Shown here piece after piece: positions 1 to 64,000 of a stretch of 64,000 bases of DNA. The notes below the pieces were generated by a model. It saw nothing but the letters and a program-made list of their open reading frames with translations. It searched no databases and was not told the origin of the DNA. The stretch is from Chalara sp. BL73. Lineage: Eukaryota; Ascomycota; Leotiomycetes; Helotiales. The stretch is from assembly GCA_918026815.1 (NCBI GenBank), contig CAKJVC010000057.1, positions 310,001 through 374,000 on the forward strand, read 5' to 3'. Position 1 is the first letter of the stretch; every line of letters starts with the position of its first letter. The position numbers and the translations under genes are program-made.

Positions 1-1663
1 GGAGTGGCGAGAGACTACAAGCGACGCAGATTTAAACAAGAAAGAGGGAGGACTCAAAGAGAGATTTGCTCCGTGGGGGTTGATGGGGGGATCATGTGTA
101 GTGGAGGACCCAGGCGATATAGTTCGATAGTATGTGTTAGCTTCAATTAACCGCAGCTCCTGCTTCAGGAAGGGGGTGTAAATGGGCCTGCCGCTGTTTA
201 AGTGGTCAGTGAGGGGAGTAGTCCAATTATTGGGTGCAATAGTGTGACGATGATTCTGAACTAGTGTTCCCAAAGGAAGTATGCTACTGTAAGCTGAACC
301 ACTTTAAGTTTCGTAACATGTGGCCTATTTCCTAGGCACAGATCATACCAAACAAAAGATCACTGCGTCTACCCTTTCCATCTTCCTTTTTTATCAAACT
401 AACACAAGGTAGCATAAGCCGACGGCGCTAAGACACGGCGCATGAATGACTCGTTCTCTCAAATTGCACATGTCTGATCTTTGACCAGTCTCCTCTGTCG
501 CTCAGGAAATATAGTGGATCTGTCCCAGAGATTGACTCACCCAATTTTGAGGTAATATCGTATCGCATGCATCGAGGGACACATTCTACGACCGCCCCAA
601 AGTTAAAGTCTTAGCTTTAAACTTTGCTTGCCTAGCCGCCCATTGATGCGAAAGAGAACTGGCTGGAAGAGAACCATGCGTGAGCTGTTGTAAAGCATCG
701 CAAGTCTTATACAAGACACTGGATCCTTATTTCCCCAGTTTAGTTCCATCCAATCGTGGAAATTGGTGTTGAACCGTTCTGTCAAGCTATTTCTCTAATT
801 ATGCGGCGATCATCAAAAAAGTTGAATAACCGCCTGCACCTCAGCTCACTTCTCGTAGACGGTCACGGTACAGCAAAGCTGACTTATTGTCTCATGGGAT
901 ATGACTGAGAGCTGTGTACGATAGATGAAACAGATTACAGGCATAGGGGTAGGTGGATCACAAGATAAGAACATGCCACATCACAGCGAATGCTCTCTAC
1001 CATTTGACGGGTTGCAGATTTCCAATCTTTGAACTGGTCGGCCAATTGATATTCTAATAAAGGACATCAACTGACCGATTGAGCTATGTCCCAACGATCC
1101 CAGGCATGCGTTGTCTTTGTTATGTTTATGTAGCGATTATCCTGGCTTCAACTAGAGTTCCTAGGGAAGGGAGTGTTGATGTCTCTGTTAGACACAGAAC
1201 CGGTCGGCCAGTCAATTGATGCAGTGAGCGTTCCATCGAATATAGCGACTACCACATACAAACTCGATGCTCTGTAGCTGTATCAGATAAATCGACAGCC
1301 TTACTGCGAATATGAAATGCCAAGTGTTACCGCCTGTTTTATAGCCAATCCATATAGCGATCACGCTCTCTACAATTTAGTTTTCGATGACATAGACTGT
1401 CTTTTTTGTGGATATACCTATTAATCCTAGAACTTGCTATATAGTAAAAAGATATAAGCCCTATATCATGGACTTAATGCTTGTATTTTTATATTAAAAG
1501 TCTTCTCTATTGCAAAGCTTTTTGCCTTAGCCCAAAATTTGAAGTGTACCAGCTGCGCTTTACTAGCTAGAAGTTCTATGATTTGGACATAATATGAACT
1601 GATAGCAAAAATTACATTTAAAGCCTCGAGCTACATTTTCTTATTTTTATTAATGTCCCATGA
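1..1663. other. Intergenic, no gene supported
   Basis: I see no convincing coding region here. The only ORF of any size (603-785, minus) has no recognisable domain and no codon-like pattern. A short direct repeat containing GGTCGGCCA followed by an AATTGAT core occurs near 1036 and 1201. Base composition is ordinary, with mild AT enrichment from about 1380 to 1660. Confidence 0.5.
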
Positions 1664-1894
1664 TGTCACGGCCCTACTTCGCTTAGAGCCCCTGGGGGCT
1701 CCGCCCCTGGCACCACAGGGCCTCGCTTACACTGGTCCCTGGCCAGTCTCCTGTATATAAAGCACTGCTTTCCTTCCTTTCTTCTGTCTGTAGCTTGTTC
1801 TCTTAGTTATAACAACTGACAGTCGTTCATACCTCTGAGTCCCTCTACCTGAGATCTGCGGATCGAGATCCTTGCTCGCTTCAAGTTGCTAACA
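1664..1894 (+). mobile_element. Solo LTR of the Gypsy E1 family
   Basis: This 231-bp stretch begins TGTCACGGCC and ends GCTAACA, giving TG...CA ends. Its reverse complement aligns along its length with the LTRs of E1 (12258-12545 and 18522-18810). It carries a promoter-like CTGTATATAAAGCACTGC at about 1752. It is G+C-normal, unlike the E1 LTRs. It lacks the 32-bp tandem units found inside the E1 LTRs, which explains most of the length difference (231 versus 288-289 bp). CATGA precedes it (1659-1663) and CATGA also spans 1893-1897, overlapping the terminal CA, so a target duplication is suggestive but not clean. There is no internal region nearby, so it is a solo LTR. Confidence 0.8.
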
Positions 1895-2284
1895 TGAGCC
1901 TTTTCGAAAGTTGTTGTACTCAATCATAAACCGCGCTTTGTTTAATATAAAAAACAATTAGTAGACATAATCGAAATATACGTGCATGTATGCGTTTGCG
2001 GTAGTTGTATCTGGCTACTTAAAGAAGTCGAGAGAGCCTGCTTCAACGTGCTCGAAACCTTCATTCTCGGTGTGGTTTGTGGCTGAGGTGAAGACATAAT
2101 TATTATTTGCAAAGCGTAGCAAAAAAATAACGGCGTTTTAAAGTACACATTAACAAAAATCATGCTAAAAATCCGAATCAAAAGTAGCAGGACTTTGTAA
2201 AGAAAGTAAAAGTCCAACGATTGCTGCGGACGCCACGCCCGCGGCACATACTGGATTGTCGGTAGTTATAGCATATACGAATCC

Positions 2285-2656
2285 TTGTTGTTTGTAGCGT
2301 CAAAGACCTGTCACAAGCTAATTATAGAAGCGCTCGAAGCGGAAGAGAATATGGAATTTGAGGAAGAAGCGAATTGGAACCAACAAGAAAATAATGGCAA
2401 GAGCTTAGACGAAAGTATTTTTTGGCTTAAATATCATACCAAGTGGCTGACAAGATTCAAGAACAGGCCGCTTAACATCCTGGCTATTACCAAGAAATTG
2501 CTTTTTGCTTCACTCAACAGTCGGTGTAATGGGCCGGTTGCAGGAATACATCAATGTCTCAGGATACCGTGGGATGGTCACTTTGAAAAAGGGCACTATA
2601 CTATCATGGTATCACTACGGCAAATGTTCCAAAAGTGTTTGTATACTTTGGACTAA
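2285..2656 (+). pseudogene. Unrecognised coding-like ORF, possible fragment of a repeat-borne gene
   Basis: The open frame is 123 codons. It has an acidic stretch (EALEAEENMEFEEEANW) followed by a tryptophan/arginine-rich part (FWLKYHTKWLTRFKNRP). The composition looks protein-like, but I do not recognise a domain with certainty. The style recalls degenerate proteins that accompany fungal helicase-type repeats, which is inference only. No introns or partner exons are evident on either side, so a fragment is more likely than an intact gene. Confidence 0.35.
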
Positions 2657-2870
2657 ACGAAAACATAAGTTGCCCCCTCCCCACCCCCCAAAAACCCCAC
2701 CTTTAAAGTAAATTAGTTCCCGCCGTCAAAACCACCGCGAGTATCACTCTTTAACCAATTCCGGCTTCCATTCATAACTCATCAAAGCATGTCCTGCACC
2801 AGAAGCAACCAAAGAGTCGCATTGAATGTGCTTGCCCCTTGCCTACCTCCCACAAGAGAACTGCATTCCT

Positions 2871-3191
2871 CTAACCTGCCAAGCTTTGCTGCTCAAAAAT
2901 AGTTGCCTCACCAGCAGATGGCATTTTCGGCGCAGGAACAACAACCAAGTCTTTCTCATCATTTATCGTATTATCGATACTCTCTACAACATTATCAGAC
3001 TTGAAAGTCTTCTTCCAAGGCTGCGCACGGCGATCGTTTTGGGATTTCGCCAGCGTCTGTAGGACCCATGTGGAGACGTCTTCGTTTTCTGACGAGCTAT
3101 CGCAGTCGCTGTGGTCACTGGTGGCGGGACTCTGATCACAGGGAGGCTCGCGAGTAGGGTGAGTGGGACCTCGATCAAGTTTCTCGGACAT
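2871..3191 (-). CDS. Small hypothetical protein, serine/aspartate-rich
   Basis: A 106-codon ORF starts MSEKLDRGPTHPTREPP and continues into a low-complexity serine/aspartate/glutamate segment (DHSDCDSSSENEDVSTW), then a basic/acidic tail. No signal peptide, membrane segment or known motif is visible. The disordered N-terminus and hydrophilic composition fit a small nuclear or cytosolic protein, or the first exon of a longer gene, but nothing shows function. It lies upstream of the oxygenase gene on the same strand. It could also be a chance ORF. Confidence 0.35.
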   Translation of the reverse strand: MSEKLDRGPTHPTREPPCDQSPATSDHSDCDSSSENEDVSTWVLQTLAKSQNDRRAQPWKKTFKSDNVVESIDNTINDEKDLVVVPAPKMPSAGEATIFEQQSLAG

Positions 3192-3831
3192 GTCTGTGGA
3201 TTTAGTGAAGACCTGGGAACAGTCTATGATAGAAGTCAGGTCGTAGAAAGTAGATTAGATACCGAAGTTTAAGGATAGTACGGTACGTCAAAATTTGGAT
3301 AGTGGAAAGAATATAAAGCGCGGGAATGGATATCTCGGGCTTTCGGAGGCTCTTATATGGAGAACGGCGATTTGCCGATAGCAGTTTATTGTCAAGTGAT
3401 CTCTATGTGGGTGTTTATCTCCTTCTCGATTGCGTGCAAAGAAACCAATGGCCAATATAATTCTTTTGATTCCCGTAGAATATCCATAAGCCACCGTAAG
3501 GATGTTGCGAATACGTTTCGGTTTCTGGTTGGGCGATCCCGCTCCATAACGCCTTGTAGCCATGCAGCCTGCATTCCCAACCCCCCCTCAACGTACACAA
3601 CAAGGCGCATTATTGCTTGGCATTGTTTTACCCACAGCTGATTTGTTCGCCTTGCCTACCATTGTCTTCCCTAGACACCAGTCATATCGATCTGCGCATT
3701 CAGAGTCAAACACAGCCCCTAGACATTGTCACGACTGTTTCGGGTGCACAATTTACAACAGGCAAATAACTACGTAGGATATTGTTCTTATAGGTTATGG
3801 AATAACAGTTCACGTATAATGCGTTTAGGGA
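3192..3831. other. Intergenic, no gene supported
   Basis: Several overlapping ORFs of 60-94 codons occur on both strands (3288-3777). They shadow one another and none has a recognisable motif. The 3' end of the oxygenase gene borders this stretch. Confidence 0.45.
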
Positions 3832-4928
3832 TTAGGCACTACTAATCTCCTGAAGAGTTTCTTCGACCAATTTCTCCCTTCTGACCTGTTGATGGTACCC
3901 TTGGGGGGGTTTTATTTCTTTACTGTCAAATACGAGACAACGAACTTCGATGCTTTGCCGTGGCAACCCTCCAGGCTCTTCATATGGTAACTTGAAAGAA
4001 GCATGTGGACAGGCTGTTCAAATTCTCAGCATTTCTCTGGCAGTTTACAAGTAGACTTACAAGGAGCTTGAACACCCTTTTTTGAATCAAATATTTTCAA
4101 GAATAACACATCATCACGGGTATGCCGACTCATGTAGTGGAACTTCTGGCTAGGTTTCTTCATCATATATAGAGAAGAACCGGTATACTGTCGTCGAATG
4201 TGATCCGTCTCCACGAAATGATCTTCGTTAGCTGTACTCCCATCACAAAGTGCGAGTGCCCAATCTCCAATGATATCGACAAGAGGCCTCCACACACTAA
4301 ATAAAAGTAAGCATCTAGCTAGTTCCTACAGACGGATTACTTACTTGATTATTCTCACACGGCTCTTCAAAAGGGTATGGGCCTGATCCTTCAGCTGAAG
4401 CATAACTCTGTTCAGCGCTCCAGCAGGGCTTTGGTCTATTACGTCTACCTTAGCAAAACGTTAATCTCTACCAAAGGCTCACTCACCCACATGGAAATGC
4501 ACTGCAGGTCTCAACCAGGAGGTTCTATCATTGAAATCCAGGACGGTGCCAGGTGGTGCCTCTGGCAACGTATTCCTTAGTCTCCAGTCAAAAATGAATA
4601 CACTCACAACACCATCAATCTCCTTCTTTATCAATCTCTCGACTTCTGGAAGGTATTGCTGCTCGACAGCTTGACGACTGTGAAAATCTGTGAAGTTTGT
4701 GTGGTGCGTGCGATACATAAACCCGTGCGAATCGGTCGTCGGTGGTCTTGGCATGTTCCGCACATCTTCGACGTCAACTTCAATCTCTTTGAAGACGAGA
4801 TTCGTGAGCCGTTGGTCTTCGGCTTCGGGGGGAATTTGAGTCAAGACTTGGAATGGCTTTTCAACATTGTACAAGTCTTGCCACTGTAAAAACTTGAAAG
4901 TACCACGAATTATGCCTGTATCCGTCAT
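3832..4928 (-). CDS. CmcJ/NvfI-like 2-oxoglutarate/Fe(II)-type oxygenase (GA4 desaturase-like family)
   Basis: Four exons, read from the right: 4928-4487, 4444-4345, 4296-4061 and 4013-3832. Introns are 42, 48 and 47 bp with donors GTGAGT, GTAAGT and GTAAGT. The joined length is 960 nt, exactly 320 codons including stop (319 residues). Start: MTDTGIIRGTFKFLQW. Visible family marks are FIFDWRLR at 111-118, an H-V-D iron-binding type triad at 146-148 within HFHVDVIDQSP, VWRPL at the start of exon 3, PHASF (262-266, likely distal iron ligand His263), and IEVR ending at Arg284 (likely co-substrate contact). Members oxidise small molecules in fungal secondary metabolism; the substrate here is unknown. 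The gene sits about 750 bp from a beta-lactamase-like hydrolase on the same strand. The frame-preserving introns suggest it is intact. Confidence 0.85.
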
Positions 4929-5215
4929 TCAGAAGGTTATCCCAGGAATGGAACGATTGCAGACGTGAGGAGTTCTTGATATCAGGATATAGAACAGAAA
5001 AACAGCTTTGGGAAAGGAACAATAACTGAGACCAGGCTGGATAACTCAAGAAAAAATCCGGAGATGTCAAAGCAAATAGTAGAGCCCGTTAAGGAAAGGT
5101 GTGGGCTGTATGCCTCGTCCTACACGTAAGCAGACCTGCATCCATGCGTACAGCAACGCGTGCGGCGTCTTGGGCACTTTTCAAATCCAGGAGGCTCCCT
5201 TGCGGCACTCGCGGA

Positions 5216-5345
5216 AGCCACAGAAATGTGGCTTTGGCTGCATGGAAAGGAAGAGAATCTCACACTAATCATATATGGTTAGCCACATAAATGTGGCTTT
5301 AACTGTATGGAAAGGAACAGAATCTCCCACTAACCATATGCGGTT
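5216..5345 (+). repeat. 65-bp tandem duplication with hairpin
   Basis: Two adjacent 65-bp units (5216-5280 and 5281-5345) differ at a minority of positions. Each begins with an inverted repeat, AGCCAC ... GTGGCT, separated by about 6 bp. The rest of the intergenic stretch 4929-5677 shows no gene; it is the shared upstream/downstream space between the oxygenase and the hydrolase. Confidence 0.8.
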
Positions 5346-5677
5346 GAGCACAATTGGCAAAGTGGTGGTAGGTTGTATATCACGGGCGAGCCCAAGCGCG
5401 GGGCACCAATCTCTGATGTAAAGTTTAGCCTCTTTTCTCCTTCGGAAGCCGGGATTCTCAAATGCAAAGTCTTGATTCTGGTGATTTGATAAAATCGAAA
5501 GGAAATGTATATACCATTACTCTGACTGTACCAGACTCTAAAACTAAAATCCACTCTTTAGAGTCCAAAACACTCAGGCAATTCTCATATCCACAGCAGC
5601 ACCATCTCGGAGACGAACCATATAATTTGATCCGAAAGTGACCTAAAAATCAGAAATCTTGCGCTCCCCTGTTAATG

Positions 5678-7330
5678 CTATCGTTCCAGGAACTTTTGCT
5701 TTTCTTCATAAATTTTACCATCATTCGCCAAGTACGACCTGAAGAAATCCTCTCCTCCGGGAATATTCAATCCCTCATGAATCCAGGTCAATTGCTGTAC
5801 TCTACCAGCGGCAGAAACTCCGAACTTAATTTTGTAATACTCAGGGCTTTGGTAAGAAAATCGACCGCGGCTTGCTATAACGTCTCGAGACTCCGGTAGC
5901 CACGTAAATGTGTCATATTCATAGTGGTGGAGATCCCAAATTTCATCAGCAAGGCCTTGGAACGAGAGCTTTAATTGGTTATTTTCATAAGTCACGTCAA
6001 TATGAACAGTATTAGCGGCGTTGTAATAGTTTCCGACGTACTCGTTAAAACTCCTGGGTGCCTCAAGCGTTCGATTCTCTCTGAGCTCTGCTGCCATTGC
6101 TGGATACCACGCTAATGCCCGCTCAACGGTATTCTTGGCAAGTTGCAAATAGTCATTCTTTTCCTTTACGTCGAGAATTGACTCGAGTAAGAGCTGACCG
6201 ATCCAATCGGCAGTATCATTGAGGGCGAAAGTATTGGATAGGACCACAACGGCACTTTGCGTCTCCAGCAGCAGGTTTGCTGCGGCCAAAACCCCGGGGT
6301 TGCTACCCTGATGGTAAAGAACTAGTTTAGGTTGAGATAGTGAAGATTTTCCTACGAGAGGCATGCCCTCAGGCATCCAAGTACCATTGGCGCCAATTGC
6401 ACCCATAGGTCCAGGAAGTTGAACGCGGACCCAGCCCATCGCGTACGAGGTCTCATGGTACGAGGGTGAATCGAATAGGGTTTGTGCAGACATGATATGA
6501 TTGACTTGTTTGAGTGGTGATCCGGGAGTTGAAGTCTCACCGGTTCTGAATTGATGATCTCCTGTTTCAAGCCAAACTTTCACCAACTTAAGCATGTCAT
6601 TTAGGGTGCTCCGCACGCCGCCAGCGGCGCCGGCCAGCGTATTGTCTCCGATTTGAGCTTTACCAATCTGAACCGGTTTCCCGCTGCTGAGCGTCCCATA
6701 TTCCTTCGAGGTATTGTCGGGCTCGCAAAAATCCGAGTGTGTGCCTGTTCGATGCATCCCCACAGGCTGAAAGATCTTAAATCTCAGCATCTGATCCCAT
6801 GTCATGCCGGACAGCTTTTGAATCACGTGTCCCGCAATCTCGTATCCTAGGTTGTTGTATTGGAATTGACCGCGAAATGGCTTCACTGGCTTCAGGCTGT
6901 TGAGGAACTTCATGCTGTCCTTCAGAGGGATGATAATATTGTTGTTGCTCTGCAGCCAGTAGTTGTTTATTTGTAAGCCAGTTCGATGAGCTAAGCAATC
7001 GACAATTGTTATAGAATTATACACGATGGGGTCCTCGATGTGAAATTCGGGTAAAATGTTCTTGATAGGAGTATCCCATTGCATCAAGCCGTCTTCCACG
7101 AGCATGCCAATCGCAGCAGCTATCATAGACTTTGTCAGAGATGCTACCTGGAAGACTGTATCTTCGTTTACGGGAAGACTGCTCTCCACATCTCGATATC
7201 CAAAATTTTCAGTGTGAATAACGTTCCTATGATGTATAACTCCGTATGTGAGCCCGGCCGTTCCAGCTCTCGCGACGATCTCTGCGATGATAGGTCGCAG
7301 AGATGCAAGTTTGTTTACAATGATTTCCAT
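5678..7330 (-). CDS. Beta-lactamase/transpeptidase-like serine hydrolase
   Basis: A single 550-residue ORF, MEIIVNKLASLRPI onward. The class C beta-lactamase/penicillin-binding-protein fold is indicated by the nucleophile motif S64-L-T-K67 in QVASLTKSM, the second motif Y158-N-N160 in FQYNNLGYEIAG, and an H340-Q-G342 triad (KTG equivalent) in LYHQGSNPG. Spacing is normal for the family and the C-terminal 150 residues form the extra domain common in fungal members. No signal peptide is evident, so it is probably cytosolic. Fungal homologues act as esterases, acyltransferases (LovD type) or peptidases, often beside secondary-metabolism genes. The tandem same-strand oxygenase neighbour fits that setting, but no backbone synthase is in the window. 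All three catalytic motifs are present, so it is probably active. Confidence 0.85.
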   Translation of the reverse strand: MEIIVNKLASLRPIIAEIVARAGTAGLTYGVIHHRNVIHTENFGYRDVESSLPVNEDTVFQVASLTKSMIAAAIGMLVEDGLMQWDTPIKNILPEFHIEDPIVYNSITIVDCLAHRTGLQINNYWLQSNNNIIIPLKDSMKFLNSLKPVKPFRGQFQYNNLGYEIAGHVIQKLSGMTWDQMLRFKIFQPVGMHRTGTHSDFCEPDNTSKEYGTLSSGKPVQIGKAQIGDNTLAGAAGGVRSTLNDMLKLVKVWLETGDHQFRTGETSTPGSPLKQVNHIMSAQTLFDSPSYHETSYAMGWVRVQLPGPMGAIGANGTWMPEGMPLVGKSSLSQPKLVLYHQGSNPGVLAAANLLLETQSAVVVLSNTFALNDTADWIGQLLLESILDVKEKNDYLQLAKNTVERALAWYPAMAAELRENRTLEAPRSFNEYVGNYYNAANTVHIDVTYENNQLKLSFQGLADEIWDLHHYEYDTFTWLPESRDVIASRGRFSYQSPEYYKIKFGVSAAGRVQQLTWIHEGLNIPGGEDFFRSYLANDGKIYEEKQKFLER

Positions 7331-8015
7331 GGTGATATACGATAGTAGGCTCAGATCAGTATATTCTCATCATACTCACCGTAATTGCGTGTGATCAGCC
7401 AGCGGTAAATTAGAATATCCGTGAAGCAACGGAGGCCGACACCTCAAAAGCCAAACGCAAGTAAATAAAATGGTGACTCGAATCGGAATGTAGTTGCGTT
7501 TGCGTCCAGAAGCGGCGACCGTAGTGAATGCAGATATGCTGAAAAATGCTGAAGAGCCGGCGTCGAAGTCGCACTTCCACCCAAAAGAAATGCGACAGGG
7601 CAGAATATGGGTACCTCTCCGCCAGTAAATGCCTAGGAAAGTCATTGGAGCAGGGTTCAAACTTCGCGCATCCAGCAATCACCATTCCGGTTGAAAAACA
7701 GGCAAAGATGCCCCATACCTGAAAGTGGCGCGTACTTGCTGCACACCAAAGCTGGCTGTGTGCGTGGATTCTCTTAGGCAGCGATAGGCATACCTGCTGC
7801 CAGGCCGTCTTTCGTGGAAATTCACACGGCAGCTTTACTCAGCCCCGCACTGAACCCTGCCTATTGCAGCTCCAAAATGGTGCAGAAAACCAGGAAAGCA
7901 AAGACCCCTAAGCTTCTTCATTTGAAATGGCCGTTGCATTGTCCCGTTGGCTTCGAAAAATCTTCCGTATTAAATAGAGATTAATGTGGGTAACTTCCAA
8001 GCAAAGTTGGCAATT
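7331..8015. other. Intergenic between divergently transcribed hydrolase and NLR genes
   Basis: The upstream regions of two divergent genes share about 690 bp. ORFs at 7376-7685 (minus) have no recognisable content. An in-frame GTG at 7986 and an out-of-frame ATG at 7984 precede the chosen NLR start. Confidence 0.45.
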
Positions 8016-11000
8016 ATGTCGCAATCAGAGGCTCTTTGGCTTCAATCATGTCGACAACTCGAGAAGGATCTGGAGGACGAGCAGCACAACTTGCTAGGCC
8101 ACATAGATGTGAAGGACCTCGAGGCATTTCAAGCCGCAATCGGCAACCTCTGTATACGGTATACACGCTTGAACGTGTCCGCTCTTGTTCGTAACAGGCT
8201 TACTCCACATTTTGAACATCTCATGTCCTTTGATAAAGCAATCACATTATCAGCACAAATGCAAATGCCCTCAGCCTTAATCTGGTCAGGAACACTGGCC
8301 GTCATTGAGGTATGCACTCTTCATTTGAAGGCGTCAACTTCATTCGCTGACCACTTAGTGTGGGTGCCGATTTACTACTCATCTGAACCAAATCCTAGAT
8401 GTTTTGGAAGACTTTTACAAAGCACTACCTCGATTAGAAGATTACATGGCCTTATTTCCGGGCAACAAAAGGTTGGAGTATCCGCTCAGAGATCTTTTTG
8501 CAGACTATGGGTCATTCTGTGTCCAAATAATAAAGTGGGTCTGTCGAAAACCTCTTGGTATCGCCCCACAGTTCGAGACCGCTCTAGGGTTTTGCTGATT
8601 CTTTCGAAGTCAACATACTCAAACACATGGTCTCTTCCGGTCCACAACAACGTCTTCGCTCAATTATGGCATCTATGGAAGTTCATAAGAGAGATTTCGA
8701 AAAGGAAGTTGAGCTTGCCTTTCGCCAGAATCAGATGAAGCTGAAAGTTATTGAGAATTCGTCGACTGGACAGCCGTCTGATGCCTATACTCTTAGCACC
8801 TCGCACTACATGGTAGTGGAACGAAAGGATCCGAATTTTCTGGGGAGAGACTCTGTGCTCAAGGATATACACTCTCGGTTTAATTCGTCTAAGTTCTCTC
8901 CAATGGCTGAAGCTAGGTCCTACCTTATTTATGGTCTCAGTGGCATTGGCAAAACTTCGACCGCGCTTGAATACACCTATCGATACCGAGGCTCCTATGA
9001 CTTTGTCTTTTGGATGGCGGCTGAGACAACTTCAGATTTAGTTAGGTCATATGCACAAGTTGTTTTTAAGCTCCGCTCCCTTGATCTGATTCCAAGACCT
9101 GCTCCTCAGGATGCAGAAAATACTGGTATCGATGATGCTAGAGATTGGTTCGAGACCACTGGTATATCTTCTCCATTGCTCTCTTAATCCTCAACAATTG
9201 CTTATAATATTCTCGCAGATCGGAAATGGCTACTCGTTCTCGACAATGTTGAAGACTGGCAAAGCATACTCCGCTATTGGCCAACCACCGCAACAGCGGA
9301 ATCGGCAATTCTTGTTACGGCTCAGAAACAGGAGTTTAGACGCCAGACGACATATAACGTTCTGCTTCAAGATCTATCTATTGAGGACGGTTCCCAACTT
9401 CTTTTGTCTTACATCGATCGAGAATCAACCTCATCTGAACGCGAAGTGCGTGCCTCTAGGGAGATAGTAAAAATGTTTGGAGGGCTACCACTAGCCATCG
9501 CACATATTGGAGGATACGTCAGTGACGCTCCTTGCTCCTTGAGCGAATTCCTAGAGCTTGCCGAGCAACGATACCGCTCCCTTTGGGAGTGCGAACTGAC
9601 TGTCTCAAAGGCACACTCGGTTAAGAGGTTAGAGCTTGTTTGGGACTTTGCCTTGGAAGAACTCCCTTCAAATGCAAAATCCGTTGTCTATACAATGGCA
9701 TTCATGAACCCGGATTCGATGCCCACGGCCATGTTTCTGGATGAGCATAATCAGCATGTTGAAGACAAGTCAGAATATATAATTAGAAAAGCAGAGTGCG
9801 TAGCTCACGAAAGTTAATTTTACTACACTAACCGGAGTTTAAAGGTTTATCGAAATGATAAGATGTCTCGTGCGAAGAAGTTTGGTTCGACCTGCTTCAG
9901 AGAACCAAGAAGCAGTTCTTATGCATCGCGCACTCCAGAGAGCAATTCTTTTCAAGTTAGACAAAGATCCCGCACTCCGGTATGAAGTGTTCGACAGAGC
10001 AGTATCTGCTATCCGGAAGATCACCCCTTCCGCTTCACCAATCCAGATGCCGATGCCTAAGTTGTGGCCGGAATTTGAGAAAGCAGTGCCACAGATTCTA
10101 GCATTGGAAACTGCCTTTGCCAACTCACAACCCTCGATAAAAGGCTCTGTTAAGTTCGCCCAGCTACTATACGATGCAGCTTTCAACACTTGGGAAAGAG
10201 AGTCAAGTCAAGACGGTCTGAGGCTACTCGCAACGGCCCTGAGAGTTCTTGACAATCTTGGATATGATCATGATGGTAAATTAAGGGCAGACATTCATGT
10301 CATGTGTGGCGAGTTCTGCGATACTATCGGGATTAGCAAGAGAACAGAAGCACTATACCATCGGAAGATCGCGTTGCAGGTGCGCCAAGCTGTTGTCGAT
10401 CGAAATCCAGGGGTTGTCGATGAGGTAGACGATATTCTGCTATATAACGCCATAAATGACACTTCGGACGCGAGATTACAATACTATGATTATCCAGAAG
10501 CTGAAAAACTCATCGAGCTTTGCCTCAAGAGGTATAAGACATGGGGAACCGAGGAGGAATATCCTTTCGATTACGCTAAATACTATAGTAGTAAGGCAAC
10601 AGTTCTAATTCTCCAGCGGCGGTTTGAAGAGGCAATTATATCCGCAAGAAAGTCTGTTGCCCTTGCAAAGCTTGACAGTGGCATAGGTCCTAGATACCTG
10701 ATGTCCTTACAAGATTTAGCTTCCAGCATGGTCCAGTCTGGAGATATCACTGGTGCACTTGCAGAACACCATGAAGTGTTCAAATTGCGAGAGGAGCTCT
10801 GTGGGAAATATCATGACGCTACCCTACAAGGCGCATATGCCATTGGTGCCATGCATTATCACCTGGAGGATATGTCGGAAGCTGAGTATGTATAATTTCC
10901 CTTGCGTTACTCTGGATCAAGTTAACAAACATGAAGGGTGTGGTTCCGCCGAGCTCTAGATCGATCAGAGCGCACTAGATGGCCCGACGAACCTCTCTGC

Positions 11001-11240
11001 CGTGCTCAGTTTCATCTAGCCCGTGTCATCCACCTCCAGTCACCTGGTTCAAAACGACTTGAAGAGGCAGTGGCACTGGAGACGAAAGCAAGAGAAGCTT
11101 TGGCAAGATTATTGCAGCATGACTTACCCAAGTATCTGATAGGTGTGGAGGATGAGTTGGTTTTATTTGATCATTTGCAACCAATATTCCGAGGCAAATG
11201 GACGGGGACAAAGCTATTAGCCTGCATTCCAGTAAGATGA
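8016..11240 (+). CDS. NB-ARC NLR (STAND) protein with C-terminal TPR-like repeats
   Basis: Six exons: 8016-8309, 8359-8557, 8610-9161, 9219-9795, 9845-10885 and 10937-11240. Introns are 49-57 bp with GT-AG ends. The joined length is 2967 nt, or 988 residues plus stop, with phases agreeing at every junction. I chose ATG 8016 (MSQSEALWLQ) because upstream in-frame sequence offers only GTG. Order: helical N-terminal effector-like region (about 1-200), linker, NB-ARC with P-loop G273-LSGIGKT-S281, Walker B-like LLVLDNV (353-359), ILVTAQ sensor (379-384) and GGLPLA (436-441), then about 400 residues of helical TPR-like repeats (MHRALQR, AEVWFRRALD). Such proteins sense non-self or cellular changes and trigger defence or incompatibility reactions in fungi. 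It ends beside the transposon block and shows none of the block's mutations. The N-terminal domain is not assigned to a named family. Confidence 0.9.
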
Positions 11241-11983
11241 CCAACCCACACATCTGGTTTCAGCATGCCGCCTTTCTCAAATACGACTGAATCGATCTTT
11301 ACCATTTAACGAATGAATCGCGGCTGCTTCTCTAACTGAAAAGTCGAGAAGCACTTCCTCTACATGAGGCGGGGTGCCCATTGACGTCTTTGGGCAGTCC
11401 GTTTTGGGCCTAGCTCGCTAAAATAGGGTTAGCAAGTCCGTTAATAGGCACGTTAATAAGCGGTGTAAAAACTTAATTTTATTTATTTTATATAATATGA
11501 AATATATTAAACTCTGCTATAATTAACTTCGATAAGCATTTATTGCGTGCCAAACTATTTTAATGCTTAAAAAAAAAGTAAAGTATAAAAGTATTTATCG
11601 AGTTTAAAATACAATTAAAGTTAAATCAGGCCGAAATTCAGGCAAAAACCAGAAATATAAACAATTTTAAGTATAATTCAGATTACAAAGTATTGTTTGG
11701 CAAAAAGCATTAAACAAGTATTAAAAAGTTTAAAAAACATTTAAAAAATGCTTATAAATCAAAATCAAAAAAAAAGCAACAGCCGATTTTAAACTAATAT
11801 TGTGAGCAGAATACAGTGGGTGCCTGAGGAAAACAATTTCCCGATTAGGAAGGACCATTTGTGAAAAGTGAATATATTTGCCAAAAAGAAAAGTGAATTG
11901 TTGTGTGTTGAATGCATAAAGCGTGGTAACGGAGCAAACTCCTGTTTTAATAACGTAAATGTATTGCAACTTTTTGAAAAGAA
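11241..11983. other. Transition into AT-rich block
   Basis: Base composition falls from normal to very AT-rich at about 11440. No gene is seen. A 111-codon ORF (11730-12065, minus) crosses into the LTR and looks like chance. The sequence from 11460 to 11980 resembles the mutated transposon DNA to the right and may be an unidentified remnant. Confidence 0.5.
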
Positions 11984-12187
11984 TGTCAGGCGCCAGGATG
12001 TCACGTGCTAAGGGGCACCGAGAGGGGGCTCGGTAAAGGTACTGAGGCTTGGCATGTATAGGCACGTAGGGAGTCGCCAGGGGTTCGGAGGGTATAAGTA
12101 AAGAACTCGGGACGCAGTAGAAAAAGAAAAAATTAGTTTTTGTATTAATTGCAGTTGATTTGTGCCACTTTACTTTAGCACTTTACA
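11984..12187 (+). repeat. 5' LTR of Gypsy X
   Basis: This 204-bp LTR starts TGTCAGGCGCC and ends CTTTACA. It aligns over its whole length, in inverted orientation, with the solo LTR at 20302-20504. A promoter-like GGGTATAAGTA lies near 12090. It has many more T/A substitutions in its 3' half than the solo copy. No 5-bp target duplication joins it to flanking DNA here, as expected if the other end of X is lost. Confidence 0.8.
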
Positions 12188-12257
12188 TTTTAATCTTTTT
12201 TTAACGAAATGTAGTTCGGCACGAGTTAAAAAAGCACTGTACTTTAAACGTTATAGT

Positions 12258-12545
12258 TGTAACAACTCAAGCCGAACAGGGATCTCGATTCGTAGATCTA
12301 GGTAGAAAGACTCAGAAGTGTGAACAACTATCAATTGTTATAACTAAAAAAACAAGCTACAAGCAGAAGAAAAAAAAAAGAGCAGTGTTTTATATACAGG
12401 AAACTAGCCAAAAGCCAGTGTAAGCGAGCTTTGTAGCGTCGGTTGCTAAGTTTTAGAGTGCCGAGCTTTGTAGTAACAAAAACTAAGCTTTACCGAGCTT
12501 TGCAGTATTTAACGCTAAGCTCGAAATAAAGCTAAAGTCGTAATA
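12258..12545 (-). repeat. 3' LTR of E1 (left end)
   Basis: 288 bp. The left end is only lightly mutated (CGATTCGTAGATCTAGG retained), while the inner half is strongly mutated. The inner terminus GTCGTAATA corresponds to GCCGTGACA in the other copy. Confidence 0.85.
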
Positions 12546-14226
12546 TTACTTTTTTTTTTAGTATAGCTTGTTTTTAAGCTACAGCGAATTAAAAATAAAA
12601 TATAAAAATCAAAAATTAAAAATCAAAAATTTACTTTTTCGGCTTTTGTAGTATACTTTACTTATTATTATTCAAGCAATCAGTTAGTTTTTTACTTTGC
12701 AAATAGCAATTAAGCTAATATTGTAAATTTGCCGGAAAACTTTTAGTTTTAAAGTATTTGTTATAAAAAGCTTTTAGTTTGTATAGCGCTTTTTTGAATT
12801 TTTCAGCATTATAAAATATACAGTCGTAATTTATGCTTATTTATTTAATTTAGTACTAAAGCTTTTAGCAGTATTTTCGGTTTTGCAAAACTTGTTTAAT
12901 TTTTTATTCCGGTTGTTAATTGTAAACTATAAATATTAAAAGCTTTTAATACTAGTTTAGTAGCAAATTATTAAAGTTTTTTTGCAAAAGTTCCGATATA
13001 AAAACATTATAAAACTAATTGTTTTTTAAAAGCTTTAAACAATACGAATAATTTATTTGTTTAGTAATTTTATATAAGTTTTTATTTTAATAACTTAGTT
13101 TTCGGTTTAACTGTTCGCTAGTTTAGTTTTTTGTCGAAATTTACATTTTGTTTTTAATTTTAAAGTCGATTAATTGTTAGTATTTGTTAATTTATATTGT
13201 TTGTTGCTTTTAAGTTTTAACTATTTTAGTTTTAGTTTATTTTTAAACTTCGTAAATTTTTTTAATATAAATTTAAACATTTTTCCGAGCTTTTTTAATA
13301 TATTGTAAAACTAAAACAAAGTTTTTAAAACGGATTTAATTTATATTTATTTAAAGCTAATAGCTTAACTCGATTATAAAAAAAAACAATTTTATAAAAT
13401 AATATAGCAAATTAGCTGTTGCGTAGTTTATTGTATAAATTAAAGTAAACTAGTTATTTTAAAAAATATTAGCAAAAAAACAAAAGTGTTAATCGATTTA
13501 TTAATTTGCGTTTTTAGTTTAACTGTTTATTTAAAAGTAATATATTGTCGAAAGTTTAAACTTTATACCTAAAAGCCGGTAAAACTTATTTCAAAACGCG
13601 AAAATAAACTAAAATTTTCAATTCGATATAATAGTTATAACAAAACTATAATACTTATAAATATGCACTAAATACAGTTAAACTATAATTTTAGCGTCGA
13701 CTGTTTTGTTGCAAAAAATCGAAATAAAACGTTTATCGAGTTTGTTTATAAATACATATATTATATTTATGCTTTTTTTGTCGAAAAGTATATTTTTAAA
13801 ATTAATTAATATATACTGCTAAAAACAGTTCGGTATTAGCAATAAATGCAACAGTTTTAAAGTTTTATTTTTAAAAACTTTAAATTTACAACAAACGTAA
13901 CAATTGTTTATAAAACGTTTAATATCGTTATTTATTTCGAATTAGTAATACTGTTTTTTAATTAGCTTTTTTGTTTTGTTTTAACTTAAATAAATTGTAG
14001 TTAAATTACAGTATAATACTGTAATTAAAACAGTTTGTATTAATTCGACTATTACAAGTCGGTTTTTTTTTTTTAGCAATTCGTTTTTTAAACTGTAGCT
14101 TTTTTTGCTTTTTTAATTTAGTTTTTTTACAAAATTTAAGTTTTAAACAGTTCGGTTAACTTGTAAAATTTCGTCGATTAAATCGAGCTGTTTTTTAATT
14201 AGCGACAACAACAAAATTATTCGGTT

Positions 14227-14340
14227 TATTTCGAGTTTTGTAATGTTTAACGTTAAACTTGTATCGAACTTTGTAGTACTTAACGCTAAATTCGTATCGA
14301 GTTTTACAGTGTTTAACGTTAAACTTATATCGAGCTTTTA
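14227..14340 (-). repeat. 33-bp coding tandem repeat in E1 pol, shared with its LTR
   Basis: About 3.4 units of 33 bp lie between the RNase H and integrase regions. On the minus strand each encodes an 11-residue unit of the type RYKFNVKHYKT / RYEFSVKYYKV. The same unit, less mutated, occurs in tandem in the E1 LTR at about 18720-18785, where one frame reads ELSAKHCRAR. Differences between the copies are essentially all C/T or G/A. Confidence 0.8.
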
Positions 14341-14539
14341 AAAAATCTAAAAATTAAACTGTGCTAAAAATAAAAAAGCTTAATTTCGATTTTTTCGCTT
14401 TGTTTAATTTAAGTTTTTTGTTTAGTTTTGTCGTGTTAACAAATCGGTTTTGTTATATTTGCCGAACTTGTAAAATATTTTGAAATAATACCGAAAAAAA
14501 ATTTTAACTTAATAAACTTGTTTAGTTAATAACAGTTTG

Positions 14540-14740
14540 CTCGATATAAAATATTTTAAAGTTTTATAGTTTATAATTACTTTAATGTAATTTTTAGTAT
14601 TTTTAAACTCGGCACGCTAATATTGCAACGTTTTAATAATAGCTAACATTTTTTTGTTGTAAATTAAATAATTAGTTTTTGCGAAAACTATAGTTTTAAA
14701 AAAATACTTTATAAAATGCTATTTACTGTCGAAGTTTTTT
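14540..14740 (-). pseudogene. RNase H region of E1 pol
   Basis: A minus-strand frame contains VFAKTNYLIYNKKMLAIIK followed by NYIKVIINYKTLKYF. This is the Gypsy RNase H signature region with acidic residues changed (TDHKTL-type motif now INYKTL). Stops occur on both sides. It sets the orientation of E1. Confidence 0.75.
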
Positions 14741-17700
14741 TAAAAAAAACATAGCTATTATTACAATGTTCAAAATATTCGTTTTTAGTATACACTAACT
14801 GTTTAAATTGTAATAAACTAGCAAAAAAGCGTTTATTAGTATAGTTTTAAACTTGTCGAATATTTAAATATATTTATTGTTAAAAACAAACTTATAATTA
14901 GCACAAATTAACTAAGTTAACAATATTGCAATTTAACTATAATTTCGAATAAACTTTTTGTAAAAATTGCAAAAACTTAAAAAAAATTAAATTTTTTTAA
15001 CTGTTTTCGAAAGTTTTTAATTTGCAATTATTTGTATTTTGTTTAAATTTATTTAAATATTATTAGTCGAAACAATAAATTTTAAATACTTTGTTTATTT
15101 TATACTAAATTTATATTTTTTAATATCGGTTTATAAATCGACAGTTTACAACTTGTTAATTATTTGCTTTATATGTATTTTGTGTTATAACTCGTTTTTA
15201 AAATAAATAAAAATATTATTAAAATATATTGTACAAATTACATTTAACAAATTTCGAAAAGTGTTATTAATATAATTTTAAAACGTTGCTAGTTTATTAG
15301 TAAAGCTAAAAAGTAAAACTTTGTATTAAAACAAGTTATAACAAGTACAAAATACTATAAATTTTTTAAATTTAAAAAAAATCCGGATTTAGTAAAAAGT
15401 TTGTCGAATATTTAGTTTTATAAAAATTTTAACTTTGTTTAGTTTAACTAGTGTTTCGTTAATTAATAACAAAAAATACCGGTTTTTTTTTATTAACGAA
15501 TTTAGTTTTCGATAATCGACACAAAAACGAAATAAACTGTTCGATTTTTGTATAAATAAAACAAATAATACAAAAAAAATTTTACTAGTAACAATAAATT
15601 TTTTTTTTAAATTAGCTGTTAAATAGTTTTGTATAGTTTTAAACTTTTCGATTAAATGCTTGTTTAAATAATAAAACTTTAAAATATTGTTTTTTATAAG
15701 TTCGATTTTATAATTAATACTTTAGTATAAAATTAAAATGTTTAATTTTTGCTTCGAACAAAAAACTAAACGACTATAATAAATATTCGGAATTTAGTTT
15801 TGCAAAAAAAAATTTAGTTTAATAAACTATTGTTTTTGTTTTTGATTTTTAATTATTCGGTTTAAACTGTTTAACGTAATTAAAAATAGCTCGATTTTTT
15901 ATTGTTAAACGTTTAGTATAAATTCGTTACTAAAAATTATTTTAATATTTAAATATGCACGTTAGTTAAACCGACTATTAAACCGATTTTTTTTTTTTGT
16001 TTTAACGAATTTTTTTAGTTGAAATTTCGGTTTAACTTTTAACTTGTAATTGTAAAAACAAAAAAGTTTACTAATTATAACTTTTAAGCTTTTGCTAGTT
16101 TTTCGAGTTTAAATTAGTTTATAAACGTTAGCTTAAATAAGTTTTTAGCTAACTATAACAAAACTCGATTTTTTGAATATAAGTTTTTAGCTAACTGTAG
16201 TTTTTCGAATAGTATAAACTGTTTAAACAGTTTAAACAGTTAATTATATAACTTAAACAATTAACTGTTAAACAGTTTATACAATTTAAATATACAAACA
16301 ATTTTTCGCTAACAAAGTTTAAATTAAATTTATTGTTAAAACTTTAATTTAAATACTGTTTAAACGTTTTTTGTTGTTTTTAACAATTGTTTTGTTTTAG
16401 CGTAATATATTTTATTAGTATTATATTTAAATTTGCTAAAATCGAATATTGTTTTTTGAGTAAATAGTTATAGTTTTAAAATAAATGTATATTAGTAAAA
16501 ACTTTAAAAACTACTGTAATTATTAATAATAAATATTAATTAAAATCCGAAAATAATTAAAAAAATTGCATTCGAAAATTATATTATAAAAGCTTAGTTT
16601 TAAAATAAATAAAAAAAAGTTGTAAATTCGGCAGCTATTAATTTTAATATTAAATAAAAAGTATTAAAAAATAAAAAATCTTTTTTTACTATTGTATTTT
16701 TTTGAATAAATAAAATAAAAAAACCGTTTAAGTTTTAATTCGAAAATATAGTAAAAGTTTAATACAAAACAAATATTAATAAAAATATAACTATTAGTTC
16801 CGATATTACTTAAAGCTTTAGTTTATATTACAATTTTGTTTTTGTAAAAAGTATATATTACAATAAAAAAATTGCCGGTTATTAGTAAACTTAAATCGAT
16901 TTGTTAAAAATCGAACACGTAAATTTTAAAAAAAAAAATTTAGTTTAAAACTGTTCGTTTTTCGATTTGTTTGCGTTAAACTTATTTTGTGTTTTATTAC
17001 TTAAAACTTTTTTTTGTTTAATTTCCTGAATTTTAAATATTGCTCGAAAATTTAAGCAAAAACTTGCAAAATGCTTTTTTTTACTATATTTAAAACAAGT
17101 CTTTTAAAACAAATCCGAAACTAAACTACAAATTAAGCTAAAAATGTTATTACAGCTTGTAGCTAAGCCCAAAATAACACGCTGAAATACTAACGAAAAA
17201 GCTTAGTAAATTTTCGAAACCAAAAATTTTTTTTAACGTTTAAAAACTAAAACAGTATTTAGCTTAGTTTAACAAACTAGTATAAAAAAAAATTGTTAAT
17301 AAAATTTTTGCAAGTTAATATTTAGTCGTTAATATTCGTATACTAGTTTTTAGTATATAAAATACTAATAGTATATAACTAAAAGTCGGTTTTAAAATTT
17401 TTTATTTAGCTTTTTTTACAAATAACTTTTTTAAGTCGAAAAAAATACTTGCTTTATAACAGTTAAACAAATAAACTCGGTATAAAAATTATTAAAGTTT
17501 TATACAATTTATTGTTTTAAAACGTAAAACTAGTTTTCGGCTTTTTCGGCTTTAAAATAGTTCCAAAAAATTGTGTTTAAATAAACTAGTATTTTGTTAA
17601 CAAAAAACTAAAGTTTTAAGCTATTTTTGTTATACTAAAACGAAAAATAACTTTATGTTTTATTTATAGTACAACTAAACACATAATCGATTCGTTTTTG

Positions 17701-18521
17701 TTTTGTAAATTATTAGTTTGTATTTATTTTAAACTTTTTTTGTAATAAAATTTTTTAAACAATATATATAAACGAAGTACTGTTGTTTAAAAAGTTTAAG
17801 TTTCGGTATTTTAAAAAAAACTTTTTTAAGTATAGCCGAAACTTATATTGCTTATTAAACTTAAATTTATAATTGCTATTAAACAATAAACTGTTCGACA
17901 ATAATACGTTTAAGTTATTTTTTTCGTTTCGAAATAATTAAAAAACTAAAAGTTTTTTTACCGAAAAAACTAAATTGCTTAGTTTTGTAACTGTTAACTA
18001 TTTTAGCAATACACAAAACTAACTGTTTAAAAACTAAACCGAAGTTTTTAAAACATTAACTATTTGCTGATTTAATTAATTGCGTACGTTTTTTTTAAGT
18101 TTTTTACTAATTAACAACCGACTTATTTTTTTAAAAGTAGCAATTAATAACGTTATTTTAAAAGTAATACAGTTGTTTAGTTAAACTAAAAAAGTACTTT
18201 TTATCGAAAAAAATTTAAAAAGCGTTTTTTGTTTTTTTTCGACAAGCTTTTTTTTTGTAGTTGTTATAAGTATATTGTTGTAAAGTTGGATCCGAAAATA
18301 AAAATAGTAGTAGTAATAATTTAACTCGATTAATTAAAAAAGCAACTTAATTAGTATATGCTAAAAACTAAAGTTAGTATATATAAGTTTTAATTTTAGT
18401 TTATATTTTCACAAATTTCGTTTATAGCGTTGTAAAATAGTTTTTACAGTTTTAATTTAATATAAAAAAAATATATATATATTAAGTTTCGTTTTCGGAA
18501 AGTTTGTAAAACTTGTTTTAA

Positions 18522-18810
18522 TATAACAATTTAAGCCGAACAAAAATTTCGATTCGTAAATCTAAGTAAAAAAACTCAGAAATATAAACGACTATTAATT
18601 GTTATAACTAAAAAAACAAACTACAAACAAAAAAAAAAAAAAGAAAACAGTGTTTTATATACAGGAGACTAGCTAAAGGCCAGTGTAAACGAGTTTTGTA
18701 GCGTCGGTTGCCAAACTCTGGGGTGCCGAGCCCTGTGGTAACAGGGGCCAAGCTCTACCGAGCTCTGCAGTGCTTGGCGCTAAGCTCGAGATAGGGCCAG
18801 GGCCGTGACA
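18522..18810 (-). repeat. 5' LTR of E1 (right end), half mutated and half intact
   Basis: 289 bp. From 18522 to about 18650 it is heavily mutated. From about 18655 to 18810 it is nearly intact and GC-normal (ending GGGCCAGGGCCGTGACA). The AT-rich X sequence resumes immediately after the ATAGT duplication. Confidence 0.85.
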
Positions 18811-18815
18811 ATAGT

Positions 18816-20296
18816 ATCGAAAAAAAAAAAAAAAAATCTTGCTTTTACAGCTCGCCGACTTATTACTTGATTTTTTTACAAAAAAATTAACTTTTAATTT
18901 ACTAGCAAAAACTATTACGAATAGCGTTTACAAAAAACTCAGAAAAAGTTAGCATTCGGAAAAAATTGAAAATAAAACGCTTTAAAAACGACAAAAAAAC
19001 GACGTTGTTATAAACACACAAAATATATTAGTTTAAAAGCTTTTTTTTGTAACAAAACTTAAAAAAAAATACGCCAGAAAAAGCAACGCAAAAAGCAAAA
19101 ATTTTACAGTATAACAAAAAAAGTCGAAAAAGTCAAAAAAAAACGAAAAACTTTAAAAAAAGCAAATACGTGCTTTTAACAACAGTAAAAATAATTAAGT
19201 ATTAAAAAAAAAAACAAGTGTAAAACAACGCCGACGCTTAGCTAAAACGCTATTAAACAAAAAAAGCTTATAAACAGCTAAAACGCTAGCTATACTTTTA
19301 GTTATTTATACTTAAGCTAATAAAACTGCTTTTTTTTTAAAAGAAAAAGCTTATTAAAAATACAAACTTTTATATTAACTGCGAAACGCTATTTTAAAAA
19401 AATTAATAACTACTATTTTTTTAACGATATACAAAAAAAAACTATTGCATAATCGTTTTTAACATTATAACAAAACGAAAATAAGCCGGTTACGAATCAA
19501 ATATACAAATTAGCAAAACTATATAAAAAAAGCTTGTTTATTTTTTTTCAATTTAACTACAAATAAAAACAATCGAAAACTAAATACAGCTACTAAGCTA
19601 AAAAATCGCTAAACAACAAAAAATCCAATTAGTAAAAACTTTTACATTACATTTAAAAATACTTGAAAAAAAACCGAAAATCATAAATAACACGCAGCGC
19701 TAACAAACGCTGTTTAAAAAATTTCGTAATAACTTAAAAGCTTGTATTTTACAATATAGTAAAATTTTTAAAAGCTGTAAAACATTAATATTGCTAACAC
19801 AAAAAATAAAAAACGCGAAACAAATAATTAGCAATTTTAGTAGCTTAACTAAAAAAAGTTACAAAAAACTCGCGAAAAAACGCCGATAATTTTGCATTTA
19901 CAGCCGACTTAATATCGGCTTTATATTTTGTAACAAAAAACATTTAAAAACAAAAAAGTTGTTTAAATAAAGCAAATCGCATTTTTATCGGTACTGGTAC
20001 AAAAAGTAAACGTAACACTATTAAATATTTTTAGTACAGTTAAAAAAGTTATTTATTTTTTAAATGTTTTAATACAAAATGCTACAATTGCAAAAAAAAA
20101 AGTATGTTTTTATTAATTGTTTTAAACTTAAGCAAAAAAACAAAAAAGTTTGTTTTTAATATTTTTTCTGTTAGAAAAAACAAACAAAAACGCAAAAAAA
20201 AAAGTAAATAGTTATTTTAATACAAATATTTAATACTAAAAAAAAAACGAAAAAAGTACAAGCGTTTATTAACAATAGTACAAAACAAAAAGTTGT
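18816..20296 (+). pseudogene. Gag-like region of Gypsy X
   Basis: This AT-rich piece lies between the E1 target duplication and the solo LTR. The plus frames are lysine- and alanine-rich (K-A-K patterns) between many stops, as expected for a charged Gag after mutation. No zinc knuckle can be confirmed. Assignment rests on position between the X leader and the X reverse transcriptase. Confidence 0.5.
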
Positions 20297-20301
20297 TATT
20301 T

Positions 20302-20504
20302 TGTAAGGTGCTGGAGTAGGGTGGCACAAGTCAACTGCAATTGATACCAAGACTAATCTCTACCTTCTCTACTACGTCCCGAGTTCCCTACTTATACCCT
20401 CCGAACCCCTGGCGACTCCCTACGTGCCCATACATGCCAAGCCTCAGTGCCTTTACCGAGCCCCTCTCAGTGCCCCTTAGCACGTGACATCCTGGCGCCT
20501 GACA
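20302..20504 (-). mobile_element. Unmutated solo LTR of the X family
   Basis: 203 bp with TG...CA ends and an exact 5-bp duplication TATTT (20297-20301 and 20505-20509). It is G+C-normal although surrounded by heavily mutated X sequence. It belongs to the same family as the X LTR but is in the opposite orientation. Confidence 0.92.
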
Positions 20505-20820
20505 TATTTACAAAATAAAAAATATTAAAATTGCTGCTACAAATTTCGAAAATACTACAAAACTTTACCGATACAACTTTGTAGCGTACAAGTTTAATAT
20601 ACTCGATGTTTGTTTTATATTAAAGTTTTTTTAGTTAAAACAAATAAACTTAATTATACGGTTTTTTACAAAAAACTAGCAATACTTTTTTAATATATTT
20701 TAAATTAAAATACTTAATATTAAAAACTTTTGTAAAATTAGCAAAAACTAAACAATTTATTGTTTAGTTTTACAACAAATAAAAAAAAGCTTAATATTGC
20801 TTTTTTTTAAATATATAAAC

Positions 20821-21750
20821 TACGCCGATATATTTAATAACGTTTTCGCAAACATTTTATTTAAGTATTATTTAATAAAGCACCGAATTAACTTTGAACC
20901 GAATACGATATTTTTATAAAAACTTGTTTATTTGTTTTTTTAAAAAAAATTAACAGTATTAAAAAAATACTTTAAATTTTATTTAAACAAAAAATAAATT
21001 CGTAAGTTTACTAGTTTTACAAAAACGCCGATTTTATTTGCACTTAAAAAAAAACGGTTTTTTTAAGCTATATATAAACTACAAAAATTAAACAAAATTA
21101 CAATTAAAAATAAAACGCTATTATTTTTAATTAGTAAAACGCTAAATAAACTTTGTTAAACAAAACGATTTACAAAACTAAACTTTACTAACGTTTATTG
21201 CAAAATACGTATTAAAAAAAAGCAATAAATAAAAAACGATGTTTTGTATTTAATACAGCTATTTCGAATATTTAGTTTTTTTTTTAAGTTAACAAACGCT
21301 TTAACTACGTTTTAAGTTTATATTAACTAAATAGTAGTAAATTTTGTAAATATAATTTATATAGTTTATTTAAATAATATACTTATTTTTTCGAAAAAAA
21401 TCGAAAACTACACAAAAACAGTTTATAAAGTTTTTAAAAAGCTATAAAAATACAAATTGTATACAAACTTTTTTAAATACTGTTAAGTTTTTAAGTTTTA
21501 TTTTAAACTTTAAAAATATAAAAATAAATCTTTTTTGCGTAGCAACTGTAAAAAAATAGCCGATGTTTAATTGTTATAAAAATATTTAAGTGTTTTTAAA
21601 GTTTACTAACTTTTATAAAAAGTTTATTAAAAAATACGTTCGAACTTGCGTACTGCTAACAAACTTTTTTAAAAAAAATAAAAATAAAAACAAACAGTTT
21701 TAAATAAGCTATAACTAAAAAATTTTTACAGTTGTTCGAAAAAAAAAAAT
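20821..21750 (+). pseudogene. Reverse transcriptase remnant of Gypsy X
   Basis: One plus frame reads through stops as a recognisable Gypsy RT: YADIFNNVFANIL, KHRINFEP, APILF-like TPILFALKKK, NKITIKN, RFTKLNFTNVYCKIRIKK, then TNFYKKFIKKY. Catalytic acidic residues are changed or preceded by stops. The frame ends where G3 is inserted. About 60-70 codons expected before the RNase H core are missing at the junction. Confidence 0.8.
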
Positions 21751-22010
21751 TGTAACAATCGGTATGCCCAGGGCACAACACGAAAGTCATGATACAAAAG
21801 CAAAAAGTGATGATTAGGGTATGAAAAGTTTTAAACTTAATACAAAGAAAACTCGGAGTTGCTTATATAAAAGCTTGTTTTTATTTTTTACAGTTGCTTT
21901 TTATGTTTTTGTATTTTTAGTATTTTAAACTTATAAAGCAATCACGATTAGTTTATTATACGCACTTTTATATGTTTTTATTTTAGCTCGTGATTTTTTG
22001 CGTTGTTACA
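21751..22010 (+). repeat. 5' LTR of G3
   Basis: 260 bp. The start, TGTAACAATCGGTATGCCCA, is nearly intact. Mutation becomes heavy after about 21840. Confidence 0.85.
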
Positions 22011-24779
22011 TTATACAAAAACGTCAAGTTAGCCGAAAACGGCTTTTTTTATAATATTTTTTTATCGAGTTTATTTTGTTATACCGAACTTAATTCGGTG
22101 CAAGTTTTATTTAAATTTAAATATTTTTAAATAACCGAGATTTTTTAAATTTTTCGGACAGCTAATAAACTTAAGTTTAGTTTAGCGCGTGCAGCTAATA
22201 AAAATCGTTGTAAAAATGTAAAAAAAAATATTAAAATTTTTTTAAAAACTTTTTTCCCCGCAAAAAAAATTGCGAACAAAAAACAAATAGTTATAAGCTA
22301 ACCGGAACTTTGTTTTTTTATATATTTTATACTTTTTACCGAAATTTCACCGATACAAAATATTATATTAACATAACAACTATAAAACTTCGTTTTAAAC
22401 AACAAAACGTAAAACAATTAAACTTTTGTAAAACAGTTTTTTATTTAAAAGCTTTTTTCGTTTAAACTTCGTAATACTTAACGTGCAAAAAATTTTTGCA
22501 ACTATAAAAATTTTAATAAAATATACAGCATTGTTTATTTATTAAAAACAAAAGCAAATAAAACCGAAAAAACACAGCAAAAAAATCGCGCGAAATTTTA
22601 AGTTTTATAAAATTTAATTACAAAACTAATTTAGTTAGTTCGAAATTAAAACTAACGTCGACTCGCTGTAAATTTTGTGCGTAATTTTAATAAAACACTA
22701 AATTCGGTTAAAAACTTAAATTTATAACGACATTTATTAAAAAATAGTTTTTCGCTAAAAATTAGTTATACAATAAACAATCGTTAAATAAAATTATTTA
22801 AAACTTTCGATTTTAATACTAATTAAACTTCGTACACTTTTTTTTGCTTTAAAAAAACGAAACTAATAAAAAAAAAACTTTTACTTTTTATTAATAAAAA
22901 GCTTTTGTTATAAATCGCTTAAAAGTTAATTTTAACTACTATTTAACTAAACGTTTAAAAAAAGCATTAGTATAAAAAACAACTAAAACTTAAACTAAAA
23001 AATACTTAAAAAACATATACTTGTTTTTAAATAGTTTTAAAACTGCGAAAAAAATATTAAAGCTTTTAATTACGTATTACTTTACCGGCAATAAAACAAA
23101 AAAAACACGAAACGCGTTTTACAATATAAAAATAAAAAGCGCTAGTTATACAAAAAAAACGTTTTTTCAATTTAAAGTTAAATTTTTTAGTTAAATTATT
23201 AAAAAAAAAAAAAAAAACAAAGTAGTTTTTTTTATATAAACTAAAATATTAAATACTTTTCGACTTGTTTCTGTAAGTTTTAAATACTAGTAAAAAAAAG
23301 ATTTTTCAGAAATAATTAGTACGTTAACGGCAATCGATATAAAAACGCGTAAAATTATTTATTTAAACGTATTATACACTAAAAAAGTTTTTAAAACAAA
23401 AAAAAATACTGTAAAAAAGTTTTTAACAAATTTTAAAATGTCGATTACAATTGTTTTAAATATACGAAATTTCGATTCGAGTATTTATTTTTTTCGATAT
23501 AGATTTTTTACTTTTGCTAAAAAAAAAATTTTTAACTTAGTTCGAACAACTTGTTTAAAACAATAAAAAAAGCTTGTTTTAAATACAAAAAATTTAAATA
23601 TTTTGCAAATAACTGTTTACAAGTTTTTACAGTTAAAAAAATAGTCGAAAACAATACGAAGTTTAAACAAAAAAAACTAATAAAAAATAAAAAGCATAAA
23701 AACCAAAAAAAAAACAACGAAGTTTAAACAAAATTTTGTTTTTAAATTTACGCAAATATAATTTGTTAAAGCTAAATTTAACAAAGTTAATAAATAGTAA
23801 ACAGTTTTTAGTTTTTTGTTAATTTAATATAAATAAAACCGGAATTTCGTTATATTTATTAGTAAATATAAAAGTAAGCAGTTATTTTTTTATTAACTGT
23901 TTTTTTGCTATTCGTTTTTTATATATTTTTAATATTTTTATTCGACAACTTTTTTATTTTGTATTAATTAAAAAATTAAAAAAAAATATATTTAGTTGTA
24001 TGTTTTAATACATTCGTTTATACTTAACTTTTAATAATCGGCAAATATACAATTGTTTTTTTATAATTTTAAACTTAAAAAATCAAAACGCTATTATCAG
24101 TAATAAATAGTTAAATTATTTTAAAATTAAATTAAACTTAGCAAAAAATTAGTTTATATAGTTTTTTTAAATACTTTTCGATTTTAATATAGTTTAAAAG
24201 ACTAATAATTTTTTATAAATTCAAAAAACTAGTTAATATTTATAGCAACTACTAAATAAATACAAACTAAAAAAATTAAGCAATAAAAATAAATTAAATG
24301 CAAAAAACGCGAAAATTGCGAAATTTTATACTTATAGCTTTTATTCGAAGTGTTAAATTTTGAATTTTTTTTGCATTTTACACAAATATTTTTTAATTTT
24401 AAAAAAAAGCTAAATTACAAATTTTTAAGTTTTTTAAAATAGTCGATATTTGTTAAATTAACGCTAACGCGCTATATTTTAATATAAAATCGAATAATAC
24501 TAAGTTTTTTTAAACTAGCTTATATAAAATAAACCGGATTATTAAAAAATTAAAAACTGCTAAAAATATAAAAACTAAACAGTTAATTCGTTTTAAATTA
24601 TTTAAATTATATAATTTGTTTTAAAACGTATTTTTTAAAATAGTTTTAAATACGCTATTTTTTTATTGTTTATACAACTACAAAATTCAGTTAAAAAATT
24701 TTTGGTTTAACTACTTTTTTTTTTATACCGACAATTTGCTAAAAAACTAAAAACAGTAAAAAAGTATTTATTAAAACAT

Positions 24780-25400
24780 TTAAACAAAAAGTTTATTGTT
24801 TATAATAAAAGCTTTTTTGCATTTTTTGTTTTATTTGTTAAAAATTTTAATAATAGTTTGCGTTTTTGTATTAATTACAAAAAGCTTAATATTTTAGCTC
24901 GAAACGACTTTTATTTTATTTTAAAAATTAATAAATTGTTAAACTAAATATTAAAAGTTAAAATGTTTACAAAATTCGACATTTGTTAAACTTTTTACAA
25001 AATCCGAATAAACTTCGACTTTAAAAAATACACAACGTTTAAAATCCGCTACGAATTTTACAAATGCAAAATGCTACTTTTAATTTTATTAATAAATTTG
25101 CTACGTATTAGCAATATATAAACAACGTTTTAATAAAATATTTAAATAACTTTTATATAGTATATTTTGACAATATTTTTATTTATTTCGAAAACTTTAT
25201 TATTTATATCGAGCACGTTAAAAAAGTATTGTAAAAACTTTGTAATACCGGACTTTAAGCCGATATTACTAAATACCAGTTTTACGTTATTAAAACTAAA
25301 TATTTAAAATATATTTTAACTACTAAAAAACTAAAAATAAATTTTAATAAAACAAAGCTTTTGCGAAACTAAATTCGATTTATTACTATTACAAATATAA
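24780..25400 (+). pseudogene. Reverse transcriptase remnant of G3
   Basis: The plus frame has LRFCINYKKLN at about 24858 (family RFCVDYRKLN-type motif, Asp now Asn), then KMFTKFDI, FYKIRIN and the active-site box YFDN at 25163-25174, where the second catalytic Asp has become Asn. It is followed by IFIYFENFIIYIEHVKKVL. Several stops break the frame. Each changed residue fits a G-to-A transition. Confidence 0.8.
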
Positions 25401-26199
25401 AATCTTTTTTAAGATTTTGTAAATTTTATTAACAGTTTATACGCAATTTCAGTTTAATCGCTAAACTACTAACAATTATTATACGTTTTACAAAACTGTT
25501 TATATAATTAAAAAAGTATAATTAAACGTTTAAAAATTTGCGAAAAGCTTGTTAACAGTATAAACTATTTATTATTTCGATTTTGAATTTTTTACGAAAC
25601 TAAAAACGAATTTTTTAAATAAAATTATTGCTAGTATTATTTTTTAAAAGTATATTTAAAACTAATAATACTTTGTCGATTTTTATTTACACGTTTTAGT
25701 AAATTATAAAATAAACTAAAAAATTTATAACAAAAAACTATATACTATTATAAAAACGTTTCGCAAATAGCGTTTCGAGTTTATATCGGTTTAAAATTAA
25801 ATTAGCGTTTATTCGAACTACAAATTATTAAAATATTTTATAACAATTAAAATGTTTACAATTAAACAAATACGCTAAATAAAGTTTTTTTTTAACTTTA
25901 ATTTTAAAATTATATATATGTTAAATAAAAATAATTTTAAAGCCGATATTTTTAACCGAAAAAAACAAAAACGTAATTATACAAATAAAAACTAAAAAAA
26001 ATAACTGTTTTAAAGTACTTTTTAGATTTTATTACTTTGATTTTTTAATTAATACTAAATTGGCCGAACTATATATATTTGCAATAAATATTTTTTTATT
26101 AAACTTCGAAACTTTTTCGAATTTTTTTTTAAACTTTTTAAAACTAATAACTAAACTACAATAAACTAACTATAAGTTTTTTTTAAATTTACAAAAAAC

Positions 26200-27600
26200 T
26201 TTATTTAAAAATATTATTATTTCAAAAACAAATTGTTATTACATAAAAAAAAAATGTATATATTTTAAAACATTTTTTTATATACTCGTTTTATTTAAAA
26301 AACATATAATCAACTTTTTAGCGTACATTTAAATAGTATTAAAACTTATTAGTTGTTTATTTAAAAATACTACTAAATCGATATAAGTATAAACTATAAA
26401 CAATACGTTACAAATTGTAAAAATTGCAAAACAGTTTATTTTAACTAAACTAAATAATAAAGTTTATTATACTTTTTACCGGTGTTTGTATATTCGATGC
26501 AATATTTTTGTATAAATTTTAAAAAGTTTTTTACGAATAAATACAGTTTTAATACTATTTTAGTTTTTATTAATCGATTAAAAAAAATGCAATAACTATT
26601 TTTTGCCACAAAAAAATCGACGTTTATAGTATAACAACTTTTTTTTTTTAATAAATATATCGATTCGAATATATTTTAAAATCGATAATTTTAATAAAAG
26701 TTTTTAATTTATATTTTTTTTTAAAATAAGTTTTGTAAAATTATTAAAGTTAAAATTAAGCTTTCGACAGTTTACTATAAACAAACAAACGGCTAAACAA
26801 AAATTATAAACAAATATATTAATTAAAAGTTTCGACTTTTTGTTAATTATTATTAAAACAATTAAAGCGAACTACTTTTTATAATTAACAAAACACAAAT
26901 AACTTTTTTACATTTTTTTATTAAAATAATTTTATACTAGCTTAAATTTGAAATCGATTTTTAAACAAATTAAAACTAAAATATATTTAAAATTAATATT
27001 TTATTAAAAAAGTTTAATTACGAAAATGTACGAAAGTTAGCCGATCGTATAAAAAAATTATAAAAGCTAATAAAAGCAAATATACTAAAAGCTTAAAAAC
27101 GTATGTTTTTATTAGTAAACAAATACCGAAAAACTATCGACTAAAAAGTTACGAATAAAGTTTACTTGTTTACAAAAAACTTAAAAAACTATAAACTTAG
27201 CCGAAAACTAACCGAACAGTAAATAAGTTTTTTTAAAATTATCGAATAAATAAACAACGTTTATAAACTTGTTTTGTTTGCTAAATTAAAAATTTATAAC
27301 GTTTTTTTTTAACGTATTAACTAAAAATTTAAATAATTTATTACCGGGCTAAAAAAATTTTAAGCTAAAAGCAGAATTAATTGCTAAAAAAAAAAAGAAA
27401 AGTCGACAATATTAAAACAGTGCGCAAAATCAAAAACGTTTTAAAATATTAAATTAACTAAATCGGTTACAATTTAAACTTTAAATAGTATTTTGCTTTT
27501 AATTTTATAAAGTTACTTTATAAAATTTGCGACTTTTATGTATAAAACTTTCGATTATTAAAGCTTTTTTGTAAGTTTGCGAAATAAATTACAATTTAAA
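26200..27600 (+). pseudogene. Integrase and chromodomain remnant of G3
   Basis: The end of the integrase core is recognisable at about 26760-26830 (LSTVYYKQTN followed by NKNYKQIY). The C-terminal part reads VTNKVYLFTKNLKNYKLSRKL and later VDNIKTVRKIKN...LKYQIN, matching the layout of a Gypsy chromodomain. Stops interrupt every frame. Confidence 0.7.
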
Positions 27601-28969
27601 AATTTAGTTAAAAAAATTACAATTATTTAGCAAACAACCGAATTTAAACACCGAATTTTTTTTACAATTTTTCGACTTTAATTACAAGTTATAAATTACA
27701 ATACAATTTATAATATAAACAAAACAATTCAATTAACAATTTAATACTTTTTGATTTAAAGCTTAAATTAACGATTTTTGCAATATAAATTTTTTAGTAA
27801 TACTAAACCGATTTTACTACAAAAAACTATTTTCGCGAATAAGTATTGTCGAAATTTATATTACAAAAATACCGACTTGTTTTTTAAAACAAAGCTTAAC
27901 ACTTTTTTATTTAGTTATAAATTTTTTTTTTTCGTTTTAGTAAACTTCGCTGGATTTTTTATTTTTATTTTTATTTTTTTTTTCGGTTTTTTTTTTGTTT
28001 TTATTTTTATATAAATTAACGGCCCGGAAAAAACTTATTCAGCTACTTTTTCGACTTTTTTTTTTAGTAATACAACCGGTAATACACCGAGCAATAGTTA
28101 TACTAACTACAAAAATTTGTATTGCAACTACAATTTTTTTAAGTTTATAAAGCTTTTAATTAAAATTAAACCGAGTCGAATAAAATACAAACGACTTATT
28201 ATTAATATATTTGCTATTTCGGACTAAAAAGCATAAATTTTTTTTAACAAAACAAAACTTATATTAAGCTACGTTCGAAATATAAACGCTAAATTAATCG
28301 ACACGATTTTATTTAGTACTATTGCTACAGCGCAGATTTAAGCATTTTGTGTTATTTAAAAAGCAACAAATTTAGTAAATACGTACTACAGAATTTGCTT
28401 TAAAAGTAAACAAGTAAAATACAAATAAAATTCGAAAATTTACAAGTACACAAAAAGCATTTTATATAATACAATAACTATACTTTTTCGAAAAAAGCCG
28501 ACTAAACGAGTATTAATACTTTTTTTTTTTTTGCTCGAAAACAACAAAAACAGCATATACAATAAACTGCAGCTAATACGCCGAATAAAGTAAATAAAAA
28601 TATAATTTACAAACATTAGTATTAAAACTTATATCGAAACTTTTTTACTAAAACAAGCTTATAAATAATAGTTGTTGTTAGTAAAAAAAAAAAAATTAAA
28701 AAAATTAAAAAAAAAGTTATTTATATTTTCCGAAAGTATAAAAAACTTTATTGTAACTGTTTTACAATACTAAAGCGATTTTAAATAGCTTTTACTGTAA
28801 TAATAATTTACAAAAGTTACTATTATTGCGAAATACTATTTTGTTGTTAAACTTGTTTAGTATTATAAACTAAATTAAAAAATTTCTTAATACCGAAACT
28901 TTATCGAATTACTATCGAACTATTTTATTCCGAAATTTAAAAGTAAGCTTTTTTTAATAAAAAAAGTAA
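27601..28969 (+). other. Extra 3' coding-like region of G3, function unknown
   Basis: After the chromodomain, a plus frame stays protein-like for over 1 kb with relatively few stops, including an open stretch at 27778-28014. It is serine/threonine/asparagine-rich if G-to-A and C-to-T changes are kept in mind (SNTTGNTPSNSYTNYKN at about 28060). I cannot name it. It may be a C-terminal Pol extension or a separate gene carried by the element. Confidence 0.4.
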
Positions 28970-29228
28970 TATAACAATCGGTATACTTAAAGTACAATAC
29001 AAAAGTTATAATACAAAAACAAAAAGTAATAATTAAAGTATAAAACGTTTTAGACTTAATACGAAAAAAACTCGGAGTCGCTTATATAAAAGCCTGTTTT
29101 TATTTTTTACAGTTGCTTTTTATGTTTTTATATCTTTAGTACTTTAGACTTATAAAGCAATCACGATCAGCTTATTGTACGCACTCTTATATACTTCTAT
29201 TCTGCCCGTGATTCCTTGCGTCGTTACA
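28970..29228 (+). repeat. 3' LTR of G3
   Basis: 259 bp. The first half is heavily mutated (TATAACAATCGG against TGTAACAATCGG in the 5' copy). The last about 180 bp is nearly intact, ending CCTTGCGTCGTTACA. Confidence 0.85.
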
Positions 29229-30195
29229 ATAAAAACTAAATAGTATTTTGTTGCTTTTTATTTAAAAAAAGTTAGTTTTATTAAATTTCGATATAATATT
29301 TACAATATAAAACTAATAATTATAGTTTATACTTTTCGACAATAAAAGCAATATTTCTAAAACAATACCGATATTGTTATAGTTCGCATTAACTATAACA
29401 ATTTAAAATATTTTATAACAAAAAAAAACTTACAAACTGTTAAACGAAATAATCCGAAAACTTAAACAAGTTTAATTTTGTAATTAAATAGAAACTAAAC
29501 ATAACTAATTTCGCAAACGAACTTTTACAAAAACCGAACTATAAAAAATCGATACTAAATCGAAATAACAAAAAAAAAAAACAATTTTTTTTTTTTTTAA
29601 TTTTATATAACAAACTGTATATAGCAAAATTATTTTATATTTTTAAAGTTTATTTAAAAAATGTATTTTTAAATAATACAAATTAAACGCGCTTGTATAA
29701 AATCGCATTTGTATTAAAAAATAAACGTTTTTAAACCGGCGAAATACCGAAGCTATAAACAAATATAACAAAATTATAAATTAAAAAGTTTTATAACGTC
29801 ATTTAAAAAAATTAAATTTAAACTTACTGTTAATAAAACTAATTGCAAATAGCGCGTGCTACAAAAAATAGCAATTATATTGTTATCGGCTAAAACAGTA
29901 TATAATAAAATAATAAAGCCGATTAAAAACGTTTTAATAAAACTGCAAAAAACTAATTTTTTTTAATTTAAAAATTACTAAAAAAACTATAAAACAAAAC
30001 CGAGCTAAAATGAAAAAACTATAAAATATAAATTACAAAAATAGCTTATTTCGTTATACAAAAACTGTATATATTTTTAACGAAAAGTTAATACGCGCAA
30101 AAATAATTTACGTGCATTATAATAAAAAACTTGCTAACTATTTTAACGTGCGTAAAACGCGCAAACTAATAAACCGAAAATACTATTAGTTAAAC
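29229..30195 (+). pseudogene. RNase H and integrase N-terminal remnant of Gypsy X
   Basis: A plus frame gives FVAFYLKKVS, RYNIYNIKLIIIVYTFRQ and INYNNLKYFITKKNL, the RNase H core with acidic residues lost. It then gives a basic integrase N-terminal section ending at a YYW-like motif position. This continues the RT of X interrupted at 21750, and the next interruption is the solo LTR at 30196. Confidence 0.75.
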
Positions 30196-30368
30196 TGTCA
30201 CGGTACCGACCCTGGTCGGGCACGTGCCCTGCTGCCGAGCCACTAGGGCTCCCTCGTGTATATATAGCTTGCTTTTCTCGAGCTCCTTTTTCCTTCCTCA
30301 GCTATAAATTCTTGTATAGTACCACAGCTGCCCTCTGTATCTGTAAATCCACAGCTTGTGCCGTGACA
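30196..30368 (+). mobile_element. Unmutated 173-bp solo LTR of another family
   Basis: The ends are perfect 8-bp inverted repeats, TGTCACGG and CCGTGACA. The 5-bp duplication TAAAC is exact (30191-30195 and 30369-30373). It has a TATA-like GTGTATATATAGCTTGC and is GC-normal within saturated DNA. No matching internal region is in the window. Confidence 0.9.
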
Positions 30369-30373
30369 TAAAC

Positions 30374-30892
30374 TTAAAAATAATATTAAAAAACATATTA
30401 AAACGTGCACGAAATATTAAAAAAACAAACTAAAAAAACACTAAACTTATAGCGAATTAGTTCTGATTTTTTTTTTTTAAAATTATAAAAAAAAATTAAC
30501 TATAAATTTTATTATAAATTTACTGTTTAACAAAAAACACAACTAAATATATAATTTTATACTAGTTATAATTAACAAATACATTAAACTAGTACGCTAT
30601 ATAACTATACAAAAAAATATTTAAATTTATAAATTTACAAAACTGTTTATAAATTATATTTATAAAAATTTCGGATTTTTAAAAAAAATTACTATTAACA
30701 AAAAATTTATTTTTATAAACAAATTTTAAAATTTTTTTATATATTACTTTAAAATTCGCTGTTAACTTTTTATTGCTTTTTTATTCGCAAACGAACAACT
30801 AAACAAAACAACAAAATCAAATTTTAAAATTTTATTTAAAAACGTATTGCAATTACAAACAAAATAACTAAGTTTTAAAACTAGTTTTAACT
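30374..30892 (+). pseudogene. Integrase core remnant of Gypsy X
   Basis: Plus-frame motifs in order: KTVYKLYL near the active-site region, QILKFFYILL, then IRKRTTKQNNKI and NFI-KRIAITNKIT. These match the Gypsy integrase core and the HPQTNGQTER-type segment after mutation. It stops abruptly at the hAT terminus at 30893. Confidence 0.7.
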
Positions 30893-31513
30893 CAGCGTAA
30901 CAAATGATTTAATTTGATTTGATTTGCCCTTATTAATCAAATTAAATTAAAGTAAAATTTTAATTAATCAAATCAAATCAAATTAAATCACTATTAATCA
31001 GATTATAATTGATTAATTTTTCACATAACTAACACGTGATATTTTTTATAGGCTAAAAATAAATTTATAGTATTTTTTAGAAATTCCCGATAATAACCGT
31101 AATTAGCCGAATAAACATAACTTTTAATTATTAATCGTTGAATTAACAATCAATTATAATTAATAATACTAAAAACAGTTTTTACGCTTAAATACTAAAA
31201 TTGAAACTATAAATAAATAATATATATTATTAGAATATTTTACGAAATTCTGCGATATTTTAAATAATTCTAAATAATTCTAAGTATTTCTATTACCTAT
31301 AAATTATAACAAACTATAATATATTAATAATATACTTTTTTAAAAAGCTTTAGAACTTTTTAATAATTTATAAATATATATTAATAATATAATTAAAAAG
31401 ATTCTAAAAAAATATTTTGAAATATTTAAACAACAAAAATTCTGCATTTTTGAATTTTTGAATATTATTAATGTTTTTTATTATATTATATACTTTAATA
31501 TTATATATATAAA

Positions 31514-34338
31514 ATGTCGACTTTTCAAAATAACGCTATTATTAAGCTAAATTTAGCTTAAAACAATTCGAACTTCGAATTAAAACTTATAGAAAATCAA
31601 GCTTTTATATTTAAAAAAAAAATGTTTTTTAAGATTTTAAACTTTATTAAAGCCGAACTTAAAAAACCAAAAAATTACTAAACTGTTACAATTAAATACT
31701 TTTACTTTAGTTGTCGGTAAGTAATACTATTTTGTTTTAAAATAATTTACTAACTTCTTTTTTAAAAAAATTTAGCTACATTAAAAAATTTATAATTTTA
31801 CTTCGAATTATATTACGCATTATAAAACATTACATAAAACGTTTAATATAAGTCGAATATTAAATAATATCGACGAAAGTAAGTTTTTTATTATATTAAA
31901 TATAAAATAATATACTAATTATTTTTAAACGATTATTTTAATTTTACTAAATTTTCTTAAAACTGCACTATAAATACTATTACCGATATATTTGCAAAAC
32001 AAAAAACTTTTAAACAACGTAAAACACTCGAAAACGAAAAATTTAGTTTAATTAAATTTAAAAAATTGCTTTTAAATTTTATAATATTAAATAATATATT
32101 TTTTCGGTTAATTACTTCGAAATTCTTTAAAAAGTTATTAATATATTTATTTAAGTAAGTTAATTTTTAAACTTATTACTAAAATACTTATTAACTAATT
32201 AATAGTAAAATACTTTCGATTTATTATTAAGCTTTAAAAAATAATTTAACTTCTATTTATTTAAAAAAAAAATTTTATTAAAAAAGAATTAAATAAAAAT
32301 ATTAAAACAAACAGTAGTTTTTTATTAACTTTAAACGCTTAAACCGCTATTAATTAAAACGCTTATTTTAGAATTACTATATAAATTAATAAATTTTTTA
32401 AATTAATTTTACTATAATGCTAATAATTTATAGTTATTTTATAAATAAGAATTTCGAATTAAAGTTTTATTTATTAGCGATAAAAAACTTAAAAAAAATA
32501 CTCGAAATTATATTTAAATAAAGTTTTATTAAAAACTTTAAAAAATTATAACATTGAATATAATATTACAAAGTAAGTAATTAAGAATTAATTTTATTAA
32601 GTTTAATATTAATAAATACTAAAATTTTAATAGTATTACACGAAATAATGCAAGTTTTAACAATACTTTTATTGATGACTTTAAAAAGTATTATATTTTA
32701 CAAAAAATCAAATTTACCGGAAATATTCTGTGTTTAGCTTACGTTTTAAATTTTATTGTTTAAAATATATTAAAAACGATTAATAAAAACGCATATAACG
32801 ATTTCGGTAATTAAAATATTTTTAATATAAAAAACGAAAAAAATAATAACGAAAAAAAAAGATTACTAACAGTAAGTTATTTTGTTTAACAATACTAATA
32901 TTATTACTAATTTTTAATAGCAATTCTTTTGTAAAAAAAAGCCCAAAAAATTATTATTAAAATTAAATATTCTTAAAAAAATAAGCGATTATTAAAACGT
33001 TAAATAAAAACTTTAAAAATTAAAAACGCAAAAATTCTTTAATTTAGTATATAATTGTATTATTTAATTTTTTTATAGTTAACTAATATTTTTTGAATTA
33101 AAAAACTCAGTAGTTTTCGACTTATAATATACTTAAAGAATTTATTAATTTTTGGCTAGCTATTAAATCAGTTATTAATTTATTTAATTTTAAAGCTTTT
33201 AAAAAAAATAAACATTTTTTATTATTAAAAAATAACGATATAAAATATAAAAAAAATTGTTTAAATATATTTTCGATTTTCGTCAGTGTAATAAAAAATT
33301 GAGTAGTGTAAGTATTAAGCCTACTACTTATACTCAACTCAACTCTATTATACTACTACTTATAATTATAAGTAGTTATTCAAGACTAATCAATAAGTAG
33401 TTTAAGTAATTAAATAGCACTAAAATTAGAAAGCGGTAAGCCTAAAAAGGAAAGCGGTAAAAGGTTTTGCCGGCGAAAAAGCGAATTTTCCGTCACGATT
33501 ATAAATCATGTAACTTAAAAAGCTTGGCATGTTATGTGATAACCTTTCATTTTTATTATAGTCGACAATTGCCTTTTCTTTTTAGTTTAGTATTCTTGTA
33601 ATAGAACCACTTTATTAGTCGCTTCAACAAGCTAAAAGATTTGGCTGTGTAACAAAATATATTAATATTTAAACTATATAATTTTTTTTAAAAACTATTC
33701 AAACTACTTATAAATAGTCAAAATTTACTACTCAACTCAACTTAAAGCTTTGTACTACTCAAACTCAAATTTACTACTTAATTACTACTTAATTACTACT
33801 TAAGTAGTTGAGTATTTTTTTGTTACACTGATTTTCGTTAAAGCAACTACAAAATTACAAGCCGAAAAATACTCGACTATATATTATTTAGTTCCCGAAA
33901 TATATAATATATATAATCGTTTAAAAAATATTCGAAATAAATATAATGTAAGTAAAAACCGTTGTTATTATAATTATTAATACTAATATTTTTTAGGATA
34001 TTTTATTTATCGATGCTATTAATAAAAAAATAGCTAAACTTCGAAAATATTTTTCTAAACAAAATATTTCGCAAAATAATAAAACTTTATATTTAGCTTT
34101 AATTCTTGATTTTAGAATAAAACGAGAAAAACTAAAACTTATAAGTTTTACAAAAAGTCAAAGTACCGATATATATAATCGATTATATTTAAAATTTCAA
34201 ATGTAAGTTATTAATAAATATTTTATAGTTAATATTTAAACTAACACTTTATAGTTATAAAGCGGATTATTTAACAATACAATTACTTATTAATTAAACC
34301 AAAAATTTAACGTTAAATAAAAACGATAACGATTTAAA
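31514..34338 (+). pseudogene. hAT transposase gene, N-terminal and middle part
   Basis: The reading starts MSTFQNNAIIKLN at 31514. The region carries seven GTAAGT donors (31717, 31879, 32155, 32573, 32872, 33948, 34203), several followed by a TACTAAC-like branch site and TTTAG or AATAG acceptor. For example, 31717-31775 is a complete 59-bp intron and 32155-32205 a 51-bp one. Exons are short, A+T-saturated and stop-ridden. A MITE (33284-33830) interrupts it. The 3' end is displaced to 47449-47900 by the G4 insertion. Confidence 0.65.
33284..33830. mobile_element. 547-bp hAT-like MITE with 8-bp target duplication
   Basis: It begins CAGTGTAATAAAAAATTGAG and its right end is the inverted CAGTGTAACAAAAAAATACT. 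The 8-bp duplication ATTTTCGT is exact (33276-33283 and 33831-33838). There is no coding capacity. Subterminal ACTACTTA/CTCAACT repeats occur at both ends. The centre keeps GC-rich pieces (GAAAGCGGTAAGCC twice-related, GCCGGCG), so it is less mutated than its host. Confidence 0.92.
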
Positions 34339-34343
34339 TATAT

Positions 34344-34693
34344 TGTTACGGTCCTATTAGCTTACAACTGATATAAATAAAAAATCTTGGTCCGAAAAGT
34401 GTTGGTCTGAGAAAAAGTAGATATATTACATATAAAAAGTAAATCCCAATAACAAATATACTATAAGAAATACTATTTAAATTAAGCACGAAGCTTTTAT
34501 TTAAAAGAAAGCTATTTACTTATATAGATTCTTTGTAAGTAAATTATTGTTTTTAGTATAATTTATAAATCGTGAATTACAGCATAATTTATAATTTATT
34601 ACGTGATTTTTTATTTTAAGAGTTTTTTATATAAACTAAGCTTATCGAGCTTTAAGCTTTTAAAGCATAAACCTGTTAACAATACGCGTAATA
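34344..34693 (-). repeat. 3' LTR of outer G4
   Basis: 350 bp. The outermost part (TGTTACGGTCCTATTAGC) is nearly intact and the inner part is heavily mutated. It has a single copy of the 35-bp repeat unit. Confidence 0.85.
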
Positions 34694-34722
34694 CTATTTT
34701 TTTTCTAAACTAGCGTGTTTAT

Positions 34723-35330
34723 ATGTTTAAGTATACTAAAAAAATATCGTAAAAAACTGTATAGCTACTTTTTTTTATTATTATAACAACTAAGTATATA
34801 GCCGATTGTTTTAAGTTCGAAGTGTCGCAAAAAACTATTAAAAAAAAAAATCTAAAAAAACGAATAATTTTGACTGGCGAAAAAATGATTTCGTATACTG
34901 CTTACGAAAAAAAACATGCTCGAAATTAACATTTTATAAAATGTATAAAAACAAAAAAGTTAACTCGTTGTACTAAGTATATACATCGTAGTTTTTTTAG
35001 TTGTAATACTAGTAGTTTTGCTTTTAAAAACTAAATGTTTTTAAACAAAGCGAAAAAAAAGTTAAAAAATAACGAAATTAAAACCGAAAAAAAAGCAAAT
35101 TGTTTAGCAGCGAAAATTACAAAAGTTTTTGCTCGCATTAAACGGATACAAACTTAAAAGCGGTTTTTTCGTACGCGAAAAAAAAAAATGTTGCAACGTA
35201 GTTTCGCATTTTTAAATAAGCTTAATATTTTGAAAAAAAAAAAGAAATTAGCAAAAAAAGTCAGTTTAAATAGTTAAAAAAACAACTTTACTAAAGTCCT
35301 GTTCGAAAGCGCGCTGCTTTTAAATTACGA
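34723..35330 (+). pseudogene. Antisense cysteine-rich ORF in outer G4
   Basis: This reads opposite to Pol, beginning MFKYTKKIS just inside the 3' LTR. A frame with few stops gives a cysteine/histidine segment (KKHARN...HFIKCIKTKKLTRCTKY...FSSCN) and then a long lysine/arginine-rich tail (AKITKVFARIKRIQ, FFRTRKKKMLQR, FAFLNKLN). The inner G4 copy has the same protein at the same place, with different stops. See the companion entry at 41250-41849. Confidence 0.55.
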
Positions 35331-35399
35331 TTTTTTTTTTTAAAAGCGTTTTTTAAACATTTTATTTAAAACTTTTAAATATTAACAGTAAAACTTTTT

Positions 35400-35660
35400 A
35401 AGCATTTTAAAGCAATTAAAGTTTTTTTTTAGTTTTTATATGTTTTCCGAATTTAAGTAATTAATTTATTTTATTAAATATTTTAATTTGTTTTTAATAT
35501 ACTTGTAGTTTAAAATCTTTTCGATTTCGTATTTAGCTTTTAAATTAATTAATTTAATTTTCGTGTGTAAAGTTAGCGGTGCTTTTTTTAGTGCTAGTTT
35601 AAAAAGTAAAGCGAAAAATACTAAGTATATATTTATAGTTTTAAAAAAATAAAATTCGAA
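35400..35660 (-). pseudogene. Pol C-terminus/chromodomain of outer G4
   Basis: The minus frame reads FEFYFFKTINIYLVFFALLF, then KYEIEKILNYKYIKNKLKYLIK, corresponding residue by residue to the inner copy's chromodomain region. The frame is cut at 35661-35665 by the inner insertion. The 106-codon ORF at 35466-35786 is a chimera of this and antisense LTR. Confidence 0.75.
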
Positions 35661-35665
35661 TATAT

Positions 35666-36088
35666 TGTTACGCGCATCGCTAACAGGCTTATGCCTTAGG
35701 GGCCTGAGGCTCGGTAAGCTTGGCTTACACAGAGAACCCCTGGGGTGAGAATCACGTGATGGATCATAGATCATGCTGTGATCCATAAGCCAGCTGGATC
35801 ATAAATCATGCTGTGATCCATAAGCCAGCTGGATCATAAATCATGCTGTGATCTATAAGCCAACTGGATTACGCCTTATGCAATAATCCAACTTACAAAA
35901 GAATTTATATAAGTAAATAGCTTTTTTTTAAATAAAAGCTTCGTGCTCAACTTAATATAGTATTTTAACACTATACTGTTATCGGGATTTTACTTTTTAT
36001 ATGTGATATACTTACTTTTTTCCAAACTAACAACTTTCGGATTAAAATCTTTTATTTATATTAGTTGTAAGCTAATAAAACTGTAACA
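35666..36088 (+). repeat. 5' LTR of inner G4 with three 35-bp units
   Basis: The first about 190 bp is nearly intact and GC-normal, and the rest is mutated. It contains three tandem copies of a 35-bp unit beginning GGATCATAAATCATGCTGTG (about 35761-35870). Confidence 0.88.
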
Positions 36089-38408
36089 TTTTAAGCACTT
36101 TGTTTTGAAGTATCTGTATTATATATACTATGTTAACAACTAGTTTAATTTCACGTACTTTTAAAAGCTTAGCGCTGTTTGAAGCACTACTAATTCTACA
36201 GTTTATTTATATACTACAATAAGTCAAACTACTTAAAGTTTAGAAACTTAAAACTTTCGATAGCAATCGACAGTACTTTTGCTTATATGTTTCACAATAC
36301 GAAATTTACATTCGCATAAACCCGCTATTTTTCGAAAGCTAAAAACAGATAGTTTTGTAAACAGTATTTTTTTTAACAAAAACCGTTTACAACTAGATTT
36401 TTACTTATTTAAAAAACTATTTCGCTTATTTACATAACAAAAAAAAAGTTAAAACTAACTTCATTTTTGACAGCTATAAAAAATATATTAGTTAACTTAC
36501 TCGTATGTTTAAAAACACGAATAAAGAAATAAAAACCGAACGAAACATTTAAGTATACAAACAATTTATTAGTATAACGAAGTACACGAAACAGTTCGAG
36601 CTGCTAGCAAAAAAAATAAACTAGAACAACAAAACTTTTACTGCGCTTTACTACAAAAGTCTTAAAAAGAATGTCAAAAATAATATTGTTCGAAAAAGAC
36701 AGCTAATTAACTTTACTGCTATAAAAAACAAAGCAATCGAAATTAACACTAAACTGTATAAAAAACGCATAAAAAAAAAAAACAGTATTTTTTAAAGTTC
36801 AGCAAAAAGCAACACTTTCAGAAACTTCGCTATTATTCGCTTATAAAACTGAACGTATTTTAAAAAAAGCTTAAACAAAAAAACAGTTTATTTAAAAAAA
36901 AAATACAGAAACGACGCGACAAAAAACTATGTTTTAAATATAGCTTTTCGAGCCACATAACTAGCTTGCATCGACAAAAACGACAATTATAAAAAAAAAA
37001 AAAGCAGCTAAATATTACAAGCAAAAAAAAATACAACAAAACACTTAGCAAAGTTTTAGTTGTGCTTAAAGTCAAAAAACTAAAAACACTAAAAAAAGAA
37101 CTAAAACAACAACAAATTTATATTTAATATAACGCTACGTGCGTTAAGTACAGAATAAAATACAGTACAACTTAAAAAAACAAATATTTCAACTGTTATT
37201 TCGACGAAAATAACGAATAAAAAAAAACAAACAAAACTATAAAAAAATTTTTATTCTAAATAAATAAAGCAGCTATCGAATCAGAATTCAATAAAAATTG
37301 AAATGTAAGCTTAAAACTAAACCGGTTTTTAAGAATTTTCGAATTAGAAAAACGGATTTTGCATAAGTTATTATTAAAAATTAATTAAAATAACTTTAAA
37401 ACACTTTTCAGAAAATATGTAGTTAACAACACTTTAACAAAAAAAATCACTTTTTAGCAGCGACTAAAAATTATTAATAATAAAATCTTTAAAAAAAAAA
37501 CTAAACTAAAAAAAATAAAAACAAAACGAAAAACTAAAAATCGCAGTAAGTAAAAAGCAATATTTGTATTAAGTTTTGTCGACAAGTCGAAAAAAAACAA
37601 TATAGTACACTATTGCTACTTTTAACATAATACACTTTATTAAACTACATGTTATACGAACTACTGTATATATTATTATAACGCTAAGCAAATAAAATAG
37701 TACTTTAAACGAAAACGAATAATATATTTCGAAAATAACGAAAAAAAAAAACTTAAAAAAGAACTTTGCGTTTTCGGAAAAAAAAAACAATTATTTGTTA
37801 AAGTTAAGTTAAAAACGTATAATATAACAGCTATAATAAACTTTAAAACTACTAAAAACTTCGTATTACTAAATATAATAAAATATCTCGGAATATTTAT
37901 ACAAGTTAAAACTAACTTATATATTCTTACAATAACTAACAGCACGAATACATCGTACTAAAATAAACTTGTAAATATCGAAATATTAAAACTTAAAATA
38001 AACACAAATAACTACATAAAGTAGTTATAACTAAATGTTACTCGAATAAAACAGTATAAAATTATTTTAAAAATGCTATAAATTATAAAGCACAACTTAA
38101 CGATTAATTAACAAACAAAACAGCTCGTTTTTAACAAATGCTAATACGCAGTTAAGCTTAAACTATTAACTATTAAACTAACAAAAAGCAAAAACAAAAA
38201 AGTACAATTAAAAAAACTCGATTAAAGCTTACGAAAAGTTTGCGCTACTTTTAAAAAAGAGCTAAATTACTTAAACGAAAAATTATATATTAAAAAAGTG
38301 CTTAAAAAGTATAAAAAGTTCGAAAAGCTGTTTTCGGAAAAACAAAAACCCGCAGCTTTACCGGAACACAAATTATAAAATTATAAAATACTATTAATTA
38401 AAAAAACA
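36089..38408 (+). pseudogene. Gag and protease region of inner G4
   Basis: The sequence lies between the 5' LTR and the RT. The frames are broken, with short coding-like stretches. ORFs on the minus strand (36860-37075, 37569-37945) are antisense shadows. I cannot confirm a zinc knuckle or protease motif. Confidence 0.45.
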
Positions 38409-38900
38409 ATGCTTTTTAAAAAACCAATTTACTTATTATCTGTAAATAACTTAAAAACGTTCAGAAAATTTATCGATTTAAGCTTAAAAAAAAAAATTAT
38501 TAAAAAGTTAATATTACTAGCAAAAAGCTCGGTGTTGTTTATATTTAAGCAAAACAGTATTAAACAATTGTACGTTAACTATCGAAAGTTAAACAATATA
38601 ACAATTAAAAACTGCTATGTATTACTAAAAACAAACGAAATAAAAAATCGCTTGCAAAAAGCTAAAATATTTATACAGCTAAATTTACGAAATACGTATT
38701 ATAGTATACGAATTAAAAAAAGTAAAAAATAAAAAACAGTTTTCGAAACTTAGTACGAATATTACGAGTTTACAGCTATACTAATAAAACTTACGAATGT
38801 TTTAACTATTTTTTAAAAACTAATTAATAATATTTTTATGCTATTTTTAAACGTTACTTGTATATACTATTTAAATAACATTTTGATTTATTCTAGTCGA
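38409..38900 (+). pseudogene. Reverse transcriptase remnant of inner G4
   Basis: A 107-codon stop-free stretch contains IKQLYVNYRKLNNITIKN and KAKIFIQLNLRNTYYSIRIK, a standard Gypsy RT segment. Downstream, the catalytic YLDD box is YLNN (38866-38877): both aspartates have become asparagine through G-to-A change. The outer copy has the parallel segment at 44451-44636, minus. Confidence 0.85.
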
Positions 38901-39279
38901 AAAAAAAATCATTAAAACGATATTAAAGTAGTATTATGCGCGTTGTATAATGCTAATATAAAACTTAAACTATCGAAATGTCGATTTAAAGTTAAAAAAG
39001 TTATATTTTTAAAATATGTAATTTTTATAAAAAAAATCAAAATAAATTTAGCAAAAATTAAACTTATTTTAAAATAAAATACTTTAACATACGTTAAAAA
39101 CGTACAATTATTTGTAAAATTCGCAAATTTTTATCGAAAATTTATTAAGAAATACTCGGAACTAGCTATTTTATTAACTCGACTTATTCGGAAAAACATA
39201 GTTTTTAAATAAACAACAAAAATACAAAAAGCGTTCGACAAGTTAAAACAAATTTTTACTACTATTTTAATACTTTTCG

Positions 39280-40620
39280 TTTTCGATACAAAAAAAAAAA
39301 TCAAAATAAAAACAAATACATTAAATTACGCTTTAAAAACTATATTTAGCTAACTTAACGCAAAAAAGAAATAGCAACTAACAGTTTATTATTTACGGAA
39401 ATTTACAGTAGTAAAGCTTAACTACAAAATATACGACAAAAAGCTGCTTGCTATTGTTAATGCATTTCGCGAATAAAAAAAGTATTTAAAAAAATTCAAA
39501 TACTAAATACAAGTACTAATAAACTATAAAAACTTTATTGTTTTTACTATTACAAAAAAGTTAAACCGACGCTAAATCAAATAAGCAGAAAAACTCGCTT
39601 TATACAATTTTAGAATTTTATATATTAAAAAAACAAAAAACGCTAAAGCAAACGCGTTTAACAAAAAACCGAAATACTTTTTTAATAAAACGTATATTTT
39701 GTACACAGTGCTACAACAAAAAAAAGACTTATTAGTATTTAACAAAAAAAAACTTTTTATAGCTACGAAAATAAAACATCGAATAAAAAACTTAAAGTTT
39801 ATTTAAGTATATAAAAAGAATTTTATAGCTACAAAAGCTTTTAACAAACAAAAGCAAAAATTTACTAAAAATAGCTTAAAAATTTTTCGTTATTACAGTA
39901 AAATTTATGTTTTATTTACGTTAAAAACAACTTTTGTAATAAAACAACACGGATTACTAGCTTATAAACATTAGAAAATCGCTAAAACAATAAACAAAAT
40001 TTTTAAAATATATTACTTTTTAAAAATAAAAAAACTAGTTATTAAAATAGTTACCGAATACAATACGTATATTCGAAACAAAGTTTTACGCTATACTTTT
40101 TATAAATTAATGCAATCGCCGACTACTTTAAACAAACTATAGAAATTTATTATATAAAATTTCGTAATAAAACTACTATTTTTTAAACAACCGGTTTCAA
40201 AAAAATAGTACAATTTAATATTTGTTATTATAAAACGAATTACTAAATACTACTACTTAAAACTATATTTAAAAAACAGTACAGCAAAAAATTTAGTTTA
40301 TATATTTTTTAAAGTTGTAGTTGCGAACTATAAAACTTTTACAAAAATTATATTAAACAAAAACAAACTTTTTACATTTAAGTTTTAAACAATACTTATT
40401 GCGCTTATAAAAGTTAAAAAAAAACTATTAACGAACTTTTATTTACAAACTAATAAACAAATAAAAAAACTTAATTAAACAATAAAAACTTATTTTAAAT
40501 ACTATATAAACTATAAGCAAAACAATTAAGTCGAGTTTTTACTACTCGTACAGTTCGTATACAACAGCGCAATTAATAAAACAACAAAAGTATTACTATT
40601 TTATGCTAACTATAGTTACG
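39280..40620 (+). pseudogene. RNase H and integrase remnant of inner G4
   Basis: A plus frame shows an RNase H core (VKLNYKIYDKKLLAIVNAFRE-like region at about 39410-39470) and the integrase zinc region: KQHGLLAYKH, IAKTINKIFKIYYF, EYNTYIRNK. This is followed by MQSPTTLNKL at about 40110. The order and spacing match a Gypsy integrase. Several stops are present. Confidence 0.7.
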
Positions 40621-41039
40621 AGCTAAAAGTATACTATAAACCGAGCAAAAATAAAGCGCAGTTATAGCTTGCAATAATTAAAGTCGAACAATTACAAGTA
40701 TTATACTTGTAACTAACCGAAAATATAAGTTTTTTTAACTAAAGATTTGCGAAGTATTACAACTGTAAGTATAGTAAAATATTACACTTTAAAAAAAGAA
40801 ATAAAATTTATTTTGTTAAAAAAAACATTAAAACCAAAAAACTAAGCAACAAACTGAATTACAAAAAATTAAAACTATTTAAAATTAAACAAGTTGCAAA
40901 ACTAAATATATTCGAACTTTACTTTTTTAAAACTATAAACATATATTTAGTATTTTTTGCTTTACTTTTTAAACCGACATTAAAAAAAGCACTGCTAGTT
41001 TTACACACGGAAATTGAACTAATTAACTTAAAAACTAAA

Positions 41040-41170
41040 TACGAAGTCGAAAAAATTTTAAACTGCAAGTATATTAAAAAAAAACTAAAGTATTTAATTA
41101 AATAAATCAATTACTTAAATTCGAAAAACACATAAAAACCGAAAAAACACTTTAATTGCTTTAAAATACT
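41040..41170 (+). pseudogene. Chromodomain of inner G4 Pol
   Basis: The frame reads YEVEKILNCKYIKKKLKYLIK, then a stop where W is expected, then INYLNSKNT and PKKHFNC. This is a clear chromodomain pattern (YEVEKIL...KYLIKW...Y...NTWEP). Chromodomains of this class direct integration to particular chromatin. Confidence 0.8.
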
Positions 41171-41249
41171 TAAAAAGTTTTACTGTTAATATTTAAAAGT
41201 TTTAAATAAAAAACTTAAAAAACGTTTTTAAAAAAAAAAAAATCGTACT

Positions 41250-41849
41250 TTAAAAACAGCACGCTTTTAAAAAAAACTTCGGTAAAGTCGTTTTTTTGAC
41301 TATTTCGGCCGACTTTTTTCGCTAATTTTTTTTTTTTTTCTAAAGTATCGAACTTATTTAAAAACGCGAAACCGCGTCGCAATATTTTTTTTTTACGAGC
41401 ACGAAAAAACTTTTTTTGCGTACGAATTTGTTTAATTCGTGCAGAAATCTTTACAGCAGTTTCGGCGAGTATTTCGACTTTTTTTTCGGCTTTAGCTTCG
41501 TTTTTTTTTAACTTTTTTTTTGCTTTGTTTAAAAACTTTCAGTTTTAAAAGCAGAATTACTAGTATTACAACTCGAAAAACTACAACGCATATATTTAGC
41601 ACAACGAGTTAACTTTTTTGTTTTTATGCATTTTATAAAATGTCGATTTTGGGCATGTTTTTTTTTACAAGCAATACACGAAATTATTTTTTCGCTAGTT
41701 AAAATTATTCGTTTTTTTAGATTTTTTTTTTCAATGTTTTTTTGTAACGTTTTAAACTTAAAACAATCGGCTGTACATTTAGTTGTTATAATAAAAAAAA
41801 AAAGCGGCTATACAGCTTTCTACGATATTTCTTTAGTATACTTAAACAT
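41250..41849 (-). pseudogene. Antisense cysteine-rich ORF in inner G4
   Basis: Starting at 41849 on the minus strand, it reads MFKYTKEIS, later IISCIACKKKHAQNRHFIKC and LTRCAKYMRCSFSSCN, then an acidic/basic tail (ARIKRIRTQKKFFRARKKK, RGFAFLNKFDTLEKKKK). The cysteine spacing is C-x2-C, C, C, C, C over about 40 residues, with histidines. It occupies the gap between chromodomain and 3' LTR and reads opposite to Pol. It shows a weak resemblance to fungal cysteine-rich domains of the DUF3716 type, not proven. The plus-strand ORF at 41626-41853 is its shadow. Confidence 0.55.
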
Positions 41850-41878
41850 GTAGACACGCTAGTTTAAAAAAGAGATAG

Positions 41879-42266
41879 TGTTACGCGCATCGCTAACAAG
41901 CTTATGCTTTAAAGGCCTGAAGCTCGGTAAGCTTAGCTTACACAAAGAACCTTTGGAATGAGAATCACGTGATGGATCATGGATCATGCTGTGATTTATA
42001 AGCCAGCTGAATTATAGATCATGCTGTGATCTATAAGCCAACTGGATCACGCTTTATGCAATAATTCAACCCACGAAAGAATTTATATAAGTAAATAGTT
42101 TTTCTTTAAATAGAAGCTTCGTGCTCAACTCAATATAATATCTTGACACCATACTGTTATCGGGATCTTACTTCTTATATGTAATATACCTACTTCTCCC
42201 CAGACCAACAACCCTCGGACCAAGATCTTCTATTTATATCAGTTGTAGGCTAATAGGACCGTAACA
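41879..42266 (+). repeat. 3' LTR of inner G4 with two 35-bp units
   Basis: 388 bp. The first about 190 bp is moderately mutated, and the last about 160 bp is nearly intact (ends AATAGGACCGTAACA). Confidence 0.88.
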
Positions 42267-42271
42267 TATAT

Positions 42272-45200
42272 TTAGTTTTGCAATTCGTTTAATTTTAAAT
42301 AGTTTTAACTTTTTGTAATTTAGTTTGTTGTTTGGTTTTTAGTTTTAATGTTTTTTTTAACAAAATAAACTTTATTTCTTTTTTTAAAATGTAGTATTTT
42401 ACTATATTTACGGTTATAGTATTTCGTAGATTTTTAGTTAAGAAATTTTATGTTTTCGGCTAATTGCGTATACAGTACTTGTAATTGTTCGACTTTAATT
42501 ATTGCAAATTATAAATACGTTTTATTTTTGCTTAGTTTATAATATGTTTTTAACTCGTAACTATAATTAGTATAAAACGGCGATATTTTTGTTGTTTCGT
42601 TAATTGTACTGTTGTATACAAACTGTATAAGTAGTAAAAGCTCGACTTAATTGTTTTATTTGTAGTTTATATAATATTTAAAATATACTTTTATTGTTTA
42701 GTTAAGTTTTTTTGTTTGTTTATTAATTTATAAATAAAAGTTCGTTAACAGCTTTTTTTTAACTTTTATAAATGCAATAAACGTTGTTTAAAACTTAAAT
42801 ATAAAAAGCTTGTTTTTATTTAAAATGATTTTTGTTAAAGTTTCGTAATTTGTAATTACGACTTTAAAAAATGTATAAGCTAAGTTTTTTGTTGTGTTGC
42901 TTTTTAAATATAGTTTTAAATAGTAGTATTTAGTAGTTTTTTTTACAATAACAAATATTAAATTATACTATTTTTTCGAAACCGGCTGTTTAAAAAGTAG
43001 TAATTTTACTACAAAGTTTTATACAATAAATTTTTATAGTTTGTTTAAAGTAGTCGGCAATTGCATTAATTTATAAAAAGCATAACGTAAAACTTTGTTT
43101 CGAATATACGTATCGCATTTAATAATTATTTTAGTAACTAGTTTTTTTATTTTTAAAAAATAGTATTTTTTAAAAATTTTATTTATTGTTTTTGCGATTT
43201 TTTAATATTTATAAGCTAGTAGTTTATGTTGTTTTATTACAAAAGTCGTTTTTAATATAAATAAAATATAAATTTTTTTGTAATAGCAAAAAATTTTTAA
43301 GTTGTTTTTAGTAAATTTTTGTTTTTATTTGTTAAAAATTTTAATAATTAAATTTTTTTTTTTATAAATTTAAATAAACTTAAAATTTTTTACTTAGTAT
43401 TTTATTTTTGTTGCTATAAAAAGTTTTTTTCTGTTAAATACTAATAAGTTTTTTTTTTGTTGTAGTACTATATACAAAATATATGTTTTGTTAAAAAAGT
43501 ATTTTAGTTTTTTGTTAAACGCGTTTGTTTTAGTATTTTTTGTTTTTTTAACATATAAAATTTTAAAATTGTATAAAACGAGTTTTTTCGTTTATTTAAC
43601 TTAGCGTCGGTTTAATTTTTTTGTAATAGTAAAAATAATAAGATTTTTATAGTTTGTTAATATTTGTATTTAGTATTTAAATTTTTTTAAATACTTTTTT
43701 TATTTGCGAAATGTATTTACAATTGCAAGTAATTTTTTGTTGTATATTTCATAGTTAAGTTTTGCTAATATAAACTTTCGTAAATAATAAACTGTTAATT
43801 GCTATTTTTTTTTTTGCGTTAAATTAACTAAATATAGTTTTTAAAGCGTAATTCGATATATTTGTTTTTACTTTAATTTTTTTTTTTGTATCGAAAACGA
43901 AAAGTATAAAAACAGTAGTAAAAGCTCGTTTTAGTTTGTCGAACGCTTTTTGTGTTTTTGCTGTTTACTTAAAAACTACGTTTTTCCGAATAAGTCGAGT
44001 TAATAAAATAGTTAATTCCGAATATTTTTTAATAAATTTTCGATAAAAATTAGTGAATTTTACAAATAATTGTACGTTTTTAATGTATGTTAAAGCACTT
44101 TATTTTAAAATAAGTTTAATTTTTGCTAAATTTATTTTAATTTTTTTTGTAGAAATTATATATTTTAAAAACGTAACTTTTTAAACTTTAAATTTACATT
44201 TTAATAGTTTAAGTTTTATGTTAATATTATATAATGCATACAATACTGTTTTAATATTATTTTCGTAATTTTTTTTTTTGTAAAAATAAATCAAAATATT
44301 ATTTAAATAACATATATATATAACATTTAAAAATAGTATAAAAATATTGTTAATTAGTTTTTAAAAAGTAGTTAAAATATTCGTAAGTTTTATAAGTATA
44401 GCTGTAAACTTATAATATTTGTACCGAGTTTCGAAAATTGTTTTTTATTTTTATTTTTTTTTAATTCGTATACTATAATACGCGTTTCGTAAATTTAGCT
44501 GTGTAAATATTTTAGCTTTTTGCAAACAATTTTTTATTTTATTTGTTCGTAGCAATGTATATTTGTTTTTAATTGTTATATCGTTTAATTTTCGATAGTT
44601 AACGTACAATTTTTTTGTGCTATTTAGTTTAAACACAAACAGTACCGAGCTTTTTGCTAGTAATATTAACTTTTTAATAATTTTTTTTTAAACTTAAATT
44701 AATAAACTTTTTAAACGTTTTTAAGTTATTTTCGAATAATAAATAAATTAGTTTTTTAAAAAGCACTGCTTTTTCGACTAAAAGTATTTTATAATTTTAA
44801 AGTTAGTGTTTCGGCAAAACTGTAGTTTTTTGTTTTTTCGAAAACAAGTTTTCGAACTTTTTATACTTTTTAAACACTTTTTTAGTATATAATTTTTTAT
44901 TTAAGTAATTTAGCTTTTTTTTAAAAGTAGCGCAAACTTTTTTTAAGTTTTAGTCGAGTTTTTTTAATTGTGCTTTTTTGTTTTTGTTTTTTGTTAGCTT
45001 AATTGTTAATAATTTAAATTTAACCGTATATTAACATCGGTTAAAAACAAACTGTTTTGTTTGCTAATTAATCGTTAAGTTATGTTTTGTGATTTATAGC
45101 ATTTTTAAAATGATTTTATATCGTTTTATTCGAGTAACATTTAATTGTAACTATTTTATATAGTTATTTGTGTTTATTCGAAGTTTAGTCGTTTTAATAT

Positions 45201-47093
45201 TTACAAATTTATTTTAGTAAAAAGCGTTTATGCTGTTAGTTACTGTAAAAGTGTACAAGTTAATTTTAATTTGCGTAAATATGCCGAAGTATTTTATTAC
45301 ATTTAGTAATACAAAATTTTTTGTGGTTTTAAAGTTTATTATAACTATTAAGTTGTACGTTTTTAGCTTAACTTTAACGAATAACTGTTTTTCGTTTTTA
45401 AAAGTGTATAGTTTTTGTTTTGCTTTATTTTTTTTGTCGTTTTCGAAGTAAATAAGCTTTTTTTTTTAAAAATACTATTCTGCTTGCTTAGTATTGTAAT
45501 AGTATATACAGTAGTTTGTATAATATACAGTCTAATAAAAAATACTGTACTGTAAGTATTTATAGTGTGCTGTATTGTTTTTTTTTAATTCGTCGACAAA
45601 ACTTAATACGAGTATTGCTTTTTACTTAGTGCGTTTTTTGGCTTTTTTTGCTATTTTTGCTTTTTTTAGCTTCGTTTTTTTTTTAAGGATTTCGTTGTTA
45701 ATAATTTTTAATTGTTGTTAAAGTGTAATTTCTTTTGCTAAAGTATTATTAACTTTATAGTTTTTGAAAAATGCTTTAAAGTTATTTTAATTTATTTTAA
45801 ACAAAAACTTTTGTAAAAAAAAAAATTTTAATTTAAAAATTTTAAAAAGTGCGTTTAGCTTTTTGCTTATGTTTTAATTTTTATCGGATTTTAATTCGAT
45901 AGCTGCTTTATTTATTTAAAATAAAAATTCTTTTATAGTTTTGCTAGTTTTTTTTTATTCGTTATTTTCGTCGAAATAACAATTTAAGCACTTATTTTTT
46001 TAAGCTGTACTGTATTTTATTTTATACTTAATGCACGTAGTATTATACTGTATATAAATTTGTTGTCGCTTTAGTTTTTTTTTTAGTATTTTTAGCTTTT
46101 TGGCTTTTAGTACTGCTAAAACTTTGCTAAGTGTTTTGTTGTATTTTTTTTTGTTTGTGTTGTTAAGTTGCTTTTTGTGTTGTTAAGTTGCTTTTTGTTT
46201 TTTTAAAGTTGCTTTTAGCAGTAAAAGCTAGTTATGTAGCCCGGAAAACTACACTCGAAACATAGCTTTTTGTTACGTTGTTGCATTTTTTTTTTTGGAT
46301 AAACCGTTACTTTTTAGCTTTTTTTAAAACGCGTCTAGTTTTATAAATAAATAATATTAGATTTTTTTAAATTAAGCTTTTTTATTGTACTAGCTTATAA
46401 AGTACTGACTTTTTTTTTTTAAACGTTTTTTATACAAGCGAGTATTAATTTCAATTGTTTTGTTTTTTATAACAAAAAAAGTTGAAAGTTTTTTTTTTTT
46501 AACAATATTATTTTTGACTTTATTTTTAAGTTTTTTGTAATATAACGCTAAAAGTACTTTGTTATTTCAATTTACTCGTTTTACTAATACTTTAAACTTT
46601 TTAGTATACTTCGAAACACTAGTAAACTGTCGGCATAATTAAATATTTTTTTTTGCACGTAGTTTTTTATTTAAGTTAACGAACATGCGTGTAAATTGTC
46701 GAACATACTTATTATAATCGTCGAAAATAGCGTTAGTTTTATTTATTTTTTTGTTATGTTTATATACGAAATAATTTTTTAAATAAATAAAAATTTAGTT
46801 ATAAACAGTTTTTGTAAAGTATAACACTGTTTAAAAAACGATTTATTTTTAACTTTCGAAAAACAATAAATTTATACAAATGTAAATTTTGTATTACAAA
46901 ACATATTGCTTAAAGTATAATTTGTTGCTGTTAAAAAGTTTAAGTTTTTAAACTTTAAACAGTTTGATTTGTTGCGGAATAATTTCAGATTGCTTTTTTT
47001 TGTTATCAGTAGATTTTTTGAAAATACGCGAAGTTGAACTAGTTGTCGACATAATATACGTAATACAAGTACTTCAAAACTAAATGTTTAAAA
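42272..47093 (-). pseudogene. Pol and Gag region of outer G4
   Basis: The minus-strand RT segment at 44451-44636 reads TKKLYVNYRKLNDITIKNKY and KAKIFTQLNLRNAYYSIRIK. It is nearly the same protein as the inner RT but with an independent set of changes (for instance Asp versus Asn in LND/LNN). Integrase and RNase H lie at 42272-44200 and gag at about 44900-47000. The plus ORF at 45230-45451 is antisense. Confidence 0.75.
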
Positions 47094-47443
47094 TGTTACG
47101 GTTTTATTAGTTTACAACTAATATAAATAAAAAATTTTAATCCGAAAAGTGTTAGTTTGAGAAAAAGTAGGTATATTATATATAAAAAGTAAATTCCAAT
47201 AACAAATATATTATAAAAAATACTATTTAAGTTAAGCACGAAGCTTCTATTTAAAGGAAAGCTATTTACTTATATAGATTCTTCGTAAGTGGATTATTGC
47301 TTTTGGCATGATTCATGGATCGTGAATCACAGCATGATCCATGATCCATCACGTGATCCTTTACTTCAGGGGTTCTCTGTGTAAGCCAAGCTTACCGAGC
47401 CTCAGGCCCCTAAGGCATAAGCCTGTTAGCGATGCGCGTAACA
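47094..47443 (-). repeat. 5' LTR of outer G4
   Basis: 350 bp. The right (outer) about 150 bp is intact and GC-normal, with ATGATCCATGATCCATCACG and CCTGTTAGCGATGCGCG. The inner part is mutated. Confidence 0.88.
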
Positions 47444-47448
47444 TATAT

Positions 47449-47900
47449 ATTTCGAAAAAAAAATTAATAAATTAAATAAATTAAATTGCTATTTTCAAGA
47501 AAAAAAAGCTAATCGACAAATAAATTATTATTTGCTAAAGTTTATTATTAATTACTAATATATTGTTAAACAAAACTTTTAGCATTTTAGTTAAATAATA
47601 AAAATAAATACTTCGTATTATTTATATTAGCAAAGATTTATTTACAAATTCCAACTACTTCAGCGTTTTTTGAAAGATTTTTTAGCTAAAAAGCTAGAAT
47701 TATTAATAAAGATCGAAATAAGCTTAATAAAAATACTTTTAAGTATATTATTAGTTTAAAAAGCTAAAGTTTATTTAAAGAAAATAGCTTAAAGAATACG
47801 GAAAAAAGTTCAAAAGAAAATAATTTTGAAATTAATTAATTAAATCAGCTAATTAAATTGGCTATTACTATTCTTTTACGCAAAGAAAACAACTTTTAAA
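47449..47900 (+). pseudogene. hAT transposase C-terminal dimerisation region
   Basis: The plus frame reads YLQIPTTSAFFERFFS, a stop, then KARIINKDRNKLNKNTFKYI. This is the conserved hATC dimerisation signature (P-x-T-S-A...ER-F-S...I...R-x-x-L). It completes the gene interrupted at 34338 by G4, and it proves the element is a hAT and its coding strand is plus. Confidence 0.85.
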
Positions 47901-48084
47901 TATTATATTAATAATTTTGCATTTTATTTAATAATTTAAATGTCACGTGCTAAATCATGATTAATCATGATTCATTAATCAAATCAAATCATAATTAAAG
48001 TAAAAATCATTAATCAAATCAAATCAAATTAAATCATTATTAATTAGATTATAATCGATTAATATGATTTTTTTGGTTACGCTG

Positions 48085-50020
48085 GCTATAGTTAGGTGCT
48101 CTGAACGGCTTGTGTTTCCATCATTTTTTTATCTTATAAAGTTTATGCATTTCACCTATATGACAGCAGATACTTTGCCAGTGTGACCTGTTTATCTGGT
48201 ATTATCTTGATCTGTATCAATATTAATGGAATCGGGGCGTCTTATGGAGCCGGTTTCAGCGGCATCATTGTTATGCTAAATGCTGCCTTGTCACAAATTT
48301 CTGAAATGTCTCGTCCAGATACCTGGGCAGAGATGCAAGTACGATACCCACCCGATAATATATCTGCTCGCGAGAGAATTTCCAAAAGCTAACGACAGAC
48401 TGAAATGATTGCGGAATGCTTCGAGCATCGTTACAATATCATTTAATCTTAGCTTTATCAAATCTGGCATCAAAGTGCCGCCAAATCGCAATATTTTTAA
48501 AGCCTCACTTATTTCTGAGGCTTAATCAGTTTGATTTTTTGCTCAGCTTAAGCAGTTCCCTGTAAGAAAATCAGTAAAGGCTTCAATTCTAGCGATGATA
48601 TTACTGACTTCCTATCACTATAAAACACAGGGAACATCTAGATAATTACATTAAGAACACGGATTGTACTCGTTACATCCAGCCTTTGTTTCCTACAAGC
48701 ACCGCAAACGCGTGACGCCCTTTCCCTATTACAGCCTTTTCTTGTAGGTTTGCCTTTCATAAAGTCTATGGGTGTTATGATAAACTTACCCGGACATGCG
48801 CGTATTGGTGAGATTAGACTTTTAAAAGTTGGTGGAATTGAATCACCAGGATGGCCAACGTTGCCGGGAAACGTCGTATGGGAGCCTAAATATAAGCCGG
48901 ATGGGTATTGGCCAGAGTAAGATGGAAATGATATAGCGGGATGATCGCTTGGTGGGAATCAAAGCATAAAAGAAGGCTGAGGAGGGCGGAGTCACATGAC
49001 GTGGATAAACTGCTTCAGTATCTTGTTCTTGAGGACGCTCCGAGCGCCCATGGCTAAGACAGACGACAGACGCCATGCTTCTTTAATCCGGATATCAAGG
49101 AGAGGTGATAGGGGAATTGGCGAGGACTGCGGCTCGAGCGGTGTCTTTGGTGATGTGCCTCAATGCGCCGGGCTTCTGTAGGACTGATGGGTGCCAGGAT
49201 GACCAGCCTATCGTCAATAAGTCCACTGGATGAAAAGAAGTTGTTGGTATGAGTGAATAGCACACACCGCGGCGCACGGACCACATGGATGTATTATAGC
49301 ACTCGTACGTAGATTAGCACTTAGAACAATTCAAGAACAAGTCAACCATCTGCAACGAGCATATATATAGCACTGCGCTGAGATCGCGGTGCTGCGTGCC
49401 CCGTGGGTAACCGACTTAAGCAATCGCAAGTCATCAATACGAAGTATCACAAAGAGTGATACAAACAGAAGTAGATACAGGTACTGGACCATAGCCTGGA
49501 GGGTGTACTGGTTGAGGATTAGCTTCCAGCCGCGCGCGACGACCACTGCTATCTAACCAAATATCGGTTATGTACCAGGCTGCCAACTTCTCTCTTATTG
49601 CAGGCGGGTCACTTCGCGCAACTCACAACACTCGAGAATGTAAAATGTCCCGGTTTCGGTCTAGTATGCCCAGCAGCGAGCATAGTGCCAATAATCAAAA
49701 GGAATAGAGTTTGAATATCTGCACGATACTTGCCCTCGAGGCCCTAGTTGCTGATATTTGCTCCAGAAGCTCAAAAACTCATGTCCAGCTACAGCGCCAA
49801 TTTGATGGAGCTCGAAAATGATCAGTAATTGATTGTGGAAAAAGACTGTTTGGGAGTTTTGGAGGTGCTGATTCTCAGGCCGTTTGTTGAAATAGAAAGA
49901 GTCACGTGGCCTTCAGAGAGTATAGGGCAAACAAGTATCAATTGCTGAAGGTTATAGAACCTAAGCTACAGGAGAGAATCCTTCTACTTATAAAGGTATG
50001 ATACTCACATGTCACCACAC
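48085..50020. other. Normal-composition DNA right of the hAT, no clear gene
   Basis: Composition returns to normal directly at the hAT terminus. A 69-codon ORF at 48183-48392 (plus; GAGFSGIIVMLNAALSQISEM) is coding-like but unrecognised and may be the tail of a broken gene. Overlapping ORFs at 48843-49546 show nothing recognisable. Confidence 0.4.
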
Positions 50021-50070
50021 TAATACCTACTGTTGCCTACTGATGCCTACAGGTGCCTACAGGTGCCTAC
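50021..50070 (+). repeat. 10-bp tandem repeat, five units
   Basis: Five contiguous decamers in exact register end in CCTAC: TAATACCTAC, TGTTGCCTAC, TGATGCCTAC, then AGGTGCCTAC twice. No gene is seen between 50071 and 51496. Confidence 0.8.
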
Positions 50071-51496
50071 AATAAACTTTAGGTATGGTCCTTAGACCTA
50101 ACCTGTTCAACACCATTACCCATGTACACTTTGTACATGCACTTTGTGTTGTCTTTGTTATTATGCCACAAGACTCCGGAGAGTACTATATGTAGGACTT
50201 TGCTCCCCAAAAGATAACCAAGCTCACGTCTGTATCCATAAAGTAATCCCCTTCAGAACTTTAAGAAACTCCCTCGCGAGAGGTGGCTCGGCCAGTTAAT
50301 GCGTTTGACAGTAGTAAGGTCTGTGCTAGTGTCGAGTGAAGCTGCAGTGCACCCACTGGGTGTAGAAATATGGATAGCAAGTCGGCTATTCCTGGCGTCG
50401 GCTATTCCGAAAAGTATAAACCCGTCACAGATTCCTCAACATACCAAAGTCTGAATAGCACCTTTTGTGATGTTTTGTATACTCTTTTCGTGGCCAAAGC
50501 AGAAAAATGGACAGCTTGTGCTGATAGATTGATTCCCCAACACCGACCGGCATGCTTCAGATAAGAACATAGCTACTAATTATAATGGTAGATTGGCGAA
50601 TTGTGGCAGCTAGCTCGAAAGCGACAGCGACTCGATCGGGGCTTCATCATTAGCGCTTGGCAGTTAATGCAACTCCTATTACAAGTGGCAGATAACACTG
50701 TGCTGGGGAGCTGTGGGTGGAGATCAGCATTGGAGGGAGGTGGCCGCAGGTGTTAGAACTAGGATCTATCGACTAGAGAATAAATTGGAGGATCTGTGAG
50801 GATATCACAACAACAGAATACGGGCCTATCAGAAACTTTGCCGCCGATAACATATTCTCTACGGTTATAGGCTGTGTATAATATGGGTAAGAGCTTTTCT
50901 AGCCCATAGCAGTACTTACGATGAAGCGCCGCAAATGGACGTGCCCCAGGAGGATGTAGGAGCTCTAAGAAGGGAACCGTTGATTGAGAAGAGTAAAATG
51001 GGGAAGGGGTTCTGGGCATCAACTACATAGCGTCTGGATTGGGTTTTGCTGCATACAAAAGCGTGGGGATATAGCGTTGGCGCATGGTGTTGGGATACCC
51101 TTGGCGAACAGGATATAATCTGAAAATTTATCCGCAAAAATGGCACATGCATCGTTCCCTTCGCTTCCTCTGTATCCCCTTCACGTCCATTCCAAACCGT
51201 TGTTTCCTTGAAAGACATGTCTCGCCCCTTCTTTGTCTCCCCCCGTCACAGGTCCCGCAACGATACAACAGCGTCGTTATCTCCGAAACACCCATCCTTA
51301 CAGCCGCCCGTCCGTTCACCACTTGCCAAAGCGGCGACCTGATATATCTACCCCGATTATCAACGCGCCAAACAAATTCTTCTATATGGTCCTGTGGGTA
51401 AGTCTGCCCCATTCCATTTCAAAAGAGAAAGAGCTAACGAGTGCACAGTCTAGTGGTGTAAGATCTCATGACTCTGTACTAAAAGAAAACGCTAAT

Positions 51497-51587
51497 GGTA
51501 TATAGACGATTCTTGCTTCGGGTGCTTCCCGGATATGTAAATATCCATGTGTGTGAGAGGTCGTGGGTTCAAACCCCACCAGGGCCC
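51497..51587 (+). tRNA. tRNA-Pro(CGG)-like sequence with intron, degenerate 5' half
   Basis: The 3' half is convincing. An anticodon loop TTCGGGT with anticodon CGG is interrupted by about 25 bp of intron. It is followed by a T arm GTGGG-TTCAAAC-CCCAC (51563-51579), a 3' acceptor strand CAGGGCC with discriminator C, and a T7 run for Pol III termination at 51592. The expected 5' acceptor (GGCCCTG) is absent upstream, and the D-arm region (GCTAATGGTATATAGAC) has extra bases. It could be a pseudogene or tRNA-derived repeat. An oddly D-arm-like TCTAGTGGTGTAAGAT lies 45 bp upstream. The antisense ORF here (GFEPTTSHTHG) is an artefact of the tRNA. Confidence 0.5.
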
Positions 51588-51925
51588 ATCCTTTTTTTGG
51601 TCTTTTTGCCTGTTGCTTGCGGTTATTTACTGTTCTATCGTGTTTCACGGAGGGCTGTGAGGAAAGAAGGTTGGGATGGAGAGGTGATGGTTGAGAAGAA
51701 TCTGGGCTTGTGATTCCTTGTGGAAGGTCACGATGAGGGGCCTCTCGGCTCATGATTGTGTTGGCTGGCAGACGCTGGAAGTCCTCGATCGTTCACAGAT
51801 TTAGGACCGGCTCCATGCATATTTCGGGTAATCCTCGGGTTGTATTGATGAGGTGTGTATCAAAGGCAACAACTTGAGAATACTTTATATATCATAACAG
51901 CACTTTAATACAGTGAACTCTCATC

Positions 51926-53427
51926 TTAGTGCTCACGCGGTTCTGGCAGCACTTGGACCCTCTTCCCTATACCATTATGAGCGCATCTCTCAAAGTCCAC
52001 TTCCTCATCCCAACCCCATCCCCTCTCATAGTAATAACCATATTCTCGAAGGGCCATCGCCCTCGCATTCAGCCCCTTCTCCTCTGCAACGCGTAGCACC
52101 CGGCCTACACGTTGTATCATCTCCTCGCCTTCAAACGGCCCTTCAAAAACTAGCTCGCGCAGCTGGGGGACGCATTCCTTCCGCTGCAGTAGCGTCTCAA
52201 ATGCTGTGGCAATATGCGCGTGTTTGTCCCCGAATATGAACGCTGCGTTCGTGACGTAAAGGCTTTCCAATTGATGAGGTAATGCCTCGCACAGCCTGTT
52301 CTTCATCTTAATATCAGCAGGGGATCCGGGCTCAGGCGCACGCTGCAGATCCGCATCTCCGAAGAGGAAGACAGGGGCCACACGTAGCTGAGTGAGAGCC
52401 GCAAAGCTGGTGAAGGAGAGTGGGTATGGGTGGTCATCTGTGTCGAGGCTCTGTTGGAAGGGATAGTAGTAATCGTGGTCGAGGGCTAAGCGGCAGATGG
52501 AGGTGGCGTGGATTTCTAAGGAGGAGAGAATTTCGGGTGTCCGGACTGACGTCCGAGCCCAGCTGTTGCCGATGTGGTAAATAAGAGTGTGCGGAGATTT
52601 GAGGGCGCCGATAATGACGGCGAGGTCGTCGAGATGCAGTTTGGAGTCGCGGAGCTCCAGCGTTTCGATAAGGGACGTAGCCGGCCGGAGGTTTGAAAGT
52701 TCTAGCTGGGGACGGTCGTCTTCGGCTCCAAGGCGGTGCCCATAGAGTCGCTTTACAGCTGGGAAGTTGCTACATGCGGCAAAGAGGACATACGGCATTG
52801 GGTACTTGTCATCCATGCTGGCAAGCATGATATCAGTGAGCTGAGTAAACACCGGTTTACTGTCGAAAGGTGGCTCGCAATAGGCGATCCGATTAAAGAC
52901 TCGCTCGAGGAACCCGACCTCGGAGTTGCCAATCTCAAAGTCCAGTCGACGTAGCTTCGGGAAAGAAATAAGAAGAAGAGCAAATATAGCATCGTCTCGC
53001 CGTCCATCGGAGGGCAAGACTTCCTGGAGCCATTCTGCCTCCTCTTGTTCTGAGCGCGAAATCTCTCCGACCACCCGCCTTAGAATATCGTCACGATCCG
53101 GGTGATCAGGCCAGGGCAATCGTGCCTCTTCGTCATCAGGGTCGAGTGAAGAGGGATATTCGTCAAGAAAACCGCCACGAAACGTGAAAGTTTTGACAAG
53201 AGACGCGATGTATGGGTTTTTAGAATAAGAAACGTAAACGGAAGCAAGTACCTTGCTCCCCATTCCGATTCAGATTCTAGAAATACATTCTGGTAAAGAT
53301 GGGGTATTGTTAGAGACTTAAATTTCGAAGATACTAGAGTAAGATGGAAGAGAGAGGAACGAGGCTCTACGAAGCTGATAACCCTCTCGAGCAACTCAAG
53401 AGGTAGTGAATCTAAGGGGAAAGGCAT
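51926..53427 (-). pseudogene. F-box protein gene with a single-base frameshift
   Basis: The first frame (from 53427) gives an F-box: MPFPLDSLPLELLERVISFV, then LTLVSSKFKSLTIPHLYQNV and ESEWGARYLL. The second frame (to 51926, about 430 residues) gives the expected continuation KNPYIASLVKTFTFRGG and a leucine-rich, LRR-like C-terminus (LETLELRDSKLHLDDL, QLRELVFEGPF). The switch maps to the T5 run 53217-53221 on the plus strand: one more base would restore LILKNPYIA. No intron with suitable sites repairs it without deleting conserved residues. F-box proteins recruit substrates to SCF ubiquitin ligases; the substrate is unknown. It is either a recent pseudogene or an assembly error. Confidence 0.75.
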
Positions 53428-54622
53428 TTGGGATACTCAGAGAATGAACACAAAAGGAGATCTATTGGGAATGGTTATGTCGAGGTTTTGGCTTGTGAGA
53501 AAATAGTGCTTGTGGCTACCTGGAATTCTAGGCAGCCATCGAGGGGCGTACAGTATCTGCCTCTAGAGGACATACAACTGTTTGCACCACCCCTCCCCCT
53601 CCCGATTTTAAATAAATGTTATACGGTTGGTTTTTTTTTAGTCAGGCTCTAGAAAGAGATATTCTAAGTGGTCTATTTTTTGGGAGGCACGAGCTATAAA
53701 AAGGATTTCAACCCTTGCTACGAAACGGATATACAACCGGAATTGTAAAATCCTAGTAGAAAACGCTTGGCTTTGTTCATTGTTTGCACTGTATAACCTT
53801 TAATTAGGGAGCGGAGAGATTTACATGGAGATCACAAGGCCTGCCCACATATCTGACTTGCAGCATCAAAGCGAAGTGGCGTTTCCTGGGCACGCTTAGA
53901 TGCGCAGCCATTCTTGGTGTTGCTCATCCATGCTCCTCAAATCAATGATCAAAAAGATAATTGATGATCGACTTAAGGTCTCTTAATGCTAAACTCAAGC
54001 ACACATTCATACCCAAAGCATTAGCATTTTCTTCGCTATGATGGATGCATCAGAGCCTCCGCCCTATGTTCAGCAAAAAGGTGAGAAACGGTCGTAGACC
54101 TATGATTATTCACAAGCGGTTAGTTTTGCGGACATACTTTTGCACCTTTCGAATAAGCTACCAGTTCTACCACCACATATTTGCATCTTCTGAACAAGAA
54201 TTCAATTCTGCCATCGTACCAGGCCTAAATGGTATATCGGGCAATAGATTTCCACCTGTGCAGCTAGCAGCCAGCTAAATATGCCGCCATCTATAAGATT
54301 GACGTGGTGATGAAGGCTTATCCGTCCTTTCAATGAGAGCTCTGCGAAGGGCGAAATGTTGTTTTTAACTTCATTCGATATTGCTCTTGCTAAACTTGTC
54401 TTGCTCGCATCTCTAGATTGTCTCAAAGGAGTTGAGAAACGTTGCATGTTCCTTGCCCCTCTGAGTAGACTTGATCTTACAATCAAATTGCCAAGAAGCT
54501 ATGGTCACTAGAGCTGTCAACGCGTCCATTGGCGCTCCTATTCTCAGTATCTATGATCCTCTCCTGCGAACTTTGAACACCCAGATTTGTGAAACCTTCT
54601 AAGCACCTACTGATATCCAGCA
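53428..54622. other. Intergenic, no supported gene
   Basis: A coding-like N-terminus, MMDASEPPPYVQQK, followed by a GTGAGA donor occurs at 54039. It may be the first exon of a gene running to 54937, but I could not connect the exons. A 94-codon minus ORF (54202-54486) is unrecognised. Confidence 0.35.
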
Positions 54623-54937
54623 GATCAAATAACATACCTGAAAAACATCCTAGATGTTGGAAAGAAATTCACTATTTACCTCGACGAGAAGAATCGTGAT
54701 ACAGTCACTGCCAAGGACATCGATATATGGAAGCTACCGATCAGGGTCACGGCGGAGAGATTTCTTGGACGAATTCCACATATATGCATATTCAATATGC
54801 CCGAGGCTGCGACGGCGGTCTTCAAGGTCCACAAGGAGAAGATGCACTTCAGAGTCATAAAATGTATAAACAAGCATCTTTCCCCTATAGGCCTCAACTC
54901 TCCAGGTGTGTTTCTCTCCCATATATACATTTGGTAA
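54623..54937 (+). CDS. Possible exon of an unrecognised protein
   Basis: This is a 104-codon open frame with no start codon at its left edge, preceded by a branch/acceptor-like CTACTGATATCCAG. It reads DQITYLKNILDVGKKFTIYL, then DTVTAKDIDIWKLPIRVTAE and MPEAATAVFKVHKEKMHFRV. The composition is protein-like and the strand matches the MMDASEPPPY start at 54039. A donor-like GTGTGT at 54907 may end it. No family is recognised. Confidence 0.35.
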   Translation, partial: DQITYLKNILDVGKKFTIYLDEKNRDTVTAKDIDIWKLPIRVTAERFLGRIPHICIFNMPEAATAVFKVHKEKMHFRVIKCINKHLSPIGLNSPGVFLSHIYIW

Positions 54938-55631
54938 TCTAACTTTTTTACAATGACTGCCCTATCTTATACCCTTCCTGCTTGCGGCTTCTCGACTTTC
55001 CACTGTCACCCGATTGCCATACCAGTTGAGATTAGTATGCAAGTCATAAAATATGTAGCTAATAACGCCTAGTTATCGCCATAACGCGAGAGAATCACTG
55101 TGCACAAAGCTCACCACCCAATAGCATCAGTATCAAGAACACTTAGTTCCATCTACCTCGACCTTCGACAAGCTTGGGGGCCAGCTTAAGTACTCTGGCA
55201 CCCCTCTCTATCACAAACGAAACATTTGATATACATGAGACGCTATTGATATTCTTAGCAGAAGTCCGGGCGTAGAGATGGATAGCTAATTTCGATCTGA
55301 GAGATAGGCTTAGGATAATTTATCGATAATAAAACTCGATCATGTCAGCTTTGGTAAGACTTTTGATGTTGCTGGCGTCTCTGAGCGACCGTCCAGCAAG
55401 GCCAATAGCCACAGGCTCTAGTGTAATAGGCTTTGTGATCGCATTGAGGAAGCAGGGACTCATTCCTTAGAGTTGTCTTCGGACGTTGTGAGATGTCTTC
55501 GCTCTAGAGAAATGGGAACGCCTTAGTGTGAATGTCTCTCACTGTGAGAGAGACTATTTGCGAACAGTGAACCATATAATCAGCCAACAAACTAGCCCTG
55601 CCAGCCAATTACAAAAGCTAGCAAGTCCCAT

Positions 55632-56674
55632 TTAGCTTCTAGCGACAGCAAATACAGGCTGGACTTCAAAACTGCGGATATTGTCGCTGAGAATCTTCTC
55701 TCTAAGTCCTACAATAGCATCCGTTATGGACTTGTACCGGGCCTTGTCGCCAATCCACTTGCAGTCAAAGTCCCCACGATCGGCATTCCAAACAAACTCT
55801 CCTTCTCCCGTGCTCTCAATCCCCCACAATTGATGCGCCTTTATGTCGCTACCTACAAGCTGTATATTCGGCCGCACTTCGACGATAATGAACAGCGTTG
55901 TGATCCAGGAATAGTCCTCTAGTATGTAGATAAGCTCATCGGCGTACTTACTATGAAGCATTGCCTCTGGCATAGCGATACGAGTGACGTTTGGCCTAAC
56001 ATCAACACTGCGGTTAATCAGATCCGGCTCAGAGCGTCGATCGCTGGGCTCTTCCACGAAATCACACCATTGGTCAACACCTATATACAGTACATCGCGC
56101 ATCATGTCAAAACAGCGTACGAAGACTGGGTCTTGTTTCATACCGTGGCGACTAGATTCACCGTCCTTGATAACGAGGTTACCATCCGGACGAAGGTCAG
56201 AAGCTTGCTCGCGAATAGCTTCATTTTCAGTATTCTCGCGGATGCGCATCTTGATCTCATCACCCTGTTCCTTGACCCAGGCTAGTGCAATCTCACGAGC
56301 CTCGTGGTTGACAAAGACCAGTGGTAGCTCAAACTGGACAGGTTCTACTAAGTCGGTGCAGAACTCGAACCACAGATTAAGTTCCTCATCGTCATAGCCG
56401 TCTTCATGATAAAATCCTTCGTCGGACTTTTGAGAGTTGCCGAGGGCACCAGCAGCCTCTTTTATAAAAAGTGCAAGGTAGGCCCAATTTTAGGCAGGGC
56501 TTCACGCCATATTTGGTCGCGTAGCTCTCCTGGGAGGCTCGAAAAGAATTGAAATGAGTTGACGGCCTGATTGCCTTGGTTGCCATGATCGTTGAATTTG
56601 AGGTGGCCGACATATACTATACGGGTATAGGTACGTGTGAAGGAAGTGGAAAAGTCTATGAGTGAGGAGGACAA
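55632..56674 (-). pseudogene. 2EXR-domain protein gene with two homopolymer frameshifts
   Basis: The start frame from 56674 (MSSSLIDFSTSFTRTYTR) carries the 2EXR signature FFSSLPGELRDQIWREALP. The expected continuation YKRGCWCPRQLSK lies in a second frame, and SDEGFYHEDGYDDEELNLWF through LPLVFVNHEAREIALAWVKE in a third, which then runs to the stop at 55632. The shifts map to the A5 run 56466-56470 and the T4 run 56428-56431 (plus strand); one base fewer in each would give a single frame of about 347 residues. 2EXR proteins are numerous in Leotiomycetes and related fungi; function is unknown. It is a pseudogene or a product of sequencing error. Confidence 0.7.
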
Positions 56675-57417
56675 GAAGTTTCCGCCCGGCCGTACTGGTG
56701 ACAGGCTCGAGGAGTGGAAATGAATTCAAATGATATAAGACAGAGGTGTCGCTGGTGAGATTCTGAGGCTCAAGAATACCGCGGCAACGATGGATCAAAT
56801 AGATTTGGGAGTGCAGATAAGGATGGGTGGCTGTACTTGTGGGGCTTGGGCCACAGCCTCACCAGTCACGTTACACAGGCTACATGAGGTGGTTCTAGCC
56901 AATCAAACACTCGAAACAATGGCACAGCCCCAACTCGATATTCCATGTCCAAATCCGGTAGAATATGCGACTAGTTATTCTTCATATCTGCCTACGTAAT
57001 ATTTCTTTCCAAATTCAACGCCCAAGGCTGCTCAAGGCAAGTACCCAAATAGAAATGCATTACTTCACGTCAATTAGGTAAAAAGCCACATCCTTTTAAA
57101 TCTCAGGAAGGCGATGAATGTTTCAAGCAAGCCTAAAGAGGTATTGACCAGCACGTTAGAAAAAGAGAATATATGGTCATTTAGACGGGATGAATAAGTA
57201 TAAGAATCTAAAGAACTCAATGTAAACATCTCCATAACATACTCATACAAACATTTCTAAGAACATTTATCCATCCTATCTTCTTTCCAGTATCTCTAAC
57301 GTATCGTCCACTCCTGGGACCTCCAAAAACTTTAACAAATTCAACATCACAGTTTGTGACCCATGTTACAATGTTGTATGTTTTTTAATAATCATTTAAA
57401 CAGGAAACTCAGTCATC
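56675..57417. other. Intergenic upstream of the secreted-protein gene
   Basis: No gene is supported. The ORF at 56790-56999 has no recognisable content. The stretch 57200-57410 is AC/CT-rich in the manner of a fungal promoter and 5' leader. Confidence 0.45.
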
Positions 57418-57945
57418 ATGTTCCACTTGAAGACCTTGCTGTTGGCGGCATTCTTGCTCGCAACTAACGCACTCGCTGTAAGAATCAGCTACTATACACA
57501 ATATCTCGGAGGTTTGAAGGGGCCGAATGGAGAGGAAGCACACACTTCAAGAGCTGGGAACATTGCCGACGACAAAGTGCAAGCTGTTCTCAGCAATATA
57601 GGAACATGGTCCAACAATAAATACACGGCAAAAAGAGGGAGAATCGGCATCACTGTCGAAACAACCTCACCAGCCAGATCGAAGGCCGAAGCCAACAGCG
57701 CGATCCAGGATATGCAAGCCATCGTTTCCCGGAATACTAGATCCGGCGGGGAGAGCTCCAAGCAAGACGAACCTAAGAAAGACGAACCCAAAAAGGACGA
57801 ACCCCAAAAAGATGATCCAAAGAAGGATGAGCCAAAGAAGGATGAGCCAAAGAAGGATGAGCCAAAGAAGGATGAGCCAAAGACGGATGAGCCAAAGAAG
57901 TGCAAGAAGAAGAAGAACAAGAAGTGCATTGTCATGAAGGTTTAG
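57418..57945 (+). CDS. Secreted protein with DEPKK repeat tail (effector-like)
   Basis: An intact 175-residue ORF. The N-terminus MFHLKTLLLAAFLLATNALA is a clear signal peptide, probably cleaved after ALA at about 20. A compact central part (about 21-110; RISYYTQYLGG, GTWSNNKYTAKRGRIGITVE) follows, then about ten 5-residue units of the type DEPKK (about 116-160) and a basic tail KKCKKKKNKKCIVMKV with two cysteines. It is small, secreted, repeat-bearing and without a known domain, which fits a candidate effector or cell-wall-associated protein. The mature tail alternates acidic and basic residues, so it may be an extended charged helix. No neighbour suggests a pathway. Confidence 0.8.
   Translation: MFHLKTLLLAAFLLATNALAVRISYYTQYLGGLKGPNGEEAHTSRAGNIADDKVQAVLSNIGTWSNNKYTAKRGRIGITVETTSPARSKAEANSAIQDMQAIVSRNTRSGGESSKQDEPKKDEPKKDEPQKDDPKKDEPKKDEPKKDEPKKDEPKTDEPKKCKKKKNKKCIVMKV
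57765..57899 (+). repeat. 15-bp coding minisatellite (DEPKK)
   Basis: The first units differ at synonymous sites (GAACCTAAG, GAACCCAAA). Several later units share the same GATGAGCCAAAGAAG, which indicates recent expansion at the 3' side. Confidence 0.85.
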
Positions 57946-59247
57946 AAGTCTGTAAGTTCCTGTCTCTGACTTGTTGACTTTTTTTTTTCTGCTGCCAGTA
58001 AACTGACTTCGAGATATATAGATGGAGCCTTTAGAGCAGTAAAACAGAGGGATTATACAAAAGTTGTTTAGGTGTTTGGCGTTTCTGTGTGGGTCGCTTT
58101 TAGGGTGTCCAGTGTTCTTTACCAAAAGTTAAAACTCGGTCTTTATATGTAGCCTTTCTTCGAGGACTAAAAAGGTCTATTCGTCTAAGGAACTGAAATC
58201 AAAAAGTTTGACATATAAACATTGAATAATGGCTTTTCTTGGTCAGTTTTCAGGTCTACTCATTTGATCTTGCCTCCACCTATTCCTGTCATCGACTCGC
58301 TCAATCACTGAATCAAAACAAAATGATAGAGTTTGCTTCAACAAACCCCCAAAATAAGGATAATATGCTCAAAACCCCCTAGTAACCGTTCACGATTCCA
58401 TTTCTTTATTTAAAGTGTAGTAGTGAGTCAGGATTCGCCAGAAGGTGAGAGACATTTGAATGTTAAACACGACGAATCAAGGGACATGGCTGAATAGGAC
58501 CGCATGATGATTCAGAGCTAACCCAAGCCCCAATACAAATGCAGCCTTCACTTACTAGAAAGCAGTAACCTCAACTCGCAAGCCACAGACCACAACATCT
58601 CAGCAAACAAGATATACGAGCATTTATATCAAAATCTTCACGCAACCACCCAATATTCATGGCCACCAACACAGAAACGGAGACCTTGTATTCACCCATA
58701 CCATGCCCCAGAAACCACCTCCAGCGAGGATATCCAAAAGCAGAGTAAGTATAATCTGAGTTCCTAGCAATATAGTACCATTGTTGGGGCTAGCTCGCTC
58801 CGCCCCATATTTTCCTTTTCAATTACACGGGTAGATGGTCATTTGCTGAGACAAACTCTAGTTCACGTTTGATTTACCGGCGTCAAAGCCGTCTTCTAGT
58901 GGAAAAAGGTTTCCTCATTCCCGACATGCTACAGGGCATCAAACTTGACGGCAAGTCGATTAGTGCTCTAGCTGTCAATAAAAATTGCAAAGGAGCTTTG
59001 TCTTCGCCTTTAGAAGAGCGATAAGGCAACAATTGTAAAGGGGGTTGGTTTCCATGGCTGAAATTCATCCTAAAGCAACAAGGTATCCCGCTCTCTAGTC
59101 TCATCACAAGCGATAGATTACAAAATCTAAAGCAGGAATACTTCTCGCAGAGCCTGTCGGCCGTAACTTCATCTTTTATGATGTGTCTAAATATGATTTT
59201 GAATCAATAAATTGGAAGGTAATACTGCAGAGATCTCTTATGACTAA
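57946..59247. other. Intergenic, no gene supported
   Basis: The 3' region of the secreted-protein gene is followed by about 1.1 kb without a convincing frame. The minus ORF 58883-59107 is unrecognised. Confidence 0.45.
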
Positions 59248-59550
59248 TCACCCTTCGTCGTCATCTTCTTCAAAGGTGAAAGTTGTATCTGTTCTGATCC
59301 TTACACTTTTGAGAAAGCCTCGAAACGGCCACTCACTGGACTCAGCAGCTAGCTTTAAATTCTCAATAACAGAGGGACTTCTGGAAGACTGTGGAGCATG
59401 CGGCTGCTCATTGACTAGTGGCCGATGCCGTTGGTTACGAACCTTAAAGATGGGTGATAGACCCACTTTCCGTCGTTTTGCTGACTGCACGCCTTCACCT
59501 TCATCATTGCTAGTATCCCACTGTAGTTCTCGTTCTTGGAAGAGCCAGAG
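59248..59550 (-). pseudogene. Fragment of an uncharacterised fungal repetitive protein
   Basis: The minus frame reads LFQERELQWDTSNDEGEGVQ, then SAKRRKVGLSPIFKV (nuclear-localisation-like) and ESSEWPFRGFLKSVRIRTDT, before a stop after EEDDDEG. The W-P-F-x-G-F-L-K motif and basic patch look like part of a longer fungal protein, but an upstream stop and an early terminus mark this as a fragment. The opposite-strand 127-codon ORF is a shadow. Confidence 0.4.
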
Positions 59551-60296
59551 TCAACCTCTTTCATGACCACCTTATCAAGCTCTTTATGCTTTCTAATCGC
59601 TTATTCATTTTTAGTGCTGCTGTTGCGCTCGTTGTGCCTCTGTCTCCTCGGCCATTCCTACTATGTTCTCCTCTTTTTCGTGCATCTGTTTCTCGTCGAC
59701 TACCTCTACCCCTTGCTACACCCTAAAAAGCCTCTTGTCGCTCTCATGTGAGGGCCCAGCCAAGGAGATACACCGCAATTCTTCGGATCCGCTACGAGTG
59801 ATATCGACCTGGGTTATTTCCTGGTTCTGAAATTGCTCTGTAAAGCAGCGTTCAAGAGTTGCAGTGCCGGAGCTTCTGACCGTTGGTGTTTTCATCTATA
59901 AAGCCTACAGCCAAGATTCATCCAGCTCAAGGTATGTCCTGTTTAGTAGTGACTGGAAACTTTACCCCTATACCTATTCATCTCCTAGATTCCTTCATAT
60001 CCTACGACTGATACCCATCTAACATGTAGGCAAGCTCATGCTTGGACAAGACATCCCTTCCCTTTCGAAATAATCCTTGAATATGAGCGACATGCACCTA
60101 TTGGTCGCCTCACATATGATATTTGTTGTCCCATAGCAAGAAGCATTGCCACTATCACGCAGACAGCATGGAATATCTCCTTATGTATTGTTACAACAGC
60201 AGGGGTATGTCCATTTTCAGGGACAAGCTGACTAAAAGCCTAACTTTGTTCAGTGGCGATCGCAATACAGGCGGCAGTTACACAGCTAGACAACGT

Positions 60297-60536
60297 CTAA
60301 AATCCAAAATTAGAAATTGCTGTTGCTAGATATCTGCTCCAATAATCTTTAGGAGTGAATTTTGGATTATCAAGGATAGCTGCGCGGTGGTGAGGAATAA
60401 CAAACTCTTGTGCATGAGCGTTTGGTGCCTTGAAGTAAGCCGTAGAGCTAGGCCTATAGGGTACTAAGTGAATCACATGAATTCTACGCTTTTTCAAGTC
60501 GGCAGTTCTAACTTTAGAGTTGCAATTATTGTGCAT
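60297..60536 (-). CDS. Short unrecognised ORF
   Basis: 79 codons, MHNNCNSKVRTADLKKRRIH onward, ending PKFTPKDYWSRYLATAISNF. The second half looks coding (AYFKAPNAHAQEFVIPHHRA), but I know no family and no flanking exons. It may be a relic. Confidence 0.25.
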   Translation of the reverse strand: MHNNCNSKVRTADLKKRRIHVIHLVPYRPSSTAYFKAPNAHAQEFVIPHHRAAILDNPKFTPKDYWSRYLATAISNFGF

Positions 60537-60932
60537 ACAACAACAATCTCGAAGTGGTTCTTATCAGAATGTATAACCTTATAAAACTCCCCTACATATG
60601 GCACAGCGTAACAACTATTGTCGGAAAACGCAAAATAAAGTAATAAAATAAAATAATTGATCAAATTATAAGTCGTAATTAGAAATCGGCTATTAGTTTA
60701 CAAGGCACTTAACCAAAAAAATTTAAGCAATATGTTCTTAGTTAACTTAGTGTAACATAATGAAATAGACTGAACACTGGTTTTTCACATGAACGTAAAA
60801 ACGTTACAAGTTAGCCAAGTAGTCAATATTCAGATAACTAAGTAATCTGAACACGAAGCTAAGAAACACAGCTACTTATATACTATGTAATAAGTTGGAG
60901 TCGGTTTCCCTCGCTGGAGTTCTCGGACTCCT
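60537..60932. other. AT-rich intergenic stretch
   Basis: About 300 bp of AT-rich DNA (60620-60890) carries a short palindrome AACGTAAAAACGTT near 60791. It could be a decayed transposon, but I see no termini or target duplication. Confidence 0.4.
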
Positions 60933-61277
60933 TCACTTGACGCCCCAAAACCTGATCCTTCTGACCGTGTTACATAATACTGCGGAACAGGCGTCACCAC
61001 CACGAACGTCGCCGCCCTGAGTGATCATATTGGTGAAAGCGCCGCCACTGGTTGAAGGAGTATCTTCGTGTGCCACATTTATATTATTGCTGGCGGGTTG
61101 TAGTTTATTTGTCGTTGTCGCATCGGCACCCAGTTGCCCCCGGATGGCGACCAAGATGTCCGCCACGCTGTTGTACCTCTCACTCGTCATGCATGGGAAC
61201 TTGCATATGGAGTTGTGGTAGGCGTCATTTATCGGCTGCGCCGCCTTGCCGTTGAGGCCAGCCAAATCCGCAGTCAC
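60933..61277 (-). CDS. Hypothetical ORF downstream of the membrane-protein gene
   Basis: A 114-codon ORF, MTADLAGLNGKAAQPINDAY onward, starts 4 bp past the neighbouring stop in another frame. It is low in recognisable features, with a glycine/aspartate-rich end (ITQGGDVRGGDACSAV). It may be a chance ORF or a displaced C-terminus. Confidence 0.3.
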   Translation of the reverse strand: MTADLAGLNGKAAQPINDAYHNSICKFPCMTSERYNSVADILVAIRGQLGADATTTNKLQPASNNINVAHEDTPSTSGGAFTNMITQGGDVRGGDACSAVLCNTVRRIRFWGVK

Positions 61278-61280
61278 GAT

Positions 61281-63393
61281 CTAGAGGAGGCCCGAGGTTA
61301 CTTTTGTGCTCCGTTGCACCATGCGGGTGTGCTTTGTATTACTAATATCTAATACTCCTAGCGTATCTCCCAGTTCAGTCACAGGAATCGATTTATCTGT
61401 CTTTGACCAATAACCTAGACCAAGATTCTCGTGTGCTAGTCTTTGTATTTGGAGCGTTGAACCCGCCTGCCATTCAGCACATCCATATATCAGCTTTCGA
61501 TTTGAGCGTAGCCTGGGAAGTTGATATATGATCGCGGAAAGTTGTTCTAGGAATATGGACAAAAACACAATAGTGCCTCCTAGGAACAGAATGAGAGCCA
61601 AGACCGATACGCTGAATGAGTAGTGCTTAAGAGACTTTACTTTCTGTAGAATTGCTTCAGCTAAGCTTTCAACAATCGTAGAAGCACCAACCTGGCTATA
61701 GCATATTCTTTGACAGTTATTCTCAAGTTCGCAGTATTTACCTTCTCCTATCCAGTATCCTCTAGCATATTCGACTACTCTAGACTGCATAGCAGCCAAG
61801 CTTGCCTTGTAAATATACTCCCTCTCTTCCTGCCACCTGTTGTGTGGAAGCAAGGCCGTCTGTGCGTTCCCAAATATTGTGTTTCGAGAAAGGAGTGTCG
61901 GCATGCCACGAATATGGTACAATGCTTCCATGTAGCTCAGTGGTAATACTGACAAAAGACCACGGATGATTGATTGTTCCTGCGCATCTGGCCAAGGTTT
62001 TGACACAGCATCAGAAGCATTTTTAGCGGAGCCATCTATACAACCCATCACTTCGGGAAGGCCTGGTTTGCAGTAAAATATCTGCACCGTACAACCTAGA
62101 ACTCCGGGAGCCTGATAAAACAAGGGAGCGCTGCTTGATGAGTCGTTCTTAGCAATAGCTGTTCCTGAGAACCAAGGATCACCACTAGCGAATCCAACGA
62201 CATCAGAAATATCTAAAAAGATAAGCGATACCCTTCCGTGTGCATATTTAAGCTGAGGAATGAATTCAAAATCCGAATCGTCAGCAATCCTAACACCCAT
62301 TAGCTCTTGACATAAAGAAAACTTGGGCGTCAAGCATATATCTTAGTATTTCTAATTGCTTGAAGAAAAAACCCACGTGATTTTGTAGTCTCCAGGAGAT
62401 ATAGTCGTGGTATCTAGTTGCTTTTCATGTAATTCAAACTGATAGACAGCCGTTTGATTCTCACTAGACCAATAATTGTATGTTAAAAAGCGCTTTGAAG
62501 AATTTTGTGCTGTGGTTATGTGGGTAAAGTTTTCCGTGTTCAAAGGTGCACAATGAGTTCGATAGCGCAGAACAAACCTTGGACCAATATTTAAACCCAA
62601 ATGATTTAAAGAATCCAGGTCACCAGACTCAAGAAGGAGATTACCAGCACTATATTTGCATACTTCTTCTGCAAAGGGGCACGAGGCATTTCTGTTTGAG
62701 GTATAAGGCAGTGCTGATGTTATGAAGTTCCCACAGCTCTCTGATTTTTGGAGGCCAGCTTCGCCGTAACATTGCGCTGCATGTGCAAAGCTCTCAATCC
62801 CTTTTTGACTCTGGTATAACATGAGGGGTTCCAAAGAGGATATTGAGTCATCGGTGAAAATCGGAAGCCTGCCACAGTCTTTACCGGAGATAAGAGCTTC
62901 ATTTGCTGCGTTTGCCAATGCTTGTGGTGACAGGATTCCTACATAAACAACAATATTAGATACAAATTATCTATAGCAAGTGAAACACACCTGATACTAC
63001 AGAAACCGCAGAAATCATAGCACCTAACCCTGCGATAGGAAGTACTCTGTGATAGACTGCTTTTGTTCTTTTACGCCAAACAAAGCTTGTTTCCAACAGA
63101 TCCAAAGCTGCATCATGACCTAAGGAGGTATTTCGTAGAATAGCTTGCCGTTGATGATAAATTCCGTCCTGAGCTGTACCTGTAGAAAAAGCTGCGTGCA
63201 GTACAAAGCGAATAATTTTCCATAGGCCGCGCCCTGTCGCGCTGATATACAAAGCAATAAATGCAATCAGCAAGTTACTAGTTTGTCGCCCTAAGGTGAT
63301 AGTTGCACCTCGGAATGCTCCAAGTGAACGATTAATCCAAAAGCCGATGTATATATCCTCGTCAATAGAACTATTTGGCAGAATTGCCTGCAT
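61281..63393 (-). pseudogene. Large fungal membrane protein with two in-frame stops
   Basis: Exon 1 is 63393-62991 (MQAILPNSSIDEDIYIGFWI). Intron 62939-62990 is 52 bp, GTGTGT...TGTAG. Exon 2 runs from 62938. The frame then holds TAG (62352-62354) and TAA (62343-62345), separated by two codons, and continues in the same frame for 350 more codons to 61281. Membrane segments: about 45-68 (LLIAFIALYI), about 115-135 (LPIAGLGAMISAVSVVSG), and a C-terminal helix VSVLALILFLGGTIVFLSIF. Cysteine-rich and extracellular-like sequence lies between them. The C-terminal signature LQIQRLAHENLGLGYW and IPVTELGDTLGVLDIS is typical of a common but unnamed Pezizomycotina family. Stops could come from CAG and CAA by C-to-T. 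No intron removes both stops. Confidence 0.7.
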
Positions 63394-64000
63394 GCCGCTG
63401 GATTCTCTGCTCTTAATCGGTTACAGGAAGAGCCTTGTCAACTGAGTTATATGGCATAGAGCAGATACAGGATCTTTTCTACGCAACGATTTCGTGTCGG
63501 TGTATTCTAGACTGCAGCAATACCGCTCAAGAAAAACCAGAAAGAAGTAATTTCTAAGTTGCGTAAAAACGTAGGATATCTACGGTTTTGAGTTTGCAAT
63601 GCAATGACTGTGCCGCATGCACTACAGCGCTACACAATAACGCCGGTCTAGTCTAGCAGCCTTGCAATTTAGCTGAGTCGCCATGCAGTTGGTGACGCTC
63701 AGCTTATTACGCGCTGGAGGTCGATGCAGAGATGTGTGTGGCTGAAACATCTGGCATACAGAGTTGTTAACACCAATCAATCGACATAGTTATTCTAGAT
63801 TAAAATGTCACCGTGCAAATGAGATGCGTGTACTGGCTTATCAAGACCTGGTCATGACACGCGATGAATTGGCGAGCTTGTTTATTTATATTGACTATTT
63901 ATACTAACTACTGTGTAAGGCTGAGCTGAGGTCTTGGGGTTGCCGTGGTCGAAGAATACGCCCTTTATATGTGGCACCACAACTATAAACCTCTATGGGA
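63394..64000. other. Intergenic, no gene supported
   Basis: Upstream region of the membrane-protein gene. No ORF, RNA or repeat is recognised. Confidence 0.45.

Follow-up and report, generated by a model that had tools for sequence, protein, structure and literature searches.

Repeats in the genome of Chalara sp. BL73 have undergone heavy C-to-T mutation on both strands in a context dictated mainly by the 5' neighbour of the cytosine. The preferred target is YCH, that is, a cytosine with C or T on its 5' side and no G on its 3' side. We explain this pattern as RIP-type mutation whose target context now depends on the 5' instead of the 3' base, the probable executor being a RID-type methyltransferase (L003) acting through lineage-specific catalytic changes.

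A YCH-depleted block of repeats

The window, that is, the whole stretch of 64,000 nucleotides analysed here, contains an AT-rich block of repeats (about 36 kb in a fungal genome of 58.7 Mb), the right part of which consists of nested Ty3/gypsy copies. The features are as follows.

1..11400, no strand: left flank, control, without depletion (YCH/RCH 1.04)
11440..48084, no strand: AT-rich hypermutated repeat block, delimited by C/(C+T) at YNH
12251..14250, plus strand: second repeat family with many genomic copies (at least 51 matches)
12260..12548, no strand: repeated piece, second copy at 18524-18813; 170 bp of it also at 1722-1891, in the normal-GC flank
14338..15648, no strand: old repeat in the area called E1 in the initial annotation, inverted copy at 24742-26048 (65% identity)
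21740..22013, no strand: other repeat, copy at 28959-29231 (39 transitions, 4 transversions)
34335..35666, minus strand: inverted copy B, 3' part, on the far side of copy A (inverted alignment of 34335-35666 with 42274-40905, 81%)
35662..42270, plus strand: Ty3/gypsy LTR element, copy A (self-alignment; LTRs about 35662-36089 and 41875-42267)
42266..47456, minus strand: inverted copy B, 5' part, split by copy A (inverted alignment of 35830-40911 with 47348-42266, 82%)
48500..64000, no strand: right flank, control, without depletion (YCH/RCH 1.03)

Judging from these alignments, copy A is a nested insertion inside the inverted copy B. The protein at 5681-7366, in the left flank, finds its best named relative in Oidiodendron maius, at 73%. 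The fraction C/(C+T) at YNH positions is 0.33-0.54 to the left of the block, drops to 0.10 at 11501-11750 and to 0-0.04 from 12.5 kb, and is again 0.36-0.40 from 48.0 kb; mutation is lighter in the stretch 11751-12500. Within 12501-47900, the observed/expected ratios are low for TCA (0.20), TCT (0.18), CCA (0.28), CCT (0.23) and TCC (0.35) and higher for ACA (1.09), GCA (1.69), TCG (3.02) and CCG (3.20), with CCC (0.75) and ACC (0.55) as exceptions, whereas in the flanks all 16 NCN ratios fall within 0.69-1.23. In 2-kb bins, YCH/RCH is 0.03-0.38 in the block against 0.83-1.24 outside. Two counts made by hand in the initial annotation proved exact: the 21 G:C pairs at 39961-40080 comprise 12 RCH, 3 RCG, 5 YCG and 1 YCH, and 130 bp compared between the two LTR starts, at 35666 and at 41879, show 14 transitions, 13 of them at YpC, 1 at ACC and none at CpG.

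Mutation context in the gypsy family

A genome search with positions 35830-40911 of copy A yielded at least 30 copies of the gypsy family, including those in the window; segments of L032 and L025, two of these copies, gave matches to gag, RVT_1, H2C2 integrase zinc and chromodomain. One reverse-transcriptase piece had no relatives among the viral contigs scanned. In 10 of the 435 pairs among 30 copies there are no transversions, yet 440-583 transitions over about 5.07 kb. The context was tabulated from the 13 pairs that differ by no more than one transversion (the other 422 were left out), after columns gapped in either copy had been dropped, with the following C-to-T frequencies.

YCH, 0.50: TCA 1015/2107, TCT 1763/3281, TCC 539/1475, CCA 488/975, CCT 370/555, CCC 169/300
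RCH, 0.07: ACA 398/5072, GCA 279/3637, ACT 447/6534, GCT 385/5383, ACC 33/792, GCC 19/659
YCG, 0.09: TCG 287/3646, CCG 155/1396
RCG, 0.005: ACG 12/2477, GCG 12/1897

This tabulation extends beyond the window the rule proposed in the initial annotation, namely that a 5' pyrimidine is favoured and CpG avoided. CpA is neither preferred (2180/11791, 0.185, against 2965/15753, 0.188, for CpT) nor the main mutated dinucleotide, an outcome that would have spoken against the rule, and CpG is the lowest of the four dinucleotides (466/9416, 0.049). TpCpG is not the preferred target (TCG 0.079 against TCT 0.537), but the description of it as exactly spared was too strong, since 7.9% of TCG sites are mutated, about six times below TCA. 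The rule is likewise a bias elsewhere: R-C-A and R-C-T are still mutated at 7-8% in young pairs, and YCG at about 9% in these and at one third in a heavily mutated copy of the second family.

The same matrix was obtained from 13 pairs with at most 4 gap columns, also when unchanged neighbours were required. Three separate copy groups gave 0.514, 0.492 and 0.488 for YCH, 0.082, 0.056 and 0.093 for RCH, 0.108, 0.066 and 0.102 for YCG, and 0.009, 0.002 and 0.006 for RCG. In a logistic model of the ten zero-transversion pairs, a 5' pyrimidine raised the odds of mutation about 13-fold (13.1) and a 3' G lowered them about 19-fold (0.054), with A and T acting alike at the 3' position and C somewhat lower. 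In the columns table, TCC reaches just 0.174, a low value. A longer target motif was rejected because the effects beyond the immediate neighbours are small, a pyrimidine at -4, -3 or +2 raising the odds just 1.5-1.75-fold. When singletons are counted in ten young copies, YCH (9/27) is not in excess over RCH (128/371), since those YCH columns that hold nine or more C are survivors.

Direction and strands of the mutation

The window copy of the second family was polarised over 1993 aligned bases against two unmutated copies (GC 0.48) that are identical to each other over 2015 bases. It carries 527 C-to-T or G-to-A changes, 15 reverse changes and 11 transversions, so that 527 of the 553 changes are toward T/A, with mutated fractions of 315/346 (0.91) for YCH, 165/443 (0.37) for RCH, 38/112 (0.34) for YCG and 9/66 (0.14) for RCG. 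An AT-rich block would have skewed k-mers whatever the cause, and an artefact of ancestral base composition or alignment might be suspected; however, the near-gapless pairs and the polarised comparison yield the same matrix, which, together with the zero-transversion pairs, reduces this explanation to a negligible one and disposes of the concern over ancestral composition that was raised in the initial annotation. Gradual decay of 5-methylcytosine in repeats under silencing, which would fit C-to-T change in repeats and the presence of a DNMT5 gene, is very improbable, because CpG, which such decay should favour, is mutated less than any other context, and a slow process is incompatible with hundreds of transitions at zero transversions.

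With context taken into account, the two strands are mutated to about the same extent: at YCH sites in the ten zero-transversion pairs the minus-strand odds ratio is 0.88, and the polarised copy has 269 C-to-T and 258 G-to-A changes. Raw counts are uneven in some pairs (147 C-to-T and 336 G-to-A in L015 versus L032), and when 29 copies are pooled, most contexts show more mutation on the minus strand, for example CCA (0.58 and 0.75). A possible processive, strand-clustered mechanism was examined through C-to-T runs and G-to-A runs: 20 directed comparisons between copies gave z from -2.83 to +2.04, with 16 of the 20 below zero, a weak signal in a test that does not control for target positions.

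These data bear on the possibility that a cytidine deaminase, behaving like APOBEC enzymes in its preference for TC/CC, edits retroelement DNA or repeats. APOBEC enzymes have a similar YC preference and edit one-sidedly. The YC preference itself, the raw G-to-A excess in some pairs and two loci matching Pfam Inv-AAD (210 and 179 bits) would fit such an enzyme, but editing of minus-strand cDNA predicts one-sided G-to-A, at odds with the near-equal strands, and APOBEC_N (PF08210) has no match in the genome at E<=1, in a search with prokaryotic control genomes and no positive control. The Inv-AAD loci were rejected as an APOBEC lead, being Rib2-like by their matches to the Rib2 deaminase structures 7drz/7dry (1e-42 and 8e-33; 7drz is linked to PMC8256712). 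Most of the eight deaminase loci resemble housekeeping enzymes, L040 and L041 are assigned to PF00383 only, and others look like dCMP and cytidine deaminases and, on our reading, tRNA deaminase subunits. We therefore regard a deaminase as improbable; between the two mechanisms that the initial annotation had offered, the RIP-like one fits the data and the deaminase-like one found no positive support.

Confinement to duplicated DNA

As the initial annotation had proposed, the process acts on repeats. Seven element copies with flank GC of at least 0.43 were chosen first and all 29 other loci were then taken; of their start-side flanks, 22 are depleted, every one of them with Y lower than R, and the other 7 are normal, some flanks of partial copies containing element sequence. 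Copy number was tested for three of the 29 element flanks: those of L016 (1-1129) and L012 (1-1005) match only themselves and are not depleted, and that of L010, of normal GC, is depleted and itself repeated at about 80-84%. Depletion is thus present in repeated DNA and absent from the single-copy flanks tested.

The contrast is weaker in other repeat pairs, at YCH 239/636 and RCH 227/1439 in 14 of 31 pairs, some of the 31 overlapping and 10 of the original 41 having been dropped for fewer than 150 aligned bases. The repeated piece at 12260-12548 differs from its 18524 copy by 55 transitions and 1 transversion, and over the common 170 bp YCH/RCH is 1.12 at 1722, 0.64 at 12260 and 0.36 at 18524. 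RIP spares short repeats, under about 400 bp; here the 170-bp copy at 1722-1891 is unmutated, but the repeat adjoining L012, no longer than 245 bp, is depleted (0.25 vs 0.43).

The identical unmutated copies of the second family imply recent duplications that the process did not catch, and for five further copies the match score to the window copy lies within 8 bits of theirs. Active RIP is expected to mutate long duplicates once a sexual cycle follows; unmutated long duplicates are therefore compatible with RIP only if no sexual cycle has followed their spread, and the process need not be active at present.

Candidate methyltransferases

The search for methyltransferase and deaminase genes suggested in the initial annotation recovered a RID-type gene, L003, and neither a DIM-2-like nor an APOBEC-like match. 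L003 is uninterrupted over three joined exons and falls, in a tree from which P0030 was left out, into a 24-row group whose sole named members are leotiomycetes. At catalytic positions where 22-25 of 25 relatives agree, it carries E587D, F614A, F621K, Y624F, L628V and A642K (ORF numbering) and two more altered sites; one or two of these relatives share D587, F624 and K642. Its branch length is 0.47, against 0.07-0.14 in four of the five nearest relatives, the branch of P0003 being equally long (0.49; support of the joining fork 81/71). The tie between these residues and the YCH context is a correlation in one genome.

The genome also encodes a second, divergent RID-like protein (L001), whose alignment spans the catalytic blocks and has CPCQ instead of PPCQ, and DNMT5 (L002), and either could in principle run a RIP-type process in place of L003. 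We consider this unlikely: L001 has few relatives (6 matches), none with a RIP role known to us, and DNMT5 is a CpG maintenance enzyme in the portion of a review available to us (PMC13297926), whereas CpG is the least mutated context here. In the same portion, purified RID is described as without detectable methyltransferase activity.

With L003 as the favoured executor, we infer that duplicated DNA would be recognised by homology before meiosis and that cytosines of either strand within it would be converted to thymine, target choice reading the 5' neighbour, with a pyrimidine promoting and a 3' G protecting. The lineage-specific changes in the catalytic region of L003 would have shifted the target preference.

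Comparison with known systems and implications

No YCH rule was found in the open papers searched on RIP context or on this fungal group, and the statement in the initial annotation that no described process has such a context holds within that scope. RIP in Neurospora crassa follows the order CpA>CpT>CpG>CpC, by the 3' base (as cited in the accessible part of PMC5496416). Chalara sp. shares with it C:G-to-T:A change on both strands of duplicated DNA and a RID-type gene, but in this fungus the deciding base is the 5' one, and there is no preference for CpA. Botrytis, Sclerotinia and Magnaporthe, two of them leotiomycetes, have RIP-like CpA and CpT signatures (Amselem et al. 2015, PMC4352252, in excerpt); use of both 3' A and T and a RID/Masc1-type gene are alike, whereas YCH is not established there, the excerpt giving dinucleotide tables only, in which a 5' rule could be missed. 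The TpCpG hypermutation of the basidiomycete Microbotryum (PMC5381629, extract) is likewise trinucleotide with a 5' pyrimidine, but the 3' G is required there and protective here. The Zymoseptoria mutator (PMC8016269, partial text) also targets repeats and mutates CpG little; it is, however, CpA-specific and DIM-2-linked. APOBEC3-type editing has a like TC/CC preference, but neither its one-sidedness nor an APOBEC gene was found here.

RIP-like defences have a CpA preference in common according to the available part of a 2025 survey (PMC12543289), to which the Chalara sp. genome is an exception once trinucleotides are resolved. Standard RIP indices have a blind spot for it: with TpA/ApT of 1.40 and (CpA+TpG)/(ApC+GpT) of 0.57, against thresholds of >1.15 and <=0.75 (PMC7882544, as far as its text is available), the block would be scored as ordinary RIP. 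It is conceivable, if somewhat doubtful, that catalytic substitutions in RID made the RIP machinery of this lineage read the 5' instead of the 3' base, and that such a change may be common in leotiomycetes and masked by dinucleotide scoring. The target rule of this fungal repeat defence is apparently changeable between lineages, and the existence in nature of a lineage whose context differs sharply and whose RID is altered makes the chemistry of RIP open to a swap experiment.

Organization of the AT-rich block

Within the window, the flanks have a GC content of about 0.39-0.54, which drops to 0.14-0.27 in every kilobase from 13 to 48 kb. Self-alignment places two copies of one family, identified as Ty3/gypsy by domain matches, in the right part of this block:

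34335-47456 (34.3 to 47.5 kb), minus strand: inverted Ty3/gypsy copy, interrupted by a copy of its own family
about 35662-42270, plus strand: gypsy copy, a nested insertion into the minus-strand copy

The breakpoints of the nested insertion overlap by about 5 bp, resembling a target-site duplication. Elsewhere in the assembly (58.66 Mb, 199 contigs), the head-to-tail gypsy copies L011/L029 (G000:C14:6050-15438) and L023/L034 (G000:C3:888589-896603) have less than 100 bp separating their matched parts. The left part of the block consists of other repeats, among which 12251-14250 alone has at least 51 genome matches. We read three neighbouring open frames adjoining the block (8588-10895) as an NB-ARC/TPR-like protein; 57400-57945 may encode a secreted protein that carries a tract of KKDEP-type repeats. 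The nearest organism-named relative of the 5681-7366 protein comes from Oidiodendron maius (73%).

Context of the C-to-T changes

Trinucleotide counts on both strands show that the block is depleted in TCA, TCT, TCC, CCA and CCT, with RCN and NCG kept, ACC excepted (flank values, 0.69-1.23). The initial annotation had proposed C-to-T hypermutation at YCH (Y, pyrimidine; H, not G) without CpA preference, based on two hand counts (39961-40080; LTR starts 35666 versus 41879) that proved exact on recount. A genome search with the gypsy segment 35830-40911 yielded at least 31 matches, namely one fragment of 40 bases and 30 copies, counting the window's and several that are partial; copies on the opposite strand were oriented by their A-rich strand and then aligned. 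Among the 435 pairs, 10 differ by 440-583 transitions and no transversion across about 5.07 kb, and another 3 contain one transversion each; this pair test is near background-free. Each C in one copy was scored for T in the other across these 13 pairs (at most one transversion), which are not independent, as some copies are common to several pairs. The whole-family tabulation bears out the proposed rule: YCH changed at 4344/8693 sites versus 1561/22077 for RCH (R, purine), 442/5042 for YCG and 24/4374 for RCG, and by 3' base alone CpA (0.185) is matched by CpT (0.188), with CpC at 0.236 and CpG lowest at 0.049. The picture is unchanged when neighbours must be unchanged, class rates are similar across three separate copy groups, and the other 29 copies follow the same rule against one fixed comparator, with a higher background in old copies.

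The gypsy copy L027 (G000:C172:41013-46047) has a GC content of 13.4% and retains C at merely 0.3-0.5% of YYH positions. Against the fixed comparator its YCH rate is 0.93 and that elsewhere 0.48-0.62, about half of the RCH and CpG sites being gone; this pattern would come from several rounds of mutation or from an additional process that acts more slowly.

Direction was counted in ten young gypsy copies at columns with unanimous neighbours. Of 91 columns with one C among nine T, 89 are YTH, that is, target sites converted in every copy but one. In the opposite count (a single T with nine C), YCH is not in excess (YCH 9/27 vs RCH 128/371) because few YCH columns retain nine C. The column rates are TCA 0.59, TCT 0.67, CCA 0.59, CCT 0.77 and TCC 0.17 (19 columns), with ACA at 0.13 and ACT at 0.15. 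Fitted odds in the ten zero-transversion pairs are 13.1 for a 5' pyrimidine, 0.054 for a 3' G and 1.75 for the interaction term, along with 0.88 for the minus strand at YCH sites and 1.49, 1.75 and 1.73 for a pyrimidine at -4, -3 and +2. Raw strand counts are lopsided in some pairs, and minus-strand rates are higher in most contexts in the pool of 29 copies, but not in the polarised second family.

This second family supplies a direct reference. Seven genome places match window 12251-14250 at 72%, within 8 bits of one another, and two (4 kb in all) were examined:

G000:C168:534236-536250 (L043) and C76:8548-10562 (L044): second-family copies, mutually identical over 2015 bases

Their GC content is 0.48 versus 0.23 in the window copy, which differs from them over 1993 aligned bases by 269 C-to-T, 258 G-to-A, 15 reverse transitions and 11 transversions. 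The window copy is near saturation at YCH (TCA 57/65, TCC 43/51, TCT 43/48, CCA 59/63, CCC 45/47, CCT 68/72), as opposed to RCH (ACA 22/64, ACC 24/54, ACT 24/60, GCA 23/76, GCC 27/79, GCT 45/110) and CpG contexts (TCG 18/62, CCG 20/50, ACG 4/33, GCG 5/33), with no privilege of CpA and the strands about equal. The two examined copies are themselves unmutated, and five more places match similarly; recent copies thus escaped mutation in a genome with saturated older repeats.

Restriction to repeats

Across the left edge, the C/(C+T) ratio at YNH positions is 0.33-0.54, then 0.10 at 11501-11750, up to 0.21-0.32 at 11751-12500 and at most 0.04 from 12.5 kb. On the right it is 0.36-0.40 again from 48.0 kb onward. 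The start-side flanks of the 29 other gypsy loci are normal in 7 cases and depleted in 22. Flank copy number was checked for three loci. The flank stretches of L016 (1-1129) and L012 (1-1005) match only themselves and have normal C levels; the dip (0.25) adjoining the L012 element (L012:1006-1250) coincides with a YCH-depleted dispersed repeat no longer than 245 bp, and the depleted flank of L010 is itself a repeat (about 80-84%). A 170-bp repeat piece within normal-GC DNA (window 1722-1891) is unmutated, unlike the short repeat beside the L012 element, and the two together mark no clean length threshold. The dispersed repeat at L016:1130-1250, about 110 bp long, recurs dozens of times; many of the copies are 80-94% alike, and part of the matching is on both strands. 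Other repeat pairs with few transversions (14 of 31) give YCH 239/636, RCH 227/1439, YCG 56/344 and RCG 15/300; the contrast is weaker over all 31 (e.g., TCA 0.38, ACA 0.23).

Candidate enzymes

The PF00145 profile produced four genome matches in three genes, none of them DIM-2-like, a result that does not establish the absence of DIM-2. Two of the genes resemble RID:

L003, open across three exons (joined by eye at splice signals): RID-type gene with a PPCQ motif
L001, G000:C79:16667-20605: second RID-like methyltransferase, strongly diverged, whose motif reads CPCQ instead of PPCQ

In the tree, L003 sits among RID-type proteins in a group that spans 24 rows (87/91). Its organism-named relatives (3 of 25 hits) are Sclerotinia, Chlorociboria and Coleophoma proteins. 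It deviates at eight sites from residues common to 22-25 of the 25 relatives; among these, residue 614 comes immediately after EQT, a motif aligned with ENV in a methyltransferase of solved structure. Six relatives of L001 were found, including Cytospora, Venturia and Trichoderma proteins. The third gene, L002, matches chain 7r76 (2e-35), deposited as Rad8, which we take to be Cryptococcus DNMT5.

Eight loci match the deaminase profile PF00383. L035 and L037 resemble dCMP and cytidine deaminase, L038/L039 resemble Rib2 and, in our reading, L036 and L042 resemble tRNA-deaminase subunits; L040 and L041 have no closer family assigned. The Pfam label Inv-AAD, which would make L038/L039 AID/APOBEC-like, is misleading, both being Rib2-like. 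APOBEC_N (PF08210) had no genome match at E<=1, with prokaryotic genomes as controls.

A probable RIP-type process with a changed context

Mutation type, strands and location all agree with RIP, but the context does not: Neurospora-type RIP prefers CpA, whereas the process described here does not. We therefore classify it as RIP-type with a changed context, apart from Neurospora-type RIP; judging from this one genome, RID would carry the change. The unmutated recent identical duplicates run counter to the expectation for active RIP. Since RIP requires the sexual cycle, they would be accounted for by a lineage that is mostly clonal.

In the portions of the literature covered, the reported targets are CpA+CpT in Botrytis, Sclerotinia and Magnaporthe (PMC4352252), CpA and CpG in Trichoderma (PMC5496416) and CpA or CpT, depending on the family, in Colletotrichum (PMC6180176). 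Phialocephala was scored as CpA in a study that also lists three Dnmt1-family genes in Oidiodendron (PMC5148876), RIPCAL found CpT likewise high in Neurospora Tad1 (PMC2621366), CpT was dominant in alignments (PMC7882544), and TpCpG hypermutation has been described (PMC5381629). Throughout these portions, which extend to PMC8016269, PMC4133081, PMC13297926, PMC10234303, PMC4858203, PMC5445492 and PMC12543289, ascomycete RIP context is reported by 3' dinucleotide. At that resolution a YCH rule would look like CpA+CpT, and relatives of Chalara sp. BL73 may therefore share it.
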